From: Bacteroidota bacterium
Lineage (GTDB): Bacteria > Bacteroidota > Bacteroidia > Chitinophagales > Chitinophagaceae
NCBI GenBank assembly: GCA_028876495.1
Contig: JAGWRO010000040.1
Location: forward strand, 1 to 64,000
Direction: 5' to 3'
DNA length: 64,000 bases
Made by a program: the position numbers and the translations under genes. This document shows, piece after piece, positions 1 through 64,000 of the stretch (position 1 is the first letter of the stretch; each line of letters starts with the position of its first letter). The notes below the pieces were generated by a model, which was given only the letters and a program-made list of their open reading frames with translations, did not search any database and was not told the DNA's origin.

Positions 1-397
1 AAATATTAAATTTGGGATAAGGAAAAAAAAATCTTGCGAAGGGGAAAGGTTTAAAAATCCTTTTGAATCTTTCTCTTTCAAAAGAAATTAGAAAAAGGAA
101 CTACCATATTAACTCTCTCACCGGACTTTAGGTACATAGGAGGCTATTTGTTAGGATAGCTTTTTTTATAAATCTTTCCTTCACTTTGATGATTTATCAA
201 ATTCTTGTAAAAAACACTACTAAAAATATTTTTTGTGAAAATAATGTTATTTGAAATAAAAGTTTACCTTTATGCTTTGTTAATGGGTTTAGTTTGTTTT
301 TCTTTTGGCTGATGTTTCTCTTCAAAGATTTCTTCAGTTCATTGTAGCTACTGATTCATTAATAGTTATTTTTATTTATTAAACAAAAGTTTTTACA
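1..397. other. Gene-free leader region
   Basis: No convincing gene is seen here. The stretch holds an AT-rich inverted repeat (CTTTTGAA at 60-67 with TTCAAAAG at 77-84), a terminator-like hairpin at 141-167, and then about 230 bases of leader before the RNA-binding protein gene. A TTTG at 250-253 followed 18 bases later by ATGCTTTG (272-279) resembles the Bacteroidota promoter TTTG/TAnnTTTG imperfectly. If used, it would leave a 5' leader of roughly 110 bases. Confidence 0.5.
141..167 (+). terminator. Rho-independent terminator-like hairpin
   Basis: A 7-bp stem (AGGCTAT with ATAGCTT, one G-U pair) encloses an 8-base loop and runs into seven T. It probably ends a transcript arriving from before the window, or it acts as an attenuator in the leader of the next gene. 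Confidence 0.5.
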
Positions 398-805
398 ATG
401 AACATCTATGTAGGTAATCTCAGTTGGTCAATGACTGATGACGATTTAAGCAACTTATTCAGTCAGTACGGTACTGTTTCAAGTGCAAAAATTCTTAAAG
501 AAAAAAATACGGGCCGTAGTAAAGGTTTCGGTTTTGTTGAAATGGAAGACGATGAGGCAGCTAAAACTGCAATCGCTACATTAAACGAAAGTGAAATTCA
601 GGGCCGTAAATTAATTGTTAACGAATCACAACCTCGTCCGGAAGGTAGCGGCTACAAGAAAAGTGGCGGCGGCGGATATGGCGGCGGTGGCGGCAGAAGC
701 GGCGGTGGATATGGTGGCGGCGGCAGAAGCGGCGGCGGCGGATACGGCGGTGGCAGAAGCAGCGGCGGTGGCAGAAGCGGCGGTGGTTATGGCAAAGACT
801 ATTAA
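398..805 (+). CDS. RRM-domain glycine-rich RNA-binding protein
   Basis: A single RNA recognition motif fills residues 1-80, with RNP2 (IYVGNL) at 3-8 and RNP1 (KGFGFVEM) at 42-49. Their aromatic residues normally stack on single-stranded RNA. From about residue 87 the protein is a low-complexity tail of Gly, Tyr, Arg and Ser, encoded by repeated GGC-rich codons. Proteins of this shape are common in Bacteroidota and Cyanobacteria and are often linked to cold or post-transcriptional control; that role is inferred here. The gene stands alone between two hairpins. The frame shifted by one base that runs through the tail is a by-product of the GGC repeats. Confidence 0.93.
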   Translation: MNIYVGNLSWSMTDDDLSNLFSQYGTVSSAKILKEKNTGRSKGFGFVEMEDDEAAKTAIATLNESEIQGRKLIVNESQPRPEGSGYKKSGGGGYGGGGGRSGGGYGGGGRSGGGGYGGGRSSGGGRSGGGYGKDY

Positions 806-827
806 TCTTTTTTAATACCAGATTTTT

Positions 828-861
828 AAATCCTTTTCATTTACTTGAAAAGGATTTTTTG
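828..861 (+). terminator. Rho-independent terminator of the RRM gene
   Basis: A perfect 12-bp stem (AAATCCTTTTCA with TGAAAAGGATTT) around a 6-base loop is followed by a T run. It lies 22 bases after the stop codon. Confidence 0.85.
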
Positions 862-934
862 TTTGGGGTAGTTTTGTGTTTTTCAGTTCGTTTGTAGTAC
901 AACAACAAATTATTAGAATTCCTGTTTTAGTATA

Positions 935-967
935 ATAAAAAAGGATGACCATTAAAATCATCCTTTT
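935..967 (-). terminator. Terminator of sucD
   Basis: AAAAGGATGA (939-948) pairs with TCATCCTTTT (958-967). Read on the minus strand, the stem runs into a T-rich stretch just past the sucD stop codon. Confidence 0.8.
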
Positions 968-987
968 AAAGTAGTTATATGTAAAAA

Positions 988-1860
988 TTATTTTTTCATT
1001 GCTTCAGCCATTGTTTTTCCGATGTCAGCCGGGCTGGCTACCACATGAACTCCACATTCTGCGAGTATTTTCATTTTAGCTGCAGCAGTATCTTCAGCAC
1101 CGCCTACAATAGCACCGGCGTGTCCCATTCTTCTTCCGGGAGGAGCGGTCTGGCCTGCAATGAAACCAACTACCGGTTTGCGGTAATTATCTTTGATCCA
1201 GCGCGCAGCATCTGCTTCCATACTTCCTCCAATTTCACCAATCATCACAATTCCATCTGTTTCAGGGTCATTCATAAAAAGTTCAACGGCTTCTTTGGTG
1301 GTTGTACCAATAATGGGATCACCGCCTATTCCGATAGCTGTCGAAATTCCCAAACCCGCTTTCGCTACCTGGTCTGCTGCTTCATAAGTAAGGGTGCCTG
1401 ATTTTGAAACAATTCCAATCTTTCCTTTTTTGAAAATAAAGCCTGGCATAATGCCAACTTTACATTCATCAGCCGTAATAACGCCCGGGCAATTCGGCCC
1501 TATCAATCTTGATTTTGAATCCATTAAATAGTTTTTCACTTTTACCATATCCTGAACAGGAATTCCTTCTGTAATACAAACGATTAGTCTAATTCCTGCA
1601 TCCGATGCTTCCATAATGGCATCGGCAGCAAATGCCGGAGGTACAAAGATGATGCTTACATCTGCGCCGGTTTCTTTCACTGCTTCTTCAACTGTATTAA
1701 AAACCGGTCTGTCAAGATGGGTGGCTCCGCCTTTATTGGGAGTAACTCCACCTACTACTTTTGTTCCGTATTCTATCATTTGTGTGGCATGGAAAGTTCC
1801 TTCAGTTCCTGTAAATCCCTGTACTAATACTTTCGAATTTTTATTAACTAATACTGACAT
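988..1860 (-). CDS. sucD: Succinyl-CoA ligase, alpha subunit
   Basis: This is the CoA-binding, phosphohistidine-carrying subunit of the TCA-cycle enzyme that interconverts succinyl-CoA and succinate with substrate-level formation of ATP or GTP. The CoA-binding Rossmann part opens with [10 protein letters not shown] (15-24). GPNCPG is at 121-126, and the phosphorylated histidine is H247 in [12 protein letters not shown]. The 290 residues match the usual full length. The beta subunit gene (sucC) is not adjacent, as is common in Bacteroidota. The gene diverges from thyA across 79 bases, and TATATTTG on the minus strand (1883-1890) is a good -7 element for it. Confidence 0.97.
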
Positions 1861-1882
1861 GAAAAAAGATTTTAAAGTTGCG

Positions 1883-1904
1883 CAAATATATGAAAGTATG
1901 TTTG
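1883..1904. promoter_or_regulatory. Back-to-back -7 elements for sucD and thyA
   Basis: The 79-base divergent gap contains TATATTTG on the minus strand (1883-1890) for sucD and TATGTTTG on the plus strand (1897-1904) for thyA. Both match the Bacteroidota consensus TAnnTTTG. Only imperfect -33 TTTG-like elements accompany them. The predicted leaders are short, under about 30 bases each. Confidence 0.5.
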
Positions 1905-1939
1905 AGGTTTCAGATTTGCTAATTCATTAACTTGCGCCT

Positions 1940-2752
1940 ATGCAGCAATATCTTCAACTTTTAGAAAAAATAATTGAAACCGGAGTTGATAAAAATGACC
2001 GGACTGGTACCGGAACAAGAAGTTTATTCGGTTACCAGATGCGCTTTAATTTGCAGAATGGATTTCCACTGGTAACTACAAAAAAACTTCATTTAAAAAG
2101 TATTATTTATGAATTATTGTGGTTTTTAAAGGGAGATACCAATGTGAAATACCTTCAGGAAAATGGTGTAAGGATTTGGGATGAATGGGCTGATGAAAGT
2201 GGAAATCTTGGGCCGGTTTATGGAAAGCAATGGCGCAGTTGGGCCGGAGCAAACGGAGAAACTTTTGACCAGGTTTCGGATTTAGTCACACAATTAAAAA
2301 CAAATCCTGATAGCCGCAGGCTCATTATAAGCGCATGGAATGTTGCAGATCTTCCAGACATGAAATTGATGCCCTGCCATTGCTTATTTCAGTTTTATAC
2401 GACGCCGTCGGAAGATGGTGGCAAAAGAAAACTTTCCTGTCAACTTTATCAAAGAAGTGCGGATGTTTTCTTAGGAGTGCCCTTTAACATTGCTTCTTAT
2501 GCTTTATTAACGATGATGATTGCGCAGGTTTGTGATATGGAACCTGGTGAATTTGTCCATTCATTTGGAGATGTTCATTTGTATAAAAATCATTTTGAAC
2601 AGGCACAACTTCAACTTACCCGTAAACCGTTTTCACCTCCACAAATGAAAATAAACCCGGAAGTAAAGAATATTTTTGATTTTCAATATGAAGATTTTGA
2701 GCTTCAGAATTATGAAGCTCATCCATCTATAAAAGCACCAGTTGCTGTATAG
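1940..2752 (+). CDS. thyA: Thymidylate synthase
   Basis: ThyA methylates dUMP to dTMP using methylene-tetrahydrofolate, leaving dihydrofolate. The 270-residue protein has the phosphate/folate-site motif DRTGTGT (20-26), the catalytic cysteine C146 in [11 protein letters not shown], and [20 protein letters not shown], which binds dUMP. folA, which recycles the dihydrofolate, lies 376 bases downstream on the same strand with a decayed gene between them. The start is placed at the ATG just after the divergent promoter region. Confidence 0.98.
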
Positions 2753-2845
2753 GAAAGTTAATTGGTTTATTTACTTAATGAGTTTATTCAGTGAAATGAG
2801 TTGGAATATGGTTTATAAAGACTCTATATTTCAAATTATCTAATT

Positions 2846-3071
2846 ATGGAGTACACATTAGAAAAATTAGAAGTTTACAATCTGGCAGAAAAATTTTCCG
2901 ATGATATCTGGAACATTGTTTCAGGAAACAAAATCCTGGCTATCTAAATGCCTGAGAAGAAAGATTATTGCGCCTGAAATAGGTAACTCATTAATCGAAC
3001 TTTGCAAAAAAGTACTCTTAATGTTAAATGCTTTTATAAAATTTGTAAAAAATTCTCAAAAACAAACCTAA
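2846..3071 (+). pseudogene. Decayed four-helix-bundle (S23-type) protein
   Basis: The start ATG at 2846 opens a typical N terminus of the small Bacteroidota four-helix-bundle family (PF05635, related to 23S rRNA intervening-sequence proteins): MEYTLEKLEVYNLAEKFSDD. This frame stops at 2945. In the +1 frame, from 2928 to the stop at 3069, the C-terminal part continues (KSWLSKCLRRKIIAPEIGNS and on to a final helix). The family is usually about 120 residues; the middle third, with the conserved NISEGYGR-like segment, is missing. The simplest reading is one internal deletion that also shifted the frame. The product cannot be functional. Confidence 0.7.
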
Positions 3072-3128
3072 TTATATTAATAGGAGAAGTAACTAATTAA
3101 CCATTGAACCATTTAACTTTTTTAACCC

Positions 3129-3626
3129 ATGCTTTCACATATTGTAGCTGCTTCCGAAAATAATATTATAGGAATAAAGAATGGTCTCCCATGGAAACTA
3201 CCAAACGATTTCAAATATTTTAAAAATAAAACATGGGGAATGCCCGTGATCATGGGACGAAACACTTATGAGTCTCTTAAAAAAGATTTACCGGGACGGA
3301 TAAATATTGTGATTACCCAAAAGAAAGATTGGCATCCGCAAAATGTCTTTGTTTCGCATACCATTGATGAGGCAATTGACAAAGCAAAAGAAAGTGATGC
3401 AAAAGAAATTTTCATTATCGGGGGTGGAAAAGTTTTTAAAGATACAATCAACCTGGTAGACAGGATTTATCTCACCCGTGTGCACACTAAAGTTGAAGGC
3501 GATACTTCTTATCCGGAAATTGATACTTCCCGTTGGAAAATGGTTAGGGAAGAATCACATCCGGCAGATGAAAAAAACAATTATCCTTATACTTTTGAAG
3601 TGTGGGAAAAAACCGATAATGATTAA
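3129..3626 (+). CDS. folA: Dihydrofolate reductase
   Basis: FolA reduces dihydrofolate to tetrahydrofolate with NADPH, closing the cycle opened by ThyA just upstream. The 165-residue protein shows the substrate-loop motif NGLPWKLPNDF with the acidic catalytic residue D27, the NADPH-binding VIMGRNTYES segment, and FIIGGGKVF for the cofactor pyrophosphate. The length fits bacterial type I DHFR. The next gene starts 8 bases after the stop, so the two probably share a transcript. Confidence 0.97.
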   Translation: MLSHIVAASENNIIGIKNGLPWKLPNDFKYFKNKTWGMPVIMGRNTYESLKKDLPGRINIVITQKKDWHPQNVFVSHTIDEAIDKAKESDAKEIFIIGGGKVFKDTINLVDRIYLTRVHTKVEGDTSYPEIDTSRWKMVREESHPADEKNNYPYTFEVWEKTDND

Positions 3627-3634
3627 ATTCAAAT

Positions 3635-4432
3635 ATGTATTCATCACTCCAGCTAGCTAAAAAATATTTTCATTATTATTTTCATTCAAAAAACGGTAAA
3701 GGCCATGGAGTACATTCGCCGTTTGTTTTCGACTTCATCATTCATGTTTTGAATGATAAAAAAAAATACTGTGGTTATGATAGAATAGAATCTTTACGGA
3801 GATCGCTTTTAATAAATAGTAATGAAATTGAAGTAGAAGATTTTGGCGCCGGCTCAGCAGTAATCCCATTTAAAAAAAGGAAGATAAAAGATATCGCGCG
3901 TACCTCTTTAAAAAAGAAAAAATATGCCCGGTTACTTTTCAGGATAGCTAAATATTATCGATCTAAAAATATTGTAGAATTAGGCACTTCTTTTGGGATA
4001 ACCACCTGCTACCTGGCGGCTGCAAGTAAGGATGCAAAAGTGGTTACACTGGAAGGATCAACCAATATTGCAAAAATTGCACTGCAAAATTTTAAAGAAG
4101 CGCAATTAAGTAACATTGAATTGATAGAAGATTCTTTTGAAAAATCGATTCCTGTTGTTCTGGCGAAATTTGAAACGATTGACCTTCTTTTTATCGATGG
4201 GAATCATCGTAAAAATCCAACTTTAGAATATTTTGATCTATTTCTGAGGAAATCAACCTCTGACTCCATTTTTATTTTTGACGATATTCATTGGAGCCCG
4301 GAAATGGAAAAAGCCTGGGAACTGATCAAACAGCATCCAGCCGTTACCTTAACCATTGATCTTTTTTTTATTGGCCTCGTTTTTTTTAGTAAAGATTTTA
4401 GAGTAAAACAAGATTTTTCTATAAGGTTTTGA
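3635..4432 (+). CDS. Class I SAM-dependent methyltransferase
   Basis: The Rossmann core begins near residue 112. ELGTSFGITT (115-124) is the SAM-binding motif I, an acidic residue (VVTLEG) ends the second strand, and LLFIDGNHRK near residue 190 matches the O-methyltransferase-like motif of the Methyltransf_24 group. About 100 residues precede this core, with the conserved-looking segment GKGHGVHSPFVFDF. The substrate cannot be told. The gene follows folA by 8 bases. The pnt operon begins 34 bases downstream, so read-through is possible. Confidence 0.85.
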   Translation: MYSSLQLAKKYFHYYFHSKNGKGHGVHSPFVFDFIIHVLNDKKKYCGYDRIESLRRSLLINSNEIEVEDFGAGSAVIPFKKRKIKDIARTSLKKKKYARLLFRIAKYYRSKNIVELGTSFGITTCYLAAASKDAKVVTLEGSTNIAKIALQNFKEAQLSNIELIEDSFEKSIPVVLAKFETIDLLFIDGNHRKNPTLEYFDLFLRKSTSDSIFIFDDIHWSPEMEKAWELIKQHPAVTLTIDLFFIGLVFFSKDFRVKQDFSIRF

Positions 4433-4466
4433 TTTTTATGATACCTTAGAAGCATATTTCTAAATT

Positions 4467-5570
4467 ATGACGATTGGTGTTTTAAAAGAACCGTTAACCG
4501 AAACTCGAGTCTCCCTTTTACCAGAGCACATTGGGATTTTAAAAAAATTAAATGTTGATGTATTAGTCGAAAGTAATGCAGGCGAAAAGGCATTTGCTTC
4601 TGATGAAAAATATGTGGAAGCAGGAGCAGGAATTGATTCAAGACAAAATGTGATCAATAAGTCTGAAATTATTTTGACTATTCATCTTCCCTCAGCATCA
4701 GAAGTTGAATCACTAAAAACAAAAGTGATCTTAGGTATTTTTCAGCCACTGTACAATGTTGATTTTGTGAAGAAATTAAATGTTAGTAACATAACTGTTT
4801 TCAGCATTGATATGATTCCAAGAACAACGCGTGCGCAAAGCATGGATGTGTTGAGCAGCCAGGCTAATATAGCAGGGTACAAAGCCGTTTTATTAGCAGC
4901 GAATTTATTCCCGAGATATTTCCCAATGTTTATGACCGCAGCAGGAAGTATTCCTCCTGCAAAAGTTTTGATATTAGGAGCAGGCGTTGCCGGTTTGCAG
5001 GCAATTGCCACAGCCAGAAGATTAGGCGCTGTAGTAGAAGTTTTTGATACAAGGCCTGCGGTTAAAGAAGAAGTGATGAGCCTTGGGGCTAAATTTATTG
5101 AAGTTGAAGGCGCGGCTGATGCCAGCAAAGCCGGTGGTTACGCGGTAGAACAAACTTCTGAATTTTTACAAAAACAAAAAGATAGAATAGCCGCAAGTGT
5201 TCAAAAATCAGACATCATAATTACAACCGCGCAAATTTTTGGTAAGAAGGCACCGATTTTACTTACAGAAGAAATGATAGCTAAAATGAAAAACGGATCA
5301 GTAATTATTGATCTTGCTGCAGCTACAGGTGGAAATACTGAGCTGACAAAAAATAATGAAACTGTAATTTATAAAGGTGTTTCAATTGTTGGAAATTCTA
5401 ACCTTCCTTCAACGATGCCTTATGATGCAAGCAAGATGTACGGAAAAAACATCTGTAATTTTTTGCAGTTAATTATTGATAAAGAGGCCCGCCCGGATGA
5501 CCCGGTCGGACGGGGAAAATTGAATTTGAACTTTGAAGACGAATTGGTAAAAGGAACTTTGGTTAGCTAA
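4467..5570 (+). CDS. pntA: NAD(P) transhydrogenase alpha subunit, part 1 (dI)
   Basis: This is the soluble NAD(H)-binding domain I of the proton-pumping transhydrogenase, which passes hydride from NADH to NADP+ at the expense of the proton gradient. The N-terminal half resembles alanine dehydrogenase (TIGVLKEPLTETRVSLLPEH). The Rossmann motif is GAGVAGLQAIATARRLGA, followed by VFDTRPAVKEE. At 367 residues it ends after dI; the membrane part normally fused in enterobacterial PntA is encoded separately next door. This three-gene form is usual in many bacteria. Confidence 0.95.
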   Translation: MTIGVLKEPLTETRVSLLPEHIGILKKLNVDVLVESNAGEKAFASDEKYVEAGAGIDSRQNVINKSEIILTIHLPSASEVESLKTKVILGIFQPLYNVDFVKKLNVSNITVFSIDMIPRTTRAQSMDVLSSQANIAGYKAVLLAANLFPRYFPMFMTAAGSIPPAKVLILGAGVAGLQAIATARRLGAVVEVFDTRPAVKEEVMSLGAKFIEVEGAADASKAGGYAVEQTSEFLQKQKDRIAASVQKSDIIITTAQIFGKKAPILLTEEMIAKMKNGSVIIDLAAATGGNTELTKNNETVIYKGVSIVGNSNLPSTMPYDASKMYGKNICNFLQLIIDKEARPDDPVGRGKLNLNFEDELVKGTLVS

Positions 5571-5624
5571 TTAGCTAAAATAATGATGTGAGGTTGGATT
5601 TAAAAGACAGATAAAATAAAATTT

Positions 5625-5933
5625 ATGGAAGAAATGATTCATTTTATTCAACAAAATATCCAAATGGTTTACATCGTGATCCTGATGATATTTTTGGGAG
5701 TTGAAATTATTGGAAGAGTGCCAAGTGTATTGCACACGCCTTTGATGAGTGGCGCTAATGCAATTCATGGAGTAGTAATTATAGGTGCAATCATAGTAAT
5801 GGGCAAAGCTGAAAGTGGTAATTATGTGGCGCTGGTACTTGGCTTCCTTGCTGTGGTTTTAGGAACATTAAATGTTGTAGGAGGTTTTGTTGTGACAGAT
5901 AGAATGTTGGAAATGTTTAAAAAGAAAAAGTAA
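5625..5933 (+). CDS. pntAB: NAD(P) transhydrogenase alpha subunit, part 2 (membrane)
   Basis: A small integral membrane subunit of 102 residues with three or four hydrophobic segments. It carries the family signature VPSVLHTPLMSGANAIHG between the first and second helices. It supplies the first part of the proton channel (dII) and pairs with PntB. It lies 54 bases after the dI gene and 68 bases before pntB, all on one strand, so the three gene products form one complex. Confidence 0.95.
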   Translation: MEEMIHFIQQNIQMVYIVILMIFLGVEIIGRVPSVLHTPLMSGANAIHGVVIIGAIIVMGKAESGNYVALVLGFLAVVLGTLNVVGGFVVTDRMLEMFKKKK

Positions 5934-6001
5934 GAGTTGAATAAATTTTTATAGTAAACCAACAAATAACCCAAAAAGCTAATTAACTAATTCACCAATA
6001 A

Positions 6002-7426
6002 ATGGGGCCAAGTATTTTATCAGTTTGTTATATCGTTGCTTCAGTTACATTCATTCTGGGGTTGAAAATGTTGTCAAATCCTTCTACTGCGAGACGAGGA
6101 AATTTAATTGCTGCAGCCGGAATGATTATAGCTATCCTGGGTACTATTTTTTTGTATGAGGATGATGGAAAAAGATTGGGGAATTATCCTTGGATATTTT
6201 CTGCGATTTTTATTGGAAGTATTATTGGTGTACTCGTAGCCAAAAAAGTGAAAATGACTGCAATGCCAGAACTGGTAAGCTTTTTCAATGGCATGGGAGG
6301 CGCCTGTGCCGCTTTAATTTCTATTGTTGAGTTTGATTATTTGTACAGGGAAAACAGGGCGGTAAGTAATTCTTTTTCTGATGTGGTAGCATCGGGGCAT
6401 TACCTGGCTATCATAGCAGGAACAATTATCGGCAGTGTTTCATTCATTGGAAGTATGATTGCCTGGGGTAAGCTTAGTGGAAAATTCAAAGATTATTCTT
6501 TTAAAGGACAGCATCTGTTCAATAATTTAATTTTGATTTTGATTCTTGTATCTGCTGTGTATGCGTATTTTTCTAATACGCAATTTGTAAATATTCCTTT
6601 CTTTATTACGGTAGCCTTGGCATTGTTGTACGGCGTATTTTTTGTATTGCCGATTGGTGGTGCAGATATGCCGGTGGTAATTTCATTATTAAATTCATTT
6701 ACCGGAGTAGCTGCTGCTTGTGGAGGATTTTTGTACAATAATAAAGCAATGCTTACCGGAGGAATTTTAGTGGGTGCTGCAGGAACTTTACTTACTATTC
6801 TAATGTGTCGAGCAATGAATCGCAGCCTGGTAAATGTATTGATTGGGTCATTTGGTGGTTCAAACAAAGCTTCAGGTGGCCATGATACAGAAGGTAGCAT
6901 TAAAGAGATATCCCTTAGTGATGCCGCCATGCTCATGGCTTACTCAAAGAAAGTAATGATAGTTCCCGGGTATGGTTTAGCAGTAGCGCAGGCACAGCAT
7001 ACCTGCCATGAATTGGAAAAAGCGCTGGACGAAAAAGGGGTGGAAGTTAAATATGCTATTCATCCTGTTGCCGGCCGTATGCCGGGGCACATGAATGTTT
7101 TGCTGGCTGAGGCAGATGTGAGCTATGAAAAATTGTTAGAGATGGATGATGCAAATGAAGAATTCAAAACAACCGATGTTGTGTTGATACTGGGTGCTAA
7201 TGATGTAGTAAATCCTGCTGCAAAAAATGATCCTTCTTCTCCCATTTATGGAATGCCCATCCTGGAAGTAGAATTAGCGAAAAATGTTATTGTAAACAAA
7301 AGAAGTATGAAACCCGGATATGCAGGGATTGAAAATCAACTTTTTTATCAACCTAAAACTTCTATGCTTTTTGGTGATGCTAAAAAGGTTTTGCAGGAAC
7401 TGCTCGCTGAACTAAAAAATATTTGA
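6002..7426 (+). CDS. pntB: NAD(P) transhydrogenase beta subunit
   Basis: The first 260 or so residues are hydrophobic and build the rest of the proton channel. The C-terminal 180 residues form the NADP(H)-binding domain III, with VPGYGLAVAQAQH as the fingerprint, HPVAGRMPGHMNVLLAEA, and GANDVVNP near the end. The length (474 residues) is normal. The ATG at 6002 directly precedes the first membrane helix. It is the last gene of the pnt operon; a strong bidirectional hairpin follows some 250 bases later. Confidence 0.97.
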   Translation: MGPSILSVCYIVASVTFILGLKMLSNPSTARRGNLIAAAGMIIAILGTIFLYEDDGKRLGNYPWIFSAIFIGSIIGVLVAKKVKMTAMPELVSFFNGMGGACAALISIVEFDYLYRENRAVSNSFSDVVASGHYLAIIAGTIIGSVSFIGSMIAWGKLSGKFKDYSFKGQHLFNNLILILILVSAVYAYFSNTQFVNIPFFITVALALLYGVFFVLPIGGADMPVVISLLNSFTGVAAACGGFLYNNKAMLTGGILVGAAGTLLTILMCRAMNRSLVNVLIGSFGGSNKASGGHDTEGSIKEISLSDAAMLMAYSKKVMIVPGYGLAVAQAQHTCHELEKALDEKGVEVKYAIHPVAGRMPGHMNVLLAEADVSYEKLLEMDDANEEFKTTDVVLILGANDVVNPAAKNDPSSPIYGMPILEVELAKNVIVNKRSMKPGYAGIENQLFYQPKTSMLFGDAKKVLQELLAELKNI

Positions 7427-7760
7427 TTGAAAAATATTAACGGAAAGCTGCAAAATTAAAATCTCTTTTTTTATTAGTTTACTGAATTGCAGCTTGCTTT
7501 TATTGTTATAACTATCGCTTGATATTACTGCGCAACTTATATGCTTGCTATTTTTTCATTCTTTAAATCTAAAAAGGCTTTACCAGGCAAAATTTTAAAG
7601 CGCCCGATTATTGCATGTATGCTTTACCGTCATATCAATCACTTTCTTAGTCTTGCTTTTCTTCTTTGCTTTACTAAAAAAGAATGGCGAAGGTTTTGTT
7701 TTCAACCTTCGCCATTCTTTTATAAATAGAAATCTTAATTATTGGTTTGTTTGCTACAAA
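7427..7760. other. Intergenic stretch between convergent genes
   Basis: Apart from the hairpin at 7677-7721 nothing is supported. An open frame at 7541-7729 would encode 62 residues, but it runs through the terminator stem and has no recognisable product. Confidence 0.5.
7677..7721. terminator. Bidirectional terminator
   Basis: An 18-bp perfect stem (AAAAGAATGGCGAAGGTT with its complement at 7704-7721) encloses a 9-base loop, with an A run before and a T run after. It can stop the pnt transcript on one strand and the T9SS-cargo gene on the other. Confidence 0.88.
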
Positions 7761-9083
7761 TTACTCTTTTACAAACTTGCTAACCGGTGTTTGACATCCG
7801 TTATTGCAAACAGCTTTTATAATGTAACTGCCTGCAGACAATGCAGATACATTAAATTCAAGATTGTTGCCGCCTTCCATAATAGAAAATGCCTGGCGAC
7901 TTACAATTTTACCTGCAAGGTCAGTGATAATAACATTGATATTATTGTTAACCGGCGATGAAACAATCACGTTCAGTTTATCTTTTGCCGGATTAGGATA
8001 AACAGCATTTAAAGAAAGTGCATTGATTAGGCTTCCTTTTACTAAAACAACATTTGAATATTTGAAACTACCATCTCTATCAACCTGCATCAATCGATAA
8101 TATACATTACCTCCGATTGCTTTAGTATCAGTATATTGATAATTTAAAACAGAACCACTATTTCCAGAATTTTGTTTTGAATTTACAAAGCCAAGTTTCC
8201 TGAAATCTTTTCCGTTAAATGAATACTGAATTTCAAATCCCTGGTTATTTAATTCTGTGGCTGTTGACCATGAAAGTACGTTGTTGTTTCCTACATGTTC
8301 GCCTTTAAAGCTTAAAAGAGAAATGGGCAAAGGAGAACCGGCAGCAGAAATTGTAAATCCTCCTCTGTCACTAAGGTTAGGCCCAAAACTATAAACACGG
8401 ATTTTATAGCTGGTTCCTGCCAGGGCATTTACGGTTACTGCTTCACTACCTCCTTTTTGAGTGACATCGCTGCAAGACACATAAGTTAAAGATCCACAAC
8501 TTCCTTTGAATACTTCAAGAACTCCATCAAAGTTACTGTTTCCGTCAAGTGTGATAAGTACCTGCCCGGTGGTAAGGGCTGTAAACTGATACCAAACATC
8601 ATCATCAGCGGATCCGGTAAAACCTCCACATGGATCTGCAGGTTGGCTTTGTGTAGCGCCAAGGGTAGTTCCGGTTTGTGTGGTAGTAAGATCTGTTGCC
8701 CCGACACAATCATCATTAAATGGAGCAGGAGGGGGTGGGCTGGTTATAAAAGTAGTGGTATTTGCGCCGCATCCTATAGCCGATCCTGATCCGTTAACCG
8801 GAACCACATACCAGTAATAAATGGTACTGTAATCTGCATTATAAAAGTTCACACTATCAGTTAAAACCTTGGCTAATATAGTAGTAGGAGGTAATTTAGC
8901 ATCGAGGTAAACATTGTAAAGAACCGCACCCGGTACAGGATTCCACTTTAAAGTAATGTATGGAGTAGGGCTTACATTAGTACTCGCATTTGCAGGGGAA
9001 ACATTGGTTGCGCAATTTGGTACCTGGGCTTTAATGCTTGTAAAACATAAGAAAAGAATAATTAAGGTAAAAGTTTTTTTCAT
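7761..9083 (-). CDS. Secreted protein with T9SS C-terminal sorting domain
   Basis: A Sec signal peptide (residues 1-19, ending SIKAQ) is followed by a fibronectin-III-like segment (about 25-110) and a PPC-like beta-sandwich that begins near NDDCVGATDLT (about 120-245). The C terminus, from AVYPNPAKDKLNVIVSS onward, is a type A sorting domain. In Bacteroidota such a domain directs export across the outer membrane by the type IX system and is then removed. No catalytic domain is visible, so the protein may be an adhesin or a binding protein. The linker LPISLLSFKGE before the sorting region is typical of Chitinophagaceae cargo. Confidence 0.88.
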   Translation of the reverse strand: MKKTFTLIILFLCFTSIKAQVPNCATNVSPANASTNVSPTPYITLKWNPVPGAVLYNVYLDAKLPPTTILAKVLTDSVNFYNADYSTIYYWYVVPVNGSGSAIGCGANTTTFITSPPPPAPFNDDCVGATDLTTTQTGTTLGATQSQPADPCGGFTGSADDDVWYQFTALTTGQVLITLDGNSNFDGVLEVFKGSCGSLTYVSCSDVTQKGGSEAVTVNALAGTSYKIRVYSFGPNLSDRGGFTISAAGSPLPISLLSFKGEHVGNNNVLSWSTATELNNQGFEIQYSFNGKDFRKLGFVNSKQNSGNSGSVLNYQYTDTKAIGGNVYYRLMQVDRDGSFKYSNVVLVKGSLINALSLNAVYPNPAKDKLNVIVSSPVNNNINVIITDLAGKIVSRQAFSIMEGGNNLEFNVSALSAGSYIIKAVCNNGCQTPVSKFVKE

Positions 9084-9218
9084 AATGGCTAATTTTGGCT
9101 AAAGTTATTCAATTCCAATAAATTATAAATTGATTTTTAAAATTTTCTGAGTAAAAATAAATTCAATTGAATTTCAATAACGAATTTAAACAATAATTAA
9201 TTTGAAAAGAAGTAATTA

Positions 9219-9965
9219 TTAATAATCTTTCTGCTTTCTTTTGAAAGCGTAAGAGGTATTCAATATGTATTGGTAAAACTGGGTAAGTGTGCTGCTCACT
9301 ACAAAATAATAATCGGGCCGGTACATCTTCTTGTACGTTTCCAGTGAATCGCCGGTAAGTCCGGTAATTCTTGTAATGGTTTTAGATGAAAACTTGTAAT
9401 CCACATACCTATCCTCTTCTTCCTGTAGCAAGCGTTTTTTAAAAGCCAGTTGTTCTTTATTTTTCCTGAACTGAAACATTCCAATCAGTGCATCAAGATC
9501 CAGGCCGGCAGCGCCTCCCGGGTCGTAAGTGGAATGAATGCCCGGTTTTTCGTCACCAAAAATTTTCGCATATTCTTCCCGGTTTTCTAAAGAATCAAAT
9601 TTATAAGAATCTGTAAATACAGTTACCGGGTCCAACAATTTATATTTTTCTTTGACTTTTGCATGTATTGAAATATCGAATGCGCTATAATTTTTAATAT
9701 CCTTTACGGGAAATTTCATGGTGGATTTTCCATTGTAAGTAAAAATAATAGAATCATTTGTCGATACATTGATTTGATATGAACCTGTGGAGTCGGTTAC
9801 ATCAGAGGAACCGGAAGTGCTGCTTACCTGTACACCAGGCACTGCATACAATTTGGAAACATCATACACATTACCGCTCACAGTTACCTGCGCCGATGCA
9901 CCTGGCGAAAGAACCTGCAGACAAGTAAACAGGCAGAAAATATTTACAATCAGCTTTGTATTCAA
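9219..9965 (-). CDS. Secreted carboxypeptidase-regulatory-like domain protein
   Basis: A signal peptide (residues 1-25, ending GASAQ) is followed by a beta-sandwich of the CarboxypepD_reg-like type (about 26-110): VTVSGNVYDVSKLYAVPGVQ, then SSDVTDSTGSYQINV. In this phylum such domains often sit at the N terminus of TonB-dependent receptors, but no plug or barrel follows. The remaining 130 residues are charged and unrecognised. It is probably periplasmic or surface-exposed, function unknown. The start lies 54 bases from the stop of the upstream remnant, so the two may once have been co-transcribed. Confidence 0.7.
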   Translation of the reverse strand: MNTKLIVNIFCLFTCLQVLSPGASAQVTVSGNVYDVSKLYAVPGVQVSSTSGSSDVTDSTGSYQINVSTNDSIIFTYNGKSTMKFPVKDIKNYSAFDISIHAKVKEKYKLLDPVTVFTDSYKFDSLENREEYAKIFGDEKPGIHSTYDPGGAAGLDLDALIGMFQFRKNKEQLAFKKRLLQEEEDRYVDYKFSSKTITRITGLTGDSLETYKKMYRPDYYFVVSSTLTQFYQYILNTSYAFKRKQKDY

Positions 9966-10019
9966 AATGAGTTACAATATTAGAACAATGATGTTGCGAA
10001 TTTAAAGGCAGATAAATTT

Positions 10020-10214
10020 TTAACTTTCGTTTTTGGAATTGATAAGATGGTAAAAAGTATTTTCTATGCTTCCGCGCACTTCATAATAGTTTTTTGTTCC
10101 GTCAAACGAAGTTGTGTATCCCGAATCAACAGGATATTTTAAAATGGTTGGTTGCGTTTGCGCAATTGAATTTTTGAAAATAAAAAAACAACCTAAGAGG
10201 AAAAGTATTTTCAT
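10020..10214 (-). pseudogene. N-terminal remnant of a secreted alpha/beta hydrolase
   Basis: The 64-residue frame has a clear signal peptide (MKILFLLGCFFIFKNSIAQ), then GYTTSFDGTKNYYEVRGS. That sequence closely resembles the first strands of secreted alpha/beta hydrolases, where the pattern FDGTKIYYEVRG is followed by the oxyanion-hole HG. Here the sequence diverges right after VRGS and stops; no HG, nucleophile elbow or later part follows before the next gene. I read it as a truncated gene. A small secreted protein in its own right is the alternative. Confidence 0.45.
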
Positions 10215-10479
10215 TTAGTAATCTTTTTATGAAGATATAAATTTTGCACTAGTTACGTTTAAATTGTACTAAGTAAAATATTAGCTTATTTCAGTGTGAT
10301 TTGTAGCATTAAATAAACAAAAGGATTTGCAAATGAAAGAACAATGCAAATGATTTATAAAGTAAATGGTGTTAGAAAGAGAAACCTTTGGTATAGAGAT
10401 ATTTCCTCTCCCCGGAACGTGAAATGTTCTCATGATTTCAGAAAATGATGAACCTAAAGCTAAGCCTGTTTTATTTTGA

Positions 10480-10584
10480 TCAAAGTATTGTGAATAATAC
10501 GATCAATACTAAAACCGCTAAGGCTAATAAAGCAAACAATGAGGCCCAGAATGCAACAGCGAATATGGTTTCATGTTCTTTCAT
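10480..10584 (-). CDS. Probable 34-residue single-helix membrane protein
   Basis: ATG at 10584 opens MKEHETIFAVAFWASLFALL and continues with a hydrophobic stretch to a TGA at 10480. It has a short charged N terminus and one long transmembrane helix covering about residues 7-34. No homologue is recognised; small oxidase or reductase accessory peptides (CydX- or CcoQ-like) have this size and shape, but nothing specific ties it to one. Support for it being real comes from its promoter: TATGTTTG at 10615-10622 on the same strand, and a pair of TGA-N6-TCA-like sites centred 34 and 56 bp further up, as at the cbb3 and hemN promoters. Confidence 0.5.
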   Translation of the reverse strand: MKEHETIFAVAFWASLFALLALAVLVLIVLFTIL

Positions 10585-10614
10585 GAAATATAATTAACTA
10601 TTAGTTTATACAAG

Positions 10615-10680
10615 CAAACATATATATTGGGTTCCGTTTTTACAAGCGATAGCAGTCATGAAAAAGACTGATCATTATCA
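10615..10680 (-). promoter_or_regulatory. Promoter with paired Crp/Fnr-like operators (small membrane ORF)
   Basis: The proximal site is CGATAGCAGTCA (10647-10658), one mismatch from TGA-N6-TCA. The distal site is TGATCATTATCA (10669-10680), a full match. Their centres are 22 bp apart. The -7 element TATGTTTG (10615-10622, minus strand) is centred 34 bp downstream of the proximal site. The only gene at a suitable distance is the 34-residue ORF on the minus strand. Confidence 0.6.
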
Positions 10681-10946
10681 GGAAACGGATATCGGGAAAT
10701 TTGAGAAGAAGATAACTTTCATTTTACAGATTTGTATGTTTTGTAGCGTCTTTTCATCCACTGGTAATTTTAAAAATTAGAATTCCTGATATTTGTTTGT
10801 CTGCTTATGCGATATTCAATGCAGTTGCAACTGAAACAATTAAACTTCATATTTGCCGGCTAAATATTTATTTCTCAATCCATTTTGGAAATGTTTAATT
10901 TTATTCTCCAAATAAATTTTATTTAAAAACTTAAACTTTTACAACA

Positions 10947-11501
10947 ATGAAAAAGATATTCTTTAAAGGGCTTGTATTAACATTGGTTGGTATGTTGATG
11001 ACTTCCTTGATATTTGCACAGCAGGATAAATCAAAAAGAGCAAGTCCTCCTGAAACCGCTACAGGCAATGTGTCCGGTTCAACTATCACTATTAATTATA
11101 GTAGTCCCGCTGTAAAAGGAAGAAAGATTTGGGGCGGCCTTGTTCCGTATGATAAAGTGTGGAGACTGGGCGCAAACGAAGCAACCACTTTTAAAACCAG
11201 CAAGGATATAATGGTAGAAGGAAAAAAACTGCCTGCAGGCACATATGCATTATATGCTTTGCCAACTCCAACTGAATGGACTTTTATTTTTAATTCAAAA
11301 CTGACACAAGCCGGTAAGCCGATTTGGGGTATAAAAGATGAAGAGGGAAATACTACTGATGATCCTAAAACAGAGGTATTGCGCATTATGGCCAAACCAA
11401 TGAAATCATCTGCTTTTAATGAAAGAATGAAATTTGTTGTTGGTGGTAGCGGATTTACTCTTGAGTGGGAAAACCTTAAAGTTCCGGTTTCTGTAAAATA
11501 A
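10947..11501 (+). CDS. DUF2911 secreted protein
   Basis: A signal peptide (about residues 1-26, ending IFAQQ) precedes a DUF2911 domain spanning most of the protein. The family marks visible are KRASPPETATG, INYSSPAVKGRKIWGGLVPY, VWRLGANEATTF and LPAGTYALYALP. The family is widespread in Bacteroidota and has no established function. It is probably a periplasmic or outer-membrane-associated beta protein. The gene is monocistronic and has its own terminator. Confidence 0.9.
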   Translation: MKKIFFKGLVLTLVGMLMTSLIFAQQDKSKRASPPETATGNVSGSTITINYSSPAVKGRKIWGGLVPYDKVWRLGANEATTFKTSKDIMVEGKKLPAGTYALYALPTPTEWTFIFNSKLTQAGKPIWGIKDEEGNTTDDPKTEVLRIMAKPMKSSAFNERMKFVVGGSGFTLEWENLKVPVSVK

Positions 11502-11820
11502 TTATATTTTATTTATTGAAAGCCTGGTTGGTAAAAGCCGGGCTTTTTTTGTGCCGTGTCTGGTAAAATATCATAACTGATTATTCTTCGTGTATTCATA
11601 TTTGTTATATATGGATTATAAAATAAAAATCCGGCTAATTTCTTTGTTTGCTGTAATGTTTTTATTTCTAAAAACCTTCCTCCTTATCGTTTGATAACCT
11701 TAGTTTAATTAATTGTTTATGAAAGAACACAGATAAAATTCAAATTAGATATATAGGATTTTTACAATTTCCTATTCTTTTATTTTTTGCACTTTCCAAT
11801 TATTTATCTTTATTGGATAA
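11502..11820. other. Intergenic stretch before the metalloprotease
   Basis: Besides the terminator at 11518-11550, the region is AT-rich and gene-free. TATCTTTA just before the protease start resembles a -7 element with its last base wrong, so no promoter is called. Confidence 0.4.
11518..11550 (+). terminator. Terminator of the DUF2911 gene
   Basis: AGCCTGG (11521-11527) pairs with CCGGGCT (11538-11544) with one G-U pair, extended by flanking A and T, and ends in a T run 17 bases after the stop. Confidence 0.82.
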
Positions 11821-14244
11821 ATGACTTTCATGAAAAAAATCTTTCTGCTTTTATTCTTTATTCCCATCCTGGCTGCTGCGCAAAAACTCCCTTCCATCGC
11901 CGACAAAACAAAAGGAATGGAAAAACACGAAGGTTTTTTGAATTTTTATATTGACCAGGAAAATGGAAAAATATATCTCGAAATAAATAAGCTGGATTCT
12001 GAAATGTTGTATCAAACCTCTTTGCCCGAAGGTGTCGGCTCAAATGATATTGGTCTCGACCGGGGATTAACAAACGAAACCAGGATTGTAAAATTTGTAA
12101 AAACAGGTAAAAAAGTGTTGATGATACAACCCAATTATAGATACCGGGCAGTTTCAAACGATGAGAATGAAAAGCGTGCCGTTGAAGAATCCTTTGCACA
12201 ATCTGCCTTGTGGGGATTTATTGCTGAAGCAGAAACTGATAATTCGGTTTTGGTTGATGCAACCGATTTTTTATTGAGCGATGCGCTGAACGTAGCGAAT
12301 ACTTTGCAAAATGATAAGCAGGGAAATTATTCAATTGATAAATCGCGAAGCGCAATTTACCTTCCACGAACCAAAAACTTTCCGTTGAATACGGAATTGG
12401 AAGCCACTATCACTTTTGTAAATTCCGCGCCCACTTCCGGCAATTTGGTTTCTTCAGTTACACCAACTCCGCAAGATATAACCGTGAGAATGCATCATTC
12501 GTTTGTGCAACTTCCTGATGATAATTATCAACCAAGAGTATGGGATCCGCGCTCAGGTTTTCAGGATATTTCTTTTCTTGATTATAGCACACCCGTTTCT
12601 GAACCGGTTGTAAAATATTATGCTACGCGCCACAGGTTGCAAAAGAAGGACCCAAATGCGGCGATGAGCGAACCGGTAAAACCCATTATTTATTATGTAG
12701 ATAATGGTGTGCCCGAACAGATTCGTAGCGCTTTGGTAGAAGGAGCCAGTTGGTGGAACCAGGCTTTTGAAGCCGCAGGTTATAAAAATGCATTCCAGGT
12801 AAAAATATTGCCTGATGGCGCCGACCCAATGGATATTCGCTATAACGTCATCAACTGGGTTCATCGATCTACACGTGGATGGAGTTATGGGAATTCTTTA
12901 GTTGATCCTCGAACAGGAGAAATTATTAAAGGAATCGTTTCGCTGGGTTCATTGCGTGTTCGCCAGGATTATTTAATCGCAACAGGTTTACTCGCGCCTT
13001 TCAAAGATGGCAAACCTGCCGATGATAAAATGCTTCAAATGTCATTGGCGCGTATCAGGCAACTGGCTGCTCACGAAGTGGGGCACACGCTTGGCCTTAT
13101 GCATAATTTTACCGGAAGCACTGTTAATCGTGCGAGTGTAATGGATTACCCAAGTCCTTTGGTAACATTGGATGCATCAGGAAATATTGATCTTTCAAAT
13201 GCTTACGATAATAAAATAGGAGCGTGGGATAGAGTGGCCATCAAATGGGGTTATTCAGAATTTCCTTCCGGAGAAAATGTAAAGGATTCGCTCAACACGA
13301 TTCTTACCGATGCTTTTAAAAGCGGCCTTCGATATTTAACGGATGAAGATGCACGGCCTGCAGGAAGTATTAGTCCTTATGCTCATTTGTGGGATAATGG
13401 AAGCAATGTAATTGACGGATTGAAACAGGTAATTAAAGTAAGGGCCAAAGCCTTGGAGCAGTTTGGAGAAAATGATATTCCTGAAGGAACTTCAATGGCA
13501 ATGCTGGAAGATGTGTTAGTGCCGGTTTATTTTTATCATCGCTATCAATTGGAAGCGGTTACCAAATTAATAGGAGGACTTGATTATACTTATGCGTTGC
13601 GGGGAGATGGACAATTTGTGACAAAACCTATTTCAAAAGAAGAGGAAATGAAAGCACTTGATGCAATTACCGATTGCCTCGATCCGAAGTTTTTAATGTT
13701 GCCTCCCAAAATTGTTGCACTCATTCCTCCTCGTCCGCAAGGATATATTCATTCGGATGAATTATTTCGAAAAAAAACCGGGGCTGCATTTGATGCATTG
13801 TCTCCTGCAGAAACCGCGGCTGACCTTCCTTTATCCTTTTTATTCAATGATCAAAGGCTTAGCCGCATGGAACAATATGCATTAAACGGAGGTTTAAGCG
13901 TAAATTCTATGTTAAACGATCTTGTTGAAAAAACATGGAAAGCTCCGCGAAGAACAGGAATGGAACAATTAATTCAACAACAAACCGAACAGGTTTTACT
14001 AACTTACCTGCTGGCATTAAGTGTAGATAATAAAGCTTCCTTCCAGGCGCGCGCTGATGGGATAAAAGTATTGAGTGATCTTAAAAACTGGATCGAATCT
14101 CAACAAAAGGTTTCAAAAGATGCTTCCTATACAGCACATTTGATGTTGGCGTTGGAAAGGATGAAAAAACCGGAAGATGCTAAACCTACCATGCATTCTG
14201 AGATTCCGCCCGGTTCACCAATTGGAACGGATTGGGAAGAATAA
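11821..14244 (+). CDS. Zinc-dependent metalloprotease (DUF5117/DUF5118 type)
   Basis: After a signal peptide (ILAAAQ) the protein has the N-terminal DUF5118/DUF5117 regions and then a metzincin-like catalytic domain. The zinc motif HEVGHTLGLMH begins at H418, with E419 as general base and a downstream methionine turn region (ASVMDYPSP). The length (807 residues) fits this Bacteroidota family of large secreted peptidases. The substrate is unknown. The start could also be the second ATG at 11830, which gives a more usual signal peptide (MKKIFLLLFF). The next gene begins 59 bases later on the same strand. Confidence 0.9.
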   Translation: MTFMKKIFLLLFFIPILAAAQKLPSIADKTKGMEKHEGFLNFYIDQENGKIYLEINKLDSEMLYQTSLPEGVGSNDIGLDRGLTNETRIVKFVKTGKKVLMIQPNYRYRAVSNDENEKRAVEESFAQSALWGFIAEAETDNSVLVDATDFLLSDALNVANTLQNDKQGNYSIDKSRSAIYLPRTKNFPLNTELEATITFVNSAPTSGNLVSSVTPTPQDITVRMHHSFVQLPDDNYQPRVWDPRSGFQDISFLDYSTPVSEPVVKYYATRHRLQKKDPNAAMSEPVKPIIYYVDNGVPEQIRSALVEGASWWNQAFEAAGYKNAFQVKILPDGADPMDIRYNVINWVHRSTRGWSYGNSLVDPRTGEIIKGIVSLGSLRVRQDYLIATGLLAPFKDGKPADDKMLQMSLARIRQLAAHEVGHTLGLMHNFTGSTVNRASVMDYPSPLVTLDASGNIDLSNAYDNKIGAWDRVAIKWGYSEFPSGENVKDSLNTILTDAFKSGLRYLTDEDARPAGSISPYAHLWDNGSNVIDGLKQVIKVRAKALEQFGENDIPEGTSMAMLEDVLVPVYFYHRYQLEAVTKLIGGLDYTYALRGDGQFVTKPISKEEEMKALDAITDCLDPKFLMLPPKIVALIPPRPQGYIHSDELFRKKTGAAFDALSPAETAADLPLSFLFNDQRLSRMEQYALNGGLSVNSMLNDLVEKTWKAPRRTGMEQLIQQQTEQVLLTYLLALSVDNKASFQARADGIKVLSDLKNWIESQQKVSKDASYTAHLMLALERMKKPEDAKPTMHSEIPPGSPIGTDWEE

Positions 14245-14303
14245 AATTATTAAAAAAAGTTGCTTTACTAAAAGCACAACATTTATAAATAAAATGACAT
14301 TGA

Positions 14304-14750
14304 ATGGAAAACAAAGAAATGCTTACAGTTATCAATAAATTATTTGCAGCAATTGAAAAATTAATTCCGGTATACATGGAAGATCCTTTAGATAAAAGGG
14401 TTTCCAATGGAAATGTTGCTGCTTGTATCATAGAAGAAAATGGATATGTACATGGGAAAATGTTTGGAACCAATAAACCAAGATTACGTCTTTCGTATAA
14501 AGTGGCGTGGACAAAAGCAAGCCAGGTTTGGCTTACAGGCGTAAAAACAGGAGAATATGAAAGAATGGTTTTTAATAATGAAGTGGAAGAGAACGCAAAT
14601 GGAATTGAAAACCCTGACTTAATCGGGTGGGAAGGTGGCCAGCCGATTACCCTAAAAAACGGAACCAAACTTTCGGTTGGATTTAGTGGTTTCAGAGGCG
14701 TAACTGATCTGGAAATAATGGTCAAAGCCTTTGCTGAAGCTGAGAAGTAA
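14304..14750 (+). CDS. GlcG/HbpS-like haem-binding family protein
   Basis: The 148-residue protein has no signal peptide. Its pattern fits the GlcG/HbpS fold (PF03928): an N-terminal helix, NVAACIIEENGYVHGKMFG as the first strands, a segment SYKVAWTKASQVW in place of the family's KAxTA helix, GGQPITLKNGTKLSVGFSG as the glycine-rich turn, and a final helix beginning VTDLEIMVKAFAEAEK. Members bind haem or small molecules and often sit next to sugar or glycolate catabolic genes. Here it directly precedes the GH3 glycosidase by 55 bases. Function remains open. Confidence 0.6.
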   Translation: MENKEMLTVINKLFAAIEKLIPVYMEDPLDKRVSNGNVAACIIEENGYVHGKMFGTNKPRLRLSYKVAWTKASQVWLTGVKTGEYERMVFNNEVEENANGIENPDLIGWEGGQPITLKNGTKLSVGFSGFRGVTDLEIMVKAFAEAEK

Positions 14751-14805
14751 AAAAAGAAATCAATTAATAAATAAACTATCCCAATCACTAAATTCTAAAT
14801 ACATA

Positions 14806-17229
14806 ATGAAGCGCACACTTAAATTATTCTGTTTCTTATTCTTCCTTTTTTTTGCCAATCTTTCTATGAAAGCCCAGGTAATAAACATCTATCACGATGG
14901 CTGGATCGATTTTAATAAAAACGGTAAGATGGATATTTTTGAAGATCCACATCAGCCAGTAGAAAAAAGAGTGCAGGATTTGTTGTCGCAAATGAACGTA
15001 AATGAAAAAACCTGCCAAATGGCAACGTTGTATGGTTACAAAAGGGTTTTAAAAGACAGCCTTCCAACACCTGAATGGAAAAATGAAATTTGGAAAGATG
15101 GTATCGCCAATATAGATGAACAACTCAACGGCGTGATCAACGGCCCGCAAAAATATTACTCCAGCAAACTAACCTATCCTCCTTCCAATCATGCTGAAGC
15201 AATCAACAAAATACAAAAATGGTTTGTGGAACAAACGCGTCTGGGCATCCCTGTTGACTTCACTAACGAAGGAGTGCATGGATTAAATCATGACCGGGCT
15301 ACTCCATTACCAGCGCCAATAAGTATAGGCAGTACATGGGACAGGGCTTTGGTTTTTGAGGCAGGGCAAATTGAAGGAACTGAAGCCAAAGCATTGGGCT
15401 ATACCAATATCTATGCGCCTATACTTGATGTTAGCCGTGATCCGCGGTGGGGCAGGGTGGTAGAAACTTATGGTGAAGATCCTTACCTGATTTCAGAATT
15501 GGGAATACAAATGGTGGATGGAATTCAAAGTGAAGGCGTGGCTTCAACCATAAAACATTATGCAGTGTATAGTGTACCGAAAGGAGGCCGCGATGGAAAC
15601 GCACGAACTGATCCCCATGTGGCACCGAGGGAATTGCATGAGATGTTTTTATATCCTTTTAAAAAAGTGATTGAACAGGCGCATCCGATGGGTGTGATGG
15701 CGAGTTACAATGACTGGGACGGTGTTCCTATCATTGCCAGTCATTATTTTCTTACAGAATTGCTTCGCGAAGCTTTTGGTTTTACGGGTTATGTGGTGAG
15801 CGACAGCCAGGCGGTAGAGTTTGTTTTTTCAAAACATCATGTGGCCGGCGATCTTAAAGATGCGATAAAGCAGGTAGTGGAAGCCGGATTAAATGTACAT
15901 ACAAACTTCAGTCCTCCAAAAGAGTATATTTTACCACTAAGAGAATTGATAAAAGATGGCAGCCTCAGCATGGAAACTATTGACAGTCGCGTTGCCGATG
16001 TGTTGCGCGTAAAATTCGAACTGGGCCTTTTTGATCATCCTTATGTAAAAGATCCAAAAGCCGCCGATGCTATTGTTGGTACAGCGCATCATGAAAATTT
16101 TGTGATGCAAATGGAAAAAGAATCTTTGGTTCTTTTGAAAAATGACAACCAAACTTTGCCGCTGGATAAAAATAAATTAAAAAAGATTTTTGTTACCGGT
16201 CCGCTGGCTGCAGAAACCAATTACGCTATCAGCCGCTATGGTCCGAATCATATTCCTGTGACATCGGTTTTGGAAGGAATAAAAGACTACCTCGGAAAAG
16301 GAGTACAAGTGAATTATTTGAAAGGTTGTGAGGTGGTTGAAAGCACCTGGCCTGAAAGTGAAATTATCCATACACCTCTTACCGCAACCGAAGAGCAAGG
16401 CATAGACGAAGCGGTAAATGAAGCAAAACAAAACGATGTGATTATAGCCGTATTGGGAGAAGATGTAGCACGTGTGGGTGAAGGCCTTTCACGTTCAGAC
16501 CTGGATTTGCCTGGCCGGCAGGAGCAATTGCTGGAAGCGTTGTATACCACAGGAAAACCTATTGTTTTGGTTTTAATTAACGGTCAACCATTAACGATTA
16601 ATTGGGCGGACAAATATTTGCCTGCTATCCTGGAAGCATGGTTTCCTAATCAATATGGGGGTAAAGCAATTGCTCAAGCATTATTCGGCGATTATAATCC
16701 GGGCGGCAAGCTTTCTATTACTTTCCCCAAAACAACAGGACAGATTGAATTTAATTTTCCATTTAAACCCGGATCGCAGGCTGATCAGGGCGTGGGTGGA
16801 TTTAGTTATGGTAATACGAGTGTTAACGGGCCTTTATATCCGTTTGGATATGGATTAAGTTATACCACTTTTAGCTACAGTAATTTGGTCGTAACTCCAA
16901 CCACTCAAAAACAAAACGGCGATATACAGGTAAGCGTGGATGTAACGAATACGGGTAAACGAAAAGGTGATGAAATCGTTCAATTGTATCTTCATCAGGA
17001 CGTGTCAAGCGTTACCGTTTATGATTCTCAATTAAGAGGATTTGAAAGAGTTCCTTTAAATCCCGGGGAAACAAAAACGGTTCATTTTACGCTTCATCCC
17101 GATGACCTTCAAATATTAGACAGAAATATGAACTGGACCGTTGAACCCGGAGAATTTGAAATAAGGATCGGCGCTTCATCAACAGACATAAAATTGAAAA
17201 AAGATTTTACGATAACACCTGCTGATTAG
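14806..17229 (+). CDS. Glycoside hydrolase family 3 beta-glycosidase
   Basis: The start is set at the ATG at 14806 because it is followed at once by a signal peptide (KLFCFLFFLFFANL, ending MKAQ); an in-frame ATG 75 bases earlier overlaps the previous gene. The 807-residue protein has the GH3 N-terminal barrel with LGIPVDFTNEGVHGLNHD, SRDPRWGRVVETYGEDP and the nucleophile D333 in GYVVSDSQAV. The alpha/beta sandwich follows (LLKNDNQTLPLDK, AVLGEDVARVGEGLSRSDLD), then a fibronectin-III-like C-terminal domain. An unusual N-terminal segment, DFNKNGKMDIFEDP, looks like a calcium-binding loop. Activity on beta-glucosides or xylosides is likely but not decidable. Confidence 0.92.
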   Translation: MKRTLKLFCFLFFLFFANLSMKAQVINIYHDGWIDFNKNGKMDIFEDPHQPVEKRVQDLLSQMNVNEKTCQMATLYGYKRVLKDSLPTPEWKNEIWKDGIANIDEQLNGVINGPQKYYSSKLTYPPSNHAEAINKIQKWFVEQTRLGIPVDFTNEGVHGLNHDRATPLPAPISIGSTWDRALVFEAGQIEGTEAKALGYTNIYAPILDVSRDPRWGRVVETYGEDPYLISELGIQMVDGIQSEGVASTIKHYAVYSVPKGGRDGNARTDPHVAPRELHEMFLYPFKKVIEQAHPMGVMASYNDWDGVPIIASHYFLTELLREAFGFTGYVVSDSQAVEFVFSKHHVAGDLKDAIKQVVEAGLNVHTNFSPPKEYILPLRELIKDGSLSMETIDSRVADVLRVKFELGLFDHPYVKDPKAADAIVGTAHHENFVMQMEKESLVLLKNDNQTLPLDKNKLKKIFVTGPLAAETNYAISRYGPNHIPVTSVLEGIKDYLGKGVQVNYLKGCEVVESTWPESEIIHTPLTATEEQGIDEAVNEAKQNDVIIAVLGEDVARVGEGLSRSDLDLPGRQEQLLEALYTTGKPIVLVLINGQPLTINWADKYLPAILEAWFPNQYGGKAIAQALFGDYNPGGKLSITFPKTTGQIEFNFPFKPGSQADQGVGGFSYGNTSVNGPLYPFGYGLSYTTFSYSNLVVTPTTQKQNGDIQVSVDVTNTGKRKGDEIVQLYLHQDVSSVTVYDSQLRGFERVPLNPGETKTVHFTLHPDDLQILDRNMNWTVEPGEFEIRIGASSTDIKLKKDFTITPAD

Positions 17230-17303
17230 CAACAGAAGTTATAGTGAACCAACAAAAAAGGAAGGTTATTATTTTTTTTAAAAACTAAAAAGAAGTAATT
17301 GAT

Positions 17304-18467
17304 ATGTATAAAATGGAACAAACGTGGCGCTGGTATGGGCCGGATGATCCGGTAAGTTTGCAGGATATAAAACAAGCCGGCGCAACCGGTATCGTAACGG
17401 CATTGCATCATATTCCTCACGGGGAGATATGGACGACTGATGAAATTGTAAAGCGAAAAGCAGAGGTAGAAGCAGCGGGATTTACATGGTCCGTGGTAGA
17501 AAGTATTACGGTGCATGAAAGTATAAAAACAAGAACCGGTAATTATAAGGATTACATTGAAAAATATAAAACGTCGATTCGTAATGTGGCTGCAGCCGGC
17601 ATTCCGGTTATCACCTACAACTTCATGCCGGTAAACGATTGGACACGCACTTCACTGAGTTATAAAATGCCGGATGGATCACTGGCGCTTTATTTCAACT
17701 GGGTTGACCTGGCGGTGTTTGATATTTATATTTTAAAAAGAAAAGGAGCCGAACTTTCTTACCCGCAAAATATTTTGCAGCAAGCTGAAGAGCGATTTAA
17801 AGGATATTCTGAGGAACAACTCGATGCGCTCGCCGATGTGGTAATGGCCGGAATTCCAGGGGAGAAGAAAGGTTCTACACAGGAGATGTTGAACAAACTG
17901 GAATTGTATAAAGATATTGACAGAAATGCCCTCCAGGAAAATCTTTGTTTCTTTCAAAAAGAAATAAGTGCGGCTGCAGAAGAGAGCGGCGTTAAACTCG
18001 CCATTCATCCTGATGATCCTCCATTTCCGATTTTGGGTTTGCCGAGAGTAGTAAGCGCTGCAGAAGATTTTAATTACTTTTTAAATAAAGTAGATAACAG
18101 TGCGAACGGTGTTTGTTTTTGCACGGGGTCACTTGGCGCATCGGGAAAAAATGATCTTCCAAAAATGGTTCAATCTATCGGTGAAAAAATTCATTTTGTA
18201 CATTTAAGAAATGTTACCAAAGATGAAGAGGGAAATTTTTATGAAGCCGATCATTTGGGAGGGGATAATGATATGGTAGCGATTGTAAAAGAAATACTGA
18301 AGCTGCAGCAGAAATTTAAAAAATCACTACCTTTTAGGCCTGATCACGGTCACCAGATGCTTGATGATTTAAAAAAGAAAACCAATCCCGGCTATTCGGC
18401 GATTGGCAGATTGCGAGGGCTTGCAGAAATGAGAGGCTTGGAAATGGGATTGCTTGATTCAATTTAG
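17304..18467 (+). CDS. uxuA: Mannonate dehydratase
   Basis: UxuA dehydrates D-mannonate to 2-keto-3-deoxygluconate in hexuronate breakdown. The TIM-barrel enzyme of 387 residues shows the family features WRWYGPDDPVSLQDIKQAGA at the N terminus, ITYNFMPVNDWTRT, the metal-site histidine in LAIHPDDPPFPILGLPR, FCTGSLGA, and FRPDHGHQML near the end. The ATG at 17313 (MEQTWRWYG) is an equally good start. It lies 74 bases after the GH3 gene and 45 before the next, inside a co-directional catabolic run. Confidence 0.95.
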   Translation: MYKMEQTWRWYGPDDPVSLQDIKQAGATGIVTALHHIPHGEIWTTDEIVKRKAEVEAAGFTWSVVESITVHESIKTRTGNYKDYIEKYKTSIRNVAAAGIPVITYNFMPVNDWTRTSLSYKMPDGSLALYFNWVDLAVFDIYILKRKGAELSYPQNILQQAEERFKGYSEEQLDALADVVMAGIPGEKKGSTQEMLNKLELYKDIDRNALQENLCFFQKEISAAAEESGVKLAIHPDDPPFPILGLPRVVSAAEDFNYFLNKVDNSANGVCFCTGSLGASGKNDLPKMVQSIGEKIHFVHLRNVTKDEEGNFYEADHLGGDNDMVAIVKEILKLQQKFKKSLPFRPDHGHQMLDDLKKKTNPGYSAIGRLRGLAEMRGLEMGLLDSI

Positions 18468-18512
18468 GAGATTAAATTATTTGAATAAAAGTTCATTTGC
18501 TAAAACAATATC

Positions 18513-19847
18513 ATGCAAAGACGTCAATTCATCAAAAGCACTGCTGTAGCGGGCGCAGCAGTAAGTCTTACCGGTTTAAATCTTTCGGCACTCGGGAAAA
18601 ACAATGCGGCCAATAAAATTCGTGTAGCCGTAATCGGCACTAATGGCCGGGGGCTCGCTCATATCGAAGCGTATCATACAATTCCGAATGTTGAGATCGC
18701 TTATGTATGTGATGTAGAACAAAATGCGCTTGCCAAAGGCATTAATCTTGTTGAAAAATTATACGGTAAAAAACCAAAAGCCATCCGGGATTTCCGAACC
18801 ATTCTTGATGATAAAGACGTTGATGCGGTTTCCATCGCAACACCGGATCATTGGCACACACCTGCCGCTATTCTTGCCTGTGCCGCCGGCAAACAGGTAT
18901 ATGTTGAAAAGCCATGTGGACATAATCCGGAAGAAGGAGAAATGCTGATTGTAGCGGCCAAAAAATACAATCGCCTCGTGCAAATGGGCAACCAGCGTCG
19001 TTCGTGGCCCAATATAAACGAAGCAATGAAACTGCTTCATGACGGAATTATTGGCGAAGTGTATTATGGTAAAGGCTGGTATGCCAACAACCGCACCTCT
19101 ATTGGCCACGGAAAAGTAGTACCTGTTCCACCCAATCTTGATTGGGAACTCTGGCAGGGGCCGGCTCCACGTGAAGATTACCGCGATAATCTCGTCCATT
19201 ATAACTGGCACTGGTTCTGGAATTGGGGAACCGGCGAATCGTGTAATAACGGCACGCATGAAATTGATTGTATGCGCTGGGCGCTTGGCGTCAATTTTCC
19301 TTCAAAAGTAGTTTCGGGCGGTGGCCGTTATGCCTACAACGATGATTGGCAAACAACCGACACACAGATGATCACTTACGAATTTCCGGAAAATAAAGCC
19401 ATTAGCTGGGAAGGAAGAAGCTGCAATAATTATCCCGAAGCCGGCAGTGGGAGAGGGTTTAAAATTTATGGAAAGAAAGGAACATTGGTAAACACCGGCA
19501 ACGATGATTATAAAATTTATGATGCCGATAATAAAGTGATCAAACAAAGTAAAGAAGAACAAAAAACGGACACGATCAATTCAATGGGGCCGGGTGTACA
19601 ACTGGATGCTTACCATTTTGAGAATTTTATCAACGCGGTGAGGGATGGGAAACCTTTGAATTCACCGATTACTGAAGGACATAAAAGTGTGTTGCTTTGT
19701 CATCTTGGAAATATTTCGCAACGGGTTAGCAGAACGCTTCATTGTGATGCAGCGAATGGAGGAAAAATCTTACATGATAAAGAAGCAGAAGCACTTTGGA
19801 GCCGCGAATATCAAAATGGCTGGCGGCCGGATATTAAATTAGCTTGA
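18513..19847 (+). CDS. Gfo/Idh/MocA family oxidoreductase, Tat-exported
   Basis: A twin-arginine signal (MQRRQFIKSTAVAGAA) suggests export to the periplasm in folded form with its cofactor. The Rossmann NAD(P)-binding domain starts at RVAVIGTNGRGLAHIEAY; DKDVDAVSIATPDHWH and VEKPCGHN carry the family's catalytic-site lysine (EKP). The C-terminal half is the substrate-binding domain, with NWGTGESCNNGTHEIDCMRW. Bacteroidota have many such exported members that oxidise sugars, in several cases at C3. The partner DUF1080 hydrolase lies 36 bases downstream, which fits a 3-keto-glycoside route. Confidence 0.93.
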   Translation: MQRRQFIKSTAVAGAAVSLTGLNLSALGKNNAANKIRVAVIGTNGRGLAHIEAYHTIPNVEIAYVCDVEQNALAKGINLVEKLYGKKPKAIRDFRTILDDKDVDAVSIATPDHWHTPAAILACAAGKQVYVEKPCGHNPEEGEMLIVAAKKYNRLVQMGNQRRSWPNINEAMKLLHDGIIGEVYYGKGWYANNRTSIGHGKVVPVPPNLDWELWQGPAPREDYRDNLVHYNWHWFWNWGTGESCNNGTHEIDCMRWALGVNFPSKVVSGGGRYAYNDDWQTTDTQMITYEFPENKAISWEGRSCNNYPEAGSGRGFKIYGKKGTLVNTGNDDYKIYDADNKVIKQSKEEQKTDTINSMGPGVQLDAYHFENFINAVRDGKPLNSPITEGHKSVLLCHLGNISQRVSRTLHCDAANGGKILHDKEAEALWSREYQNGWRPDIKLA

Positions 19848-19883
19848 TTACATCATTCTATTTTTCATTATAAATTTTTCGAA

Positions 19884-21257
19884 ATGAATTGTAAGCATTT
19901 CATCATTGCTTTGGCTTTTTTACCATTCCTAAGTTGCAATTCTTCTTCACAGAATTCAACGGACAAAGGAGCGCAGGATCTTTTTAACGGAAAAAATCTT
20001 GACGGCTGGCACCAGTTAAATGGCAAGGCAAAATATGCGGTGGAAAACGGCGAAATCGTTGGAACCACCGTCGCCAATACGCCCAATTCTTTTTTGGCTA
20101 CCGATAAAGAATATGGAGATTTTATCCTCGACCTCGATCTGAAGGTTGACACTGCAATGAATTCGGGAATACAGATCAGGAGCGAAAGTTCGCCTGATTA
20201 CAACAACGGCCGCGTGCATGGCTACCAGGTAGAAGTGGATCCTTCTTCAAGAGCATGGAGCGGAGGAATTTATGATGAAGCAAGAAGAGGATGGTTGTAT
20301 CCGTTGGAATTAAATCCTGGAGCAAAAACTGCTTTTAAAAATGGCGAATGGAATCACTATCACATTGAATGTATCGGCAACAATATCCGCACCTGGTTAA
20401 ACGGTGTTCCGGCAGCCAATTTGGTTGACAGCATGACGCACAAAGGATTTATTGCGCTGCAGGTACATCAAATTCCTGATTCGGCACATGCCGGCGAAGA
20501 GGTGCGGTGGAAAAATATTAAGATCAAAACTGACGATCTGCAACCAAGTTCTACGGACAGCATTTTTGTAGTCAATTTAATTCCTAATACTTTATCTGAC
20601 CAGGAAAAGAAAAACGGCGTTCAACTTCTATGGGACGGCGCAACCAGCAAAGGCTGGCGGGGCATTAATAAAGATCATTTTCCCGATTCAGGTTGGGTAA
20701 TGCAAGATGGTGTTTTAACCGTTTTACCTTCCAACGGGCAACAGGAAGGATTGGGCGGCGATATTATTACTGAAAAAGAATATGGCGCTTTTGATTTGCA
20801 GTTTGAATTTAAACTAACGCCTGCAGCCAACAGCGGCGTAAAATATTTTGTAAAAGAAAGTTATGATACACACGGCATGTCAGGCATTGGGCTTGAGTAC
20901 CAGGTTTTAGACGACTCGCTTCATCCTGATGCCAAACTTGGAAGAAACTTCGACCGCACCACCTCATCTTTATACGACCTGATTCCCCGGAATCATATTC
21001 CCGCAGCATTGAAGCCTGTAGGAGAGTGGAACCGCGGAAGGATTGTTGTTTACCCGGATAACCATGTAGAGCATTGGCTGAATGGTTACAAAATGCTGGA
21101 ATACCAACGCGGATCAGATGACTTTAAGCATTTGATAGCCATCAGCAAATACAAGAACTGGAAAAACTTTGGCTTGTGGGATAAGGGCTACATCCTTTTG
21201 CAGGATCACGGTGATAAGGTTTCTTACAGGAGTATTAAATTGAAAGAATTAAAATAA
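19884..21257 (+). CDS. Lipoprotein with two DUF1080 (3-keto-disaccharide hydrolase) domains
   Basis: A lipobox (LPFLSC, Cys18) points to membrane anchoring. Two concanavalin-like DUF1080 domains follow: the first from [18 protein letters not shown] to about residue 210, the second from [20 protein letters not shown] to the end. Both show the family's gating patterns ([20 protein letters not shown] and [20 protein letters not shown]). The family includes hydrolases that cleave 3-keto-glycosides without a hydrolytic metal centre. Having two units in one chain is a real though not unique feature; one may serve for binding. The gene sits between the oxidoreductase and a TIM-barrel isomerase. Confidence 0.9.
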
Positions 21258-21301
21258 TGGGTTAATTAGAAACGATTTTTTGATTCATCCTAATATTTTT
21301 T

Positions 21302-22144
21302 ATGGCATCAAGAAGAAAATTTATTAGAAATACTGCGCTGGGTTTAACGGGGGTAACTATTTTTCCATCAATAAACAGGGCAGGTTCTTTGTTTGTGGAG
21401 AAAGAAAATGCGAGTGCGCTTCCAGTTGGTATTGCCGGCTACACCTTTCTCCATTTTGATATTCCGCAGTCGATACAAATGATGCAACGTGTGGATGTTC
21501 ATTTTATGTCTGTTAAAGATTTTCATCTGCCTCTCAACAGTTCGCAGGAAAAAATTGATGAAGTAAAAAAGCAATTTCAGGATGCAGGAATTACGATATA
21601 TGCCGTGGGCGTTATTTATATGAGAACCAAAGAATCGGTTGACCAGGCTTTTGATTATGCAAAAAAAGTGGGCGTACCGATAATAGTAGGCGTACCCGAT
21701 TATGACCTGATCGGTTATTCAGAGAAAAAGGTAAAAGAGTACAATATTAAATTGGCTATCCACAACCATGGCCCTGAAGACAAACTTTATCCAAGTCCGA
21801 AAGAAGCTTATGAAAGAATTAAAAACAGGGATGAACGAATGGGGCTTTGCCTTGATATTGGCCATGCAATGCGGGCCGGTGTTGAGCCTGCAAAAGCAGT
21901 GAAGGAATATGGCAAAAGAATATTTGATCTGCATATTAAAGATGTTACAAAAGCCGAAAAAGACGGCCAGGCCATAGAAGCGGGACGCGGGATCATCAAT
22001 TTCCCTGCATTTGTAAAAGCCTTACGAAAGGTGAATTATCCCGGGTATTGCAGCATAGAATTTGAAAAAGATATGAAAGATCCGTTACCGGGCATTGCCG
22101 AGTCTGTCGGTTATTTTAAAGGCATAAAAGAGGGAACTGCGTAA
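21302..22144 (+). CDS. Sugar phosphate isomerase/epimerase-like TIM-barrel protein, exported
   Basis: An N-terminal RRKFIRNTALGLTG is a Tat-like signal. The rest is an AP-endonuclease-2-type TIM barrel (PF01261): HFMSVKDFHLPL, LAIHNHGPEDKLYPSP, LCLDIGHAMRAG and YCSIEFEKDM carry the likely metal ligands (His, Asp, Glu). Members isomerise, epimerise or lyse keto-sugars. As the last gene of the catabolic run it may process the keto-sugar made by the upstream oxidoreductase and DUF1080 protein. The exact reaction is not predictable. The operon ends here; the next gene is on the other strand. Confidence 0.85.
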   Translation: MASRRKFIRNTALGLTGVTIFPSINRAGSLFVEKENASALPVGIAGYTFLHFDIPQSIQMMQRVDVHFMSVKDFHLPLNSSQEKIDEVKKQFQDAGITIYAVGVIYMRTKESVDQAFDYAKKVGVPIIVGVPDYDLIGYSEKKVKEYNIKLAIHNHGPEDKLYPSPKEAYERIKNRDERMGLCLDIGHAMRAGVEPAKAVKEYGKRIFDLHIKDVTKAEKDGQAIEAGRGIINFPAFVKALRKVNYPGYCSIEFEKDMKDPLPGIAESVGYFKGIKEGTA

Positions 22145-22235
22145 ATTTGGGTTTCTTAAAATGCTTCCTTCTGCAAAAATAAAATTTCCTCAAAAAAGTT
22201 TGTTTACTATAAACTTTTATAGCAATTACTCTTAA

Positions 22236-22802
22236 TTATTTTGACTGTGTAGTTACTGAACCGGCTCCGTTATCATTTTTTTTCCATGTGTCATATTGCG
22301 GCGAACTGCTGCCAAGCCTTGTAGTGAAGAGTGAAGCAGGATCTACATAGTTTGAAACTTGAGTCGCCGGAACAGTTTGAACAGGTTTATTTACTGTAAC
22401 TGCCGCCGGCGTTGTTACTGTGTTCGAATTAGTAACGGTTGTGTTTGAAGGTTCAACGTTTACCGGGGTAGAAGTTACCGCCGGCGCAGGCGGAGTTTCA
22501 GCTTCAGCAGGTGCAGGTATATTTGGCTTTACGGCAGGAGCCGGATTAACAACTGTGTTTTGAGAAACCGGCGCTGTTGTCATCGAAGGCGCGGGTGAAG
22601 CTTGTGTAACAGGTCTTAACGGTGCCGGAATTACGGCACTTGTGTCGGCATTATTATTCAGCACTTGTGTTTTTTGTGCTTGCGGATAATATTTATCCAT
22701 TTTGGGGTGAAGAGATTTCGCAGGAGCAGTTGTTTGGCTGAAACCTTGTAATGAAAACACTAACAGGCTGCTACTTATCATCAATATAACTTTACGCTGC
22801 AT
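22236..22802 (-). CDS. Secreted Ala/Pro/Thr/Val-rich protein
   Basis: A signal peptide (about residues 1-22, ending GFSQ) is followed by about 130 residues of low-complexity sequence rich in Pro, Ala, Thr, Val and Asn, resembling a cell-wall spacer or stalk. The last 40 residues (VDPASLFTTRLGSSSPQYDT and on) are more ordered and may be the only folded part. No family is recognised. It is transcribed away from the sugar operon; no partner is evident. Confidence 0.6.
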   Translation of the reverse strand: MQRKVILMISSSLLVFSLQGFSQTTAPAKSLHPKMDKYYPQAQKTQVLNNNADTSAVIPAPLRPVTQASPAPSMTTAPVSQNTVVNPAPAVKPNIPAPAEAETPPAPAVTSTPVNVEPSNTTVTNSNTVTTPAAVTVNKPVQTVPATQVSNYVDPASLFTTRLGSSSPQYDTWKKNDNGAGSVTTQSK

Positions 22803-22971
22803 TCAATTTGTTTTCTTAAAGTTATTTATATTAATCGAACAAAGTTGATTTTTAAGAAGTTTTAAACAATTTTTTAAGTGTGGTTGCAGGAAGAGAGTAA
22901 AGTTCGAATCTGTGTTGCAAAATAAAAATCCATCATAAAACTTTGGTTACTATCCAATTTCCCATTCCTCA

Positions 22972-25338
22972 TTATTCCGTTCTCAAACTCTTTACCGGAT
23001 TACGCGTAGCGGCAGTTAGTGTATTGGCACTTACCACTACAAGGGTTAGCAACAGAATTACCAAACCTACCATTCCAAACATCCAAACGCTGATGCTTAC
23101 ACGATATTCATATTTCTGAAGCCAGTTATGCATCATCCACCAACTCACAGGAACGGCAATCACAAACGCGATCAAAACCAATCTTAAAAATTCTTTTGAA
23201 ATCAGCAATAAAAGTTGTTGTACAGAAGCTCCTAAAACTTTTCGAATGCCAATTTCGCGAATCCTTTTTTCAATCGTAAAGGCTGCGAGGCCAGCCAAAC
23301 CAATACAACAAATAAAAATAGCCAGAGCCGCAAAAATATTGCTGAGCGTACTTACCAGGTCTTCGTTAATAAATTTTTTCTGAAATTCTTTATCCACAAA
23401 CTGGTATTCGAAAGCATCAGCCGGGTTGTATTTTTTGAAAATAGTTTGGATGGAAGCCAATGCTTTTTGAGGTTTTACTCCATGGTTTAAACGAATACTT
23501 ATAATTGCAGAATTATCGGGTTTATAGAAAATGATCATCGGAGCAACGGGCTTAAACGGTGATTCCTGTATCACATTATCAGTTACCCCAAGTACGGTAT
23601 ATACTTGCTGGTTTCTTCCATAACGTATTTTCATACCCACCGGATCTTTCAAATCCATTGCAGAAATAGCCGCCTTATTCAGTAATACATATCCGGTGTC
23701 TGCAGGCGATCCACTAAAATCTTTGCCTTCAACAACGTTAATTCCCATGGTCTTTGAAAAATCTTTGCCTACCGTTAGCCCGCTAAAAATAATATTCATA
23801 TTGGCCGGTTTTCCTTCCCAGTCGGGTGAAGGTGTTTTCATCCACACTTCAGTGATGGGTGCCATCGTCCTGGTTACGGCGCTTATCATGCCTGTTTGCA
23901 GCAGGTTTTGTTTGATTACTTCATAATTCTTTTGTGACTCCTCCGAACCGGGAACGGTGATAAGATTATTCGGGTCATAGCCCATATCGCGGTTCCTGAT
24001 CATTTTTATTTGCTGGTAAACCACGATGGTGGCAGAGATCAGTAAAATTGAAATTACAAACTGCCCGACAATCAAAACGTGCCGCGGCAATACGGTTTTC
24101 TTTCCTGCTGTAAAAGTTCCTTTTAAAACTTTTACAGGATTGAATGACGAGAGATAAAGGGCAGGGTAACTTCCTGCAACAACGCCGGTAAATAAAACAA
24201 TAACCAATGCGCCGATCCAAAAAACCGGTAGGGTAATGGGCAAAGCAAGGTGTTTATCCACCAATGAATTGAACGCCGGCAGCAGTAAATAAACTGCAAT
24301 GACCGAAATAATAAAAGATATCGCAGCAAGAATAATTGACTCAATGAAGAATTGGAAAATCAATTGTTTTCTTTCAGAGCCAAGTGTCTTTCTTATGCCT
24401 ACTTCTTTGGCTCTTTTTTCTGAACGCGCGGTTGAAAGATTCATAAAATTGACACAGGCGATCAGAAGAATAATGAGAGCAATAATGCTGAACATCCTTA
24501 CATATTCAATCATGCCGCCTACATTTTTTCCGTCCTTAAAATCACTGTACAAACGCCACTTGCTCATCGGGAAAGCAAAATAGGTGCTTATCTTTTTATC
24601 GTTTGCATCATGCTGTTGTTTTATCTCGTTTATTTTTTGGTTGATCCACTGAAGGTTGGCGCCAGGCGCAGTCTGCAGGTAAACCAGCCAGGATGAATTT
24701 ACCCATTCATTCATTGATTGTTTGATGAAAGGATCCGAATAGTTGAACGGCATAATATAATCAAACTGCAAACTGGTATTGTGTGGCATTTCTTTTACAA
24801 CAGCAGTAACTTTTACATCCTGGTTATTATCGATTCTCAAAACTTTATTAATCGGGTCATCATTTCCAAACAATGCCTTTGCTGCCGATTGGCTAAGCAC
24901 AATTGAATTCGGATCACTAATAGCTGTTGCAGCATTTCCTTTAATAAATTTTACAGTGAACATGTCGAAAAAATGATCGCTTACGGTAAGCCCTGTTTCC
25001 TTCAATTTTACATCGCCGTAAGCAATATTTATTGCATTGGGGTAAGTAGTAACTACTGCATTTTTTACCTGGGAAATTTCATTCTTTATCGATGTAGCAA
25101 GGGGTAAAACCATTGTCGGGTCTGTAAAAACCTGGTTATTGAAATTCCGGTTCGCCATCACCTGGTATATCTCTTTATAATTTTTTTGAGATTTATTATA
25201 GTTGAGTTCATCCTGCACCCACATCAAAATAAGAATGGCGCATGTCATACCGATGCTGAGGCCGAGGAGATTGGTTAACGAAAAACCTTTATTACGAAAT
25301 AAATTTCTCCAGGCAACTTTAAAGTAATTTGAAAACAT
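22972..25338 (-). CDS. MacB/FtsX-type ABC transporter permease
   Basis: The 788-residue protein has the double-module layout usual in Bacteroidota. The N-terminal helix (LFRNKGFSLTNLLGLSIGMT) is followed by a MacB-like periplasmic core domain (about 40-240) and an FtsX block of three helices with SEKRAKEVGIRKTLGSERKQ. A second periplasmic domain then precedes a final FtsX block with EKRIREIGIRKVLGASVQQL. Such proteins couple cytoplasmic ATP hydrolysis to mechanical work in the periplasm, for example lipoprotein or peptide extrusion. No ATPase gene is adjacent, which is common for this subgroup. Confidence 0.92.
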   Translation of the reverse strand: MFSNYFKVAWRNLFRNKGFSLTNLLGLSIGMTCAILILMWVQDELNYNKSQKNYKEIYQVMANRNFNNQVFTDPTMVLPLATSIKNEISQVKNAVVTTYPNAINIAYGDVKLKETGLTVSDHFFDMFTVKFIKGNAATAISDPNSIVLSQSAAKALFGNDDPINKVLRIDNNQDVKVTAVVKEMPHNTSLQFDYIMPFNYSDPFIKQSMNEWVNSSWLVYLQTAPGANLQWINQKINEIKQQHDANDKKISTYFAFPMSKWRLYSDFKDGKNVGGMIEYVRMFSIIALIILLIACVNFMNLSTARSEKRAKEVGIRKTLGSERKQLIFQFFIESIILAAISFIISVIAVYLLLPAFNSLVDKHLALPITLPVFWIGALVIVLFTGVVAGSYPALYLSSFNPVKVLKGTFTAGKKTVLPRHVLIVGQFVISILLISATIVVYQQIKMIRNRDMGYDPNNLITVPGSEESQKNYEVIKQNLLQTGMISAVTRTMAPITEVWMKTPSPDWEGKPANMNIIFSGLTVGKDFSKTMGINVVEGKDFSGSPADTGYVLLNKAAISAMDLKDPVGMKIRYGRNQQVYTVLGVTDNVIQESPFKPVAPMIIFYKPDNSAIISIRLNHGVKPQKALASIQTIFKKYNPADAFEYQFVDKEFQKKFINEDLVSTLSNIFAALAIFICCIGLAGLAAFTIEKRIREIGIRKVLGASVQQLLLLISKEFLRLVLIAFVIAVPVSWWMMHNWLQKYEYRVSISVWMFGMVGLVILLLTLVVVSANTLTAATRNPVKSLRTE

Positions 25339-25621
25339 AAAGTTTTTTTATTGTTGATTTTTGATTGCTCCTTATGTGAGAACAGGAAACATAGATTGAA
25401 TCAACTAATGATATGCCATTTAATAACCATTTGTATTTCATCTGTTTACAAACAGAACGATTTTAAAAACTGTTCGATTTTGATACAGAAGATGTTCGGT
25501 TATGAACAACAGTTTCCGGTAAAATGTTGAAAGGAGAAAGCAGGAATCTTCGAAATTGTTCATTTGCTTTCCAGGCATTTATCAAAAAAAAATATGGTAT
25601 AATGGCAAGCCGTACCTGCTA

Positions 25622-26128
25622 TTACTTTTTAAAATAAAACTCAAGATCTGTATCAACATTGGTCATATCTACCAACTGTGGATTTTTAATGGTATTAAAA
25701 ATATACATGCCACAAATGTCATTGTTGTGGTTAAGGTCAATGCAGGTATCTCTTCCATCATGTTTTACAAATAAAAGGTAGCGGGCTTTGGTGGCTTCGA
25801 TGATTTTAATTTTTGGATAGTACTTTTTAAGAACGATATGTGCGTTTCGCATCTGGAAAAAGCAATCGTGCATCAGTCCTTCAAAAACCATTGGCTTGTT
25901 AATAGCTTTTATTTTTTCCAGTTGAACAGAATCAGGTTTGTAAAAAATTGCTGAGGGTGCTTTTATGGTAAGTGTATCTTCAAAAGAAGAAGGGGGTTTG
26001 GGAATGAATTTTCGCTGGAGTGTTTTATGTTCAGGAGTTACCGTTTGGTTATTTGTTTTTGTGCTGAGGTTATTACAGGATATTAATAAAGCGGTAAAAA
26101 AAATAATAAGGCTTAAACTTTTAATCAT
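25622..26128 (-). CDS. Hypothetical lipoprotein
   Basis: A short signal peptide ends in the lipobox LLISC (Cys18), so the 168-residue protein is probably lipid-anchored. The mature part has a Lys/Thr-rich linker and then a compact domain with FYKPDSVQLEKIKAIN, LMHDCFFQMRNAHIVLKKYY and DGRDTCIDLNHNNDICGMYI. Three cysteines in the mature domain could form a disulfide. No family is recognised. The gene stands alone on the minus strand. Confidence 0.6.
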   Translation of the reverse strand: MIKSLSLIIFFTALLISCNNLSTKTNNQTVTPEHKTLQRKFIPKPPSSFEDTLTIKAPSAIFYKPDSVQLEKIKAINKPMVFEGLMHDCFFQMRNAHIVLKKYYPKIKIIEATKARYLLFVKHDGRDTCIDLNHNNDICGMYIFNTIKNPQLVDMTNVDTDLEFYFKK

Positions 26129-26233
26129 ATTTTTTAAAATTCTTTTTCATCTATCTAAAAATTGTGATGAAGGTAAAAAAGTTTACGTTTCGCTGAGGAT
26201 TAATAATAAAGAAACCACTTGATAAGATTGCAT

Positions 26234-26270
26234 AAAAAAGCCTTTAATCAAATTAATTAAAGGCTTTTTT
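26234..26270. terminator. Bidirectional terminator
   Basis: A perfect 15-bp stem (AAAAAAGCCTTTAAT and its complement at 26256-26270) with a 7-base loop. Its main client is the minus-strand operon ending at 26308. Confidence 0.88.
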
Positions 26271-26307
26271 GTTATTGCTGATTTCTTTGCTTTTTATAAA
26301 GATTATT

Positions 26308-27300
26308 TTAATAATTCCACAACCTGGTAATGTTAAACCCGATCATGAACTGCCCACCTTTTACCCATGTATTGGTTACTTTATCTTTGTATTCAAAAGG
26401 GTTGTTTTTATTATAAAGATTATTTTGTTGCGGGCTTAGCAATGAAAAATTGGTAAAAAATACCTGGAAGGAGTGACCGCCTGTATTGAATTCAAAACCA
26501 AAAGACAAATTTGGATTGGGGTTATTGCTAGGATGTTTAGTAATAGGTTGATCATAGTCAATCATCAGCGAAGTCACATCGGTTAATTTGAACCTTGCAG
26601 CTAAGGCCACAGCAAAATGATCGTTTTTCATGTATTTAAATATTGTTCCTTTACCGCTGGCAGTGTCAATTTTTGTGTAATACCCAGGTACCGCATTTTG
26701 ATGTGAAAGGCTTGGAGCAATTTGCACGGAAAGCCTGTCAGAAATCTTCCTGGCTATGATGATTTCGTTGAAAAAAGAGTACCTGTCGGTATTGTGCTTG
26801 ATGTCACTACCATCAAAAATAGTAGCATCTTTTCTTGTATCGTCAGCAGCATCACCAAAATAAGTTATACTAACAGGGTATTTCCCTGGAGTTTGGGTTA
26901 TAATGGAATATTTGAGACTAAGGTCTAGCAACATCTTTTCTTTGGTAATACCTATTCCCAGATTTAATTTGTTGATTGGTGAATAGGTCATACCTAGCCT
27001 GATATTGGCAGAAGACCCTAATAGTCCCCACAAATCTTTGGTTCCATTACTAACAGTACTAAAACGGTGCTGGATATCCATTTCCATTGTACCTTTTATT
27101 GGAACCATAACGGTTTGATTATCAATGATCCATGCACTCTCAAAAGTATTTTTTACCGGTTTTACTTTTACCGGAGCCGGCGTTTCTTCAATTGCAGCAG
27201 AATCCTGGGCAAACCCGCTGCTGCTGAATACCAACAGGCAAATAACAAGGAAGGAAGTGAAGACCCTCAAACCTGTTCTTTTGTTTATAAAACTTTTCAT
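26308..27300 (-). CDS. DUF5777 family outer-membrane beta-barrel protein
   Basis: A signal peptide (about 1-31, ending GFAQ) is followed by a short Pro/Lys linker and a barrel-like domain of alternating polar and hydrophobic residues. It begins NTFESAWIIDNQTVMVPIKG and has the family-typical DIQHRFSTVSNGTKDLWGLLG; the last residue is an aromatic (RLWNY), as in many barrels. DUF5777 proteins are of unknown function. This one is the third gene after the YceI-like lipoprotein and the cytochrome-like lipoprotein, with gaps of 24 and 22 bases, so all three very likely serve one periplasmic or surface process. Confidence 0.85.
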   Translation of the reverse strand: MKSFINKRTGLRVFTSFLVICLLVFSSSGFAQDSAAIEETPAPVKVKPVKNTFESAWIIDNQTVMVPIKGTMEMDIQHRFSTVSNGTKDLWGLLGSSANIRLGMTYSPINKLNLGIGITKEKMLLDLSLKYSIITQTPGKYPVSITYFGDAADDTRKDATIFDGSDIKHNTDRYSFFNEIIIARKISDRLSVQIAPSLSHQNAVPGYYTKIDTASGKGTIFKYMKNDHFAVALAARFKLTDVTSLMIDYDQPITKHPSNNPNPNLSFGFEFNTGGHSFQVFFTNFSLLSPQQNNLYNKNNPFEYKDKVTNTWVKGGQFMIGFNITRLWNY

Positions 27301-27324
27301 ATTGATTTATTTTTTTAAAGTCAA

Positions 27325-27708
27325 TTAATTATTGGGGGCACCGTTTCTTATCCAATCGTATACTTTTTGCCTGTCTTTAGCAGATGGAATATGTTCCTTC
27401 ATCTCGCCATTTATTTCAATATATAGAATACTTTGCTTTGGAATATCCGTATTCACAAAACCTCCGTTTACAATTTGTTGATAAGAAATGTCGGTGTTCA
27501 TATAGGGTTTGTGTCCTCCAACAACGTGGCAACCTGAAAGTGCACAACTACTGTTAAACAAAGGCGCCAGTTCTAAGGAATAACTTACCGGTTGTGGAGG
27601 CCCATCAGGGTCAACTGCTGTTTCCGGAAGGATCACATCTTTATAACAACTGGTTAAAAACAAGCCTAGTGTTAAGATGAGTCCGAAAATTATTAATACT
27701 CGTTTCAT
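27325..27708 (-). CDS. Cytochrome-c-like lipoprotein with CX4CH motif
   Basis: The lipobox FLTSC sets Cys21 as the lipidated residue. The mature protein has FNSSCALSGCH at 51-61, a possible haem c site with four rather than two residues between the cysteines (C55, C60, H61). The C-terminal segment IPSAKDRQKVYDWIRNGAPN is typical of planctomycete-type cytochrome c domains, where the final helix packs on the haem. No second conserved motif is seen, so haem attachment is probable but not certain. It lies between a YceI-like gene and a DUF5777 gene. Confidence 0.72.
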   Translation of the reverse strand: MKRVLIIFGLILTLGLFLTSCYKDVILPETAVDPDGPPQPVSYSLELAPLFNSSCALSGCHVVGGHKPYMNTDISYQQIVNGGFVNTDIPKQSILYIEINGEMKEHIPSAKDRQKVYDWIRNGAPNN

Positions 27709-27730
27709 GATAATTTCTTTTTAGGGTGAA

Positions 27731-28528
27731 TTATTTGTTGTTGAAATTCATATTGCACTCGATCTGCACATTATCAGAAATGCTGGTGCTGGTTACTCCA
27801 TAATCACGACAATTAAACTGGAAGGTGAGTTGCAAACCAAATACATCATATGCTGAAGCAGTACCGGCGTTAACGGTAGCTCTTCTTATGTATTTTAATT
27901 TTCCGACGATAGATTCGGTAAGAGGGGTAGCTAAAGGACCTTGCCATGTTAAATTAAGCGTTACAATATAATCTTCACTCAAAGGATCAAATTCTACTTT
28001 AGTGGTTTTAATTCTTGCAATGTTGGTTACAGTAAGGTTTTGAGTACCGGCCACAATAGGGGTAGTACCAAATGAAGTCAAAAGGCAGCCACCATCTCTT
28101 CCGGGTTCGCCGGTATTTGCCTGGTTCATTTGAACATATCCGCTAAAATAAGTTTTAGAAGGATCATTTTCATAAAATGCCCAGGAAGTATCCATTAAAG
28201 GTTGGCCGGAACCTACATAATTCTGCATTTCGGCATCAGTTACGTTGTGCATACCAAATTGGTTAAAACGGCCGGTAAGGAGTCCTGCTAATCCAACATA
28301 ATTAGTTTGCCATAATACGCTTGAGTGAGCTTTATCTAATTTCCATTGTGTGGTATCTCCTTTGGTCATTGTGCCGGGAAGAAGAACTGCGTTGCCGCGA
28401 TTAATTACTACAGCGTTAGATGCCGGTGCTGGTAAAACATCATTTTCGTGTGTACAACTGGTGATATACCCAAAGCCACTTAATAAAAGTAGCAGCGCCA
28501 GGAGGGTTTTGTTACTAAACAGTTTCAT
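27731..28528 (-). CDS. YceI-like domain lipoprotein
   Basis: A lipobox (YITSC, Cys25) is followed, from about residue 60, by a lipocalin-like domain with the YceI opening WKLDKAHSSVLWQTNYVGLA and LTGRFNQFGM. YceI proteins bind long-chain isoprenoids or amphiphilic molecules in the periplasm. The domain contains an unusual insertion around TGEPGRDGGCLLTSFG and a late cysteine (FNCRDYG). It is the first gene of a three-gene operon and lies behind a promoter with paired TGA-N6-TCA sites, which links the operon to the respiratory genes. Confidence 0.78.
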   Translation of the reverse strand: MKLFSNKTLLALLLLLSGFGYITSCTHENDVLPAPASNAVVINRGNAVLLPGTMTKGDTTQWKLDKAHSSVLWQTNYVGLAGLLTGRFNQFGMHNVTDAEMQNYVGSGQPLMDTSWAFYENDPSKTYFSGYVQMNQANTGEPGRDGGCLLTSFGTTPIVAGTQNLTVTNIARIKTTKVEFDPLSEDYIVTLNLTWQGPLATPLTESIVGKLKYIRRATVNAGTASAYDVFGLQLTFQFNCRDYGVTSTSISDNVQIECNMNFNNK

Positions 28529-28563
28529 AATTCTTTTTTTTGATTATTATTAAATAATTAACA

Positions 28564-28628
28564 CAAAGCTATACCGGGTATTATTACAATTTCATGACTT
28601 AAGTCACTGCAGAATATGATTCAGATCA
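28564..28628 (-). promoter_or_regulatory. Promoter with paired Crp/Fnr-like operators (YceI-like operon)
   Basis: The proximal site is the perfect palindrome TGACTTAAGTCA (28595-28606); the distal site is TGATTCAGATCA (28617-28628). Their centres are 22 bp apart. The -7 box TAGCTTTG (minus strand, 28564-28571) is centred 33 bp below the proximal centre, so activation from about -41.5 is expected. Confidence 0.75.
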
Positions 28629-28716
28629 CACCTAAAACAGGGGTTTAAAAATGTGTGTATTCACTTACAGTAAAACAACAAATAATGCAAATTTTTGTTT
28701 TAAGATTTAAAAAAAT

Positions 28717-29247
28717 CTACGAAAAACTTTTTCTTTTTTTGCCAAAATAGAGAAGAAAAAAGTAGGTGAATGTTACCAATGCCAAAGTGGTTAGATTAAG
28801 AAGAAGGCTGTCAGTAAATACTTTCATGTAATTGTGAATGGCCTCTTTGCCAACCGGCGAATTCATGTTGATGAAAAATTCCTGAACTAAAAAGCCAAAA
28901 AAAACAAGGCTGTGGATCAAACTGAAAACAGTTTTTTTATTAAATAAAGGAATCCAGAAAAAAACAGCGAGAAGTGCCCAGATTTCGAGGAAAGGAACCC
29001 GGAATTGATCTTGAAAATTTTGAATCGAAAAATCAAGGCTAATGTTTTTTATAAACATTCCTAAATATAAAGTAGCAGTAAGTGCATAAGCGTAAGGAAG
29101 TAAAGTAGCCAATCTGTTGATGAGTAATTTTGGCTTGCTGTTATTTTCACCTTTTAAAAAATAAATAAGCGTATAAATGAGGCAATAACCCGAAAAGAAT
29201 CCGAACAGTTCAAGCTTTTGAATGTAAGTAATTATATCATTTCCCAT
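28717..29247 (-). CDS. Hypothetical multi-pass membrane protein
   Basis: The 176-residue protein has about five hydrophobic segments (near residues 14-31, 50-68, 88-103, 108-125 and 146-167) and a basic tail (GKKRKSFS), suggesting an inner-membrane protein with the C terminus inside. No motif is recognised. It sits between the NrfD operon and the YceI-like operon on the same strand, but it is separated from both by hairpin or promoter sequence. Confidence 0.6.
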   Translation of the reverse strand: MGNDIITYIQKLELFGFFSGYCLIYTLIYFLKGENNSKPKLLINRLATLLPYAYALTATLYLGMFIKNISLDFSIQNFQDQFRVPFLEIWALLAVFFWIPLFNKKTVFSLIHSLVFFGFLVQEFFINMNSPVGKEAIHNYMKVFTDSLLLNLTTLALVTFTYFFLLYFGKKRKSFS

Positions 29248-29311
29248 AATTGAATGTTCTCTCTGGATTTTTAGCTTCTGTAAAACAGTGATGGTATTTG
29301 AAGGTATAAAA

Positions 29312-29340
29312 AAAGCACGTATAATTTTAATACGTACTTT
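29312..29340 (-). terminator. Terminator of the Fe-S/NrfD operon
   Basis: AAAGCACGTAT pairs with ATACGTACTTT apart from one internal mismatch. On the minus strand it is followed by a T run, 34 bases past the last stop codon of the operon. Confidence 0.7.
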
Positions 29341-29373
29341 TTCTTTAACTCATAAAATGCTATTTATTCTTCT

Positions 29374-30291
29374 TTAAACCACTATTTCTGCTTTTTGCTC
29401 AACAGTGTTTTTGCCGATTTTTCCTATTTTAATTAGGTTGAAAACTAAATAAATCAGAGTGCCCCACACACCGATCACAATGCCATAGACAGTAAATAAT
29501 AACCAAAAAGGAGTCCTGAAACGGGTAGACCATAAGGTGCGTTGTTTAAAGAAACTGCGGTCAATTTCTGTGCGCACCCCCCATGGAACGGTTTCTTCAA
29601 ATCTTAAATTGCCTACCACGTCATTATCTTCCACTTTTGCTGCGAGCAAATAATTGCCATTTTCATCTCCCGGCAAACTGTCTTTTTTCAATTCTGCAGT
29701 GGCAGTACCTGTAGAATCAGTAGTATAAGTAGGCTCATCGCCCGCAGGAAGAATACTATTCATTCTTTTTACACCTATCGTAATTTCTACATCCGGAACC
29801 GGTATCCATTCATTCTTGTTATTCAACTGCATAACTGACGCAGTAATGCTTTTTACTCCATCTACAGTAGTAGTATCAAGGCTGATCTTAGCTTTCGTAA
29901 TCGTATAATCAGAAAGCACTTCCTCGTCTCCTTCCTTTACTATAAAGGTGTGTTGGGGGGAAGCATTCCATTGGGCAGCTAATGATGGAGGAAGGATCGC
30001 TTTTGCCAATCCTTTTTCATCGGTTTGCACTTTGCCGATCAGGTTATTTTGCGTACTGCTGTCAAGATAAATTTCGTAGGATTTATTCTCCTGGGGAGTG
30101 AATACTCTTCCCAATTTTGATTGACTTTTTAAAAGCAGGTATTGCATATTGTTATTAATATTAAAATAACGCAGTGTTACAATACTAACCGGTTTTACTG
30201 AATCATTCTGTGCAATGGCCTTGTGGCTCACTGCCATACACACGAAAAAGGCCAGCAGTAAATAATATTTATTTTGATTCATCTTTTTCAT
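29374..30291 (-). CDS. Membrane-anchored periplasmic protein of the NrfD operon
   Basis: A signal peptide (ending KAIAQ) is followed by about 210 periplasmic residues that look like two beta-sandwich domains (VGVKRMNSILPAGDEPTYTT and TDSTGTATAELKKD have the pattern of Ig-like carbohydrate-regulatory folds). One transmembrane helix follows (PFWLLFTVYGIVIGVWGTLI), then a short cytoplasmic tail. It overlaps the nrfD-like gene by 23 bases, so co-translation and a shared complex are likely. It may be an assembly or docking subunit. No family is recognised. Confidence 0.6.
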   Translation of the reverse strand: MKKMNQNKYYLLLAFFVCMAVSHKAIAQNDSVKPVSIVTLRYFNINNNMQYLLLKSQSKLGRVFTPQENKSYEIYLDSSTQNNLIGKVQTDEKGLAKAILPPSLAAQWNASPQHTFIVKEGDEEVLSDYTITKAKISLDTTTVDGVKSITASVMQLNNKNEWIPVPDVEITIGVKRMNSILPAGDEPTYTTDSTGTATAELKKDSLPGDENGNYLLAAKVEDNDVVGNLRFEETVPWGVRTEIDRSFFKQRTLWSTRFRTPFWLLFTVYGIVIGVWGTLIYLVFNLIKIGKIGKNTVEQKAEIVV

Positions 30292-31588
30292 TTTGTTCTG
30301 TTATTGTTTCGTGAATAGGTATGATAGGATAGATCCTTACAAAAAAAGTAATTACCAATAAAGCGCCTGCCAGCGAACCTGCGTCAATGGCCCATTCTTC
30401 CCAACTTGGGAAATAAGACATGAAACTGGTTGGAACATTTTGCATAGGCAAAAACGGATGTAACAATGTAGGTGTTACAATAATATATCTTTTGAACCAG
30501 GCACCTACAACCACCATGATGCCTATTATAAACATAGGTAATGGCTTTCTTCCTTTTTTAAATATGAGCACAATAATTGGTATGATCATACCAACTAAAA
30601 TGGCAAACCAAAACATCGGGGCGTAGGATCCCACAAACAATTGTTTCAGAAGCCCATGTTCTGATTCTTTCATTTTAAAAGCCGGAGTCAAATATTCATT
30701 TACATTAAAATAGAAGTAAACAAGAGCCAGCATTACCACGATCCTTCCCATTTTTTCAAAATGCATTTCGGTAATGTATTTTTCAAGGTGATAGTAACGG
30801 CGAAAAACATACATAGCAACCACCACAGCACCTGACCCTGCAAGAAAAGCACCTGAGATAAAATAGGCGCCAAAGTTGGTGCTATCCCAACCCGGGCGAT
30901 AAGTGGTAGCGAATAACCATGAAGTAACGGTATGTATACTGAAAGCAACAGGAATGATTAAAACACAAAGGATGCTGATTGATTTATCACTTAGTTGAAA
31001 CTGAGCTTTTGTTCCTTTCCAGAAAGAACCCTGGAAACGATAAAGCCTGTTTAACCTTTTACCCGTTTTTTCTTTGAATTTTAGAAGAATCTTTAAATCA
31101 GGAAGCAACGGAAAATATAATAAAAGGATACTGATGAAGAAATAAGTACTTATCACGATTACATCCCAAAGAATGGGTGATTGAATACGACCATGAAGAA
31201 AAAGGTTCATGAATCTCTCCGGGCGCCCCATATCAACTACAATAATCAGTGCTGCAAAAACGATCGCTGATACTGCAATTATTTCCGAAATACGGGTAAG
31301 AGGTGTTCTCCATTTTACATTGGTGAGCCTGAAAATAGCTGTGATAAGAGAGCCTACAAGACTAATGGCAACAAAAAATACAAAGTTAGAGATATAAATT
31401 CCCCATGAAACATAGTCACGCATGTGGGTAACTATAAGGCCATACTTTAATTGGCGGTAATAAGCATACAGGCCAAAAAGCGCAATAACCACAAGGATAG
31501 TTGTCCATGCCATTCCACGTTTTCCAAATTTTTGCGGAAGAAGATCCTGGGTTATTTGTTCGGAAGTTAAAGAGATTGATTTTTCCAC
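30269..31588 (-). CDS. NrfD/PsrC-type quinone-interacting membrane subunit
   Basis: The 439-residue protein has about ten hydrophobic helices and the NrfD pattern (WTTILVVIALFGLYAYYRQL, YVSWGIYISNFVFFVAISLV, DMGRPERFMNLFLHGRIQSP, FGAYFISGAFLAGSGAVVVA). The acidic and basic residues of the DMGRPERF segment belong to the quinol site in this family. NrfD subunits pass electrons between the quinone pool and a partner Fe-S protein, here encoded 3 bases upstream. ActC and ActF of alternative complex III are related, but their other subunits are not present here. Confidence 0.88.
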   Translation of the reverse strand: MEKSISLTSEQITQDLLPQKFGKRGMAWTTILVVIALFGLYAYYRQLKYGLIVTHMRDYVSWGIYISNFVFFVAISLVGSLITAIFRLTNVKWRTPLTRISEIIAVSAIVFAALIIVVDMGRPERFMNLFLHGRIQSPILWDVIVISTYFFISILLLYFPLLPDLKILLKFKEKTGKRLNRLYRFQGSFWKGTKAQFQLSDKSISILCVLIIPVAFSIHTVTSWLFATTYRPGWDSTNFGAYFISGAFLAGSGAVVVAMYVFRRYYHLEKYITEMHFEKMGRIVVMLALVYFYFNVNEYLTPAFKMKESEHGLLKQLFVGSYAPMFWFAILVGMIIPIIVLIFKKGRKPLPMFIIGIMVVVGAWFKRYIIVTPTLLHPFLPMQNVPTSFMSYFPSWEEWAIDAGSLAGALLVITFFVRIYPIIPIHETITEQNEKDESK

Positions 31589-31591
31589 GGC

Positions 31592-32560
31592 TTAATTAAT
31601 TTTAGTTGAAAGTTTTTTGGCGTCTTCATAAATATGATCAGGTTTGTATTTATTTTCAAGGCCTGATTCATAAGGGAAGTTTCTGTTTACAGGAGGTAAA
31701 TAGTAAACGCTTGGCATAGTGCCAAGATCTTCAAGTAACCTGTAACCGGCCTTGTCTTTTATTAAACTACTAAAACGGAAGGTTTCAGCTCCGTTTGTTA
31801 CAGAATCCTGGATCATATCACCAAACATGAATACACCATTCGGACAGGCAGATACGCAGTGGGGCAGTTCTCCCTTCCTGCTCATATCAGGGCAGAAATC
31901 ACATTTTCCTACGGTTCCTTTTTTCTGTGGCATACTGGTTTCACATGAATAAGGTTGCGCTTCTTCTTCTTTGGTCAATATGGGTTCTTCCCAGTTAAAC
32001 ACACGGGTAGAGTAAGGGCAGGCAGCCATACAAAAACGGCAGCCTATACAACGGTCACTGTCTATCAATACAATTCCATCTTGTCTTTTAAAAGTGGCAT
32101 CTACAGGGCAAACTTTTACACACGGAGGTTCGTCACAATGCATGCAGGTAGTAGGTTGCCAGTAGGGAGCGGTGTGAGCCGATTCTTGCATGCTCAATAC
32201 TTTGATCCAGTTTTGACCGGGGTGAACCTGGTGCATATGATTACATGCTTTTTGGCAGGCTCTTACGTTTTTGCATCTTGAAAGATCAATCACCATCACA
32301 AATTTTTTGCCTGGGATTCCTCTTCTTGCCTGGGTGTTGGTAGCTGCCGGAAGATCAGGAACCGGTTTCAAAAAGGCTTTATCCATTTCGATGATCTCGC
32401 CATCAACAGACAGAAGTTTTACCATTTGGCCCGATGGTTTTATATCGTCACTCTCAGGTGCAAATGGATTATTGCTCGTGCTGCAGCCTGCTATTGCTGC
32501 TGAGGCCAGAAGGCCGGCTGCCAGGAATTCTCTTCTTGATTTTATGTTATTCTCATTCAT
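31592..32560 (-). CDS. Four-cluster Fe-S electron-transfer protein (NrfC/HybA type)
   Basis: A twin-arginine signal (SRREFLAAGLLASAA) runs into a lipobox (IAGC), so it is probably a Tat-exported lipoprotein. Four cysteine groups for [4Fe-4S] clusters are visible: CKNVRACQKACN, CMHCDEPPCVKVCP, CIGCRFCMAACP, and CETS followed by CDFC and CVSACPNG. It would carry electrons between the NrfD membrane subunit and a terminal partner on the periplasmic side. No molybdopterin or multihaem catalytic gene follows. An N-terminal stretch, VKLLSVDGEIIEMDKAFL, precedes the clusters and reappears in the small gene upstream. Confidence 0.9.
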   Translation of the reverse strand: MNENNIKSRREFLAAGLLASAAIAGCSTSNNPFAPESDDIKPSGQMVKLLSVDGEIIEMDKAFLKPVPDLPAATNTQARRGIPGKKFVMVIDLSRCKNVRACQKACNHMHQVHPGQNWIKVLSMQESAHTAPYWQPTTCMHCDEPPCVKVCPVDATFKRQDGIVLIDSDRCIGCRFCMAACPYSTRVFNWEEPILTKEEEAQPYSCETSMPQKKGTVGKCDFCPDMSRKGELPHCVSACPNGVFMFGDMIQDSVTNGAETFRFSSLIKDKAGYRLLEDLGTMPSVYYLPPVNRNFPYESGLENKYKPDHIYEDAKKLSTKIN

Positions 32561-32570
32561 TGTAGTATGA

Positions 32571-32801
32571 TTATTTTTTTACCCATTGTTGTAATTCTTT
32601 GTCGGTTATTTTTTTACCGGGTGAAACAAGCAGTTTCCTGTCTATCTCTACCAGCTTTCCGTCTTGCGTTAGCATTTTCACAGTATCGGTTTTTTTCTTC
32701 TTTGGGGTTCTGATAAACTTAAAAACTGTGGCAGATGACAGAATGGTTGCGCTCCACAGCAGAAATTTTTTCCGTGATGTGGATGGTTGTATTTCTTGCA
32801 T
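32571..32801 (-). CDS. Small Tat-signal or membrane-anchored protein of the NrfD operon
   Basis: The 76-residue protein has a short hydrophobic segment after a basic N terminus (SRKKFLLWSATILSSATVFK), then VKMLTQDGKLVEIDRKLL, which matches the N-terminal element of the Fe-S protein encoded 10 bases downstream (VKLLSVDGEIIEMDKAFL). The likeness suggests a shared docking element or a fragment split from a common ancestor. It is the first gene of the operon and is preceded by the operator pair at 32859-32892. Function unknown. Confidence 0.62.
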   Translation of the reverse strand: MQEIQPSTSRKKFLLWSATILSSATVFKFIRTPKKKKTDTVKMLTQDGKLVEIDRKLLVSPGKKITDKELQQWVKK

Positions 32802-32827
32802 ATTTTAAATTGTTTTAAAAGAATGGT

Positions 32828-32892
32828 TAAAACTAAAGGCTAATGATTTTTTAATTTATGAGCGATGCCAGTTGTCAATATGATTGTAATCA
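32828..32892 (-). promoter_or_regulatory. Promoter with paired Crp/Fnr-like operators (Fe-S/NrfD operon)
   Basis: The distal site TGATTGTAATCA (32881-32892) matches TGA-N6-TCA and is a near-perfect palindrome. The proximal site TGAGCGATGCCA (32859-32870) has one deviating base. Centres are 22 bp apart. TAGTTTTA (minus, 32828-32835) is a -7 element with its last base off, centred exactly 33 bp below the proximal centre. Confidence 0.65.
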
Positions 32893-32907
32893 TTACCGAA
32901 AGGGCAA

Positions 32908-32940
32908 AAAAAAACAGCTCATTTTGTGAACTGTTTTTTT
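32908..32940 (-). terminator. Terminator of the cytochrome c gene
   Basis: AAAAAAACAG pairs with CTGTTTTTTT, with a further TCA/TGA pair inside. It lies just past the cytochrome c stop codon and separates that gene from the Fe-S/NrfD promoter. Confidence 0.75.
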
Positions 32941-32945
32941 AATTT

Positions 32946-33350
32946 TTACTTCAGTGTTTTTATGAAGTTAACCAGGTTCCACCTGTCTTCATTGTCAGGT
33001 AGTTTCTTTTTGAAGGAAGGCATATCATCCCTGCCTTCAGATATCCTGTAAAATAATTCTCCATCAGTCTGGTTCTGCACATCCGGTTTTGTAAAATCTC
33101 CCGGATCGGTTTTCAAGGTAGATGCCTTGGTTCCATCGCCCAGCCCTTTTGCTCCATGGCAAGATTTACAATGGGTGTTCCATAATGATTTTCCTTCTTT
33201 AATTGATTCTGCATTACTAGCTACAGGGTTTTTTTGAGCTTTGGCTGCTGCAGGTACAGGCCATGGTTTTTTTTGATCCACTGTTTTTAATGTAAAGCTG
33301 GCCACAATAAATCCTGTGATCAGCATTGCGATGATACCATTTGTTTTCAT
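32946..33350 (-). CDS. Monohaem cytochrome c
   Basis: The start is set at the ATG at 33350, which leads straight into a signal or anchor helix (GIIAMLITGFIVASFTL). The upstream in-frame ATG at 33404 would leave almost no leader after the predicted promoter. The haem c site is CKSCHG, and the axial Met is likely in DDMPSFKK. The protein is a small class I cytochrome with an Ala/Pro/Lys linker. It could carry electrons from the NrfD module to the cbb3 oxidase, both encoded nearby and both behind the same operator type. Confidence 0.88.
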   Translation of the reverse strand: MKTNGIIAMLITGFIVASFTLKTVDQKKPWPVPAAAKAQKNPVASNAESIKEGKSLWNTHCKSCHGAKGLGDGTKASTLKTDPGDFTKPDVQNQTDGELFYRISEGRDDMPSFKKKLPDNEDRWNLVNFIKTLK

Positions 33351-33416
33351 TTTTTTATTTTTTGTGATGGTTAAAAAGTTTTTTTTAAACAGCTTTATGT
33401 TCAATTAATTCTGGTG

Positions 33417-33479
33417 CAAATTATTTAATTTTAATGATAATTTTATGACAATTGTCAAAAGAGAAAATGATTTGAATCA
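33417..33479 (-). promoter_or_regulatory. Promoter with paired Crp/Fnr-like operators (cytochrome c)
   Basis: The proximal site is the perfect palindrome TGACAATTGTCA (33446-33457); the distal site is TGATTTGAATCA (33468-33479), within the perfect inverted repeat ATGATT/AATCAT. Centres are 22 bp apart. The -7 element is weaker here (ATAATTTG on the minus strand, 33417-33424), 31 bp from the proximal centre. Confidence 0.7.
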
Positions 33480-33517
33480 TATCAGAAATTGGTTGTCAAA
33501 TTAAAAACCAGCTTGCT

Positions 33518-34351
33518 TTATTCGTTTACTGCATCAGAGATGGGTAATACTAATAAAGGAACAGTAGTTTGATAGCTCATTTCTTTGGTGTGAATTATAC
33601 CAAATACTCTTTTAAAAAATGAATGTCTATGAGCAACCATTGCTAATATATCGGAAGGATTTTTTTCTAAAAATTCATGAATCCCTTTTTCAACACTTTT
33701 GTTCTCAACTGTATTAAATTGATGGTCTAATTTCACGAAGGAAAGGTTGGCTTCCATTTTACCTATCGCGTTTTCAACCGACATCGCTTCTTCATTTTTT
33801 TGCACATTCACTATCTGTATTGAGGAATTGTATTTTTCGGCTAATTCTTCGAGAATAGAATAGTCTTGTTTTTCTATGTCAAATTCACTGGCAAACGTGA
33901 TCTTCCGGATCGGCTTGAAACTATTTTTTTCCGGAATTACAAAAACAGGGAGATTTGATTTTTGCATAACCGAAATGGTGGTACTGCCAAATATTGAATT
34001 GCTTTTTCCTTTTCCTTTCATTCCCATTACGATAAGATCAGCATGTTTTGCCTTTGCCAATTCCCTTGTAATTTCTGTAGGAGAACCTTCTCTTATAAAA
34101 GCGTCAACCTTTACATCAAATTTTTTAGAAATCTTTTCAATCTCTTTTTTCAAAAGTTCCTTATCTCTTTCCAGTAATTCTGCTTTGGTCATCATGTAAG
34201 CCGATGCCGAAGTGTCTTCAATTACACTCGGTGGAACAATCACATTTACTAAAATTAATTTTACCTGGAAATCCTGCGCTAAAGCGGCAGCATATTCAGT
34301 TGCATTATGTGAAGCTTTTGAAAAATCTGTTGGAACTAGAATGTTTTTCAT
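33518..34351 (-). CDS. Universal stress protein with two Usp domains
   Basis: Two UspA-type alpha/beta domains are in tandem. The first begins MKNILVPTDFSKASHNATEY and holds the ATP-binding pattern GMKGKGKSNSIFGSTTISVM; the second (from about residue 140) is more divergent and lacks a full glycine motif. The ATG at 34351 is chosen because the family starts there; the in-frame ATG at 34378 would lie within 10 bases of the predicted transcript start. Usp proteins often accompany low-oxygen and energy stress in this phylum. Its promoter has the same paired sites as the oxidase genes. Confidence 0.88.
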   Translation of the reverse strand: MKNILVPTDFSKASHNATEYAAALAQDFQVKLILVNVIVPPSVIEDTSASAYMMTKAELLERDKELLKKEIEKISKKFDVKVDAFIREGSPTEITRELAKAKHADLIVMGMKGKGKSNSIFGSTTISVMQKSNLPVFVIPEKNSFKPIRKITFASEFDIEKQDYSILEELAEKYNSSIQIVNVQKNEEAMSVENAIGKMEANLSFVKLDHQFNTVENKSVEKGIHEFLEKNPSDILAMVAHRHSFFKRVFGIIHTKEMSYQTTVPLLVLPISDAVNE

Positions 34352-34390
34352 CCTGAAACTTTTTAAAATTTGAGCCACAATTGACTATCC

Positions 34391-34455
34391 TAAAAGTATT
34401 TTATATGGGATAATCTATTATTGATGTGTATCACATCAGTTGCTGATAGTTGTCA
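34391..34455 (-). promoter_or_regulatory. Promoter with paired Crp/Fnr-like operators (Usp gene)
   Basis: The proximal site TGATGTGTATCA (34422-34433) lies in the larger inverted repeat TGATGTG/CACATCA. The distal site is TGATAGTTGTCA (34444-34455). Centres are 22 bp apart. TACTTTTA (minus, 34391-34398), a -7 element with one deviating base, is centred 33 bp below the proximal centre. Confidence 0.72.
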
Positions 34456-34481
34456 GCGAAATAAAACGGAGGGTAGTAATT

Positions 34482-35186
34482 TTAATGACAAAGGATGGCG
34501 TGTGACATATTTGGAAAATTGGCCGGACTTATATAAGGTATTCCCAATCCCAAACCTCTTACAATAAGCAGGAAAGCCATGATAAACATAAGATAAGGAT
34601 AAGCCACTTTTATTTTTTGACGGGCAGTAAGGCTAATAAAACTTCCAAAATAACTTACACTTATCATCATCGGAAAAGTGCCTAATCCAAAGGAAGCCAT
34701 AAACAGGCTGCTGTTAACGATTGATGCAGTAGCAACAGCGCCGGCAACTGCCATATAAACCAGCCCGCATGGCAACAGTCCGTTTAGTAAACCAATAAAA
34801 AATACAGATTTATAATTTCTCTTTTGAAACAATTTTCCAAGTCGTGTTCTTACTTTATAAAAAAAGTGAATTATAATATTTGTCTTTTCAAAAACCTTAC
34901 TCTTCTTTGGGAGTATTAAAAAAAGTATGATAAGAGCGCCAAGAGAAATCGATAACCATTGCTGGTAGCCGAAAAGCGAGAAAGTTTTTCCAATTATACC
35001 AAATAAAGCACCGAAAAACGAGTAGGTTACCACACGCCCGGTATTGTATAAAAGTATTGAGACTGTTTTCGACTTTCTTCCGTTATTAACCAAAGGTAAT
35101 GACAAGGCTAACGGGCCACACATACCAACACAATGAATGCTTCCTAAAGCTCCAATAATAAATGCGCCAAGGAACAACGCGGTCAT
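34482..35186 (-). CDS. TauE/SafE-like sulfite exporter family protein of the cco operon
   Basis: The 234-residue membrane protein has about six helices. It shows the CcoG/H-linked variant of the family: LGSIHCVGMCGPLALSLPL at the N terminus, with two cysteines, and LLNGLLPCGLVYMAVAGAVA in the middle, with Pro-Cys in a helix. Members found with cbb3 genes are thought to take part in copper delivery to the oxidase; the Cys and Met residues are consistent with that. It overlaps the FixH gene by four bases, and it is the last gene of the operon. Confidence 0.85.
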   Translation of the reverse strand: MTALFLGAFIIGALGSIHCVGMCGPLALSLPLVNNGRKSKTVSILLYNTGRVVTYSFFGALFGIIGKTFSLFGYQQWLSISLGALIILFLILPKKSKVFEKTNIIIHFFYKVRTRLGKLFQKRNYKSVFFIGLLNGLLPCGLVYMAVAGAVATASIVNSSLFMASFGLGTFPMMISVSYFGSFISLTARQKIKVAYPYLMFIMAFLLIVRGLGLGIPYISPANFPNMSHAILCH

Positions 35187-35617
35187 TTGATTAATAGTTT
35201 ATGTTCTGAATAATAAGTGGTGGTGTCCACTTTCCAATTCATTTTCAATTCATACATTCCTTTATCTGTTTTCGGTAAAATCATTACCAGCTTTGCAGAA
35301 TCAGTTTGAAGGTTGTAAACAGAATCCCTGGTTTCATCGGCAGCGTAATAAAGAAGCGTTTGTGCAGTAATTTTCTTTCCTGACATTTCCTGCGGAAAAC
35401 GGATTGAAATCTCATTGTTATTAACCTCATATTGTAACGGAGATGATAAGGATTGTGCTCTTTCTGCTTCATCAATTTTTTGTTCATATTTTAATTCCTT
35501 CTGGTAATAATCTTTGGTTACCAAATCTACTTTTTCAGAAGATGATTTAAAAACCAACAAAAGAATTCCGGCAACAAAAAAAAGATAAACAAATAATATT
35601 TTATATCCCCAGTTCAT
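35183..35617 (-). CDS. ccoH: FixH/CcoH-type oxidase assembly protein
   Basis: The 144-residue protein has one N-terminal membrane helix (ILFVYLFFVAGILLLVF), the conserved-looking VDLVTKDYYQKELKYEQKID, and a periplasmic beta domain. FixH/CcoH is needed for assembly or stability of the cbb3 complex. It is preceded by ccoG with a 25-base gap, and its stop overlaps the next start (ATGA arrangement), so the reading is coupled. Confidence 0.85.
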   Translation of the reverse strand: MNWGYKILFVYLFFVAGILLLVFKSSSEKVDLVTKDYYQKELKYEQKIDEAERAQSLSSPLQYEVNNNEISIRFPQEMSGKKITAQTLLYYAADETRDSVYNLQTDSAKLVMILPKTDKGMYELKMNWKVDTTTYYSEHKLLIK

Positions 35618-35642
35618 ATTTTAAATTTTAAAGGTGATTAAT

Positions 35643-37064
35643 TTATTGGTACACTTCCGGCCCGATAAATTTTGCTGTAATGGTTTTTATTTTTCCTGTT
35701 GAATCATATAACCCAATAATGATTGGTGTTTCCCAGTTGGTAACGTCCTTCCTGTTAAGTTTCACAAAAAACTGCAGCGTGATATAGTCTTCTTTTTTTA
35801 TTACCGGATGAGGATTGTCGATCAACTGAATTTCGCCGGGAATATTTTCTAATTTTAAAGACACCGGAATATCGTCGTGTGTTTTGTTCGCCAATTTTAA
35901 ATTGTAAAGATTGCTAATTCTGCCATCGGGAAGTGAAGTGTAAGTCATGCCGGCGGTGCGCATTAAAGTAGCATCCAGATCGGTGCGGCTCACCATTAAA
36001 AATACCAGGAGCGCAATAAGAAGGCTTAGGATGGCAGTATATGATTTAATACGATTGGTAAATTTTAATTTTACGCCTTCCTTAATACTATTTTCTGAGG
36101 CATATCTTATTAGCCCTTTTGGCTTTTCAATGCTTGTCATGATCGCATCACAGGCATCTATACACGCAGTACAGTTTACACATTCCAATTGCGTGCCGTT
36201 CCTGATATCAATCCCTGTCGGACAAACACGCACACACGCAGAACAATCAATACAATCACCTTTTTCATCAATTTTTGGTTCGGCATTCTTCTTTTCAATT
36301 TTTCCTCTCGGCTCGCCACGTTTATAATCATAAGCAACAAGGATTGAATTTTGATCAAGTAGCACACTTTGCAACCTTCCGTAAGGACAAACTACAATAC
36401 ATACCTGCTCGCGAAACCACCAATACACAAAAAAGAAAATACTGGTAAAGATCATTAAAGAAATCAAGGTTGGTATATTTTGCGCAGGATGTTCAATATA
36501 ACCCAACAACTGATCCATGCTTATTAAATAAGCCAGGAAAAAATTGGCTATAATAAACGAGATCAGGAAAAAGACCACAAATTTTAATGAGCGTTTCCAT
36601 ATCTTTTTTCCATTCCACGGCATTTTTTTCAGGAGCTTTTGCTGTGTTGAATCACCGTCGATCCAATATTCGATCTTGCGGAAAACCATTTCCATAAAAA
36701 TGGTTTGCGGACAAGCCCATCCGCAAAAGATACGCCCAAACACTACTGTAAAAAGGATAATAAAAACAATGAACGTTAACATTGCAATACCAAAAATGAA
36801 GAAATCCTGCGGCCAGAAGATCATTCCGAAAATGATAAAACGGCGCTCAAGTATATTAAACATCAGCAATGGCTCGCCGTGCACTTTTATGAAAGGGAGA
36901 GAAAAAAATATAACAAGATAAAACACAGAAAACCAGGTACGCAAATTATACAACCTGCCTTTTGGTTTTTTTGGATTAATAAAATTCCTTTTGCCTTCTT
37001 TTGAAATGGTGGCAACAGAATCCCTGAAACTTTCCTGCGTGTATGGTGTTTCCAGCTCAGCCAT
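35643..37064 (-). CDS. ccoG: Cytochrome c oxidase accessory protein CcoG
   Basis: CcoG is a membrane-bound Fe-S protein that helps copper reduction and supply for cbb3 oxidase assembly. The chain shows an N-terminal membrane region with FGRIFCGWACPQTIFMEMVF, two ferredoxin-type motifs (CIDCSACVRVCPTG and CVNCTACIDACDAI), a further helix around residue 340, and a C-terminal Ig-like periplasmic domain. Length (473 residues) is normal. It follows ccoP with a 3-base gap. Confidence 0.95.
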   Translation of the reverse strand: MAELETPYTQESFRDSVATISKEGKRNFINPKKPKGRLYNLRTWFSVFYLVIFFSLPFIKVHGEPLLMFNILERRFIIFGMIFWPQDFFIFGIAMLTFIVFIILFTVVFGRIFCGWACPQTIFMEMVFRKIEYWIDGDSTQQKLLKKMPWNGKKIWKRSLKFVVFFLISFIIANFFLAYLISMDQLLGYIEHPAQNIPTLISLMIFTSIFFFVYWWFREQVCIVVCPYGRLQSVLLDQNSILVAYDYKRGEPRGKIEKKNAEPKIDEKGDCIDCSACVRVCPTGIDIRNGTQLECVNCTACIDACDAIMTSIEKPKGLIRYASENSIKEGVKLKFTNRIKSYTAILSLLIALLVFLMVSRTDLDATLMRTAGMTYTSLPDGRISNLYNLKLANKTHDDIPVSLKLENIPGEIQLIDNPHPVIKKEDYITLQFFVKLNRKDVTNWETPIIIGLYDSTGKIKTITAKFIGPEVYQ

Positions 37065-37067
37065 TTT

Positions 37068-38201
37068 TTATTTTTTTATAGCTGATGAATCTGATGAAGA
37101 AGCATCATCCGTGTATAAATCACCCTGAGGCGCTTTCGCGTTTGGAGGGTTAGTGCCTTTTAAAGTTTTAATATATCCTGCCAGATCATTAATCTCTTTT
37201 GCAGAGAAGCTTTTTCCCCACGCCTGCATTCCCTTATCGGGGTAGCCATGTTTTATAGATTGATAAATGTCGTTCAACGAGCCTTTGTGTAACCAATAAT
37301 TGTCTGTAAGATTCGGGCCTACACCACCTTCTCCCAGTTTGCCATGACAAGGCCAGCAGGTAGTGGTAAATATTTCTTTTCCTTTGGCAAGCCCGTCAGC
37401 GTCGGGCATTTTAATATTATTTTCATCTATGGTATTGCCGCTTTTTGCTGCATACTCCGCCATTTGAATTTTTGCTTTTGCCATTTCTTCGTTGTATTCC
37501 TGGGTAGGGTTTTTGCCGTAACCCAAAACTTCATAATTCAATAAATAAACAATGGCAATGCCGATGGTGATATAGAATCCATATTTCCACCACGGTGGTA
37601 ATGGATTATCCAATTCACGTATTCCATCATAATCATGATCCAGTAAAATATCTTTTTCTCTTTCTATAGGAATTGCTTTGGTAAAAAACTTTTTATCTAT
37701 TCTTGCCCACCAGGCGCTAAAATTGAAAGATTTAGCTTTTGATTTTTTGGGTGAAAGTTCCCGTTCAAATCTTTTTATCATAAATAAAAAGACAACTATC
37801 ACGATCATTTCTATTGAAATAACTGATACCAACATCCAAAACGCAGCCGGGGAAAGGCCCGCGTAATTATGTACCACTTTTGCTACCTGTGGTGCAGCAT
37901 CCTGTGCTTTGGATGCGTTAGTCAATAGGGAGAAGGATATAAGTAATATTAAGGGCAAAACCTTATTGGCTTCTTTACTTTTTTCTAAAACCTTTCTGGC
38001 ATACATTAAAAGCACACTGCTCAATCCCCATATTACAAAAGCAAGAAGGAAAGCAACTGTTACCATTAAAATTACCGCGTAATTGGTTTTATCGGTTGAG
38101 GTAGCTGCCGCATCAGTAGCTGTTTGTGCATGTAGCGACAGACTTAATATTGCCGCAACCATGCTGAGCAAAATTTTTTTATAGTTTCTGTTGAATTTCA
38201 T
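37068..38201 (-). CDS. ccoP: cbb3 oxidase subunit CcoP, single-haem form
   Basis: The start is placed at the ATG at 38201, giving a signal peptide (MKFNRNYKKILLSMVAAILS, then LHAQ) and leaving 13 bases after ccoQ; the frame extends upstream into ccoQ. The protein has membrane helices near residues 45 and 110, the CcoP N-terminal segment with DHDYDGIRELDNPLPPWWKY, a helix, and a cytochrome c domain with one CWPCHG motif and later DKGMQAWGKS holding the likely axial Met. Classical CcoP has two haem c groups; only one is visible here. This single-haem form is seen in Bacteroidota. Confidence 0.9.
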   Translation of the reverse strand: MKFNRNYKKILLSMVAAILSLSLHAQTATDAAATSTDKTNYAVILMVTVAFLLAFVIWGLSSVLLMYARKVLEKSKEANKVLPLILLISFSLLTNASKAQDAAPQVAKVVHNYAGLSPAAFWMLVSVISIEMIVIVVFLFMIKRFERELSPKKSKAKSFNFSAWWARIDKKFFTKAIPIEREKDILLDHDYDGIRELDNPLPPWWKYGFYITIGIAIVYLLNYEVLGYGKNPTQEYNEEMAKAKIQMAEYAAKSGNTIDENNIKMPDADGLAKGKEIFTTTCWPCHGKLGEGGVGPNLTDNYWLHKGSLNDIYQSIKHGYPDKGMQAWGKSFSAKEINDLAGYIKTLKGTNPPNAKAPQGDLYTDDASSSDSSAIKK

Positions 38202-38214
38202 AATAGTTTCTTTA

Positions 38215-38406
38215 TTAAATGTTCGATGTTGGTTCTTCAGTTTCGTCCAGTGGAATGTTTGACAATATGTCAACTCTTTCTTTGCTCATCTTTAAAACGA
38301 ACCACAGTAAAACAACAAAAAACAAGAAAAAGATAATCAGCGAAATCATCGGGTAAATCTCTGCACCCTCTATGTTTTCTGTTACGTCTTGAATGAATTT
38401 ATACAT
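38215..38406 (-). CDS. ccoQ: CcoQ-like small oxidase subunit
   Basis: The 63-residue protein has one hydrophobic helix (ISLIIFFLFFVVLLWFVLKM) and a charged C terminus. Its place between ccoNO and ccoP, with gaps of 12 and 13 bases, identifies it as the CcoQ equivalent, which stabilises the CcoP interaction with the core. Sequence conservation in this family is low, so the call rests on size, topology and position. Confidence 0.8.
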   Translation of the reverse strand: MYKFIQDVTENIEGAEIYPMISLIIFFLFFVVLLWFVLKMSKERVDILSNIPLDETEEPTSNI

Positions 38407-38418
38407 GATTTTAATTTT

Positions 38419-40578
38419 TTATTGTTTGATTTTACTAATGTCTGTTCCCAATCTTTGGAGATAAGAGATGAGCGCGATCACTTCTTTATTTGGGGAAATT
38501 CGGATGCTGTCGCTTTGCAAATTATCTGCAATTCCTTGTGCCTGTTTCATCAGGTCGGCATTGGCTACTTTATCATATCCTTTCGGATAAGGAACGCCCA
38601 ATGTTTGCATTGCTCTTATTTTAGCGGGCGTTGTAGAAGTATCCAGGTCTTTTTTAAGCATAAATGCATAGGAAGGCATCAGAGATCCTTCACTCATGGA
38701 AGAAGGTTCGCGCAAATGGCGGAAATGCCATCCGTTTGATTTTTTCAGATTTCCTGCTCCTTCACGGGCCAGGTCGGGACCGGTTCGTTTGCTTCCCCAT
38801 TGGAACGGATGATCATATACAAACTCGCCGGCTTTTGAATATTCACCATATCTTTCTGTTTCAGAACGGAAAGGCCTTATCATTTGTGAATGACACAGAT
38901 AACAACCTTCTCTTACGTAAATGTCGCGTCCCTGTAACTCAAGCGGTGTGTATGGTTTTACGCTGCTAATGGTTGGTACATTAGACTTAACCAAAAAGGT
39001 AGGTATGATTTCAACAGCTCCGCCAATTAAAATTACAATAAGGCTGAACACCAGCATTTGCACTGGTTTTCTTTCTAAAATCCTGTGCCAGTGTTCATGT
39101 GTAGCAGATTTTTGCAATTTTTGAAGAGGTGCAGCTTCTGCGGCTTCATTGGCAATTAACTTACCTGATCTTACTGTTTTGTAAAGGTTGTAAACCATCA
39201 AAAACGCTCCTATCAGATACAATGTACCTCCGAATGACCTTACTGCATAAAAAGGTTTCAGATAAGTAACTGTTTCAAGAAAAGAATATTTTAGCTGGCC
39301 GCTTGCAGTAAATTGTTTCCACATACTGCTTTGCGTAAATCCTGCCCAATACAGTGGGACTACATAAAATACAATTCCGAGCGTAGCAAGCCAAAAGTGA
39401 TTGGCAGCTAATTTTTTTGAGTACAATTGAGTTCCAAAAATTCTTGGGATTAACCAATACAAGATTCCGAAGGTCAGCATTCCGTTCCAACCCAAAGCGC
39501 CTACGTGTACATGAGCAATAATCCAGTCGGTATAATGGCTGATGGCGCTTACGCTTTTTAGTGAAAGCATAGGACCTTCAAAAGTTGCCATACCATAAGC
39601 GGTAACGGCAACCACCATAAATTTTAAAATAACATCGTCCCTCACCCTGTCCCATGCACCTCTTAGTGTCAGCAATCCATTGATCATTCCACCCCAGCTC
39701 GGGAAAATGAGCATTAATGAAAATACAGTTCCGAGCGATTGAGCCCAGTTGGGTAAAGCTGTATATAACAAATGGTGCGGCCCTGCCCAGATATATAAAA
39801 ATATGAGTGCCCAGAAATGGATAATGGAAAGCCGGTAAGAATAAATCGGTCGATTAGCAGCCTTAGGTAGAAAATAATACATTAATCCGAGATAAGGCGT
39901 GGTTAAGAAGAACGCCACTGCATTGTGGCCATACCACCATTGAACCAGGGCATCCTGTACGCCTGCATACCATGAGTAACTTTTAAATAAAGTAACCGGC
40001 AGTTCGGCAGAATTTACGAGATGCAATACAGCTACTGTTACAAATGTGGCAATGTAAAACCAAATAGCCACGTACAAATGTCTTTCTCTCCTTTTGATGA
40101 TGGTTGCAAACATGTTCCAGCCAAAAATTACCCAGATAATAGTAATGGCAATATCAATTGGCCATTCCAGTTCCGCATATTCTTTACTGGTAGTAATGCC
40201 AAGTGGCAGTGTGATTGCTGCTGCCAAAATGATCAATTGCCATCCCCAGAAATGAATTTTACTTAATTTGTCGCTGTACATCCTGGCTTTGCACAGGCGT
40301 TGCAGCGAATAATAAACGCCCATAAAAATTCCATTTCCAACAAAAGCAAATATTACCGCATTGGTATGCAAAGGCCGTAAACGCCCAAATGAACCATATT
40401 GCATAATATTTAATGAAGGAAACACTAATTCGAGTGATACGTAAAGACCAACGAGCATTCCTACTGCTCCCCAGAAAACTGTTGCATAAGCAAAATTTCG
40501 AACAGTCTTATTATCATAATAGAATTTTTCCACGGTTGCTTTGGGCGTGTTGTCTAAATAATTTTCTTCAAACTGCAT
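38419..40578 (-). CDS. ccoN: cbb3 oxidase fused subunits I and II (CcoNO)
   Basis: This is the catalytic core of the high-affinity cbb3 oxidase. Residues 1-470 are CcoN, a 12-helix haem-copper subunit with HTNAVIFAFVGNGIFMGVYY, WWYGHNAVAFFLTTPYLGLM (CuB histidine and the special tyrosine region) and DWIIAHVHVGALGWNGML. From about residue 510 a CcoO domain begins with an anchor helix and a haem c site GCYLCHSQMIRPFRSETERY. The 719-residue fusion of N and O is a recognised form in Bacteroidota. It overlaps ccoS by 11 bases. Confidence 0.96.
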   Translation of the reverse strand: MQFEENYLDNTPKATVEKFYYDNKTVRNFAYATVFWGAVGMLVGLYVSLELVFPSLNIMQYGSFGRLRPLHTNAVIFAFVGNGIFMGVYYSLQRLCKARMYSDKLSKIHFWGWQLIILAAAITLPLGITTSKEYAELEWPIDIAITIIWVIFGWNMFATIIKRRERHLYVAIWFYIATFVTVAVLHLVNSAELPVTLFKSYSWYAGVQDALVQWWYGHNAVAFFLTTPYLGLMYYFLPKAANRPIYSYRLSIIHFWALIFLYIWAGPHHLLYTALPNWAQSLGTVFSLMLIFPSWGGMINGLLTLRGAWDRVRDDVILKFMVVAVTAYGMATFEGPMLSLKSVSAISHYTDWIIAHVHVGALGWNGMLTFGILYWLIPRIFGTQLYSKKLAANHFWLATLGIVFYVVPLYWAGFTQSSMWKQFTASGQLKYSFLETVTYLKPFYAVRSFGGTLYLIGAFLMVYNLYKTVRSGKLIANEAAEAAPLQKLQKSATHEHWHRILERKPVQMLVFSLIVILIGGAVEIIPTFLVKSNVPTISSVKPYTPLELQGRDIYVREGCYLCHSQMIRPFRSETERYGEYSKAGEFVYDHPFQWGSKRTGPDLAREGAGNLKKSNGWHFRHLREPSSMSEGSLMPSYAFMLKKDLDTSTTPAKIRAMQTLGVPYPKGYDKVANADLMKQAQGIADNLQSDSIRISPNKEVIALISYLQRLGTDISKIKQ

Positions 40579-40765
40579 TTTTTTTGGTTGTTTTTTTTTC
40601 TTTTAAAGTTGTTTTTTTACTTTCAGGCTCGTTGTCAAATAACATTCTGACTGAAGGCGTATAATCATCATCATACTGGCCGTTGCTCACAGACCATAAA
40701 AAGGCTATGAGGAAAATTGCCGCCACCAGGGTGCTAATACCAATAAGAATAAATAATACACTCAA
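40568..40765 (-). CDS. ccoS: cbb3 oxidase maturation protein CcoS
   Basis: The 65-residue protein has one N-terminal helix and the family's cytosolic tail pattern SNGQYDDDYTPSVRMLFDNE. CcoS is needed for cofactor (haem b and CuB) insertion into the oxidase. It is the first gene of the operon that runs ccoS-NO-Q-P-G-H-TauE-like, and it overlaps ccoNO. The promoter just upstream carries the operator pair at 40822-40855. Confidence 0.93.
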   Translation of the reverse strand: MSVLFILIGISTLVAAIFLIAFLWSVSNGQYDDDYTPSVRMLFDNEPESKKTTLKEKKTTKKNAV

Positions 40766-40790
40766 GCTATATAATATTAATTTAATACTT

Positions 40791-40855
40791 CAAAAATAGA
40801 TTCCTTATTTACCCAGAAAGATGAGGCTCATCAAGCCGTGATATGATTTACCTCA
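40791..40855 (-). promoter_or_regulatory. Promoter with paired Crp/Fnr-like operators (cbb3 operon)
   Basis: Both sites match TGA-N6-TCA in full: TGAGGCTCATCA (40822-40833) and TGATTTACCTCA (40844-40855), centres 22 bp apart. TATTTTTG (minus, 40791-40798) is a consensus -7 element exactly 33 bp below the proximal centre. The pair occupies the 109-base gap after ccoI, so the cbb3 operon has its own promoter. Confidence 0.8.
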
Positions 40856-40874
40856 GTTCAGTAAAAGAACTTTT

Positions 40875-43265
40875 TTAAAGTTTTTTTCTTTTACCGATAA
40901 ATGAAGAAAGCAGGCTGGCCAGGCCTACAATACTAATACTGCTTGCAGGCATAAGCACTGCTGCCACAACCGGATCTAACCTGCCCTGAACGGCAAATGA
41001 TAATCCTACAACATTGTAAAGGATCGATAATGCAAAACCCGCACCGACTACTTTTTTACCTGCTTTTGCAAAGTCCATAAACTGCGCAGTCTTTTGAACA
41101 GCATCTCCATCAATAATAGCATCACAGGCAGGGGTAAACCGGGCAGCATTATTACTTACGGCAATTCCTGCATCACTTTGCATTAAAGCTCCGGCATCAT
41201 TGAGGCCGTCGCCGATCATCAAAACTTTTTTCCCTTCAGCTTGCAATCTTTTGATGTAGTCTAATTTTTTTTGGGGAGAGGTATTAAAATTGAGTGTGGT
41301 AGTTGAAGTGAAAATTTGCTCAAGCCTCTCTTTTTCTGCGGCGTTATCGCCTGAAACCACATGCAGTTCATAGTTTGCCTTCTTCAAGTCATTCACCAGG
41401 TCTTTAATTCCCGGCCTGTATTTATTTTTTATTTCAAAAAAACCTTTGGTAGCATGGTCAATCATCACGTATACGCGCGAGCCATTATTGGCAGAAACAT
41501 GCATTTTCTCATCAAGGAAATTTGCAGCGCCAACTTTTATGGGGACCTGATTAATGATGGCTGCTATTCCTTTTCCTGCATGTTCTTCAAAAGAGTTTAT
41601 TTCAGGCAACTCCTGTTCGATTTCATTTGTAACGAACGAGGAATTTATCAATTTACTTAAGGTGTGTGAGGATTGTGCCGTTACTTTTTTTATAAATGAT
41701 TTATCAGTGATTGAAAGGTCGATGCCTGTGTAATGCAGATCACCCAAATTGGTTTCAGTGAGGGTCCCGGTCTTGTCAAACACAATGGTGTCAATTCCTG
41801 CAAGTGTTTCAATTACGTTTGCATTCTTTAAATAAAGTTGGTTCTTCCCGAAAATGCGTACCATATTTCCAAAAGTGAAAGTGGCAGAAAGCAGAAGAGA
41901 ACAAGGACAGGCAACAATTAAAACCGCTGTAACCACCGGCCATATTTTAGACGGATCATGAAAATACCAGAAAGCCGCTGCGCAAAACGCAACGAGGAAA
42001 AGCGCACCTGTGAAATAGCGGCTCCACGGATGTATAAAAGAAGTGGCCGCATTTTTTGTTTGCCCGAAAATTTCGTTATTCCATAATTGTGTGATATAGC
42101 TTTGCGAAGGTTTTTTTATCACCTGCAATTGTAAGGAAGTTCCTATCTGTTTGCCGCCGGCATATATTATTTCTCCCTTATTTATCGGCACAGGATTGTT
42201 TTCGCCGCTCACAAAACTATAATCGATATAGGCAGAACCCTCAGTAAGTAAGGAATCTGCCGGAACCATCTCTTCATTTTTGATAATGATATAATCGCCC
42301 ATTTCGAGTTTGGTTGCCGGAATATTTTCTTCCTTACCTTTTTTTAAAACAGTAACTCCCAGGGGAAAATAAGAATGGTAATCACGATCAAATGTGAGCG
42401 CATCATACGTTTTATTCTGAAACCATCGACCGATAAGAATAAAGAAAATAATTCCTGTTCCGGAGTCAAGATATCCTGCGCCTGTTCCGCTAATGATCTC
42501 ATAATAACTTCTAACAAACGTAATAACAATTGCAAGGGCAAGAGGTACATCAATATTGATATTTTTTTGTTGTAAACCTTTAAATGCTGATTTAAAAATG
42601 GCACTCGCACTATAAAATAAAACGGGTAATGATAAACCAAAAATGAGCCAGGAAAAAGTTTGCTTTAGCCCCTGCTCATCAATGGCTCCGTGCGAAAAAT
42701 ATTCCGGGAAACTGAGCATCATTATATTACTGAAGCAAAAACCGGCAATACCAATCTTATAAAGTTGTTTCCTGTCGAATTTTATTCCTTTTTTTTCTTT
42801 TGAATCGTTCAAACTGATAAATGGCTCATAGCCGATAAACGCAAGTAATTCCACTACTTTCCGCAGTGAAATCATTTTTTCATTAAAACTGATAAAGACT
42901 TCCTTTCGCTGAAAGTTGGTTTGTGAACTGATGATTCCTTCATTAATCCGGTGAAGATTTTCTAACAAAAAAATGCATGAGGAACAATGCATTTGAGGAA
43001 GAGAGAAAGTGACATTCGTTTGCGTGTCACTTCTGAAACTTATCAATTTTTCTATCACGGATTCATCTTCGAGATAAGCAAATCGTTCACTGGCAAATTT
43101 GCCTTTTACTTTTATTCCCGGGTTCTTATCAAAATTATAATAGCTGCAGAGGTTGTTTTCGTTCAACAATAAATACACCTGCCGACATCCCTGGCAACAG
43201 AAATTTTTATCGCCTTCAATTATTAACGTGATACAATCATCGCCACAATGGTAGCAGTTGGTCAT
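40875..43265 (-). CDS. ccoI: Copper-translocating P1B-type ATPase CcoI
   Basis: The ATG at 43265 (MTNCYHCGDDC) is chosen because the upstream ATG at 43313 lies inside the predicted -7 box. The chain has an N-terminal Cys-rich metal region (CYHCGDDC, FCCQGCRQVY), an HMA-like domain (MHCSSCIFLL), eight membrane helices with the transport motif CPCSLLL, the phosphorylation site DKTGTLTE and the hinge GDGLNDAGAL. CcoI moves copper across the inner membrane for cbb3 oxidase. The Cys-rich N terminus is typical of oxidase-linked ATPases. It is next to the cbb3 operon but has its own promoter. Confidence 0.95.
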   Translation of the reverse strand: MTNCYHCGDDCITLIIEGDKNFCCQGCRQVYLLLNENNLCSYYNFDKNPGIKVKGKFASERFAYLEDESVIEKLISFRSDTQTNVTFSLPQMHCSSCIFLLENLHRINEGIISSQTNFQRKEVFISFNEKMISLRKVVELLAFIGYEPFISLNDSKEKKGIKFDRKQLYKIGIAGFCFSNIMMLSFPEYFSHGAIDEQGLKQTFSWLIFGLSLPVLFYSASAIFKSAFKGLQQKNINIDVPLALAIVITFVRSYYEIISGTGAGYLDSGTGIIFFILIGRWFQNKTYDALTFDRDYHSYFPLGVTVLKKGKEENIPATKLEMGDYIIIKNEEMVPADSLLTEGSAYIDYSFVSGENNPVPINKGEIIYAGGKQIGTSLQLQVIKKPSQSYITQLWNNEIFGQTKNAATSFIHPWSRYFTGALFLVAFCAAAFWYFHDPSKIWPVVTAVLIVACPCSLLLSATFTFGNMVRIFGKNQLYLKNANVIETLAGIDTIVFDKTGTLTETNLGDLHYTGIDLSITDKSFIKKVTAQSSHTLSKLINSSFVTNEIEQELPEINSFEEHAGKGIAAIINQVPIKVGAANFLDEKMHVSANNGSRVYVMIDHATKGFFEIKNKYRPGIKDLVNDLKKANYELHVVSGDNAAEKERLEQIFTSTTTLNFNTSPQKKLDYIKRLQAEGKKVLMIGDGLNDAGALMQSDAGIAVSNNAARFTPACDAIIDGDAVQKTAQFMDFAKAGKKVVGAGFALSILYNVVGLSFAVQGRLDPVVAAVLMPASSISIVGLASLLSSFIGKRKKL

Positions 43266-43310
43266 TTCTTTATTTATAGTGTTGAAATCTTTTCTTTTTA
43301 AGGAAAGAAA

Positions 43311-43375
43311 CAAAAATACCAGTGATATAAAACGAATAATATGAGCAAGATCAGTCTGGTAGATGATATTGGTTG
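43311..43375 (-). promoter_or_regulatory. Promoter with paired Crp/Fnr-like operators (ccoI)
   Basis: The proximal site TGAGCAAGATCA (43342-43353) matches fully; the distal TGATATTGGTTG (43364-43375) keeps only the left half. Centres are 22 bp apart. TATTTTTG (minus, 43311-43318) is exactly 33 bp below the proximal centre. The divergent DUF302 gene starts 170 bases away and lacks a matching -7 box. Confidence 0.7.
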
Positions 43376-43545
43376 GTAGTACACCATTATCGCCTGGTTA
43401 ACTTTGATAAACAGGCTTTTATAGTAAACAAACAATTTTTAAAGATTCTTATTTAAAGATAAAGGTTAAGGCTCTGTAACATAAGTAGCGGAATAAAAGA
43501 TGGGCCTTTAGCAATTTTGCATTAGTAATTAAATAAACAATAAGT

Positions 43546-43932
43546 ATGAGTTATTATTTTTCAAAAACCATAAATAAAGATTTTGATGCAGCCATAGCGC
43601 ATGTAACAGAAGAACTTAAAAAAGAAGGATTTGGCGTGCTTACACAAATTGATGTGCAGGATACTTTAAAGAAGAAACTGGATGTGGATTTTAAGAAATA
43701 CCGCATTCTTGGCGCCTGCAATCCAAATTTTGCTTACCAGGCTTTGCAATTAGAGGATAAGATCGGTTCAATGCTACCTTGCAATATTGTGGTTGAAGAG
43801 AACCTGGATGGTACAGTGGAAGTCAGCGCTGTAGATCCTGTTATTTCAATGTCAGGTGTAAAAAATGATTCTCTTGGCGCCGTTGCTAACCAGGTGCGTG
43901 AAAAACTACAGAGAGTGATAAACAATCTTTGA
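43546..43932 (+). CDS. DUF302 domain protein
   Basis: The 128-residue protein matches the DUF302 pattern throughout: YYFSKTINKDFDAAIAHVTE, GFGVLTQIDVQDTLKKKLDV, YRILGACNPNFAYQALQLED and LPCNIVVEENLDGTVEVSAV. Members are small dimeric proteins of unknown activity, often near redox, sulfur or heavy-metal genes. The cysteines in GACNP and LPCN are conserved in the family. It is the first of four short co-directional genes and is divergent from ccoI. Confidence 0.9.
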   Translation: MSYYFSKTINKDFDAAIAHVTEELKKEGFGVLTQIDVQDTLKKKLDVDFKKYRILGACNPNFAYQALQLEDKIGSMLPCNIVVEENLDGTVEVSAVDPVISMSGVKNDSLGAVANQVREKLQRVINNL

Positions 43933-43959
43933 TCTTAGTTCATTTAAAATATAAACAAA

Positions 43960-44172
43960 ATGAAAGCAAATCTCGGAATGGCCGACAAAGTCGTGAGGAT
44001 ACTTGCGGCAGTCGCAATTGGAATACTTTATTTCATGAATGTAATTACAGGCACAACGGCAATAGTTCTTTTAATTGTCGCTATAATTCTGGTTCTAACC
44101 AGCTTAATAAGCTTTTGCCCGATCTATTATTTCCTCGGTATTAAAACAAGAAAAAAATCAATTGAATCATAA
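43960..44172 (+). CDS. YgaP-like (DUF2892) small membrane protein
   Basis: The 70-residue protein has two helices (VVRILAAVAIGILYFMNVIT and TAIVLLIVAIILVLTSLISF) and the family pattern MKANLGMADKVVR at the N terminus, with SFCPIYYFLGI. DUF2892 domains are the membrane part of YgaP-type sulfurtransferases; here the rhodanese domain is absent. It lies 27 bases after DUF302 and 18 before the OsmC gene. Confidence 0.85.
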   Translation: MKANLGMADKVVRILAAVAIGILYFMNVITGTTAIVLLIVAIILVLTSLISFCPIYYFLGIKTRKKSIES

Positions 44173-44190
44173 TAAAATTTAAATAAAATC

Positions 44191-44652
44191 ATGGCACACG
44201 AAGTTGAAGTACAATGGATGGGTAAAATGCAGTTTAACGCATTGGTAAACGGACATACAGTTATAATGGACGGGCCGGAAAAAGTGGGTGGAGAAGACAA
44301 TGGGCCTATTCCAAAACCATTTGTTTTAACCGCTCTTGCCGGCTGCACCGGTATGGATGTAGCGGCAATTTTAAGAAAGGCACAAAAAGAAGTGAACGAT
44401 TTTGATATGAAAGTTACCGGTGAAATCAGTAAAACAGTACCTATTCAATATACTTCAATTCATATAACTTACGACTTTAAAGGGCCGGAGGAAAACAAAG
44501 AAGCTGCTATGAAGGCAGTTACCGATTCGCAGGAAAAATATTGTGGCGTGAGCAGTATGTTGAAGAAAGCGATGCCCGTAACCTGGGAAGTAAATTATAA
44601 CGGTGTACAGGTATTTAATAATAAAGAAGAAGAAATAGCGGAATTAGCATAA
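44191..44652 (+). CDS. OsmC family peroxiredoxin-like protein
   Basis: The 153-residue protein has the OsmC fold marks: GKMQFNALVNGHTVIMDGPE, KPFVLTALAGCTGMDVAAIL with the first active cysteine, and QEKYCGVSSMLKKAMPVTWE with the second. OsmC/Ohr proteins reduce organic peroxides with these two cysteines. It belongs to the YhfA-like group by overall look. Its neighbours (DUF302, a DUF2892 protein and a Cys-rich membrane protein) suggest a redox or sulfur stress cassette. Confidence 0.9.
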   Translation: MAHEVEVQWMGKMQFNALVNGHTVIMDGPEKVGGEDNGPIPKPFVLTALAGCTGMDVAAILRKAQKEVNDFDMKVTGEISKTVPIQYTSIHITYDFKGPEENKEAAMKAVTDSQEKYCGVSSMLKKAMPVTWEVNYNGVQVFNNKEEEIAELA

Positions 44653-44679
44653 ATTTCATCTGTTCTAAAAGTACTATAT

Positions 44680-44931
44680 ATGGAAACTATTAAGGAAACA
44701 TTATTTTCTAACTGGAATTTTATGCGCTGGGTGAGACTGGCATTAGGTATCGTAGCAGGAATTCAGGCAATACAGTTTCATGATACGTTGTTGGGTTTTT
44801 TGTCTGTATTCCTGCTTTTTCAATCCCTTACCAATACCGGTTGTTGCGGAGCCGGCGGTTGTGCCGTTCCGCGCTCAACAAAAATTGAAAAGCATCAGGA
44901 AATTGAATTTGAGGAAGTAAAAGAAAAATAA
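44680..44931 (+). CDS. Small membrane protein with a Cys-rich GCCGAGGC motif
   Basis: The 83-residue protein has two short hydrophobic segments (WVRLALGIVAGIQAI and TLLGFLSVFLLFQSLT) like a DUF2892 protein, then NTGCCGAGGCAVP and a charged tail. Three cysteines in that motif could bind a metal or form a thiol switch. Its 3' end overlaps the convergent 617-residue gene by 37 bases. It lies 27 bases after the OsmC gene and is probably on the same transcript. Confidence 0.72.
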   Translation: METIKETLFSNWNFMRWVRLALGIVAGIQAIQFHDTLLGFLSVFLLFQSLTNTGCCGAGGCAVPRSTKIEKHQEIEFEEVKEK

Positions 44932-46748
44932 GAATCATTTTGCAAAATGCGACTTTCAAAAAGCTGATCTAATTGAGATTCCGCATCAGAAAGTCCTTTA
45001 TCAAAATTTTCTCCAATGTCATCTAATATTGGGTTAGAAGAGCTTACCATATCCCTGTAATAGTTAATTCCATTCTTTAATTGTTCATAAAAGGAATGGT
45101 AGTATTTATTTCTCTTAGGATTTTCGGCAGAAACTGGCTCATTGATTAATTGCTCCTCCAGGTAACTGATATAAATAACCAGTTCGTTAATAAACATATG
45201 AGGCCTGTTGATGTCTTCAATAATATCAGTTCTTCCATAAATGTGATCGGTCATTTCTTTTAGCGAAACTTTTTTAGAAAAGTAAGCAATATTGGGGCCG
45301 GGGCAAATGGTTACTGAGGTAAGGTTTTTTATAAATGGTTGTTCATATTTTGTAGCTGCGGCATTACTTAAGCCGATGCAAAGGCATTCTTTTTCCTGCA
45401 CCTCTTTTAGTTGCTGTTCATATTCATTTAAAGGTAAATTCAACGATTTTAATTGATTGATTTTTAGCTTTTGGTATTTAGTAGATGCAGTGCAAATCGG
45501 TTCTTCCGTGAATTCAGTATTATTCACCAGGTGCTTTTCTGTACAGGGGCTTCCTGGTTTTCCTCTTTCAATTCTTTCCTTTTTTTCAAGGTCTGAAGAA
45601 GTACCTTTTAAATAATGAAAAGGAACTCCTAAGGGAGAATTCTTACTCAAAAATAAGTCGCCTTGTTTGGCTTTTTCCAATTTTTCCATCGTAGAAATGT
45701 CTACCGTAGTTGCCTCCGGAACCAATAAAAACGGTGTGCCCCAGCCTGTGCTGTCCATTTGATAATATTCCTGTAATAATTTCGACTCCTTATATGTGCC
45801 GATGCCGCCCTGTACCGTTATTTTTATCGGAGGAGGGGAATCAAAAGTTTTGACTGATCTTAATTGTAAGGCTTTATTATAGAGTTCAAATAATGAGCGC
45901 GAAAGTTCTTCTCTTTTCGTTTTAAATTCTTCCAAAATCGGGCCCATTAAGTACCCTTCTGTTGCAAACGCATGTCCTCCGCAGTTCAATCCTGATTCTA
46001 TTCTGAATTCGCTCACCCATTTACCTTTTTTAGCCAGGTATTTTCCCTGTATTAATGCAGAGCGGTAATCGCTTACTTTGATCACTATTTTCTTTTCAAA
46101 TTCGCCATCATCATTTACATCAAATTCGCTGAGTTTTTCCAGGTAATTATACAAACGTGGATTGAGCCCGGCAGAAAAGATTAAAGAAGAATTTTTGAGA
46201 TTACTCTTTGCATATCCTTTTAAAGCAGCTAAAGCGTCTGAACCATTTTCTACCAAATTTCCTTGTTTACTGTAATTGTCCTTATCAAGTTTCGTCATGA
46301 TGTTTACATCAATACTTCCGGGCACGATTTCACTTTTCAGAATTTCTTCAAGCTTTGCTTTTTCAGCGATGTCTGTGGTATTGGTCAGTTGCCTGTATAA
46401 TTGTTTCAACTTTCCATCCTCAGGAAGCATTTCAAAATATTTTACAATTTCTGACCCGTTTTCAAAAACAGAATTTTTTAATTTTTCTATTTGTTCGGAT
46501 ACGATCCGGCTAACAAGGTTGAGGTAATCCGTAATTCTTTTTTCACGATAGTTTTCTTCCTTTGTGCTTATAGGAAAATAAGTTTCATTAATTAAAGGAT
46601 AATAGTGTTTACGCATCATTTCTGTCAACCGGTCTTCCATTATAGAAATGGCTGATGAAATTCCATACTGCGCAACTTTTACAGGAGAATCAATAGTGAA
46701 AGCCAATCCCATTACAGGGATGTGAAAATTGTGTGGTGATGAATTCAT
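44895..46748 (-). CDS. Unrecognised 617-residue protein, possibly nitronate-monooxygenase-like
   Basis: No confident family match. No signal peptide. The N terminus (FHIPVMGLAFTIDSPVKVAQ), the middle (IESGLNCGGHAFATEGYLMG) and ITVQGGIGTYKESKLL followed by GWGTPFLLVPEAT together recall the FMN-binding TIM barrel of NAD(P)H-dependent flavin oxidoreductases (2-nitropropane-dioxygenase type), with long insertions. The C-terminal half has several cysteines (SPCTEKH, EPICTAS, ECLCIGLSN, TICPGPN), which might bind Fe-S or zinc. The gene is alone on the minus strand between the OsmC run and hemA, with no plain operon partner. Confidence 0.5.
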   Translation of the reverse strand: MNSSPHNFHIPVMGLAFTIDSPVKVAQYGISSAISIMEDRLTEMMRKHYYPLINETYFPISTKEENYREKRITDYLNLVSRIVSEQIEKLKNSVFENGSEIVKYFEMLPEDGKLKQLYRQLTNTTDIAEKAKLEEILKSEIVPGSIDVNIMTKLDKDNYSKQGNLVENGSDALAALKGYAKSNLKNSSLIFSAGLNPRLYNYLEKLSEFDVNDDGEFEKKIVIKVSDYRSALIQGKYLAKKGKWVSEFRIESGLNCGGHAFATEGYLMGPILEEFKTKREELSRSLFELYNKALQLRSVKTFDSPPPIKITVQGGIGTYKESKLLQEYYQMDSTGWGTPFLLVPEATTVDISTMEKLEKAKQGDLFLSKNSPLGVPFHYLKGTSSDLEKKERIERGKPGSPCTEKHLVNNTEFTEEPICTASTKYQKLKINQLKSLNLPLNEYEQQLKEVQEKECLCIGLSNAAATKYEQPFIKNLTSVTICPGPNIAYFSKKVSLKEMTDHIYGRTDIIEDINRPHMFINELVIYISYLEEQLINEPVSAENPKRNKYYHSFYEQLKNGINYYRDMVSSSNPILDDIGENFDKGLSDAESQLDQLFESRILQNDSYFSFTSSNSIS

Positions 46749-46861
46749 GGTAGATGTGCAGCGGCGATTGTTGTTATAGTATTAATTAAATTTTTTCGGT
46801 AAGCCGCCAAAAATCACATTCTTATTATTCTTAATTGCCGATTTATATTTCCGCTAAAATA

Positions 46862-48082
46862 TTAATGCACCAATACAAGATTTTTTTCAACATAGCTGCT
46901 CAAAACGTTGATACATTCGCAACCTTTGCTCACAGAATGTTTTAGTTGAATGGCAAGTGAAGCTACAGTTTTGTGAATCTTTTCTTTATCCTCTTCAATT
47001 TCAAAAGCTTCATTTATTTCAAGTAATTGTGATTTTACTTTTTGTATCAAAGGACTGTTGGCTTGTTGACGATGCCAGTCTTCCAGGTCGTTTAAGGTAT
47101 CATTAATTATTTTTAAAGCTTTAGGTACTTCAGCTTCTCTTGCAGAAATCGTTTCGTCAAGAATCAAAGAAACTTCATCCACATCCATCAGTGTGATTCC
47201 GTGTATTTGTTTTATAGCCGGATCTGCATTTTGTGGTGATGAAAGATCAAGTACCAGCCTTGGTTTTTCAGAAACGAAATAGGAGGGAAGTACAATGTGA
47301 TTTTCAGAAGAAGAACTTATCATTATAACGTCAGCTTCATTACAAGCTGAAGCTAAATTTTTGTAGGCAACAAAACCTTCATCATATTTCTCAGCAAGCA
47401 GGTAAGCTTTTTCATCTGTTCTGTTACAAAATGAAATACTGGCGCCGGGCAAATAATCCTTTAGATTTTTTGCAATCTGATTTCCAAATTTTCCGGTTCC
47501 TACCAACAGTACTTTTTTATTTTTTAAATCTTTTATTTTTTCTTTGATGATTTGAATTGCAGCATAAGAAACTGAAACACTCCCGGAACTGAGTTTGGTT
47601 TTTGTTTTGATTTCTTTTGACGCCTGTAAAGCAAAATTGATTACCCGTTCCATAAAAGGGTTAAGACCGCCGCTTTCTTTTGCAAGCCTGGCAGAATGCT
47701 TTAACTGCGATAAAATTTCATAATCACCGATAATCTGGGAATCCAAACCTGAAGCAACATTTAATAAATGTTCTACCGCAGCACGGCCGTTATAAACATA
47801 ACCTTGTGATTCAAAATCTTTTCTGTCGCCGTTGGTATAACTGCAAAGCAGTTCTGTCAGTTCCTTTGGATCGTTACAAATTCCATAAAGTTCAGTCCGG
47901 TTGCAGGTTGAAAGAACAAGACATCCCTGTACCTTTTTAGAAATAGCTTCCTGTATCAGTTTAACTGACTGCTCTGGTGAAATAGAAAATTTTCCCCGGA
48001 TGCTTATATCGCTTTTCCTGTAATTGATTCCAACTATGCTAAAATTTTGTAAGGAGCTATTAAAATCGTTTGTGAAATTCAT
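46862..48082 (-). CDS. hemA: Glutamyl-tRNA reductase
   Basis: HemA makes glutamate-1-semialdehyde from glutamyl-tRNA, the first committed step of C5-route haem synthesis. The catalytic cysteine is in LSTCNRTELYGI; GLDSQIIGDYEILSQLK and VLLVGTGKFGNQIAKNL (NADPH Rossmann motif) follow; the C-terminal dimerisation helix is present. The 406-residue length is normal. The minus-strand box TATTTTTG (48094-48101) is a good -7 element. Haem made here is needed by the oxidase and cytochromes in this window. Confidence 0.94.
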   Translation of the reverse strand: MNFTNDFNSSLQNFSIVGINYRKSDISIRGKFSISPEQSVKLIQEAISKKVQGCLVLSTCNRTELYGICNDPKELTELLCSYTNGDRKDFESQGYVYNGRAAVEHLLNVASGLDSQIIGDYEILSQLKHSARLAKESGGLNPFMERVINFALQASKEIKTKTKLSSGSVSVSYAAIQIIKEKIKDLKNKKVLLVGTGKFGNQIAKNLKDYLPGASISFCNRTDEKAYLLAEKYDEGFVAYKNLASACNEADVIMISSSSENHIVLPSYFVSEKPRLVLDLSSPQNADPAIKQIHGITLMDVDEVSLILDETISAREAEVPKALKIINDTLNDLEDWHRQQANSPLIQKVKSQLLEINEAFEIEEDKEKIHKTVASLAIQLKHSVSKGCECINVLSSYVEKNLVLVH

Positions 48083-48181
48083 TCTCTTTAATTCAAAAAT
48101 ATTTTCAAAGTGGTTTAGAAACTGGTTTCATATAAATAAATACGAATAAGCAAATTTCATCGCTATCGGTTTCGAAAAAAA

Positions 48182-48245
48182 GAATAACAGTCATTTCCAA
48201 ATATGAGCCTCCTCATGTTTTTATCCTTTATTGGAAGTACATTTA
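48182..48245 (+). promoter_or_regulatory. Promoter with operator pair, one site degenerate (P-type ATPase)
   Basis: The proximal site TGAGCCTCCTCA (48204-48215) is a full match; 22 bp upstream, GAATAACAGTCA (48182-48193) keeps only the right half. TACATTTA (48238-48245), a -7 element with one deviating base, is 32 bp below the proximal centre. The weakest of the nine pairs. Confidence 0.45.
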
Positions 48246-48287
48246 TTTGCTGATTAGATTTTTTTAAAATTTTAAACTGAGCAATGT

Positions 48288-50789
48288 ATGTCCAAGCTTC
48301 CCATTGATATAAAGGGACTTTCAGATGAGCAGGTGTTGCTTTCCGGAAAGCAACACGGGAAAAATGAATTGGATCAATCTTCTAAAAGTCCTTTTATAGC
48401 AGCCTTGCTTGACACACTTAAGGAGCCGATGCTCATTTTGTTATTTGCAGCGGGCATTCTTTATTTAATCTCCGGCGACAAAGGAGATGCCATATTTATG
48501 CTTTCGGCTATTGTATTGGTTTCTGCTATTTCTCTTTACCAGGATTCAAGAAGTCGCCATGCGCTTGCGGCTTTGAAGCAACTTTCTCAACCGCAAACTA
48601 AAGTGATAAGAAACGGGATTATCTCTTCTATCTCCAGCAAAGAAGTGGTAGTAGATGATGCGTTTATTGTTGAAGAAGGAAGTATGATAACTGCCGATGC
48701 AGAAATTATTTATTCAAATGATTTTACCGTAAACGAATCGATTCTTACAGGTGAATCTTTGGCAGTAGAAAAGTTTGTAAATGAAGATAATAAAATCTTC
48801 AGCGGCACTTTGGTATCCAGCGGAATGGCTATCGCACGGGTAACCAAAGTGGGGAATGCCACTGAATTGGGAAGAATAGGCAGATCATTGAAGGAGATTA
48901 AAGAAGAAGAAACACCGCTGCAACTGCAAATAAGAAATTTTGTAAAAAAGATGGCCATCATCGGGCTAATCGTTTTTCTGATAGTATGGGTTTTTAATTT
49001 TTTTCAATCCCGCAGTTTGGTGAATAGCTTATTAAAGGCATTAACCTTGGCCATGTCTGTTTTGCCTGAAGAAATTCCGGTTGCCTTTACCACTTTTATG
49101 GCGTTGGGTGCCTGGCGGCTGATGAAAATGGGAATCATAGTGAAACAAACAAAAACAGTAGAAACACTCGGAAGTGCCACGGTAATTTGTGTCGACAAAA
49201 CCGGCACTATCACCCAAAATAAAATGCAACTTGCCGGTTTGTATGTATTTGAAAAGGACCATTTATACATGGATTCGCAGGAAGATAAGGAAGCTGTGTT
49301 GGATTTAATTACTACGGCTATGTGGGCAAGTGAGCCATTACCATTTGACCCAATGGAAAAGGCTTTGCATGAAGCTTATAAGGGAATAGTTTCCACTGAT
49401 GAGCGCCCGGGTTATAAAATGGTACATGAATATCCGTTGGCAGGCCGTCCGCCTATGATGACTCATCTATTTGAAAACAAAAACGGAAACCGGGTAATTG
49501 CTGCCAAAGGGGCTGCTGAAAAAGTTTTGTCTGTATGTGAATTGACAGAAGTTGAAAAAGCAAAAATTGTTAGCCAGGAGCAAGCTTTGTCAGCACAAGG
49601 TTACCGCGTTTTAGGAGTAGCACATGCTTCTTTTTCGGGAAATGATTTCCCAAAAGAACAGGAGAATTTTAATTTTCAATTTATCGGGCTGGTTTCTTTT
49701 TATGATCCTCCAAAAAAGAATATGGCTGCGGTGTTTGAAAGTTTTTATAAAGCAGGAATTAGTGTAAAAATTATTACAGGCGATAATAAAGCTACCACCG
49801 AAACGATTGCGCAGCAAGTGGGGTTCAGGGGGGCAGAAGATGCGTTGGACGGAGCAGAATTGATGAATTTTTCTGACCAGGAACTGCAGGAAAATGTAAT
49901 GCGAATCAATATTTTTACAAGAATGTTTCCTGAGGCAAAACTGAAAATAATAACTGCTTTAAAAAAAAGCCAACAAATTGTAGCAATGACCGGTGATGGT
50001 GTTAATGATGCGCCCGCACTTAAAGCAGCCAACATCGGAATTGCAATGGGCGAAAAAGGTTCGGATATTGCAAAAAGCGCTTCATCACTTGTATTAGCCG
50101 ATGATGACCTTGGTAAAATGGTGGACGCAATTGCCATGGGAAGAAGAATTTACAGTAACCTGAAAAAAGCGATTCAATATATAATTTCCATTCATATTCC
50201 GATCATTTTGATGGTGCTGTTGCCGCTGGTTTTGGGTTGGGTGTATCCGGCAGTTTTTACGCCGGTTCATGTTATTTTTCTTGAGCTGATTATGGGGCCC
50301 ACCTGTTCAATCATTTATGAAAATGAGCCAATAGAAGCCAACCTTATGCAACAGAAGCCACGTTCATTTACCAATACTTTTCTTTCATGGAAAGAGTTGC
50401 AGCTAAGTATATTGCAAGGACTTGTTATTACTGCCGGAACGTTAGGTATTTATCAATTTGCTGTTTCAAAAGGATATGATGAAGAGCAGACCAGGACAAT
50501 GGTTTTCACCACATTGGTTATTGCCAACATTTTTCTTTCTTTGGTAAACCGTTCTTTTTATTACTCATTGTTTACAACGCTTCGCTATAAAAATTATTTA
50601 TTAATACTCATCATTTTTGTGACCATCCTGATGCTCGCTTTGATGATCTCCATTCCGGGAATTATTTCTTTTTTCAAGTTTGAAAAATTACTTTTTAACC
50701 AATTGCTGGTTTGCATTTTAGTTGGCTTTGTTTCTGTGATCTGGATCGAAGTTTATAAATATTTCAAACGCCTCAAAGCTGCTAGTTGA
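48288..50789 (+). CDS. P2-type cation-transporting ATPase
   Basis: The 833-residue pump has the usual order: N-terminal cation ATPase domain (GLSDEQVLLSGKQHGKNELD), actuator domain (TVNESILTGESLAVEKF, equivalent to TGES), M4 with VLPEEIPVAFTTFMALGAWR, the phosphorylation site VCVDKTGTITQNKM, the hinge MTGDGVNDAPALKAANIGIA, and six C-terminal helices. The layout is closest to calcium-type (PMCA/SERCA-like) bacterial ATPases; PEEIP in place of PEGLP leaves the ion uncertain. The operator pair upstream suggests low-oxygen induction. A patatin gene follows after 34 bases. Confidence 0.88.
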   Translation: MSKLPIDIKGLSDEQVLLSGKQHGKNELDQSSKSPFIAALLDTLKEPMLILLFAAGILYLISGDKGDAIFMLSAIVLVSAISLYQDSRSRHALAALKQLSQPQTKVIRNGIISSISSKEVVVDDAFIVEEGSMITADAEIIYSNDFTVNESILTGESLAVEKFVNEDNKIFSGTLVSSGMAIARVTKVGNATELGRIGRSLKEIKEEETPLQLQIRNFVKKMAIIGLIVFLIVWVFNFFQSRSLVNSLLKALTLAMSVLPEEIPVAFTTFMALGAWRLMKMGIIVKQTKTVETLGSATVICVDKTGTITQNKMQLAGLYVFEKDHLYMDSQEDKEAVLDLITTAMWASEPLPFDPMEKALHEAYKGIVSTDERPGYKMVHEYPLAGRPPMMTHLFENKNGNRVIAAKGAAEKVLSVCELTEVEKAKIVSQEQALSAQGYRVLGVAHASFSGNDFPKEQENFNFQFIGLVSFYDPPKKNMAAVFESFYKAGISVKIITGDNKATTETIAQQVGFRGAEDALDGAELMNFSDQELQENVMRINIFTRMFPEAKLKIITALKKSQQIVAMTGDGVNDAPALKAANIGIAMGEKGSDIAKSASSLVLADDDLGKMVDAIAMGRRIYSNLKKAIQYIISIHIPIILMVLLPLVLGWVYPAVFTPVHVIFLELIMGPTCSIIYENEPIEANLMQQKPRSFTNTFLSWKELQLSILQGLVITAGTLGIYQFAVSKGYDEEQTRTMVFTTLVIANIFLSLVNRSFYYSLFTTLRYKNYLLILIIFVTILMLALMISIPGIISFFKFEKLLFNQLLVCILVGFVSVIWIEVYKYFKRLKAAS

Positions 50790-50823
50790 GAAAATGAAAG
50801 AGTCTTTTTAATTTTATAAAAAA

Positions 50824-51597
50824 ATGAATAAGATAGGATTGGTTTTAAGTGGTGGTGGCGCAAGAGGCTTTGCACATCTTGGCTTTTTAAAAGTGTTGGA
50901 TGAGTTGCAGGTAAAACCTTATGCTATTTCAGGAGTGAGTTCCGGCGCTATTTTCGGGGCTTTATATTCTTGCGGAAAAACGCCTGATGAAATACTGAAT
51001 CTGGCAAAAAAATATTCTTATTTTGGCATATCCAATTTATTATGGAGGAAAGAAGGTTTGTTTTCTATGGAAACGATCAGGAAAATATTGACTGAAAACA
51101 TTCCGGAAAACTCATTTGAATCTTTAAAGATTCCGCTTTATGTAAATGCAACAGATTTTTTACACAATAAAACTATCTTTTTCTCTTCGGGCGAATTAAT
51201 TAACCCGCTAATTGCTTCCGCTTCTTTCCCGGTTTTATTTGAACCGGTGCAGATCGAGAATAGTAAATTGATTGATGGCGGATTGCTTGATAATTTACCA
51301 GTAGAACCCTTGGTTGATCTTTGTGATAAAATTATTGGATCCCATGTAAACAGATTAGAAACTATTACCGATATGAATATTAAATTTTCAAAAGCAGTAA
51401 TGATAGAAAGATGTTTTCATCTCGCTATTGCAAATTCGGTTTATTCAAAGGTGCGTTTTTGCGATATTTTTATTGAACCCCATTTGAACAGTTTCGGTTT
51501 GCTGAGAATGAGAAATATTGAACAGATATTTGAAATAGGCTATCAAACTGCATTAAAAGAAAAAGACAATATTCTGAGACTGATCGAATCTTCTTAA
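50824..51597 (+). CDS. Patatin-like phospholipase
   Basis: The 257-residue protein has all patatin marks: the oxyanion loop SGGGARGFAHLG at 9-20, the nucleophile serine in GVSSGA (about residue 40), and the catalytic aspartate in DGGLLDNLP. There is no signal peptide, so it acts in the cytoplasm or at the inner face of the membrane as a lipid acyl hydrolase. It lies 34 bases after the P-type ATPase and probably shares its transcript. A hairpin terminator follows. Confidence 0.92.
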   Translation: MNKIGLVLSGGGARGFAHLGFLKVLDELQVKPYAISGVSSGAIFGALYSCGKTPDEILNLAKKYSYFGISNLLWRKEGLFSMETIRKILTENIPENSFESLKIPLYVNATDFLHNKTIFFSSGELINPLIASASFPVLFEPVQIENSKLIDGGLLDNLPVEPLVDLCDKIIGSHVNRLETITDMNIKFSKAVMIERCFHLAIANSVYSKVRFCDIFIEPHLNSFGLLRMRNIEQIFEIGYQTALKEKDNILRLIESS

Positions 51598-51608
51598 TAC
51601 TCTTACGT

Positions 51609-51632
51609 AAAAAACAGGAATCCCGTTTTTTT
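51609..51632 (+). terminator. Terminator after the patatin gene
   Basis: AAAAAAC pairs with GTTTTTT around GG/CC and a 3-base loop, with one mismatch inside, ending in T. It lies 11 bases past the stop. Confidence 0.5.
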
Positions 51633-51670
51633 GTTCATTTACTGTTCTCACATCTTCTTTGAAGCGCGAA

Positions 51671-51735
51671 TGACACAAATCATAGTAGCAAATGAGTAAT
51701 CTCATTTATCTTTATATTTAGCCAGACTACTTTTG
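51671..51735 (+). promoter_or_regulatory. Promoter with paired Crp/Fnr-like operators (hemN)
   Basis: The distal site TGACACAAATCA (51671-51682) and the proximal site TGAGTAATCTCA (51693-51704) are both full TGA-N6-TCA matches, 22 bp centre to centre. TACTTTTG (51728-51735) is a consensus -7 element exactly 33 bp below the proximal centre. This is one of the clearest of the nine, on the opposite strand from most others. Confidence 0.82.
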
Positions 51736-51797
51736 ATCAATTAGTCATATTAACCAGGTGGTGAAAGCATTTGGTTCCAACAATTAAACTATATATT

Positions 51798-53165
51798 ATG
51801 CCTTCTCAATATGAATTATTGGCAAAATACAATACATCTGTTCCGAGATATACCAGTTATCCTACGGTTCCTTTTTGGAAAGAATTAACGCCTGATCTCT
51901 ATTGGATCAATAATTTCCGCCGTGATTTCAAACGGCAAAATTCGCTGGGGGGCATCAGCCTTTATTTGCACTTGCCTTTTTGTGAATCTCTTTGTACCTA
52001 TTGTGGCTGTAATAAAAAAATCACTACCAATCATTCGGTTGAAGAAGAATACATTGATACGATACTTAAAGAGTGGCAGTTGTACAGGAGCCTGATGGAT
52101 GAAGTGCCTGTAATAAGGGAACTGCATCTTGGCGGTGGCACTCCCACTTTCTTTTCGCCACGCAACCTTGAAAGACTGATTGAAGGAATATTAAAAGAAG
52201 CTTCAGTTCATCCTGATTACGAATTCGGAATTGAAGGCCATCCAAATAATACAACCGATGAGCATTTGAAAACACTTTATAATTTAGGTTTTCGGCGTAT
52301 CAGCTTTGGTGTTCAGGATAACGATCCTGTTGTGCAACGTGCGATAAACCGGATACAGCCGGTGGCCAATGTTCGCCGTGTTACAGAAAAAGCAAGAGAA
52401 ATTGGATTTCGTTCGGTGAATTATGATTTGATTTATGGACTTCCGTTTCAGACTTTAATTGGCGAGGCAAGAACACTTGATGAAACGATTGAACTAAAAC
52501 CTGATAGAATTGCTTTTTATAGTTATGCGCATGTTCCCTGGAAATCAAAAGCACAAAGATTGTTTGATGAAAACGATCTTCCTTCGCCGGAACTAAAAAC
52601 GAATTTGTACCTGTTGGCAAAAGAAAAATTTAAAGCTGGCGGTTATTTTGATATCGGTATGGATCATTTCGCTTTGCCTGAGGATGATCTTTATACCGCA
52701 TGGAAAGACGGTAAACTTCACCGCAATTTTATGGGCTATACTACCACCCATACTTCATTTTTATTGGGATTGGGTGTTTCTGCAATTACTGATACCGGAA
52801 CTTCATACAGTCAGAACCATAAAGAACTTGCCAACTATATCCGGCTTATAAACGGAGGTGATTTTGCTGCCAACAAAGGTTGCTTTTTGGAGGAGACAGA
52901 CATTGCGCTTAAAAATTATATTTTGCAAACAGCATGTAAAGGCAAAGTTACTTTTCGTGAAGAAGATGCAGAATTACTACAGCAATTTCCTTTACAACAT
53001 TTGCAGGAGCTGGCAGATGACGGATTGCTTGAATTAAATGAAGACGGCTTCCAGGTGCTGGAAACAGGAAGGCAATATTTAAGGAATATTTGCCAGTCAT
53101 TTGATCAAAAATGGTGGCAGGCAGAAGGTACTGTTGCATCACAACTTTTCAGCAAATCCGTTTAA
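51798..53165 (+). CDS. hemN: Oxygen-independent coproporphyrinogen III oxidase
   Basis: HemN converts coproporphyrinogen III to protoporphyrinogen IX without oxygen, using radical SAM chemistry. The chain starts MPSQYELLAKYNTSVPRYTS, the family's usual N terminus, so the ATG at 51798 is preferred over one at 51771. The cluster motif CESLCTYCGCNKK carries the radical SAM cysteines. LHLGGGTPTFFSPRNL and RISFGVQDNDPVVQRAINRI are further family marks, and the C-terminal HemN domain is present. The oxygen-independent enzyme is expected under low oxygen, which fits the operator pair upstream. Confidence 0.96.
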   Translation: MPSQYELLAKYNTSVPRYTSYPTVPFWKELTPDLYWINNFRRDFKRQNSLGGISLYLHLPFCESLCTYCGCNKKITTNHSVEEEYIDTILKEWQLYRSLMDEVPVIRELHLGGGTPTFFSPRNLERLIEGILKEASVHPDYEFGIEGHPNNTTDEHLKTLYNLGFRRISFGVQDNDPVVQRAINRIQPVANVRRVTEKAREIGFRSVNYDLIYGLPFQTLIGEARTLDETIELKPDRIAFYSYAHVPWKSKAQRLFDENDLPSPELKTNLYLLAKEKFKAGGYFDIGMDHFALPEDDLYTAWKDGKLHRNFMGYTTTHTSFLLGLGVSAITDTGTSYSQNHKELANYIRLINGGDFAANKGCFLEETDIALKNYILQTACKGKVTFREEDAELLQQFPLQHLQELADDGLLELNEDGFQVLETGRQYLRNICQSFDQKWWQAEGTVASQLFSKSV

Positions 53166-53335
53166 TGCAACAACATTTTTTTAATTAAGTTGCTGGAGAT
53201 TATAGGTCCTTTTTAAAACATAAACAAAAATTTATGTGTTAAAAGCTTTGATATTCTTTTGATTTGTACATTTATATCTATTTTTAATCTATGTTTAAAA
53301 TTCTTAAAAAAAATAAATTATAAATAATCAAGAAA

Positions 53336-53854
53336 ATGAAGAAAGCAATAAAAACCATACTGATTGTTTTGCTGGTTGCATTAATAATTATCCAGTTTAT
53401 AAGGCCAGCCGAAAATAAAGGCGATGAGATCGCCCAGAACCAGATCACTGCTAGTTATCAAATTCCTGCTAGTATTCAAAAAAACCTGAAAGTTTCCTGT
53501 TACGATTGCCACAGCAATACAACGGTTTATCCTTTTTACTTTAAGATTCAGCCCGTTGCCTGGTTCCTCAACAATCACATTCAGGAAGGCAAATGGCATC
53601 TTAATTTTTCAGAATTTAACACTTACCCGCTATGGAGACAACATGAAGGATTTAAAGATATAATTGAGCAACTTAAGAAGGATGAAATGCCTTTAAGTTC
53701 TTACACACTTATTCACCGTAATGCAATTTTAACTGCCGATCAAAAACTGGCAATTGAAGACTGGGCTACCGCACAGATCAAAGAAATGGAAGCTAAATAT
53801 CCGGCTGATAGCCTGGCAAGGCCTAAGCGTTTCCAAAGGCCTGAAAGTGATTAA
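53336..53854 (+). CDS. Haem-binding domain protein (PF14376 type)
   Basis: The 172-residue protein has an N-terminal anchor helix (IKTILIVLLVALIIIQFIRP) and then the family's haem c site VSCYDCHSNTTVYPFYFKIQ, followed by PVAWFLNNHIQEGKWHLNFS. It is predicted to sit in the periplasm on a membrane tether. The electron partner is unknown. It follows hemN by 170 bases on the same strand; its stop lies 3 bases from the stop of the convergent gene. Confidence 0.88.
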   Translation: MKKAIKTILIVLLVALIIIQFIRPAENKGDEIAQNQITASYQIPASIQKNLKVSCYDCHSNTTVYPFYFKIQPVAWFLNNHIQEGKWHLNFSEFNTYPLWRQHEGFKDIIEQLKKDEMPLSSYTLIHRNAILTADQKLAIEDWATAQIKEMEAKYPADSLARPKRFQRPESD

Positions 53855-53857
53855 ATC

Positions 53858-55333
53858 TTAAAAAAGACTGGTTTTTAAACCAAATTGAAAATTTACTGTT
53901 CCCGGGTAAGACCTCACGGGAACATTTTTATTTATGGGGTCTATAGCAAAATTAATTATAGGAGAAAAAGTAAACGAAAGATTTTTGTAAATGTTATAAT
54001 CAAAGCCTATTCCAGCAAGACCACTAAAATAAAGCGTTCTTAAACCATGTATGTCATGCGTTTTATCCAATTCACTTTCATTTCCTCTTTTCACTTCAGT
54101 GCTTATTTTTCCGGTAGACAAAATATTTGTTGACAATCCCGCAAGAAGATTTGCAGAAAACCGGCCATTGCTCAAATTATATTTTACTGCTAAAGGAATT
54201 GCAGTGTATTTAAGTGAATGTTTAATGTTTTGTGTAAAAAGGCTGTCACCGACCCTTGGATTACTGCTAAAAGATGGCAGGATATATCCTTTGCCTGAAG
54301 AAGTATTGATTGTGTATTTAACTACTCCCTGGTTGTCTCGTTCAGCATAAATCTTTTCTGGTTCAATATGCATATTTGTGGTTGAAAAATTAACACCTGA
54401 TTGCAAGGACCATTTGTAATTCAGCCGGTAACCAACCGAAAGGCCAAAGGAATAAGAGTAAGTTCCTGATTCTTTCTTTTCAAGCTCACTTGAGTATGGA
54501 TTGCCAAAATGATGGTCCTCATCGCGCAGATGGGAAAAAGGGATATTAGGTGAGTAAAAGATACCTGCAGTAAACCGGAGTGGTTTAGGAAAATGAATAA
54601 TGGTATTAGCGCCAGCAATTCTTTCAGGCAATCTGTACGGAGTAATTTTTGTTACATCCTTCAAAAAATCTATACTGTTAAAAGTCAAATTTTCATTCGA
54701 AACAAAATTTACCGGCGGAGGTGTTGCTAACTGTTCCTGCGATTGGAAAACGATTTCATTCTTATCTTCTAAATTGGCAACAGGCTGTATACTTTCTGCT
54801 TGTACCTTTCTTTTCTGAATGGCTTTTTCAGGTGATTTTTTTACGTTATCAATTTCCGTGGTATTTGAAAGATTGGTTTTTTGGGTGTTCAAACTTTCTG
54901 TTGAGTTATTCAACGGTTGCTGCTTAGTATTCTCAGTTATGGATTCTTTTTTAGAACTTAAATTTTCAGTTATTGCCGGTTGATTGTCTGCAGGTGCCTT
55001 ATTGATGGTTTTATTTTCAGTGGAACTTTGCGGTTCGGAATTAGAACTTTTTTTAAGAGTGGGTTCAGAGGTAAAAATGTTTTCGTTTTTCTTATTGCTT
55101 TCGATTTGCTTTTTCGATTCGTTTCTTAACACATAAATACTCAAAAGCGCCAAAATCACAATTAAAACGGCAGTTGCTCTTTTGAGAGAATAGTATTTTC
55201 TCTTAAACTTTAAACTATTTGCTTTTTCGAGCGATTGGTCAATAGCATTCCAAACCTCTTCCGAAGGAGATTCTTCGTTTCCTTCCAAACCCTTTTTAAA
55301 CAGATCTTCAATATTGTGTAAATTTTTATCCAT
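53858..55333 (-). CDS. Sigma-partner membrane protein with C-terminal beta-barrel
   Basis: The ATG at 55333 (MDKNLHNIEDLFKKGLEGNE) is preferred over one at 55354 because it reduces the overlap with the sigma gene to 8 bases. A cytoplasmic segment of about 47 residues precedes one membrane helix (ATAVLIVILALLSIYVL). A long polar Ser/Thr/Asn/Lys region follows (about 65-215), then a barrel-like domain (FTAGIFYSPNIPFSHLRDED and on to NFQFGLKTSLF). Bacteroidota often encode such chains right after an ECF sigma factor, so the N-terminal part may bind sigma. Topology of one chain across both membranes is uncertain. Confidence 0.65.
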   Translation of the reverse strand: MDKNLHNIEDLFKKGLEGNEESPSEEVWNAIDQSLEKANSLKFKRKYYSLKRATAVLIVILALLSIYVLRNESKKQIESNKKNENIFTSEPTLKKSSNSEPQSSTENKTINKAPADNQPAITENLSSKKESITENTKQQPLNNSTESLNTQKTNLSNTTEIDNVKKSPEKAIQKRKVQAESIQPVANLEDKNEIVFQSQEQLATPPPVNFVSNENLTFNSIDFLKDVTKITPYRLPERIAGANTIIHFPKPLRFTAGIFYSPNIPFSHLRDEDHHFGNPYSSELEKKESGTYSYSFGLSVGYRLNYKWSLQSGVNFSTTNMHIEPEKIYAERDNQGVVKYTINTSSGKGYILPSFSSNPRVGDSLFTQNIKHSLKYTAIPLAVKYNLSNGRFSANLLAGLSTNILSTGKISTEVKRGNESELDKTHDIHGLRTLYFSGLAGIGFDYNIYKNLSFTFSPIINFAIDPINKNVPVRSYPGTVNFQFGLKTSLF

Positions 55334-55907
55334 TCGTGGATTTTTGGTTTGCAATTTTCATACTTTCATTCACGGCCCGTTGTAAAATCACTTTTGCATC
55401 ATGTAAATTCGATTTTGAAGTTCCTTCAGAAATGCCTAATTCCTGCGCTATTTCGCGATGTTTTAATCCATCAAAAACATACAGGTTAAATACCATTCTA
55501 TAGGCGGGAGGCAGATCTTGTACCATTTTTAATAATTCTTTTTTGCCAAGGCGGCTTAGAATTTCTTCATTGTCTACAACTGCGATATCTTCTGTCTCTA
55601 TTAAAACAGAATGCAATTTCGATTTTCCACGGTATTTAGCTATGGCGCAATACACCATTATTTTTCGTACCCAACCTTCAAAAGACCCCGAAAATTTAAA
55701 GTTGTGCAACGATTTAAAAACCTGCATAAATCCTTCCTGCATAATGTCCTCAGCTTCTTCCCGGTTCTTCCCATAACGTAAACACACCCCAAACATTTTG
55801 GGCGCAAACAATTCATACAAATTCCTTTGCGCATTCCTGTCTTCCGCAAGACATGATTTGATGAGTTGCCGGGTTTCTTCCAAATGTTCAGTCGGGTTTG
55901 TAAACAT
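55326..55907 (-). CDS. ECF-type RNA polymerase sigma factor
   Basis: The start is set at the ATG at 55907 (MFTNPTEHLEETRQLIKSCL), matching where ECF factors usually begin; the frame stays open about 40 codons further upstream. Region 2 (ELFAPKMFGVCLRYGKNREE, AEDIMQEGFMQVFKSLHNFK) binds the -10 element and core polymerase; region 4 (LPPAYRMVFNLYVFDGLKHR, ELGISEGTSKSNLHDAKVIL) is the helix-turn-helix for -35. The downstream gene overlaps it and may regulate it. Target genes cannot be told. Confidence 0.9.
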   Translation of the reverse strand: MFTNPTEHLEETRQLIKSCLAEDRNAQRNLYELFAPKMFGVCLRYGKNREEAEDIMQEGFMQVFKSLHNFKFSGSFEGWVRKIMVYCAIAKYRGKSKLHSVLIETEDIAVVDNEEILSRLGKKELLKMVQDLPPAYRMVFNLYVFDGLKHREIAQELGISEGTSKSNLHDAKVILQRAVNESMKIANQKSTNG

Positions 55908-56116
55908 AGTAGCTGTAACAGCAAAAATGGTTGGGTTCACGCGCCTGTTACTTCTCAAAGTTCTTCTTAAAATTTCAGTTGTCAAATTTTGCAAAGAAAC
56001 AATTACAGTAAACAAACAAATTTTCCTCATTTTAAATCAGCAGGGTATGGGGGAATTTAACAAAACAAAAAACGCCATTATTTTTTAATAATGACGTTTT
56101 TAATAATAGGTTAAAG

Positions 56117-56484
56117 TGGAGCTGCAGGGATTCGAACCCTGGTCCAAACACATTCGCCATAAGCCTTCTACATGTTTATTTTTGCATTACTTGTCGGGAA
56201 AAGGCAGGAGCAAAACAAACCAACCTTCTCCTTAGCTGAATCGTCTTAAGCAATTGTCACAGCCTTCAATTGCAGCAGCCCGTTTTATTTTGAGTCGGCG
56301 GAAGAGCATGGCAACAGGCCAGCCCGCTCAACGGCCCTAATGGAAGCGAATCTATCGATTACGCAGCCATGGCAAGTTGTGTATTGCCATTTAGAGTTTT
56401 CGTATTCAGATTAAAGCGCTAATTACGCAACGCGCTACATGCTTATACTTACAAAGAACTATGCTGTCAAAACCGGTCAGCCCC
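56117..56484 (-). ncRNA. ssrA: Transfer-messenger RNA (tmRNA)
   Basis: On the minus strand the 5' end GGGGCTG pairs with CAGCTCC near the 3' end (56118-56124), and the T arm GGTTCGAATCC is intact. CCA is not encoded. The tag frame runs from GGC at 56388 to TAA at 56359 and gives GNTQLAMAA, which begins with Gly and ends in Ala-Ala as expected for proteolysis. The molecule of about 368 bases rescues stalled ribosomes with SmpB. Pseudoknot positions were not worked out. Confidence 0.9.
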
Positions 56485-56641
56485 ATAATTTTGAACCTGC
56501 AAATTTACTAAATAATAAGGAAGGAATTGATAAAGAATTAATAAAAATTCCTTAAGGATCAGCCTTTCCACTTATCACGTTGAACGGTAAATCCTCAATT
56601 TATCAGTTACATTTACAAACTTTTTTAAGCAAAACAAATTA

Positions 56642-58432
56642 ATGGAACCGAAGCAGTTTTATCAAAACAGGTTAGAAGATTTAAATGAAGAGTTGCAAAA
56701 ACTAAAGCAAAAAAAATCCGCTTTTGCATGGTTCAGGCTTGGGGCCATAATTGCCATTATTGCTGCATTTTATTTTCTTTGGTCATTGGGCGTTTTATAT
56801 GTTATTCTCGCTTCTGTATTGTTGTTTTTTATTTTTATTCAGCTTATTAAAGCCGATCTGAAAAATCATTCCAGAATTGAACATACACAAAGGCTTATGA
56901 ATATCAACAAGAATGAATTGAAATTTCTTTCAGGAAATTACCTGGATTTTGATGCCGGGTTAGAACACATTCCCAAGGAACACGAATATGCAAACGATCT
57001 TGATATTTTTGGAAGGGCATCCTTATTTCAATACCTCAACCGTACCACTTCAGAACCCGGAAGCCAAAAGCTTGCGGAATATTTAAAATTTCCTGCAAGC
57101 ATTCCTGTTGTTAAGGAAAGACAACAAGCAGTAAAGGAATTATCCGGCAAAACATTATGGATACAGGAACTCAGGTCTTATGGGTTGAAAAATAAAATCA
57201 CTTTTTCAACCAAAAACCAGCTGGAAAACTGGATGAAAGAATCGCCAGTGTTTTCCGGATTTAAACCATGGAAGTGGCTGCGTTATTTATTACCAGCGAT
57301 TATTCTCACTATTGTTACACTTTATATTTTTGATAAAGTAGGCAACTCCATCTTTTATATATCACTATTGATTTTTGCAGTGATCGCTTACCAGGTAAAT
57401 AAATATGTAGCCCCCATCCACGACCAATTGTCGAAAGCAGCAGACGAACTGAGCACACTTTCAAAAAGCATTTCTTTGATAGAAAATGAAAAATTTGAAA
57501 GCCCGTTATTGCAACAATGGCAAGCGGTTTTTATCGAACAAAATAAAAAGGCTTCCGGTGATATTTCAAAAGTGAAAAAGATTTTAGATAAGCTGGATAT
57601 ACGTTACAATATTGTTTTATCTGCTCCATTAAATCTTTTGTTACTGTGGAATCTGCAACAGGTTCTCGATCTTGAAAAATGGAAAGAAACGGAAAAAAAT
57701 AATTTCAATTTGTGGTTTCAAACATTAGCCAATTTTGAAGCACTCAATAGTTTGGGTATTCTCAACTTTAATAAACCTCAATGGATTTTTCCGGCGATTA
57801 AAGCTGATTATTTTTCTATTGAAGGAAAAGAGATTGGTCATCCTTTGATTCCGGATGAAAAGCGGGTTAATAATTTTATTGATATCCCGGATAACGCAGA
57901 ACTCATGCTGGTTACGGGTTCTAACATGGCCGGGAAAAGCACATACCTCCGAAGCATTGGTGTAAATATTGTGTTGGCTATGGCGGGCTCGCCGGTTTGT
58001 GCAAAGTCATTTTCAGTTTCCCATGTTCAGTTAATAAGCAGCATGCGCATCACTGATAACCTTGAAGAAAGTACTTCTACTTTTTATGCTGAATTAAAAA
58101 AGCTGAAAACCATAATCGAAAAAGTGAATGCAGGTGAAAAAGTTTTTATACTGTTGGATGAAATCTTAAGAGGAACGAATTCGCTGGACAGGCACACAGG
58201 TTCCAAAGCATTGATCAAACAACTGATAAAAAAGAAAGCTGCTGCAATTATTGCCACTCACGACCTGGAACTGGCTACTTTAAATGAAGATTTTACCAGG
58301 AATATTTTGAACTACCATTTTGATGTACAGGTAAGTAATGATGAATTATATTTTGATTACCGGCTGAAACCGGGTGTGTGCAATAGTTTGAACGCTTCTA
58401 TTTTGATGAAGAAAATTGGGATTGAACTTTAA
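56642..58432 (+). CDS. MutS-family ATPase (not MutS1)
   Basis: The 596-residue protein starts with a coiled coil and two membrane-like hydrophobic segments (GAIIAIIAAFYFLWSLGVLY and a nearby one); a second such pair occurs near 215-250. The C-terminal ATPase domain has the Walker A VTGSNMAGKSTYLRS, STFYAELKKLKTII, LLDEILRGTNSLDRH (Walker B) and ATHDLELA. It lacks the mismatch-binding domain of MutS1 and the Smr domain of MutS2. Membrane-associated MutS-like proteins of this shape are common in Bacteroidota and of unknown role. Confidence 0.88.
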   Translation: MEPKQFYQNRLEDLNEELQKLKQKKSAFAWFRLGAIIAIIAAFYFLWSLGVLYVILASVLLFFIFIQLIKADLKNHSRIEHTQRLMNINKNELKFLSGNYLDFDAGLEHIPKEHEYANDLDIFGRASLFQYLNRTTSEPGSQKLAEYLKFPASIPVVKERQQAVKELSGKTLWIQELRSYGLKNKITFSTKNQLENWMKESPVFSGFKPWKWLRYLLPAIILTIVTLYIFDKVGNSIFYISLLIFAVIAYQVNKYVAPIHDQLSKAADELSTLSKSISLIENEKFESPLLQQWQAVFIEQNKKASGDISKVKKILDKLDIRYNIVLSAPLNLLLLWNLQQVLDLEKWKETEKNNFNLWFQTLANFEALNSLGILNFNKPQWIFPAIKADYFSIEGKEIGHPLIPDEKRVNNFIDIPDNAELMLVTGSNMAGKSTYLRSIGVNIVLAMAGSPVCAKSFSVSHVQLISSMRITDNLEESTSTFYAELKKLKTIIEKVNAGEKVFILLDEILRGTNSLDRHTGSKALIKQLIKKKAAAIIATHDLELATLNEDFTRNILNYHFDVQVSNDELYFDYRLKPGVCNSLNASILMKKIGIEL

Positions 58433-58499
58433 TTTTTTAAATCGAAAAATGTCTTTAAACATTTGGCACTGAACTTGAACTTATTTCAACAAAAAAATT

Positions 58500-59225
58500 A
58501 TGAAGAAAATTTATCTTTTGGGATTGGTTATAGTATTTGCTTTTAGCGGATGTGAAACTGCAAAAACCATTATGAATTCTGTTGGCGCTACAGGAAACGG
58601 AAATCTTACTACTGCAGAAGTAGTAGATGGTTTGAAAACCGCATTGGAACTCGGCACAGACTCAGCTACCAACAAACTTGCAAGTCTTAACGGTTTTTAC
58701 CAGGACGCGATGGTTAAAATCCTGATGCCGCCTGAAGCGCAGAAAGTTGAAAAAACCTTACGGGATGTAGGATTGGGAAGTGTAGTAGATAAAGCCGTTT
58801 TATCAATGAACCGGTCTGCAGAAGATGCTTCAAAATATGTGGGAAATATTTTTTTGAATGCCATAAAACAGATGACCATTCAGGATGCATTTGGAATTTT
58901 AAGAGGTGGTAATACAGCAGCAACCAATTATTTAAAAGAAAAAACCAGCGATCAGTTGCGTGCCGCATTTACGCCGATAGTTTCTAAGTCTCTTGATAAT
59001 ACTAACGCTACCAAATATTGGAGCGATGTATTTACCGCCTACAATCGGTTCAGCAGTAAGCCGGTAAATACTGATCTTACTGCGTATGTAACGCAAAAAG
59101 CTTTAGACGGATTGTTTTATAAAATAGGCCTGGAGGAACAGCAAATAAGACAAGACCCTGCAGCAAGGGTTAAAGATATTTTGAAAAAGGTTTTTGCTAA
59201 CCAAAACACTGCTACTTCTTTTTAA
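58500..59225 (+). CDS. DUF4197 lipoprotein
   Basis: A signal peptide ends in the lipobox FSGC (Cys19). The mature protein matches DUF4197 (TAEVVDGLKTALELGTDSAT, YQDAMVKILMPPEAQKVEKT, SMNRSAEDASKYVGNIFLNA, TIQDAFGILRGGNTAATNYL, ALDGLFYKIGLEEQQIRQDP). The family is periplasmic, mostly helical, of unknown function. It stands 67 bases after the MutS-like gene and may be independent. Confidence 0.9.
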   Translation: MKKIYLLGLVIVFAFSGCETAKTIMNSVGATGNGNLTTAEVVDGLKTALELGTDSATNKLASLNGFYQDAMVKILMPPEAQKVEKTLRDVGLGSVVDKAVLSMNRSAEDASKYVGNIFLNAIKQMTIQDAFGILRGGNTAATNYLKEKTSDQLRAAFTPIVSKSLDNTNATKYWSDVFTAYNRFSSKPVNTDLTAYVTQKALDGLFYKIGLEEQQIRQDPAARVKDILKKVFANQNTATSF

Positions 59226-59342
59226 ACCGGAATGGAGTTTACAAATTTAGAATTGAAGGAATTTGTTGGATTACTGCAAATGATTTTTTGCAATATATTG
59301 GTAATGCCTATTCGAAAAAAAAGAAAATATTTGTTGATAAGG

Positions 59343-59864
59343 TTATTCTGCCTTTCTTATAGCAGTAGCTAAAGATTCGAAGGTTTCGTCATAGCTTTCC
59401 AATCTTTCATCATCGATAAAAAAGGTAGGTGTGTCGGTTACTTCGCTGCGAATGCCGCTTTCAATATCGCTTTCAATTTTTGAAATAACATTTTGACTGT
59501 TGTAATCATTTTCAAACTGTTCCACATTCAGATTTAGAGTTTCTGCAAAATATACAAGATTGCTTTCGCTCACCTGGTCCTGTTGTTCAAAAATGAGGTC
59601 ATGCATTTCCCAGAATTTATTCTGTAAGGCCGCTGCTTCTGCTGCCTGCGCAGCTATCATCGCTTCAGGAGCTGAATCGTCCGGAAAATTTCTGAATACA
59701 AAAAGTAATTCATTGTGAAATTCTTTCATGAGTTTTTTGATAATAGAATGAGCTTCGCCGCAGTGTGGTGAAAGGTAATCTCCATATTCAACCAATGTAA
59801 TGGTAGCACTTGCTTTACCTTGAATGTGATCTAGCGAACCGGCGGGGGTAGTTAATTCATCCAT
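59343..59864 (-). CDS. DsbA-like thioredoxin-fold protein with single-Cys site
   Basis: The 173-residue protein has a thioredoxin fold of the DsbA type: ASATITLVEYGDYLSPHCGE near the start, then an inserted helical domain (AAEAAALQNKFWEMHDLIFE), then TPTFFIDDERLES with the cis-proline. The usual CPHC is SPHC here (S32 to C35), so the first, nucleophilic cysteine is missing. There is no signal peptide, so it is probably cytoplasmic. It may act as a monothiol or glutathione-type protein rather than a disulfide oxidant. Confidence 0.85.
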   Translation of the reverse strand: MDELTTPAGSLDHIQGKASATITLVEYGDYLSPHCGEAHSIIKKLMKEFHNELLFVFRNFPDDSAPEAMIAAQAAEAAALQNKFWEMHDLIFEQQDQVSESNLVYFAETLNLNVEQFENDYNSQNVISKIESDIESGIRSEVTDTPTFFIDDERLESYDETFESLATAIRKAE

Positions 59865-60024
59865 AATTAAAACATTTATTTTTAGATGTTAAAGGAATTA
59901 TTTCAGATTTTTTTTGCAGGCACCTTTTGAAATCAGATATTAATAATCAAGATTAATGCCGTTTTATTATCATTCTGCTCTACTTAACAAATAGTGAATA
60001 GATTTGTGACAAATTCAAAACACA

Positions 60025-60510
60025 ATGGAAAATAAACCGCTAAAGCGCAATGCAAATATTGTTAAGCTTTCAAAAGATCATCACGCAGGTCTCTTATTCT
60101 GTTGGAAAATACGTCAGGGGGTTAAATATCATATAGAAACGGATCGGATGATAAAATATGTAAAGTATTTTTGGGAGCATCATTTTGCGAAACATTTCAA
60201 AGAAGAAGAAGATTTTCTTTTTGCGCCGGTACAGGATAACGAAGTACAAAAGGCACTTGAAGACCATCAAAAAATTAAAATATTTGTGGACAAAATTGCC
60301 ATTTCAGGAATGGAACGTGAAGAAGGTGTTTTGTTGGAATTGGCAGATACAGTAGATGATCACATTCGTTATGAAGAAAGAGTGTTGTTTCCCCATTTGC
60401 AGGAAAAATTATCTGATGAACAACTCGAAAAGATAGGTGAACAAATACCGGATGCGTCACTGGCTGATACCTATGAAGATCATTTCTGGGAAAAGTCAAG
60501 ATCTTTGTAA
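60025..60510 (+). CDS. Hemerythrin-domain protein
   Basis: The 161-residue helical protein has histidine-rich motifs in hemerythrin positions: LSKDHHAGLLFCWKIRQG, WEHHFAKHFKEEEDFLFAPV, LEDHQKIKIFV and DTVDDHIRYEERVLFPHLQE. These fit a di-iron site that binds oxygen or responds to nitrosative stress (RIC/YtfE-like). The gene is alone; no operator of the paired type is seen upstream. Confidence 0.88.
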   Translation: MENKPLKRNANIVKLSKDHHAGLLFCWKIRQGVKYHIETDRMIKYVKYFWEHHFAKHFKEEEDFLFAPVQDNEVQKALEDHQKIKIFVDKIAISGMEREEGVLLELADTVDDHIRYEERVLFPHLQEKLSDEQLEKIGEQIPDASLADTYEDHFWEKSRSL

Positions 60511-60586
60511 AACACCTAATACTGTAGCAAATGAAAGCAGCAAACAAATAAATAAGTGGGGTTTATAAAAAGAAAATTTAAATATT

Positions 60587-61534
60587 TTGAAATACATACT
60601 TCTATCTTTTATTTTCCTCACTACTTCCTTTTTTATCATGGCTCAGACAAAAGAAAAATTAAAGATTCCCCGGTATTATGTTCAGAAAAAGACTTTTACT
60701 GATTCGCTCCGGCAAATAGTTCATGATGTAAATCTGGATGGAATTTACGATGCCGGAGAAGATGGAATGGAAAAAATTTCTTTTGTTGTAATTGATTTGA
60801 ATGGCCGAAAACCTTTACTGGGCGGCGTTAACATGAAAAATTTTATTTATCCGGCTTCGCTTTATAAGATGTATGTTGCCATGGAAATTTTGAAACAAAT
60901 AAGCGAAGGACAGTATTCGTTGTTTCGCCAGTATATCGTAAAATCACCAAATGATGTGGATCAAACGCGGGAAATAAGCTGGGACCCTCGACCGCTTTTG
61001 CGTGACGGAGATACGGTAACAGTTGATTATTTATTAGACCTTATGATCACAAGAAGTGATAATTCTGCAGCCAATTGTCTTATTGATATTGCCGGCCGTA
61101 AAAACATTAACGAAACCATGCACGAGAATGGCTGGTACGGCAGCGAAGTAACGCGTAAATATTTAAGCCGAAAATTCGAAGATCCCGGTTATGATACAAT
61201 AAGAGGAACCGAAACCTGCGCCCTGCATGCGGCGGATTTTATGTACAAGATTTATAAAAATGAACTGATCAATCCGTGGGTTAGCCAGCAAATGAAAGTG
61301 CTTTTGGGGAGGCAGTTAGATACCACAAAAATTTCTGCAGGACTTCCTGAAAACGTAATGTTTTATCATAAATCCGGCTGGTGGAATTACTTTACCTGTG
61401 ATGCAGGAATTGTGAATGACGGACATATAAAATATGTAATTGCTTTGCTTACACCAATTACCGAAGAAGACGTGAAGCCAAGAATGAAAGAATTGTCGAA
61501 ACGGGTATATAAGTTGGTAAAGAATTTGCATTAA
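60587..61534 (+). CDS. Beta-lactamase-like serine hydrolase
   Basis: The start is TTG at 60587; it gives an intact signal peptide (MKYILLSFIFLTTSFFIMAQ), whereas the first in-frame ATG falls inside it. The mature protein has the class A serine-hydrolase triad of motifs: SLYK (S91, K94), SDN in ITRSDNSAANCL, and KSG in YHKSGWWNYF. It could be a beta-lactamase, a D-Ala-D-Ala peptidase or an esterase; an EF-hand-like stretch DVNLDGIYDAGEDG (47-60) precedes the domain. The substrate cannot be told. Confidence 0.82.
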   Translation: MKYILLSFIFLTTSFFIMAQTKEKLKIPRYYVQKKTFTDSLRQIVHDVNLDGIYDAGEDGMEKISFVVIDLNGRKPLLGGVNMKNFIYPASLYKMYVAMEILKQISEGQYSLFRQYIVKSPNDVDQTREISWDPRPLLRDGDTVTVDYLLDLMITRSDNSAANCLIDIAGRKNINETMHENGWYGSEVTRKYLSRKFEDPGYDTIRGTETCALHAADFMYKIYKNELINPWVSQQMKVLLGRQLDTTKISAGLPENVMFYHKSGWWNYFTCDAGIVNDGHIKYVIALLTPITEEDVKPRMKELSKRVYKLVKNLH

Positions 61535-61538
61535 TCCT

Positions 61539-61912
61539 TTAGCAACTTTTTTGCAAAACTATTTGATGCTGTAATTGGCGAAGTAATGATTTGTCAAAAT
61601 AGAAATCGTGTTTATTTATTCTTTTACTGTTGTTAATTGTTTTTTTATTTATTTCCTGAACGTTAAATTGTTCGCCTGCAAACATCAATGTTTTATTTAA
61701 AGAAAAATTATTATCATTAGTCGCTTCATCATTTATTCCATTTTTAAAAACAGTTGTTTTTCCACAATGCGCTGCAGTTGATTCCACTGTTGGCAATGAA
61801 TCTGACAACGCGGATCATTTCCGGGATCAGCAATAACTTGTGCTGATATTTGTACTGAAAACACGCAAATACAAAATGCGAGGGATAGAGTTTGAAGTAT
61901 ATTTTTTTTCAT
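61539..61912 (-). pseudogene. Small secreted protein with apparent frameshift
   Basis: ATG at 61912 opens a signal-peptide-like N terminus (MKKNILQTLSLAFCICVFSV, then QISAQVIADPGNDPRCQ) that stops after about 60 codons. Near 61805 a second frame, shifted by one base, stays open to a stop at 61539 (PTVESTAAHCGKTTVFKNGI and on). A single-base change would join both into a secreted protein of roughly 120 residues. No family is recognised. It may be a real frameshift or a sequencing error. Confidence 0.4.
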
Positions 61913-62028
61913 AAGTTCAGGTTTGGGTTATTTTTTGGTGGTTTAAAATCAACTGATACAAAAGTGGATATTAAAACCAAGATGAAATGTAGTTAAATTT
62001 GTAATGTACAGTAGTTATTTTATTACAT

Positions 62029-62061
62029 AAAAAAAGCGATAGATCTACTATCGCTTTTTTT
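62029..62061. terminator. Bidirectional terminator
   Basis: A perfect 14-bp stem (AAAAAAAGCGATAG and its complement) around a 5-base loop, with T runs on both strands. It lies downstream of the minus-strand response regulator. Confidence 0.85.
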
Positions 62062-62107
62062 ATTTCAGAGGTTACCAACGGCACAATCATTTTGGCGTCA
62101 GGTTTGA

Positions 62108-62168
62108 TTATCAGTCATAAAGCAATCATGGATAGAATGGATTTTTTTATGATTGCATTATCTGATAA
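62108..62168. repeat. Nested imperfect inverted repeat
   Basis: TTATCAG (62108-62114) and GCAATCAT (62122-62129) are repeated inverted as ATGATTGC (62149-62156) and CTGATAA (62162-62168). The two stems are separated by an asymmetric internal loop, and the top loop has 19 bases. It has no T run. It could be an RNA hairpin in the 3' leader of the response regulator transcript or a relic. Confidence 0.4.
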
Positions 62169-62267
62169 CTCGGGTAAAAGTAGAGTAGGCGTTTAATAAC
62201 TTTTGTAGTAATTAAACTAATTGATAGTAGAAAAAAAACGACGGTAAAATTAAATTACAGTAAAATT

Positions 62268-62909
62268 TTATGATGTAAGAATCACATTGTGGGCTTTTGC
62301 GAGATTGGTAAGATCAATAACGTTGTGGCAGTGCAGCTTTTCAAATATTCTTGCTTTGTGAGTGCCTACTGTTGAGGTATGAACGTTTAGCTTTTTGGAT
62401 ATTTCGGCAACAGAATCTCCCTGTGCCAAATGCTGTACAATTTCAAATTCCCGGGTTGATAATTTGTCAAAAGGATTTTCTGACTCGTTTTTTGAATGCA
62501 AATCGTATAAAATCTTTTGGGCGAGTTCCGGGCTTACATAAGTCTTATTATTTAAAACTGTAGTGATAGCTTTTTCAATTTCATTGTTGGGAGCATCTTT
62601 TCTTATATAACCCATTGCGCCCATTTTCAAATATCTTTTGGCATAAACTTCTTCTGCATTCATACTAAACATGATGACCTTTATCGAAGGGTTAAACGTA
62701 AGAATTGTCTGCAAGGTTCCGAATGAATCAGTGTTAGGCATGTTGACATCCATCACCACCAGGTCATAATTTTTCTGTTTTATTTTTATTAATGCAGAAT
62801 CACCGTCTTGAGCTTCATCAATAATAGAATGTGCAAGAAAATCATGGATTAATAATTTCAATCCGGTTCTCACTATCGAATGATCATCAACAAGTAAAAT
62901 ATTAGGCAT
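62268..62909 (-). CDS. NarL/FixJ-type response regulator
   Basis: The 213-residue protein has a receiver domain (VDDHSIVRTGLKLLIHD) with the phospho-acceptor D54 in LVVMDVNMPN, and a C-terminal LuxR-type helix-turn-helix (LSTREFEIVQHLAQGDSVAE, SKKLNVHTSTVGTHKARIFE). Its histidine kinase is not adjacent. TACATTTG on the minus strand (62945-62952) is a consensus -7 element about 30 bases upstream of the start. Targets unknown. Confidence 0.93.
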   Translation of the reverse strand: MPNILLVDDHSIVRTGLKLLIHDFLAHSIIDEAQDGDSALIKIKQKNYDLVVMDVNMPNTDSFGTLQTILTFNPSIKVIMFSMNAEEVYAKRYLKMGAMGYIRKDAPNNEIEKAITTVLNNKTYVSPELAQKILYDLHSKNESENPFDKLSTREFEIVQHLAQGDSVAEISKKLNVHTSTVGTHKARIFEKLHCHNVIDLTNLAKAHNVILTS

Positions 62910-62944
62910 ATATTGTTTTTACTTTCTAAAAGGCGGTCGAAATT

Positions 62945-62952
62945 CAAATGTA
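62945..62952 (-). promoter_or_regulatory. -7 element of the response regulator gene
   Basis: TACATTTG on the minus strand matches TAnnTTTG and would start a transcript about 30 bases before the ATG. Confidence 0.45.
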
Positions 62953-63146
62953 AAATATTATTTTTTTTCCACTTGAACTTCTTTCAAAATAATCATACAA
63001 ATTACACCATAATGTTCGTTTATGCATTACCGTTTTTAGATTTTTATCCCGGAAAAGGTCATAAGCTCCTTTTCAATTTTTTTCTTTAACATGGCATTAA
63101 TCTTGAACAATATAGTATTACCTTGAAATCTTCGTTTCTTTGGTAA

Positions 63147-63154
63147 TAATTTTG
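63147..63154 (+). promoter_or_regulatory. -7 element of lon
   Basis: TAATTTTG matches TAnnTTTG and predicts a leader of about 20 bases before the lon ATG at 63180. No strong -33 TTTG is seen at the usual distance. Confidence 0.45.
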
Positions 63155-63179
63155 ACAGATTGACAAGTGAAAAATATAT

Positions 63180-64000
63180 ATGAATAATAACTTTTTTTTG
63201 AATGGGCCTGAAGATGAAATGGAATTTATGCCCATGATTCCTTTGCATGAAGACAATGATGGAAATGATGAACAGGTGATTCCTGCTGACTTACCGCTAC
63301 TTCCTTTGAGAAATACAGTCCTTTTTCCAGGAGTCGTAATTCCGATTACTGTCGGCCGTGACAAGAGCATAAAAGCTGTAAATGATGCTTACAAGGCTGA
63401 CAAATTGGTAGGCGTAGTCTCACAAAAAGACAGCCAGGTAGAAGAACCGGCTGCAAGTGATTTGGTAAATGTAGGAACAGTTGCGAAAATTCTGAAATTG
63501 ATTAAAATGCCTGATGGAGGAACTACTGTGATCATCCAGGGTAAAAAGCGATTTAAAATTGACGAGATCACATCAGAAGATCCTTATTTTAAGGCTAAAA
63601 TAACGGTTCTTACAGATGATGAATTGAAAGAGGATACAGATTTTGACGCGATGGTGGGTTCTATAAAAGAATTGTCAGGACAAATTATACAACTCTCGCC
63701 AAATATGCCTTCTGAGGCAACTATTATTTTAAAGAATATTGAAAACCCTTCTTTTTTAATTCATTTTGTAAGTAGCAATCTCAACAGCAATATTCTTGAA
63801 AAGCAAAAGCTGTTGGAAATTCAGAATATTAAAGAAAGGGCTGAAGTGTTGCTGAATTTATTGCAAACAGAATTGCAATATGCAGAGTTAAAAAATAAGG
63901 TAACGAACAAAACCCGCGCTGAACTTGACAAACAACAGAAAGATTATTTTTTGCAGCAACAATTAAAAGCGATCAAAGAAGAGTTGGGGGGCGATAATGT
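63180..64000 (+). CDS. lon: ATP-dependent protease Lon, N-terminal part
   Basis: The gene is cut by the window end; 273 codons are visible. After about 35 acidic residues the Lon substrate-binding (LAN) domain begins with LPLLPLRNTVLFPGVVIPIT, followed by VGVVSQKDSQVEEPAASDLV and ILKLIKMPDGGTTVIIQGKK. The coiled-coil linker (KQQKDYFLQQQLKAIKEELG) ends the visible part. The AAA+ and Ser-Lys protease domains lie beyond. The ATG at 63180 follows a -7 element by about 25 bases. Confidence 0.95.
   Translation, partial: MNNNFFLNGPEDEMEFMPMIPLHEDNDGNDEQVIPADLPLLPLRNTVLFPGVVIPITVGRDKSIKAVNDAYKADKLVGVVSQKDSQVEEPAASDLVNVGTVAKILKLIKMPDGGTTVIIQGKKRFKIDEITSEDPYFKAKITVLTDDELKEDTDFDAMVGSIKELSGQIIQLSPNMPSEATIILKNIENPSFLIHFVSSNLNSNILEKQKLLEIQNIKERAEVLLNLLQTELQYAELKNKVTNKTRAELDKQQKDYFLQQQLKAIKEELGGDN

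Follow-up and report, generated by a model that had tools for sequence, protein, structure and literature searches.

In the 64,000-nucleotide window (the whole stretch of DNA analysed here) we confirmed nine tandem pairs of TGA-N6-TCA sites whose centres lie 22 bp apart, and the pairing is a real property of this DNA. We estimate at about 75% the probability that these pairs are composite operators read by a response regulator of the Crp/Fnr family (hereafter REC-Crp), which would be switched by a histidine kinase and would activate transcription when oxygen is low. The regulator is most likely a protein with REC, cNMP-binding and HTH_Crp domains rather than a plain FixK/FNR protein, as judged from its sequence and genomic company.

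A scan of the window bore out every pair that the first-pass annotation had listed, both in position and in the 22-bp distance between centres. It had also described five pairs as perfect on both sites and a TAnnTTTG-type -7 box as lying 33 bp from the proximal site, centre to centre, in most cases; both descriptions agree with what we found, the box standing at this distance (23 nt after the pair) in six of the nine. The perfect operators at 28595..28628 (box 28564-28571), 33446..33479 (poor box near 33416-33423, at about 31-32 bp), 34422..34455 (box 34391-34398) and 40822..40855 (box 40791-40798), all on the minus strand, face a YceI-domain gene (27731-28528), a cytochrome c gene (32946-33404), a universal stress protein gene (33518-34378) and the cbb3 oxidase cluster, respectively. 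This cluster begins with the fused CcoN-CcoO subunit (38419..40578, minus strand, COX1 and FixO domains), followed by FixP, FixG, FixH and DsbD_2 proteins. The fifth perfect operator, at 51671..51704 on the plus strand (box 51728-51735), faces a radical SAM gene (51771-53165), the one previously called hemN. Two minus-strand operators carry one mismatch each: that at 10647..10680, with its box (10615-10622) after a 24-nt spacer and hence at 34 bp, is followed by a first ORF encoding a 34-aa hydrophobic peptide (10480-10584, minus strand), and that at 32859..32892 (box 32828-32835) by a 76-aa ORF that begins 26 nt past the box and then by Fe-S/NrfD genes (30269-32560). The remaining two have two mismatches each. 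The operator at 43342..43375, with boxes at 43311-43318 on the minus and 43399-43406 on the plus strand, is flanked by a P-type metal ATPase (40875-43265, minus strand) and a DUF302 gene (43546-43932, plus strand). The degenerate operator at 48182..48215, with box-like sequence on either side (32 bp away on the plus strand), is flanked by a cation ATPase (48288-50789, plus strand) and glutamyl-tRNA reductase (46862-48082, minus strand). The first-pass annotation did not mention the box-like sequence on the opposite side of these last two. The gene content as a whole supports the earlier comparison with a FixK/FNR regulon.

The pairing was compared with several backgrounds. Single TGA-N6-TCA sites numbered 37 in the window against 20.7 expected. 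The whole genome holds 22 perfect TGA-N6-TCA-N10-TGA-N6-TCA places as compared to none for the pattern read backwards, a weak control given that its single sites are already rarer (127 vs. 354). In 0.857 Mb of the same genome (18% of it, in stretches chosen to take in all 22 perfect pairs), 22 pairs were found at distance 22 and at most one at any other distance up to 150, where 0.15 were expected. A whole-genome search unbiased towards 22 bp (gap of 0-30 nt, first site TGAT-N5-TCA) gave 15 places at 22 bp and at most one at each other distance from 12 to 42, except for two at 42 bp. Among the best 80 of at least 586 loci in relatives, 92 pairs had the 22-bp distance, whereas other distances averaged 0.80 pairs each; spacings of 21, 23 and 24 were mildly enriched (7, 5 and 4 vs. 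about 0.8), so that 22 is dominant and not absolute. When up to three mismatches were allowed, the window was not enriched (39 vs. 37.8 expected), and the degenerate pairs therefore lean on the -7 box as extra evidence. None of the 22 perfect pairs lies wholly within an ORF of at least 150 aa in the stretches read; a few of them touch the start of a possible ORF. The fused CcoN-CcoO gene was chosen as the target for comparing promoters across genomes, and its operator is kept in 14 of 17 loci, one of the three misses being cut by a contig end.

The TAnnTTTG box follows the pairs at a fixed distance of 23 nt. With at most one mismatch it was present at exactly this offset on 87 of the 178 sides of 89 named pairs (best 80 of at least 586 loci), as compared to a background of 1.8 per offset, and in the own genome on 14 of 44 sides against 0.46. 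The profile of 88 aligned promoters consists of TGAY-N4-RTCA twice plus the box, which is presumably of the Bacteroidota type, and shows no TTTG near -33. Both sites are TGA-N6-TCA inverted repeats, which we take to be the Crp/Fnr operator core. A promoter model trained only on perfect pairs with a box from other species recovered exactly the nine places in the window, with best scores of 21-38 against 16.2 or less in five shuffles; owing to this training set, the box among the model's matches is not independent evidence, and the 23-nt box count is. In the 0.857 Mb, 57 rows scored at least 16 and none did in one Markov-shuffled copy. The same sequence contains 41 model places, a number that is not a genome-wide density since the stretches were chosen around all 22 perfect pairs. 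In single-mismatch operators the mismatch falls in the proximal site in 22 of 26 cases (best 80 of at least 586 named loci), and an early proposal that mismatches are best tolerated in the outermost half-site was dropped. The few single-mismatch cases in the own genome differ from this bias.

These features support the initial interpretation as a Crp/Fnr-type tandem whose proximal site probably takes the class II position, which is defined by a site about 41 bp upstream of the start that replaces the upstream core element. We infer that each pair forms a composite operator on which one subfamily of Crp/Fnr activators acts, with two dimers bound at once, side by side on one face of the DNA, 22 bp or about two helical turns apart. 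The proximal dimer, centred some 33 bp before the middle of the -7 box (about -40), would take the place of a -33 element, and the distal one, 22 bp further upstream (about -62), would occupy the class I position. Presumably the half-site core TGA..TCA is the same as in Crp/FNR operators of E. coli, whose promoters differ from those described here in that the latter have a -7 box, presumably of the Bacteroidota type, and no -33 box. As far as the accessible part of the source goes, class II and class I sites of E. coli lie near -41.5 and -61.5 and class III sites near -93.5 (PMC5957442). On that description the proximal site found here would be in the class II position and the distal one near class I; in E. 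coli the two positions define separate promoter classes, whereas here both hold a site, at a fixed spacing of 22 bp.

The own genome encodes two REC-Crp paralogues, both outside the window, with a PAS histidine kinase gene adjacent. Both have a cNMP-binding domain and HTH_Crp_2 above the Pfam cut-offs, which places them in the Crp/Fnr family, and the receiver domain together with the neighbouring kinase gene marks them as response regulators. They begin with the receiver domain and have no FNR-type N-terminal Cys cluster. By eye, they also seem to lack the Glu and Arg-Ser that we take to be the cAMP contacts of E. coli CRP. Of the 30 REC-Crp loci L094-L123, 22 contain an operator scoring at least 20; the count becomes 28 of 39 when nine further loci with shorter flanks are included (L019, L066, L070, L076, L081, L082, L090, L091 and L093; operator in six). 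Such operators were also found in four of six loci of a REC-less, Cys-rich group with a similar recognition helix, and in one of 33 other Crp/Fnr loci. The lengths scanned were about 4 kb for REC-Crp and about 3.2 kb for the others. The Cys-rich group was set by tree order; L068, which is Cys-rich and REC-less with a similar helix and branches elsewhere, has no operator in its locus and would bring the count to four of seven. L020 and L213 gave no ORF and fell outside the scan, and L208 (a 90-aa fragment, with operators) and L223 (overlapping L209) were left out of the tallies.

Perfect pairs co-occur with REC-Crp across the phylum. Among 295 genomes (a table of 296 with the own one excluded), the mean was 3.55 pairs in the 42 with REC-Crp and 0.54 in the 253 without, and four or more pairs were present in 16 of 42 vs. 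3 of 253; in 58 relatives the means were 6.16 (38 genomes with REC-Crp) and 0.90 (20 without). As the genomes are related, p-values for the co-occurrence are only a guide. In this phylum sample 11 of the 42 REC-Crp genomes have no perfect pair, and 90 of the 253 others have at least one; only seven candidates were scored per genome, as compared to up to 35 in relatives, so that some REC-Crp may be missed. G117, which matched only in the receiver part, was counted as lacking REC-Crp; G008, present as two fragments, and G012, truncated at residue 301, were counted as having it. G048 has REC-Crp and no operator scoring at least 12 within 700 bp upstream of its cco gene, and G042 has no REC-Crp match, yet keeps a degenerate cco operator. 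The notion that REC-Crp genomes without a perfect pair lack the operator was rejected, as G005, G014 and G316 carry one-mismatch operators beside REC-Crp.

The existence of two paralogues raises the question of whether each site is read by a different regulator, either the two REC-Crp proteins or REC-Crp and an FNR-like protein, so that the operator works as an AND gate. The two sites do differ in flanking preferences, and the proximal bias of single mismatches in the named loci fits such a division of labour, but they have the same core, and many relatives combine one REC-Crp match with several pairs. We consider this arrangement, which overlaps with our preferred explanation, rather unlikely. 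Less probable still is that the main reader is another Crp/Fnr protein, such as the Cys-rich L017 or L018, and that REC-Crp merely keeps genomic company with the operators. Besides REC-Crp, the own genome has seven HTH_Crp_2 matches, four of them above the cut-off (L017, L018, L020 and L021), and, in a likeness to FNR, a Cys-cluster Crp/Fnr protein with a similar helix stands beside an operator in some relatives without a REC-Crp match (G053, G205 and G326). However, these FNR-like proteins share nearly the recognition helix of REC-Crp, while L017 and L018 do not and have no operator in their loci; moreover, in G043, with four perfect pairs, REC-Crp is the only HTH_Crp_2 match. Judged by eye, L023 and L024 resemble the GntR and ArsR families. 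It is very improbable that the second site mainly serves a divergent promoter, each dimer acting on its own side: boxes on both sides occur in 16 of 90 named pairs, as also at 43342 and 48182, but 61 are one-sided and 13 have no box (best 80 of at least 586 loci), and even so both sites are retained. Neither chance nor the copying of a repeated element is a tenable explanation, in spite of the missing enrichment at up to three mismatches, given the spacing peak, the fixed box offset, the conserved cco promoters, the reversed and shuffled controls, and a profile whose positions between the fixed bases are near background, which copies of one repeat would not give.

Under the REC-Crp reading, the adjacent PAS histidine kinase would phosphorylate, and so switch, the regulator. 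Of the 80 named loci (best 80 of at least 586), 76 have a kinase homologue no more than 600 bp away. Relatives with a REC-Crp locus include the culturable Chitinophaga filiformis and Ferruginibacter paludis. The PAS domain of the adjacent kinase resembles the heme-PAS of FixL and DosP (13 of its 14 matches in the PDB belong to FixL or to DosP/yddU/heme-PAS), and the His aligned to the FixL position, which we take to be the heme ligand, is conserved in 63 of the 66 PAS domains that were compared from the same set of best 80 loci. At a position where 63 of 66 relatives carry Lys or Arg, the C86 kinase has a Thr, which makes oxygen sensing uncertain. At low oxygen the system would turn on the cbb3 oxidase with its assembly genes, the metal ATPase, heme synthesis, cytochromes, fermentative enzymes and stress proteins. 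The rhizobial FixL-FixJ-FixK cascade is similar in its response regulator, Crp/Fnr box and cbb3/FixGH targets, and in its kinase to the extent that the one here is heme-PAS-like in sequence; unlike in that cascade, a single protein carries both the receiver and the Crp/Fnr domain, which would merge the FixJ and FixK steps. From FNR the two likely regulators of the own genome differ by their receiver domain and by the lack of a Cys cluster at the N-terminus. ArcA of E. coli is, in the part of the source available, a redox response regulator whose dimers bind next to each other at spacings that follow the helical turn, among them 22 bp (PMC3798270). The predicted dimers would resemble it in these respects, whereas ArcA, as described there, belongs to the OmpR/PhoB type and recognises direct repeats in varied arrangements, in contrast to the inverted repeats and fixed geometry found here.

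In ten genomes of family f24, picked because they combine REC-Crp with the absence of any perfect pair, single sites stand at this same position; the tandem thus seems to have been added, in some lineages, to a Crp/Fnr promoter of the ordinary class II kind. Five further f24 genomes with REC-Crp have one to four perfect pairs (G082, G143, G209, G229 and G277). With slightly less than even confidence, we suggest that part of Bacteroidota has a distinct promoter class in which two Crp/Fnr dimers, locked at a 22-bp distance and placed 23 nt before the -7 box, would act as one unit for REC-Crp, a merged form of the FixL-FixJ-FixK pathway. The distal dimer would have been added to a single-site class II promoter of the type that some genomes of a related family still have next to REC-Crp. 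The first-pass annotation held the tandem design to be undescribed for Bacteroidota. The literature searched, in which few subscription papers were covered, did not describe, for this phylum, either a tandem rule for Crp/Fnr sites or a regulator of the REC-Crp kind, and the claim stands to the extent that such weak evidence of absence allows.

The promoter grammar is sharp enough to predict a regulon from sequence in many poorly studied Bacteroidota, and it points to a candidate regulator and a candidate sensor through which they may respond to low oxygen. It would place a respiratory and stress gene set under one rigid promoter design in this genome and its relatives, and provides a natural case for testing how one activator site turns into a fixed double site. 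Some targets have no evident link to low oxygen, namely MlaE, PRPP synthase, inositol phosphatase, a LolA-like protein and peptidase M50.

All nine promoters reported in the first-pass annotation (10647, 28595, 32859, 33446, 34422, 40822, 43342, 48182 and 51671) were confirmed in the window sequence to carry two TGA-N6-TCA sites at a 22-bp centre distance. The 99 contigs of the genome (4.70 Mb; the window corresponds to C26:1-64000) contain 22 perfect pairs, five of them within the window, and none of the 22 lay wholly inside an ORF of at least 150 aa. The pattern read backwards occurred at no place in the 4.70 Mb, this control motif being itself rarer. When the gap was allowed to vary from 0 to 30 nt, with TGAT-N5-TCA as the first site, the genome gave 15 places at 22 bp, two at 42 bp and one each at other distances. 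The 0.857 Mb of own stretches chosen so as to contain all 22 perfect pairs held 354 single sites, which paired 22 times at 22 bp and no more than once at each other distance up to 150 (0.15 expected); five control motifs gave 0 or 1 pairs at 22 bp in the same sequence.

The same spacing was observed in named relatives, retrieved with the protein of the receiver-cNMP-HTH_Crp response regulator (REC-Crp) as query. The loci of the best 80 of 586 relatives, labelled mostly Bacteroidetes/Bacteroidota, Chitinophagaceae or Chitinophagales (1.31 Mb in total), contained 92 pairs at 22 bp as compared to a mean of 0.80 per other distance, with 21 bp as the runner-up (7 pairs); at least one pair was present in 56 of the 80. 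A TAnnTTTG box at a fixed distance from the pair had also been claimed previously. With up to one mismatch allowed, it started exactly 23 nt past the pair on 87 of the 178 sides of 89 named pairs (background 1.8); for the 22 own pairs, this was the case on 14 of 44 sides (background 0.46). Within 22-24 nt, the box flanked both sides of 16/90 named pairs and neither side of 13/90. Alignment of 88 promoters gave the profile TGAY-N4-RTCA-N10-TGAY-N4-RTCA-N23-TAnnTTTG, other positions showing little preference, and no TTTG near -33. Arrays of three perfect sites, each 22 bp from the next, were seen in the phylum sample, at G205:C5:324937-324992 and G033:C2:2518584-2518639.

A weight matrix built from these other species recovered exactly the nine reported places in the window and, down to score 10, no tenth one, while five shuffled windows scored 16.2 at most. 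In the 0.857 Mb of own sequence, 57 rows reached a score of at least 16 vs. none in one shuffled copy, and 44 rows, corresponding to 41 places, scored at least 20. The search for CcoNO covered 39 genomes, including the own one, and located it in 17; the operator lay upstream of it at the 23-nt spacing in 14 of the 17 loci. As for the three misses, G018 is truncated where its contig ends, G046 gave no hit for REC-Crp, and G048 shows no operator upstream of CcoNO at score 12 despite having REC-Crp.

On the simplest reading of the pair, two dimers would sit on the same DNA face, 22 bp apart: the proximal dimer at about -40, where it would replace a -33 element, and its distal partner at about -62. 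The closest known system found was ArcA, whose dimers are spaced by 11 or 22 bp (PMC3798270); it shares the 22-bp spacing, but its varied architecture is unlike the fixed pair described here. No such tandem Crp/Fnr promoter rule was found in the literature searched. The operator had been likened to tandem FixK/FNR sites: the Crp/Fnr-type pair geometry stands, but the candidate reader is a two-component protein, REC-Crp.

Nine HTH_Crp_2 matches, six above the curated cut-off, were found in the own genome. Two proteins, on contigs C86 and C89, combine receiver, cNMP-binding and HTH_Crp_2 domains, and a PAS histidine kinase gene adjoins each. Among 58 relatives, perfect pairs averaged 6.16 with REC-Crp (n=38) vs. 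0.90 without (n=20); among 295 genomes of the phylum, 3.55 (n=42) vs. 0.54 (n=253), with at least four pairs in 16/42 vs. 3/253 (Fisher p ~1e-12). In G043, which has 4 pairs, REC-Crp is the sole HTH_Crp_2 match. The operator was present at a score of at least 20 in 22 of 30 REC-Crp loci (28/39 with nine further ones added), in 1 of 33 other Crp/Fnr loci, and in four of six loci (L079, L083, L205, L206, L207, L209) of a REC-less group whose proteins bear a Cys cluster at the N-terminus and a REC-Crp-like recognition helix. Since this group occurs in genomes with 3 to 7 pairs each and no REC-Crp hit (G053, G205, G074, G191, G326), the operator likely has a second source of input in some lineages. 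In the named loci, pair density was highest between 1 and 2 kb upstream of REC-Crp (0.29 per kb, 20 pairs), approximately where an upstream kinase gene is expected to start, which suggests that the system is under its own control.

In all but four of the 80 named loci (76; best 80 of 586 relatives), a kinase homologue lay no more than 600 bp from REC-Crp. The PAS domain of the C86 kinase matched 14 sequences of solved structures, 13 of them FixL or DosP/yddU/heme-PAS entries, the top match being a multi-sensor kinase. At the position aligned with the heme-ligand His of FixL, 63 of 66 kinases adjoining REC-Crp have His. The C86 kinase has Thr where 63 of those 66 carry Lys or Arg. Oxygen sensing by the adjacent kinase is thus plausible.

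The pair is not universal. In the phylum sample, 11 of 42 REC-Crp genomes had no perfect pair, ten of them from family f24, five other REC-Crp members of which had 1 to 4 each. The 11 REC-Crp loci of these ten contained six perfect sites with an exact box at +23, and none of the six was preceded by a second site: 22 bp farther up, 3 to 6 of the 6 positions were mismatched in every case. In the named loci such a second site (at most 2 mismatches) accompanied 50/62 perfect sites with the box at +23 (about 4.75% at random), a contrast partly built in, as the ten genomes were selected for having no perfect pair. We infer that the single site may be the basic state and the distal site a later addition.

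For each promoter, the longest ORF with a start no more than 450 nt past the box was taken as the target, hence some assignments are uncertain. Those in the window comprise fused CcoN-CcoO, FixP, FixG, FixH, DsbD_2 proteins, cytochrome c, an Fe-S/NrfD module, a P-type metal ATPase (previously noted as a copper pump), universal stress protein, YceI, glutamyl-tRNA reductase, cation ATPase, DUF302 and radical SAM proteins. Outside it, 30 proteins were scanned for families (5 had none), giving cytochrome c, pyruvate:ferredoxin oxidoreductase, phosphate acetyltransferase, a PEP-utilising dikinase, pyridine nucleotide oxidoreductases, Hsp70, Hsp20, FtsH, KdpA, OmpA, BON, DUF892 and a cyclase with TPR repeats, and, with no evident link to low oxygen, MlaE, PRPP synthase, a LolA-like protein, M50 peptidase and inositol phosphatase. 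One more cytochrome c was identified apart from these 30.

The first frame past the 10647 promoter is a 34-aa hydrophobic ORF (10480-10584, minus strand), which may encode a small membrane protein; tblastn in the fetched loci gave weak matches (best E 0.02). A 76-aa minus-strand ORF starts 26 nt past the box of the 32859 promoter, before the Fe-S/NrfD genes. For the gene at 40875-43313 (minus strand), the listed TTG start at 43313 falls within the box of the 43342 promoter, and translation more likely begins at the ATG at 43265. An ordinary tmRNA gene (tag GNTQLAMAA) lies at 56114-56484 on the minus strand.
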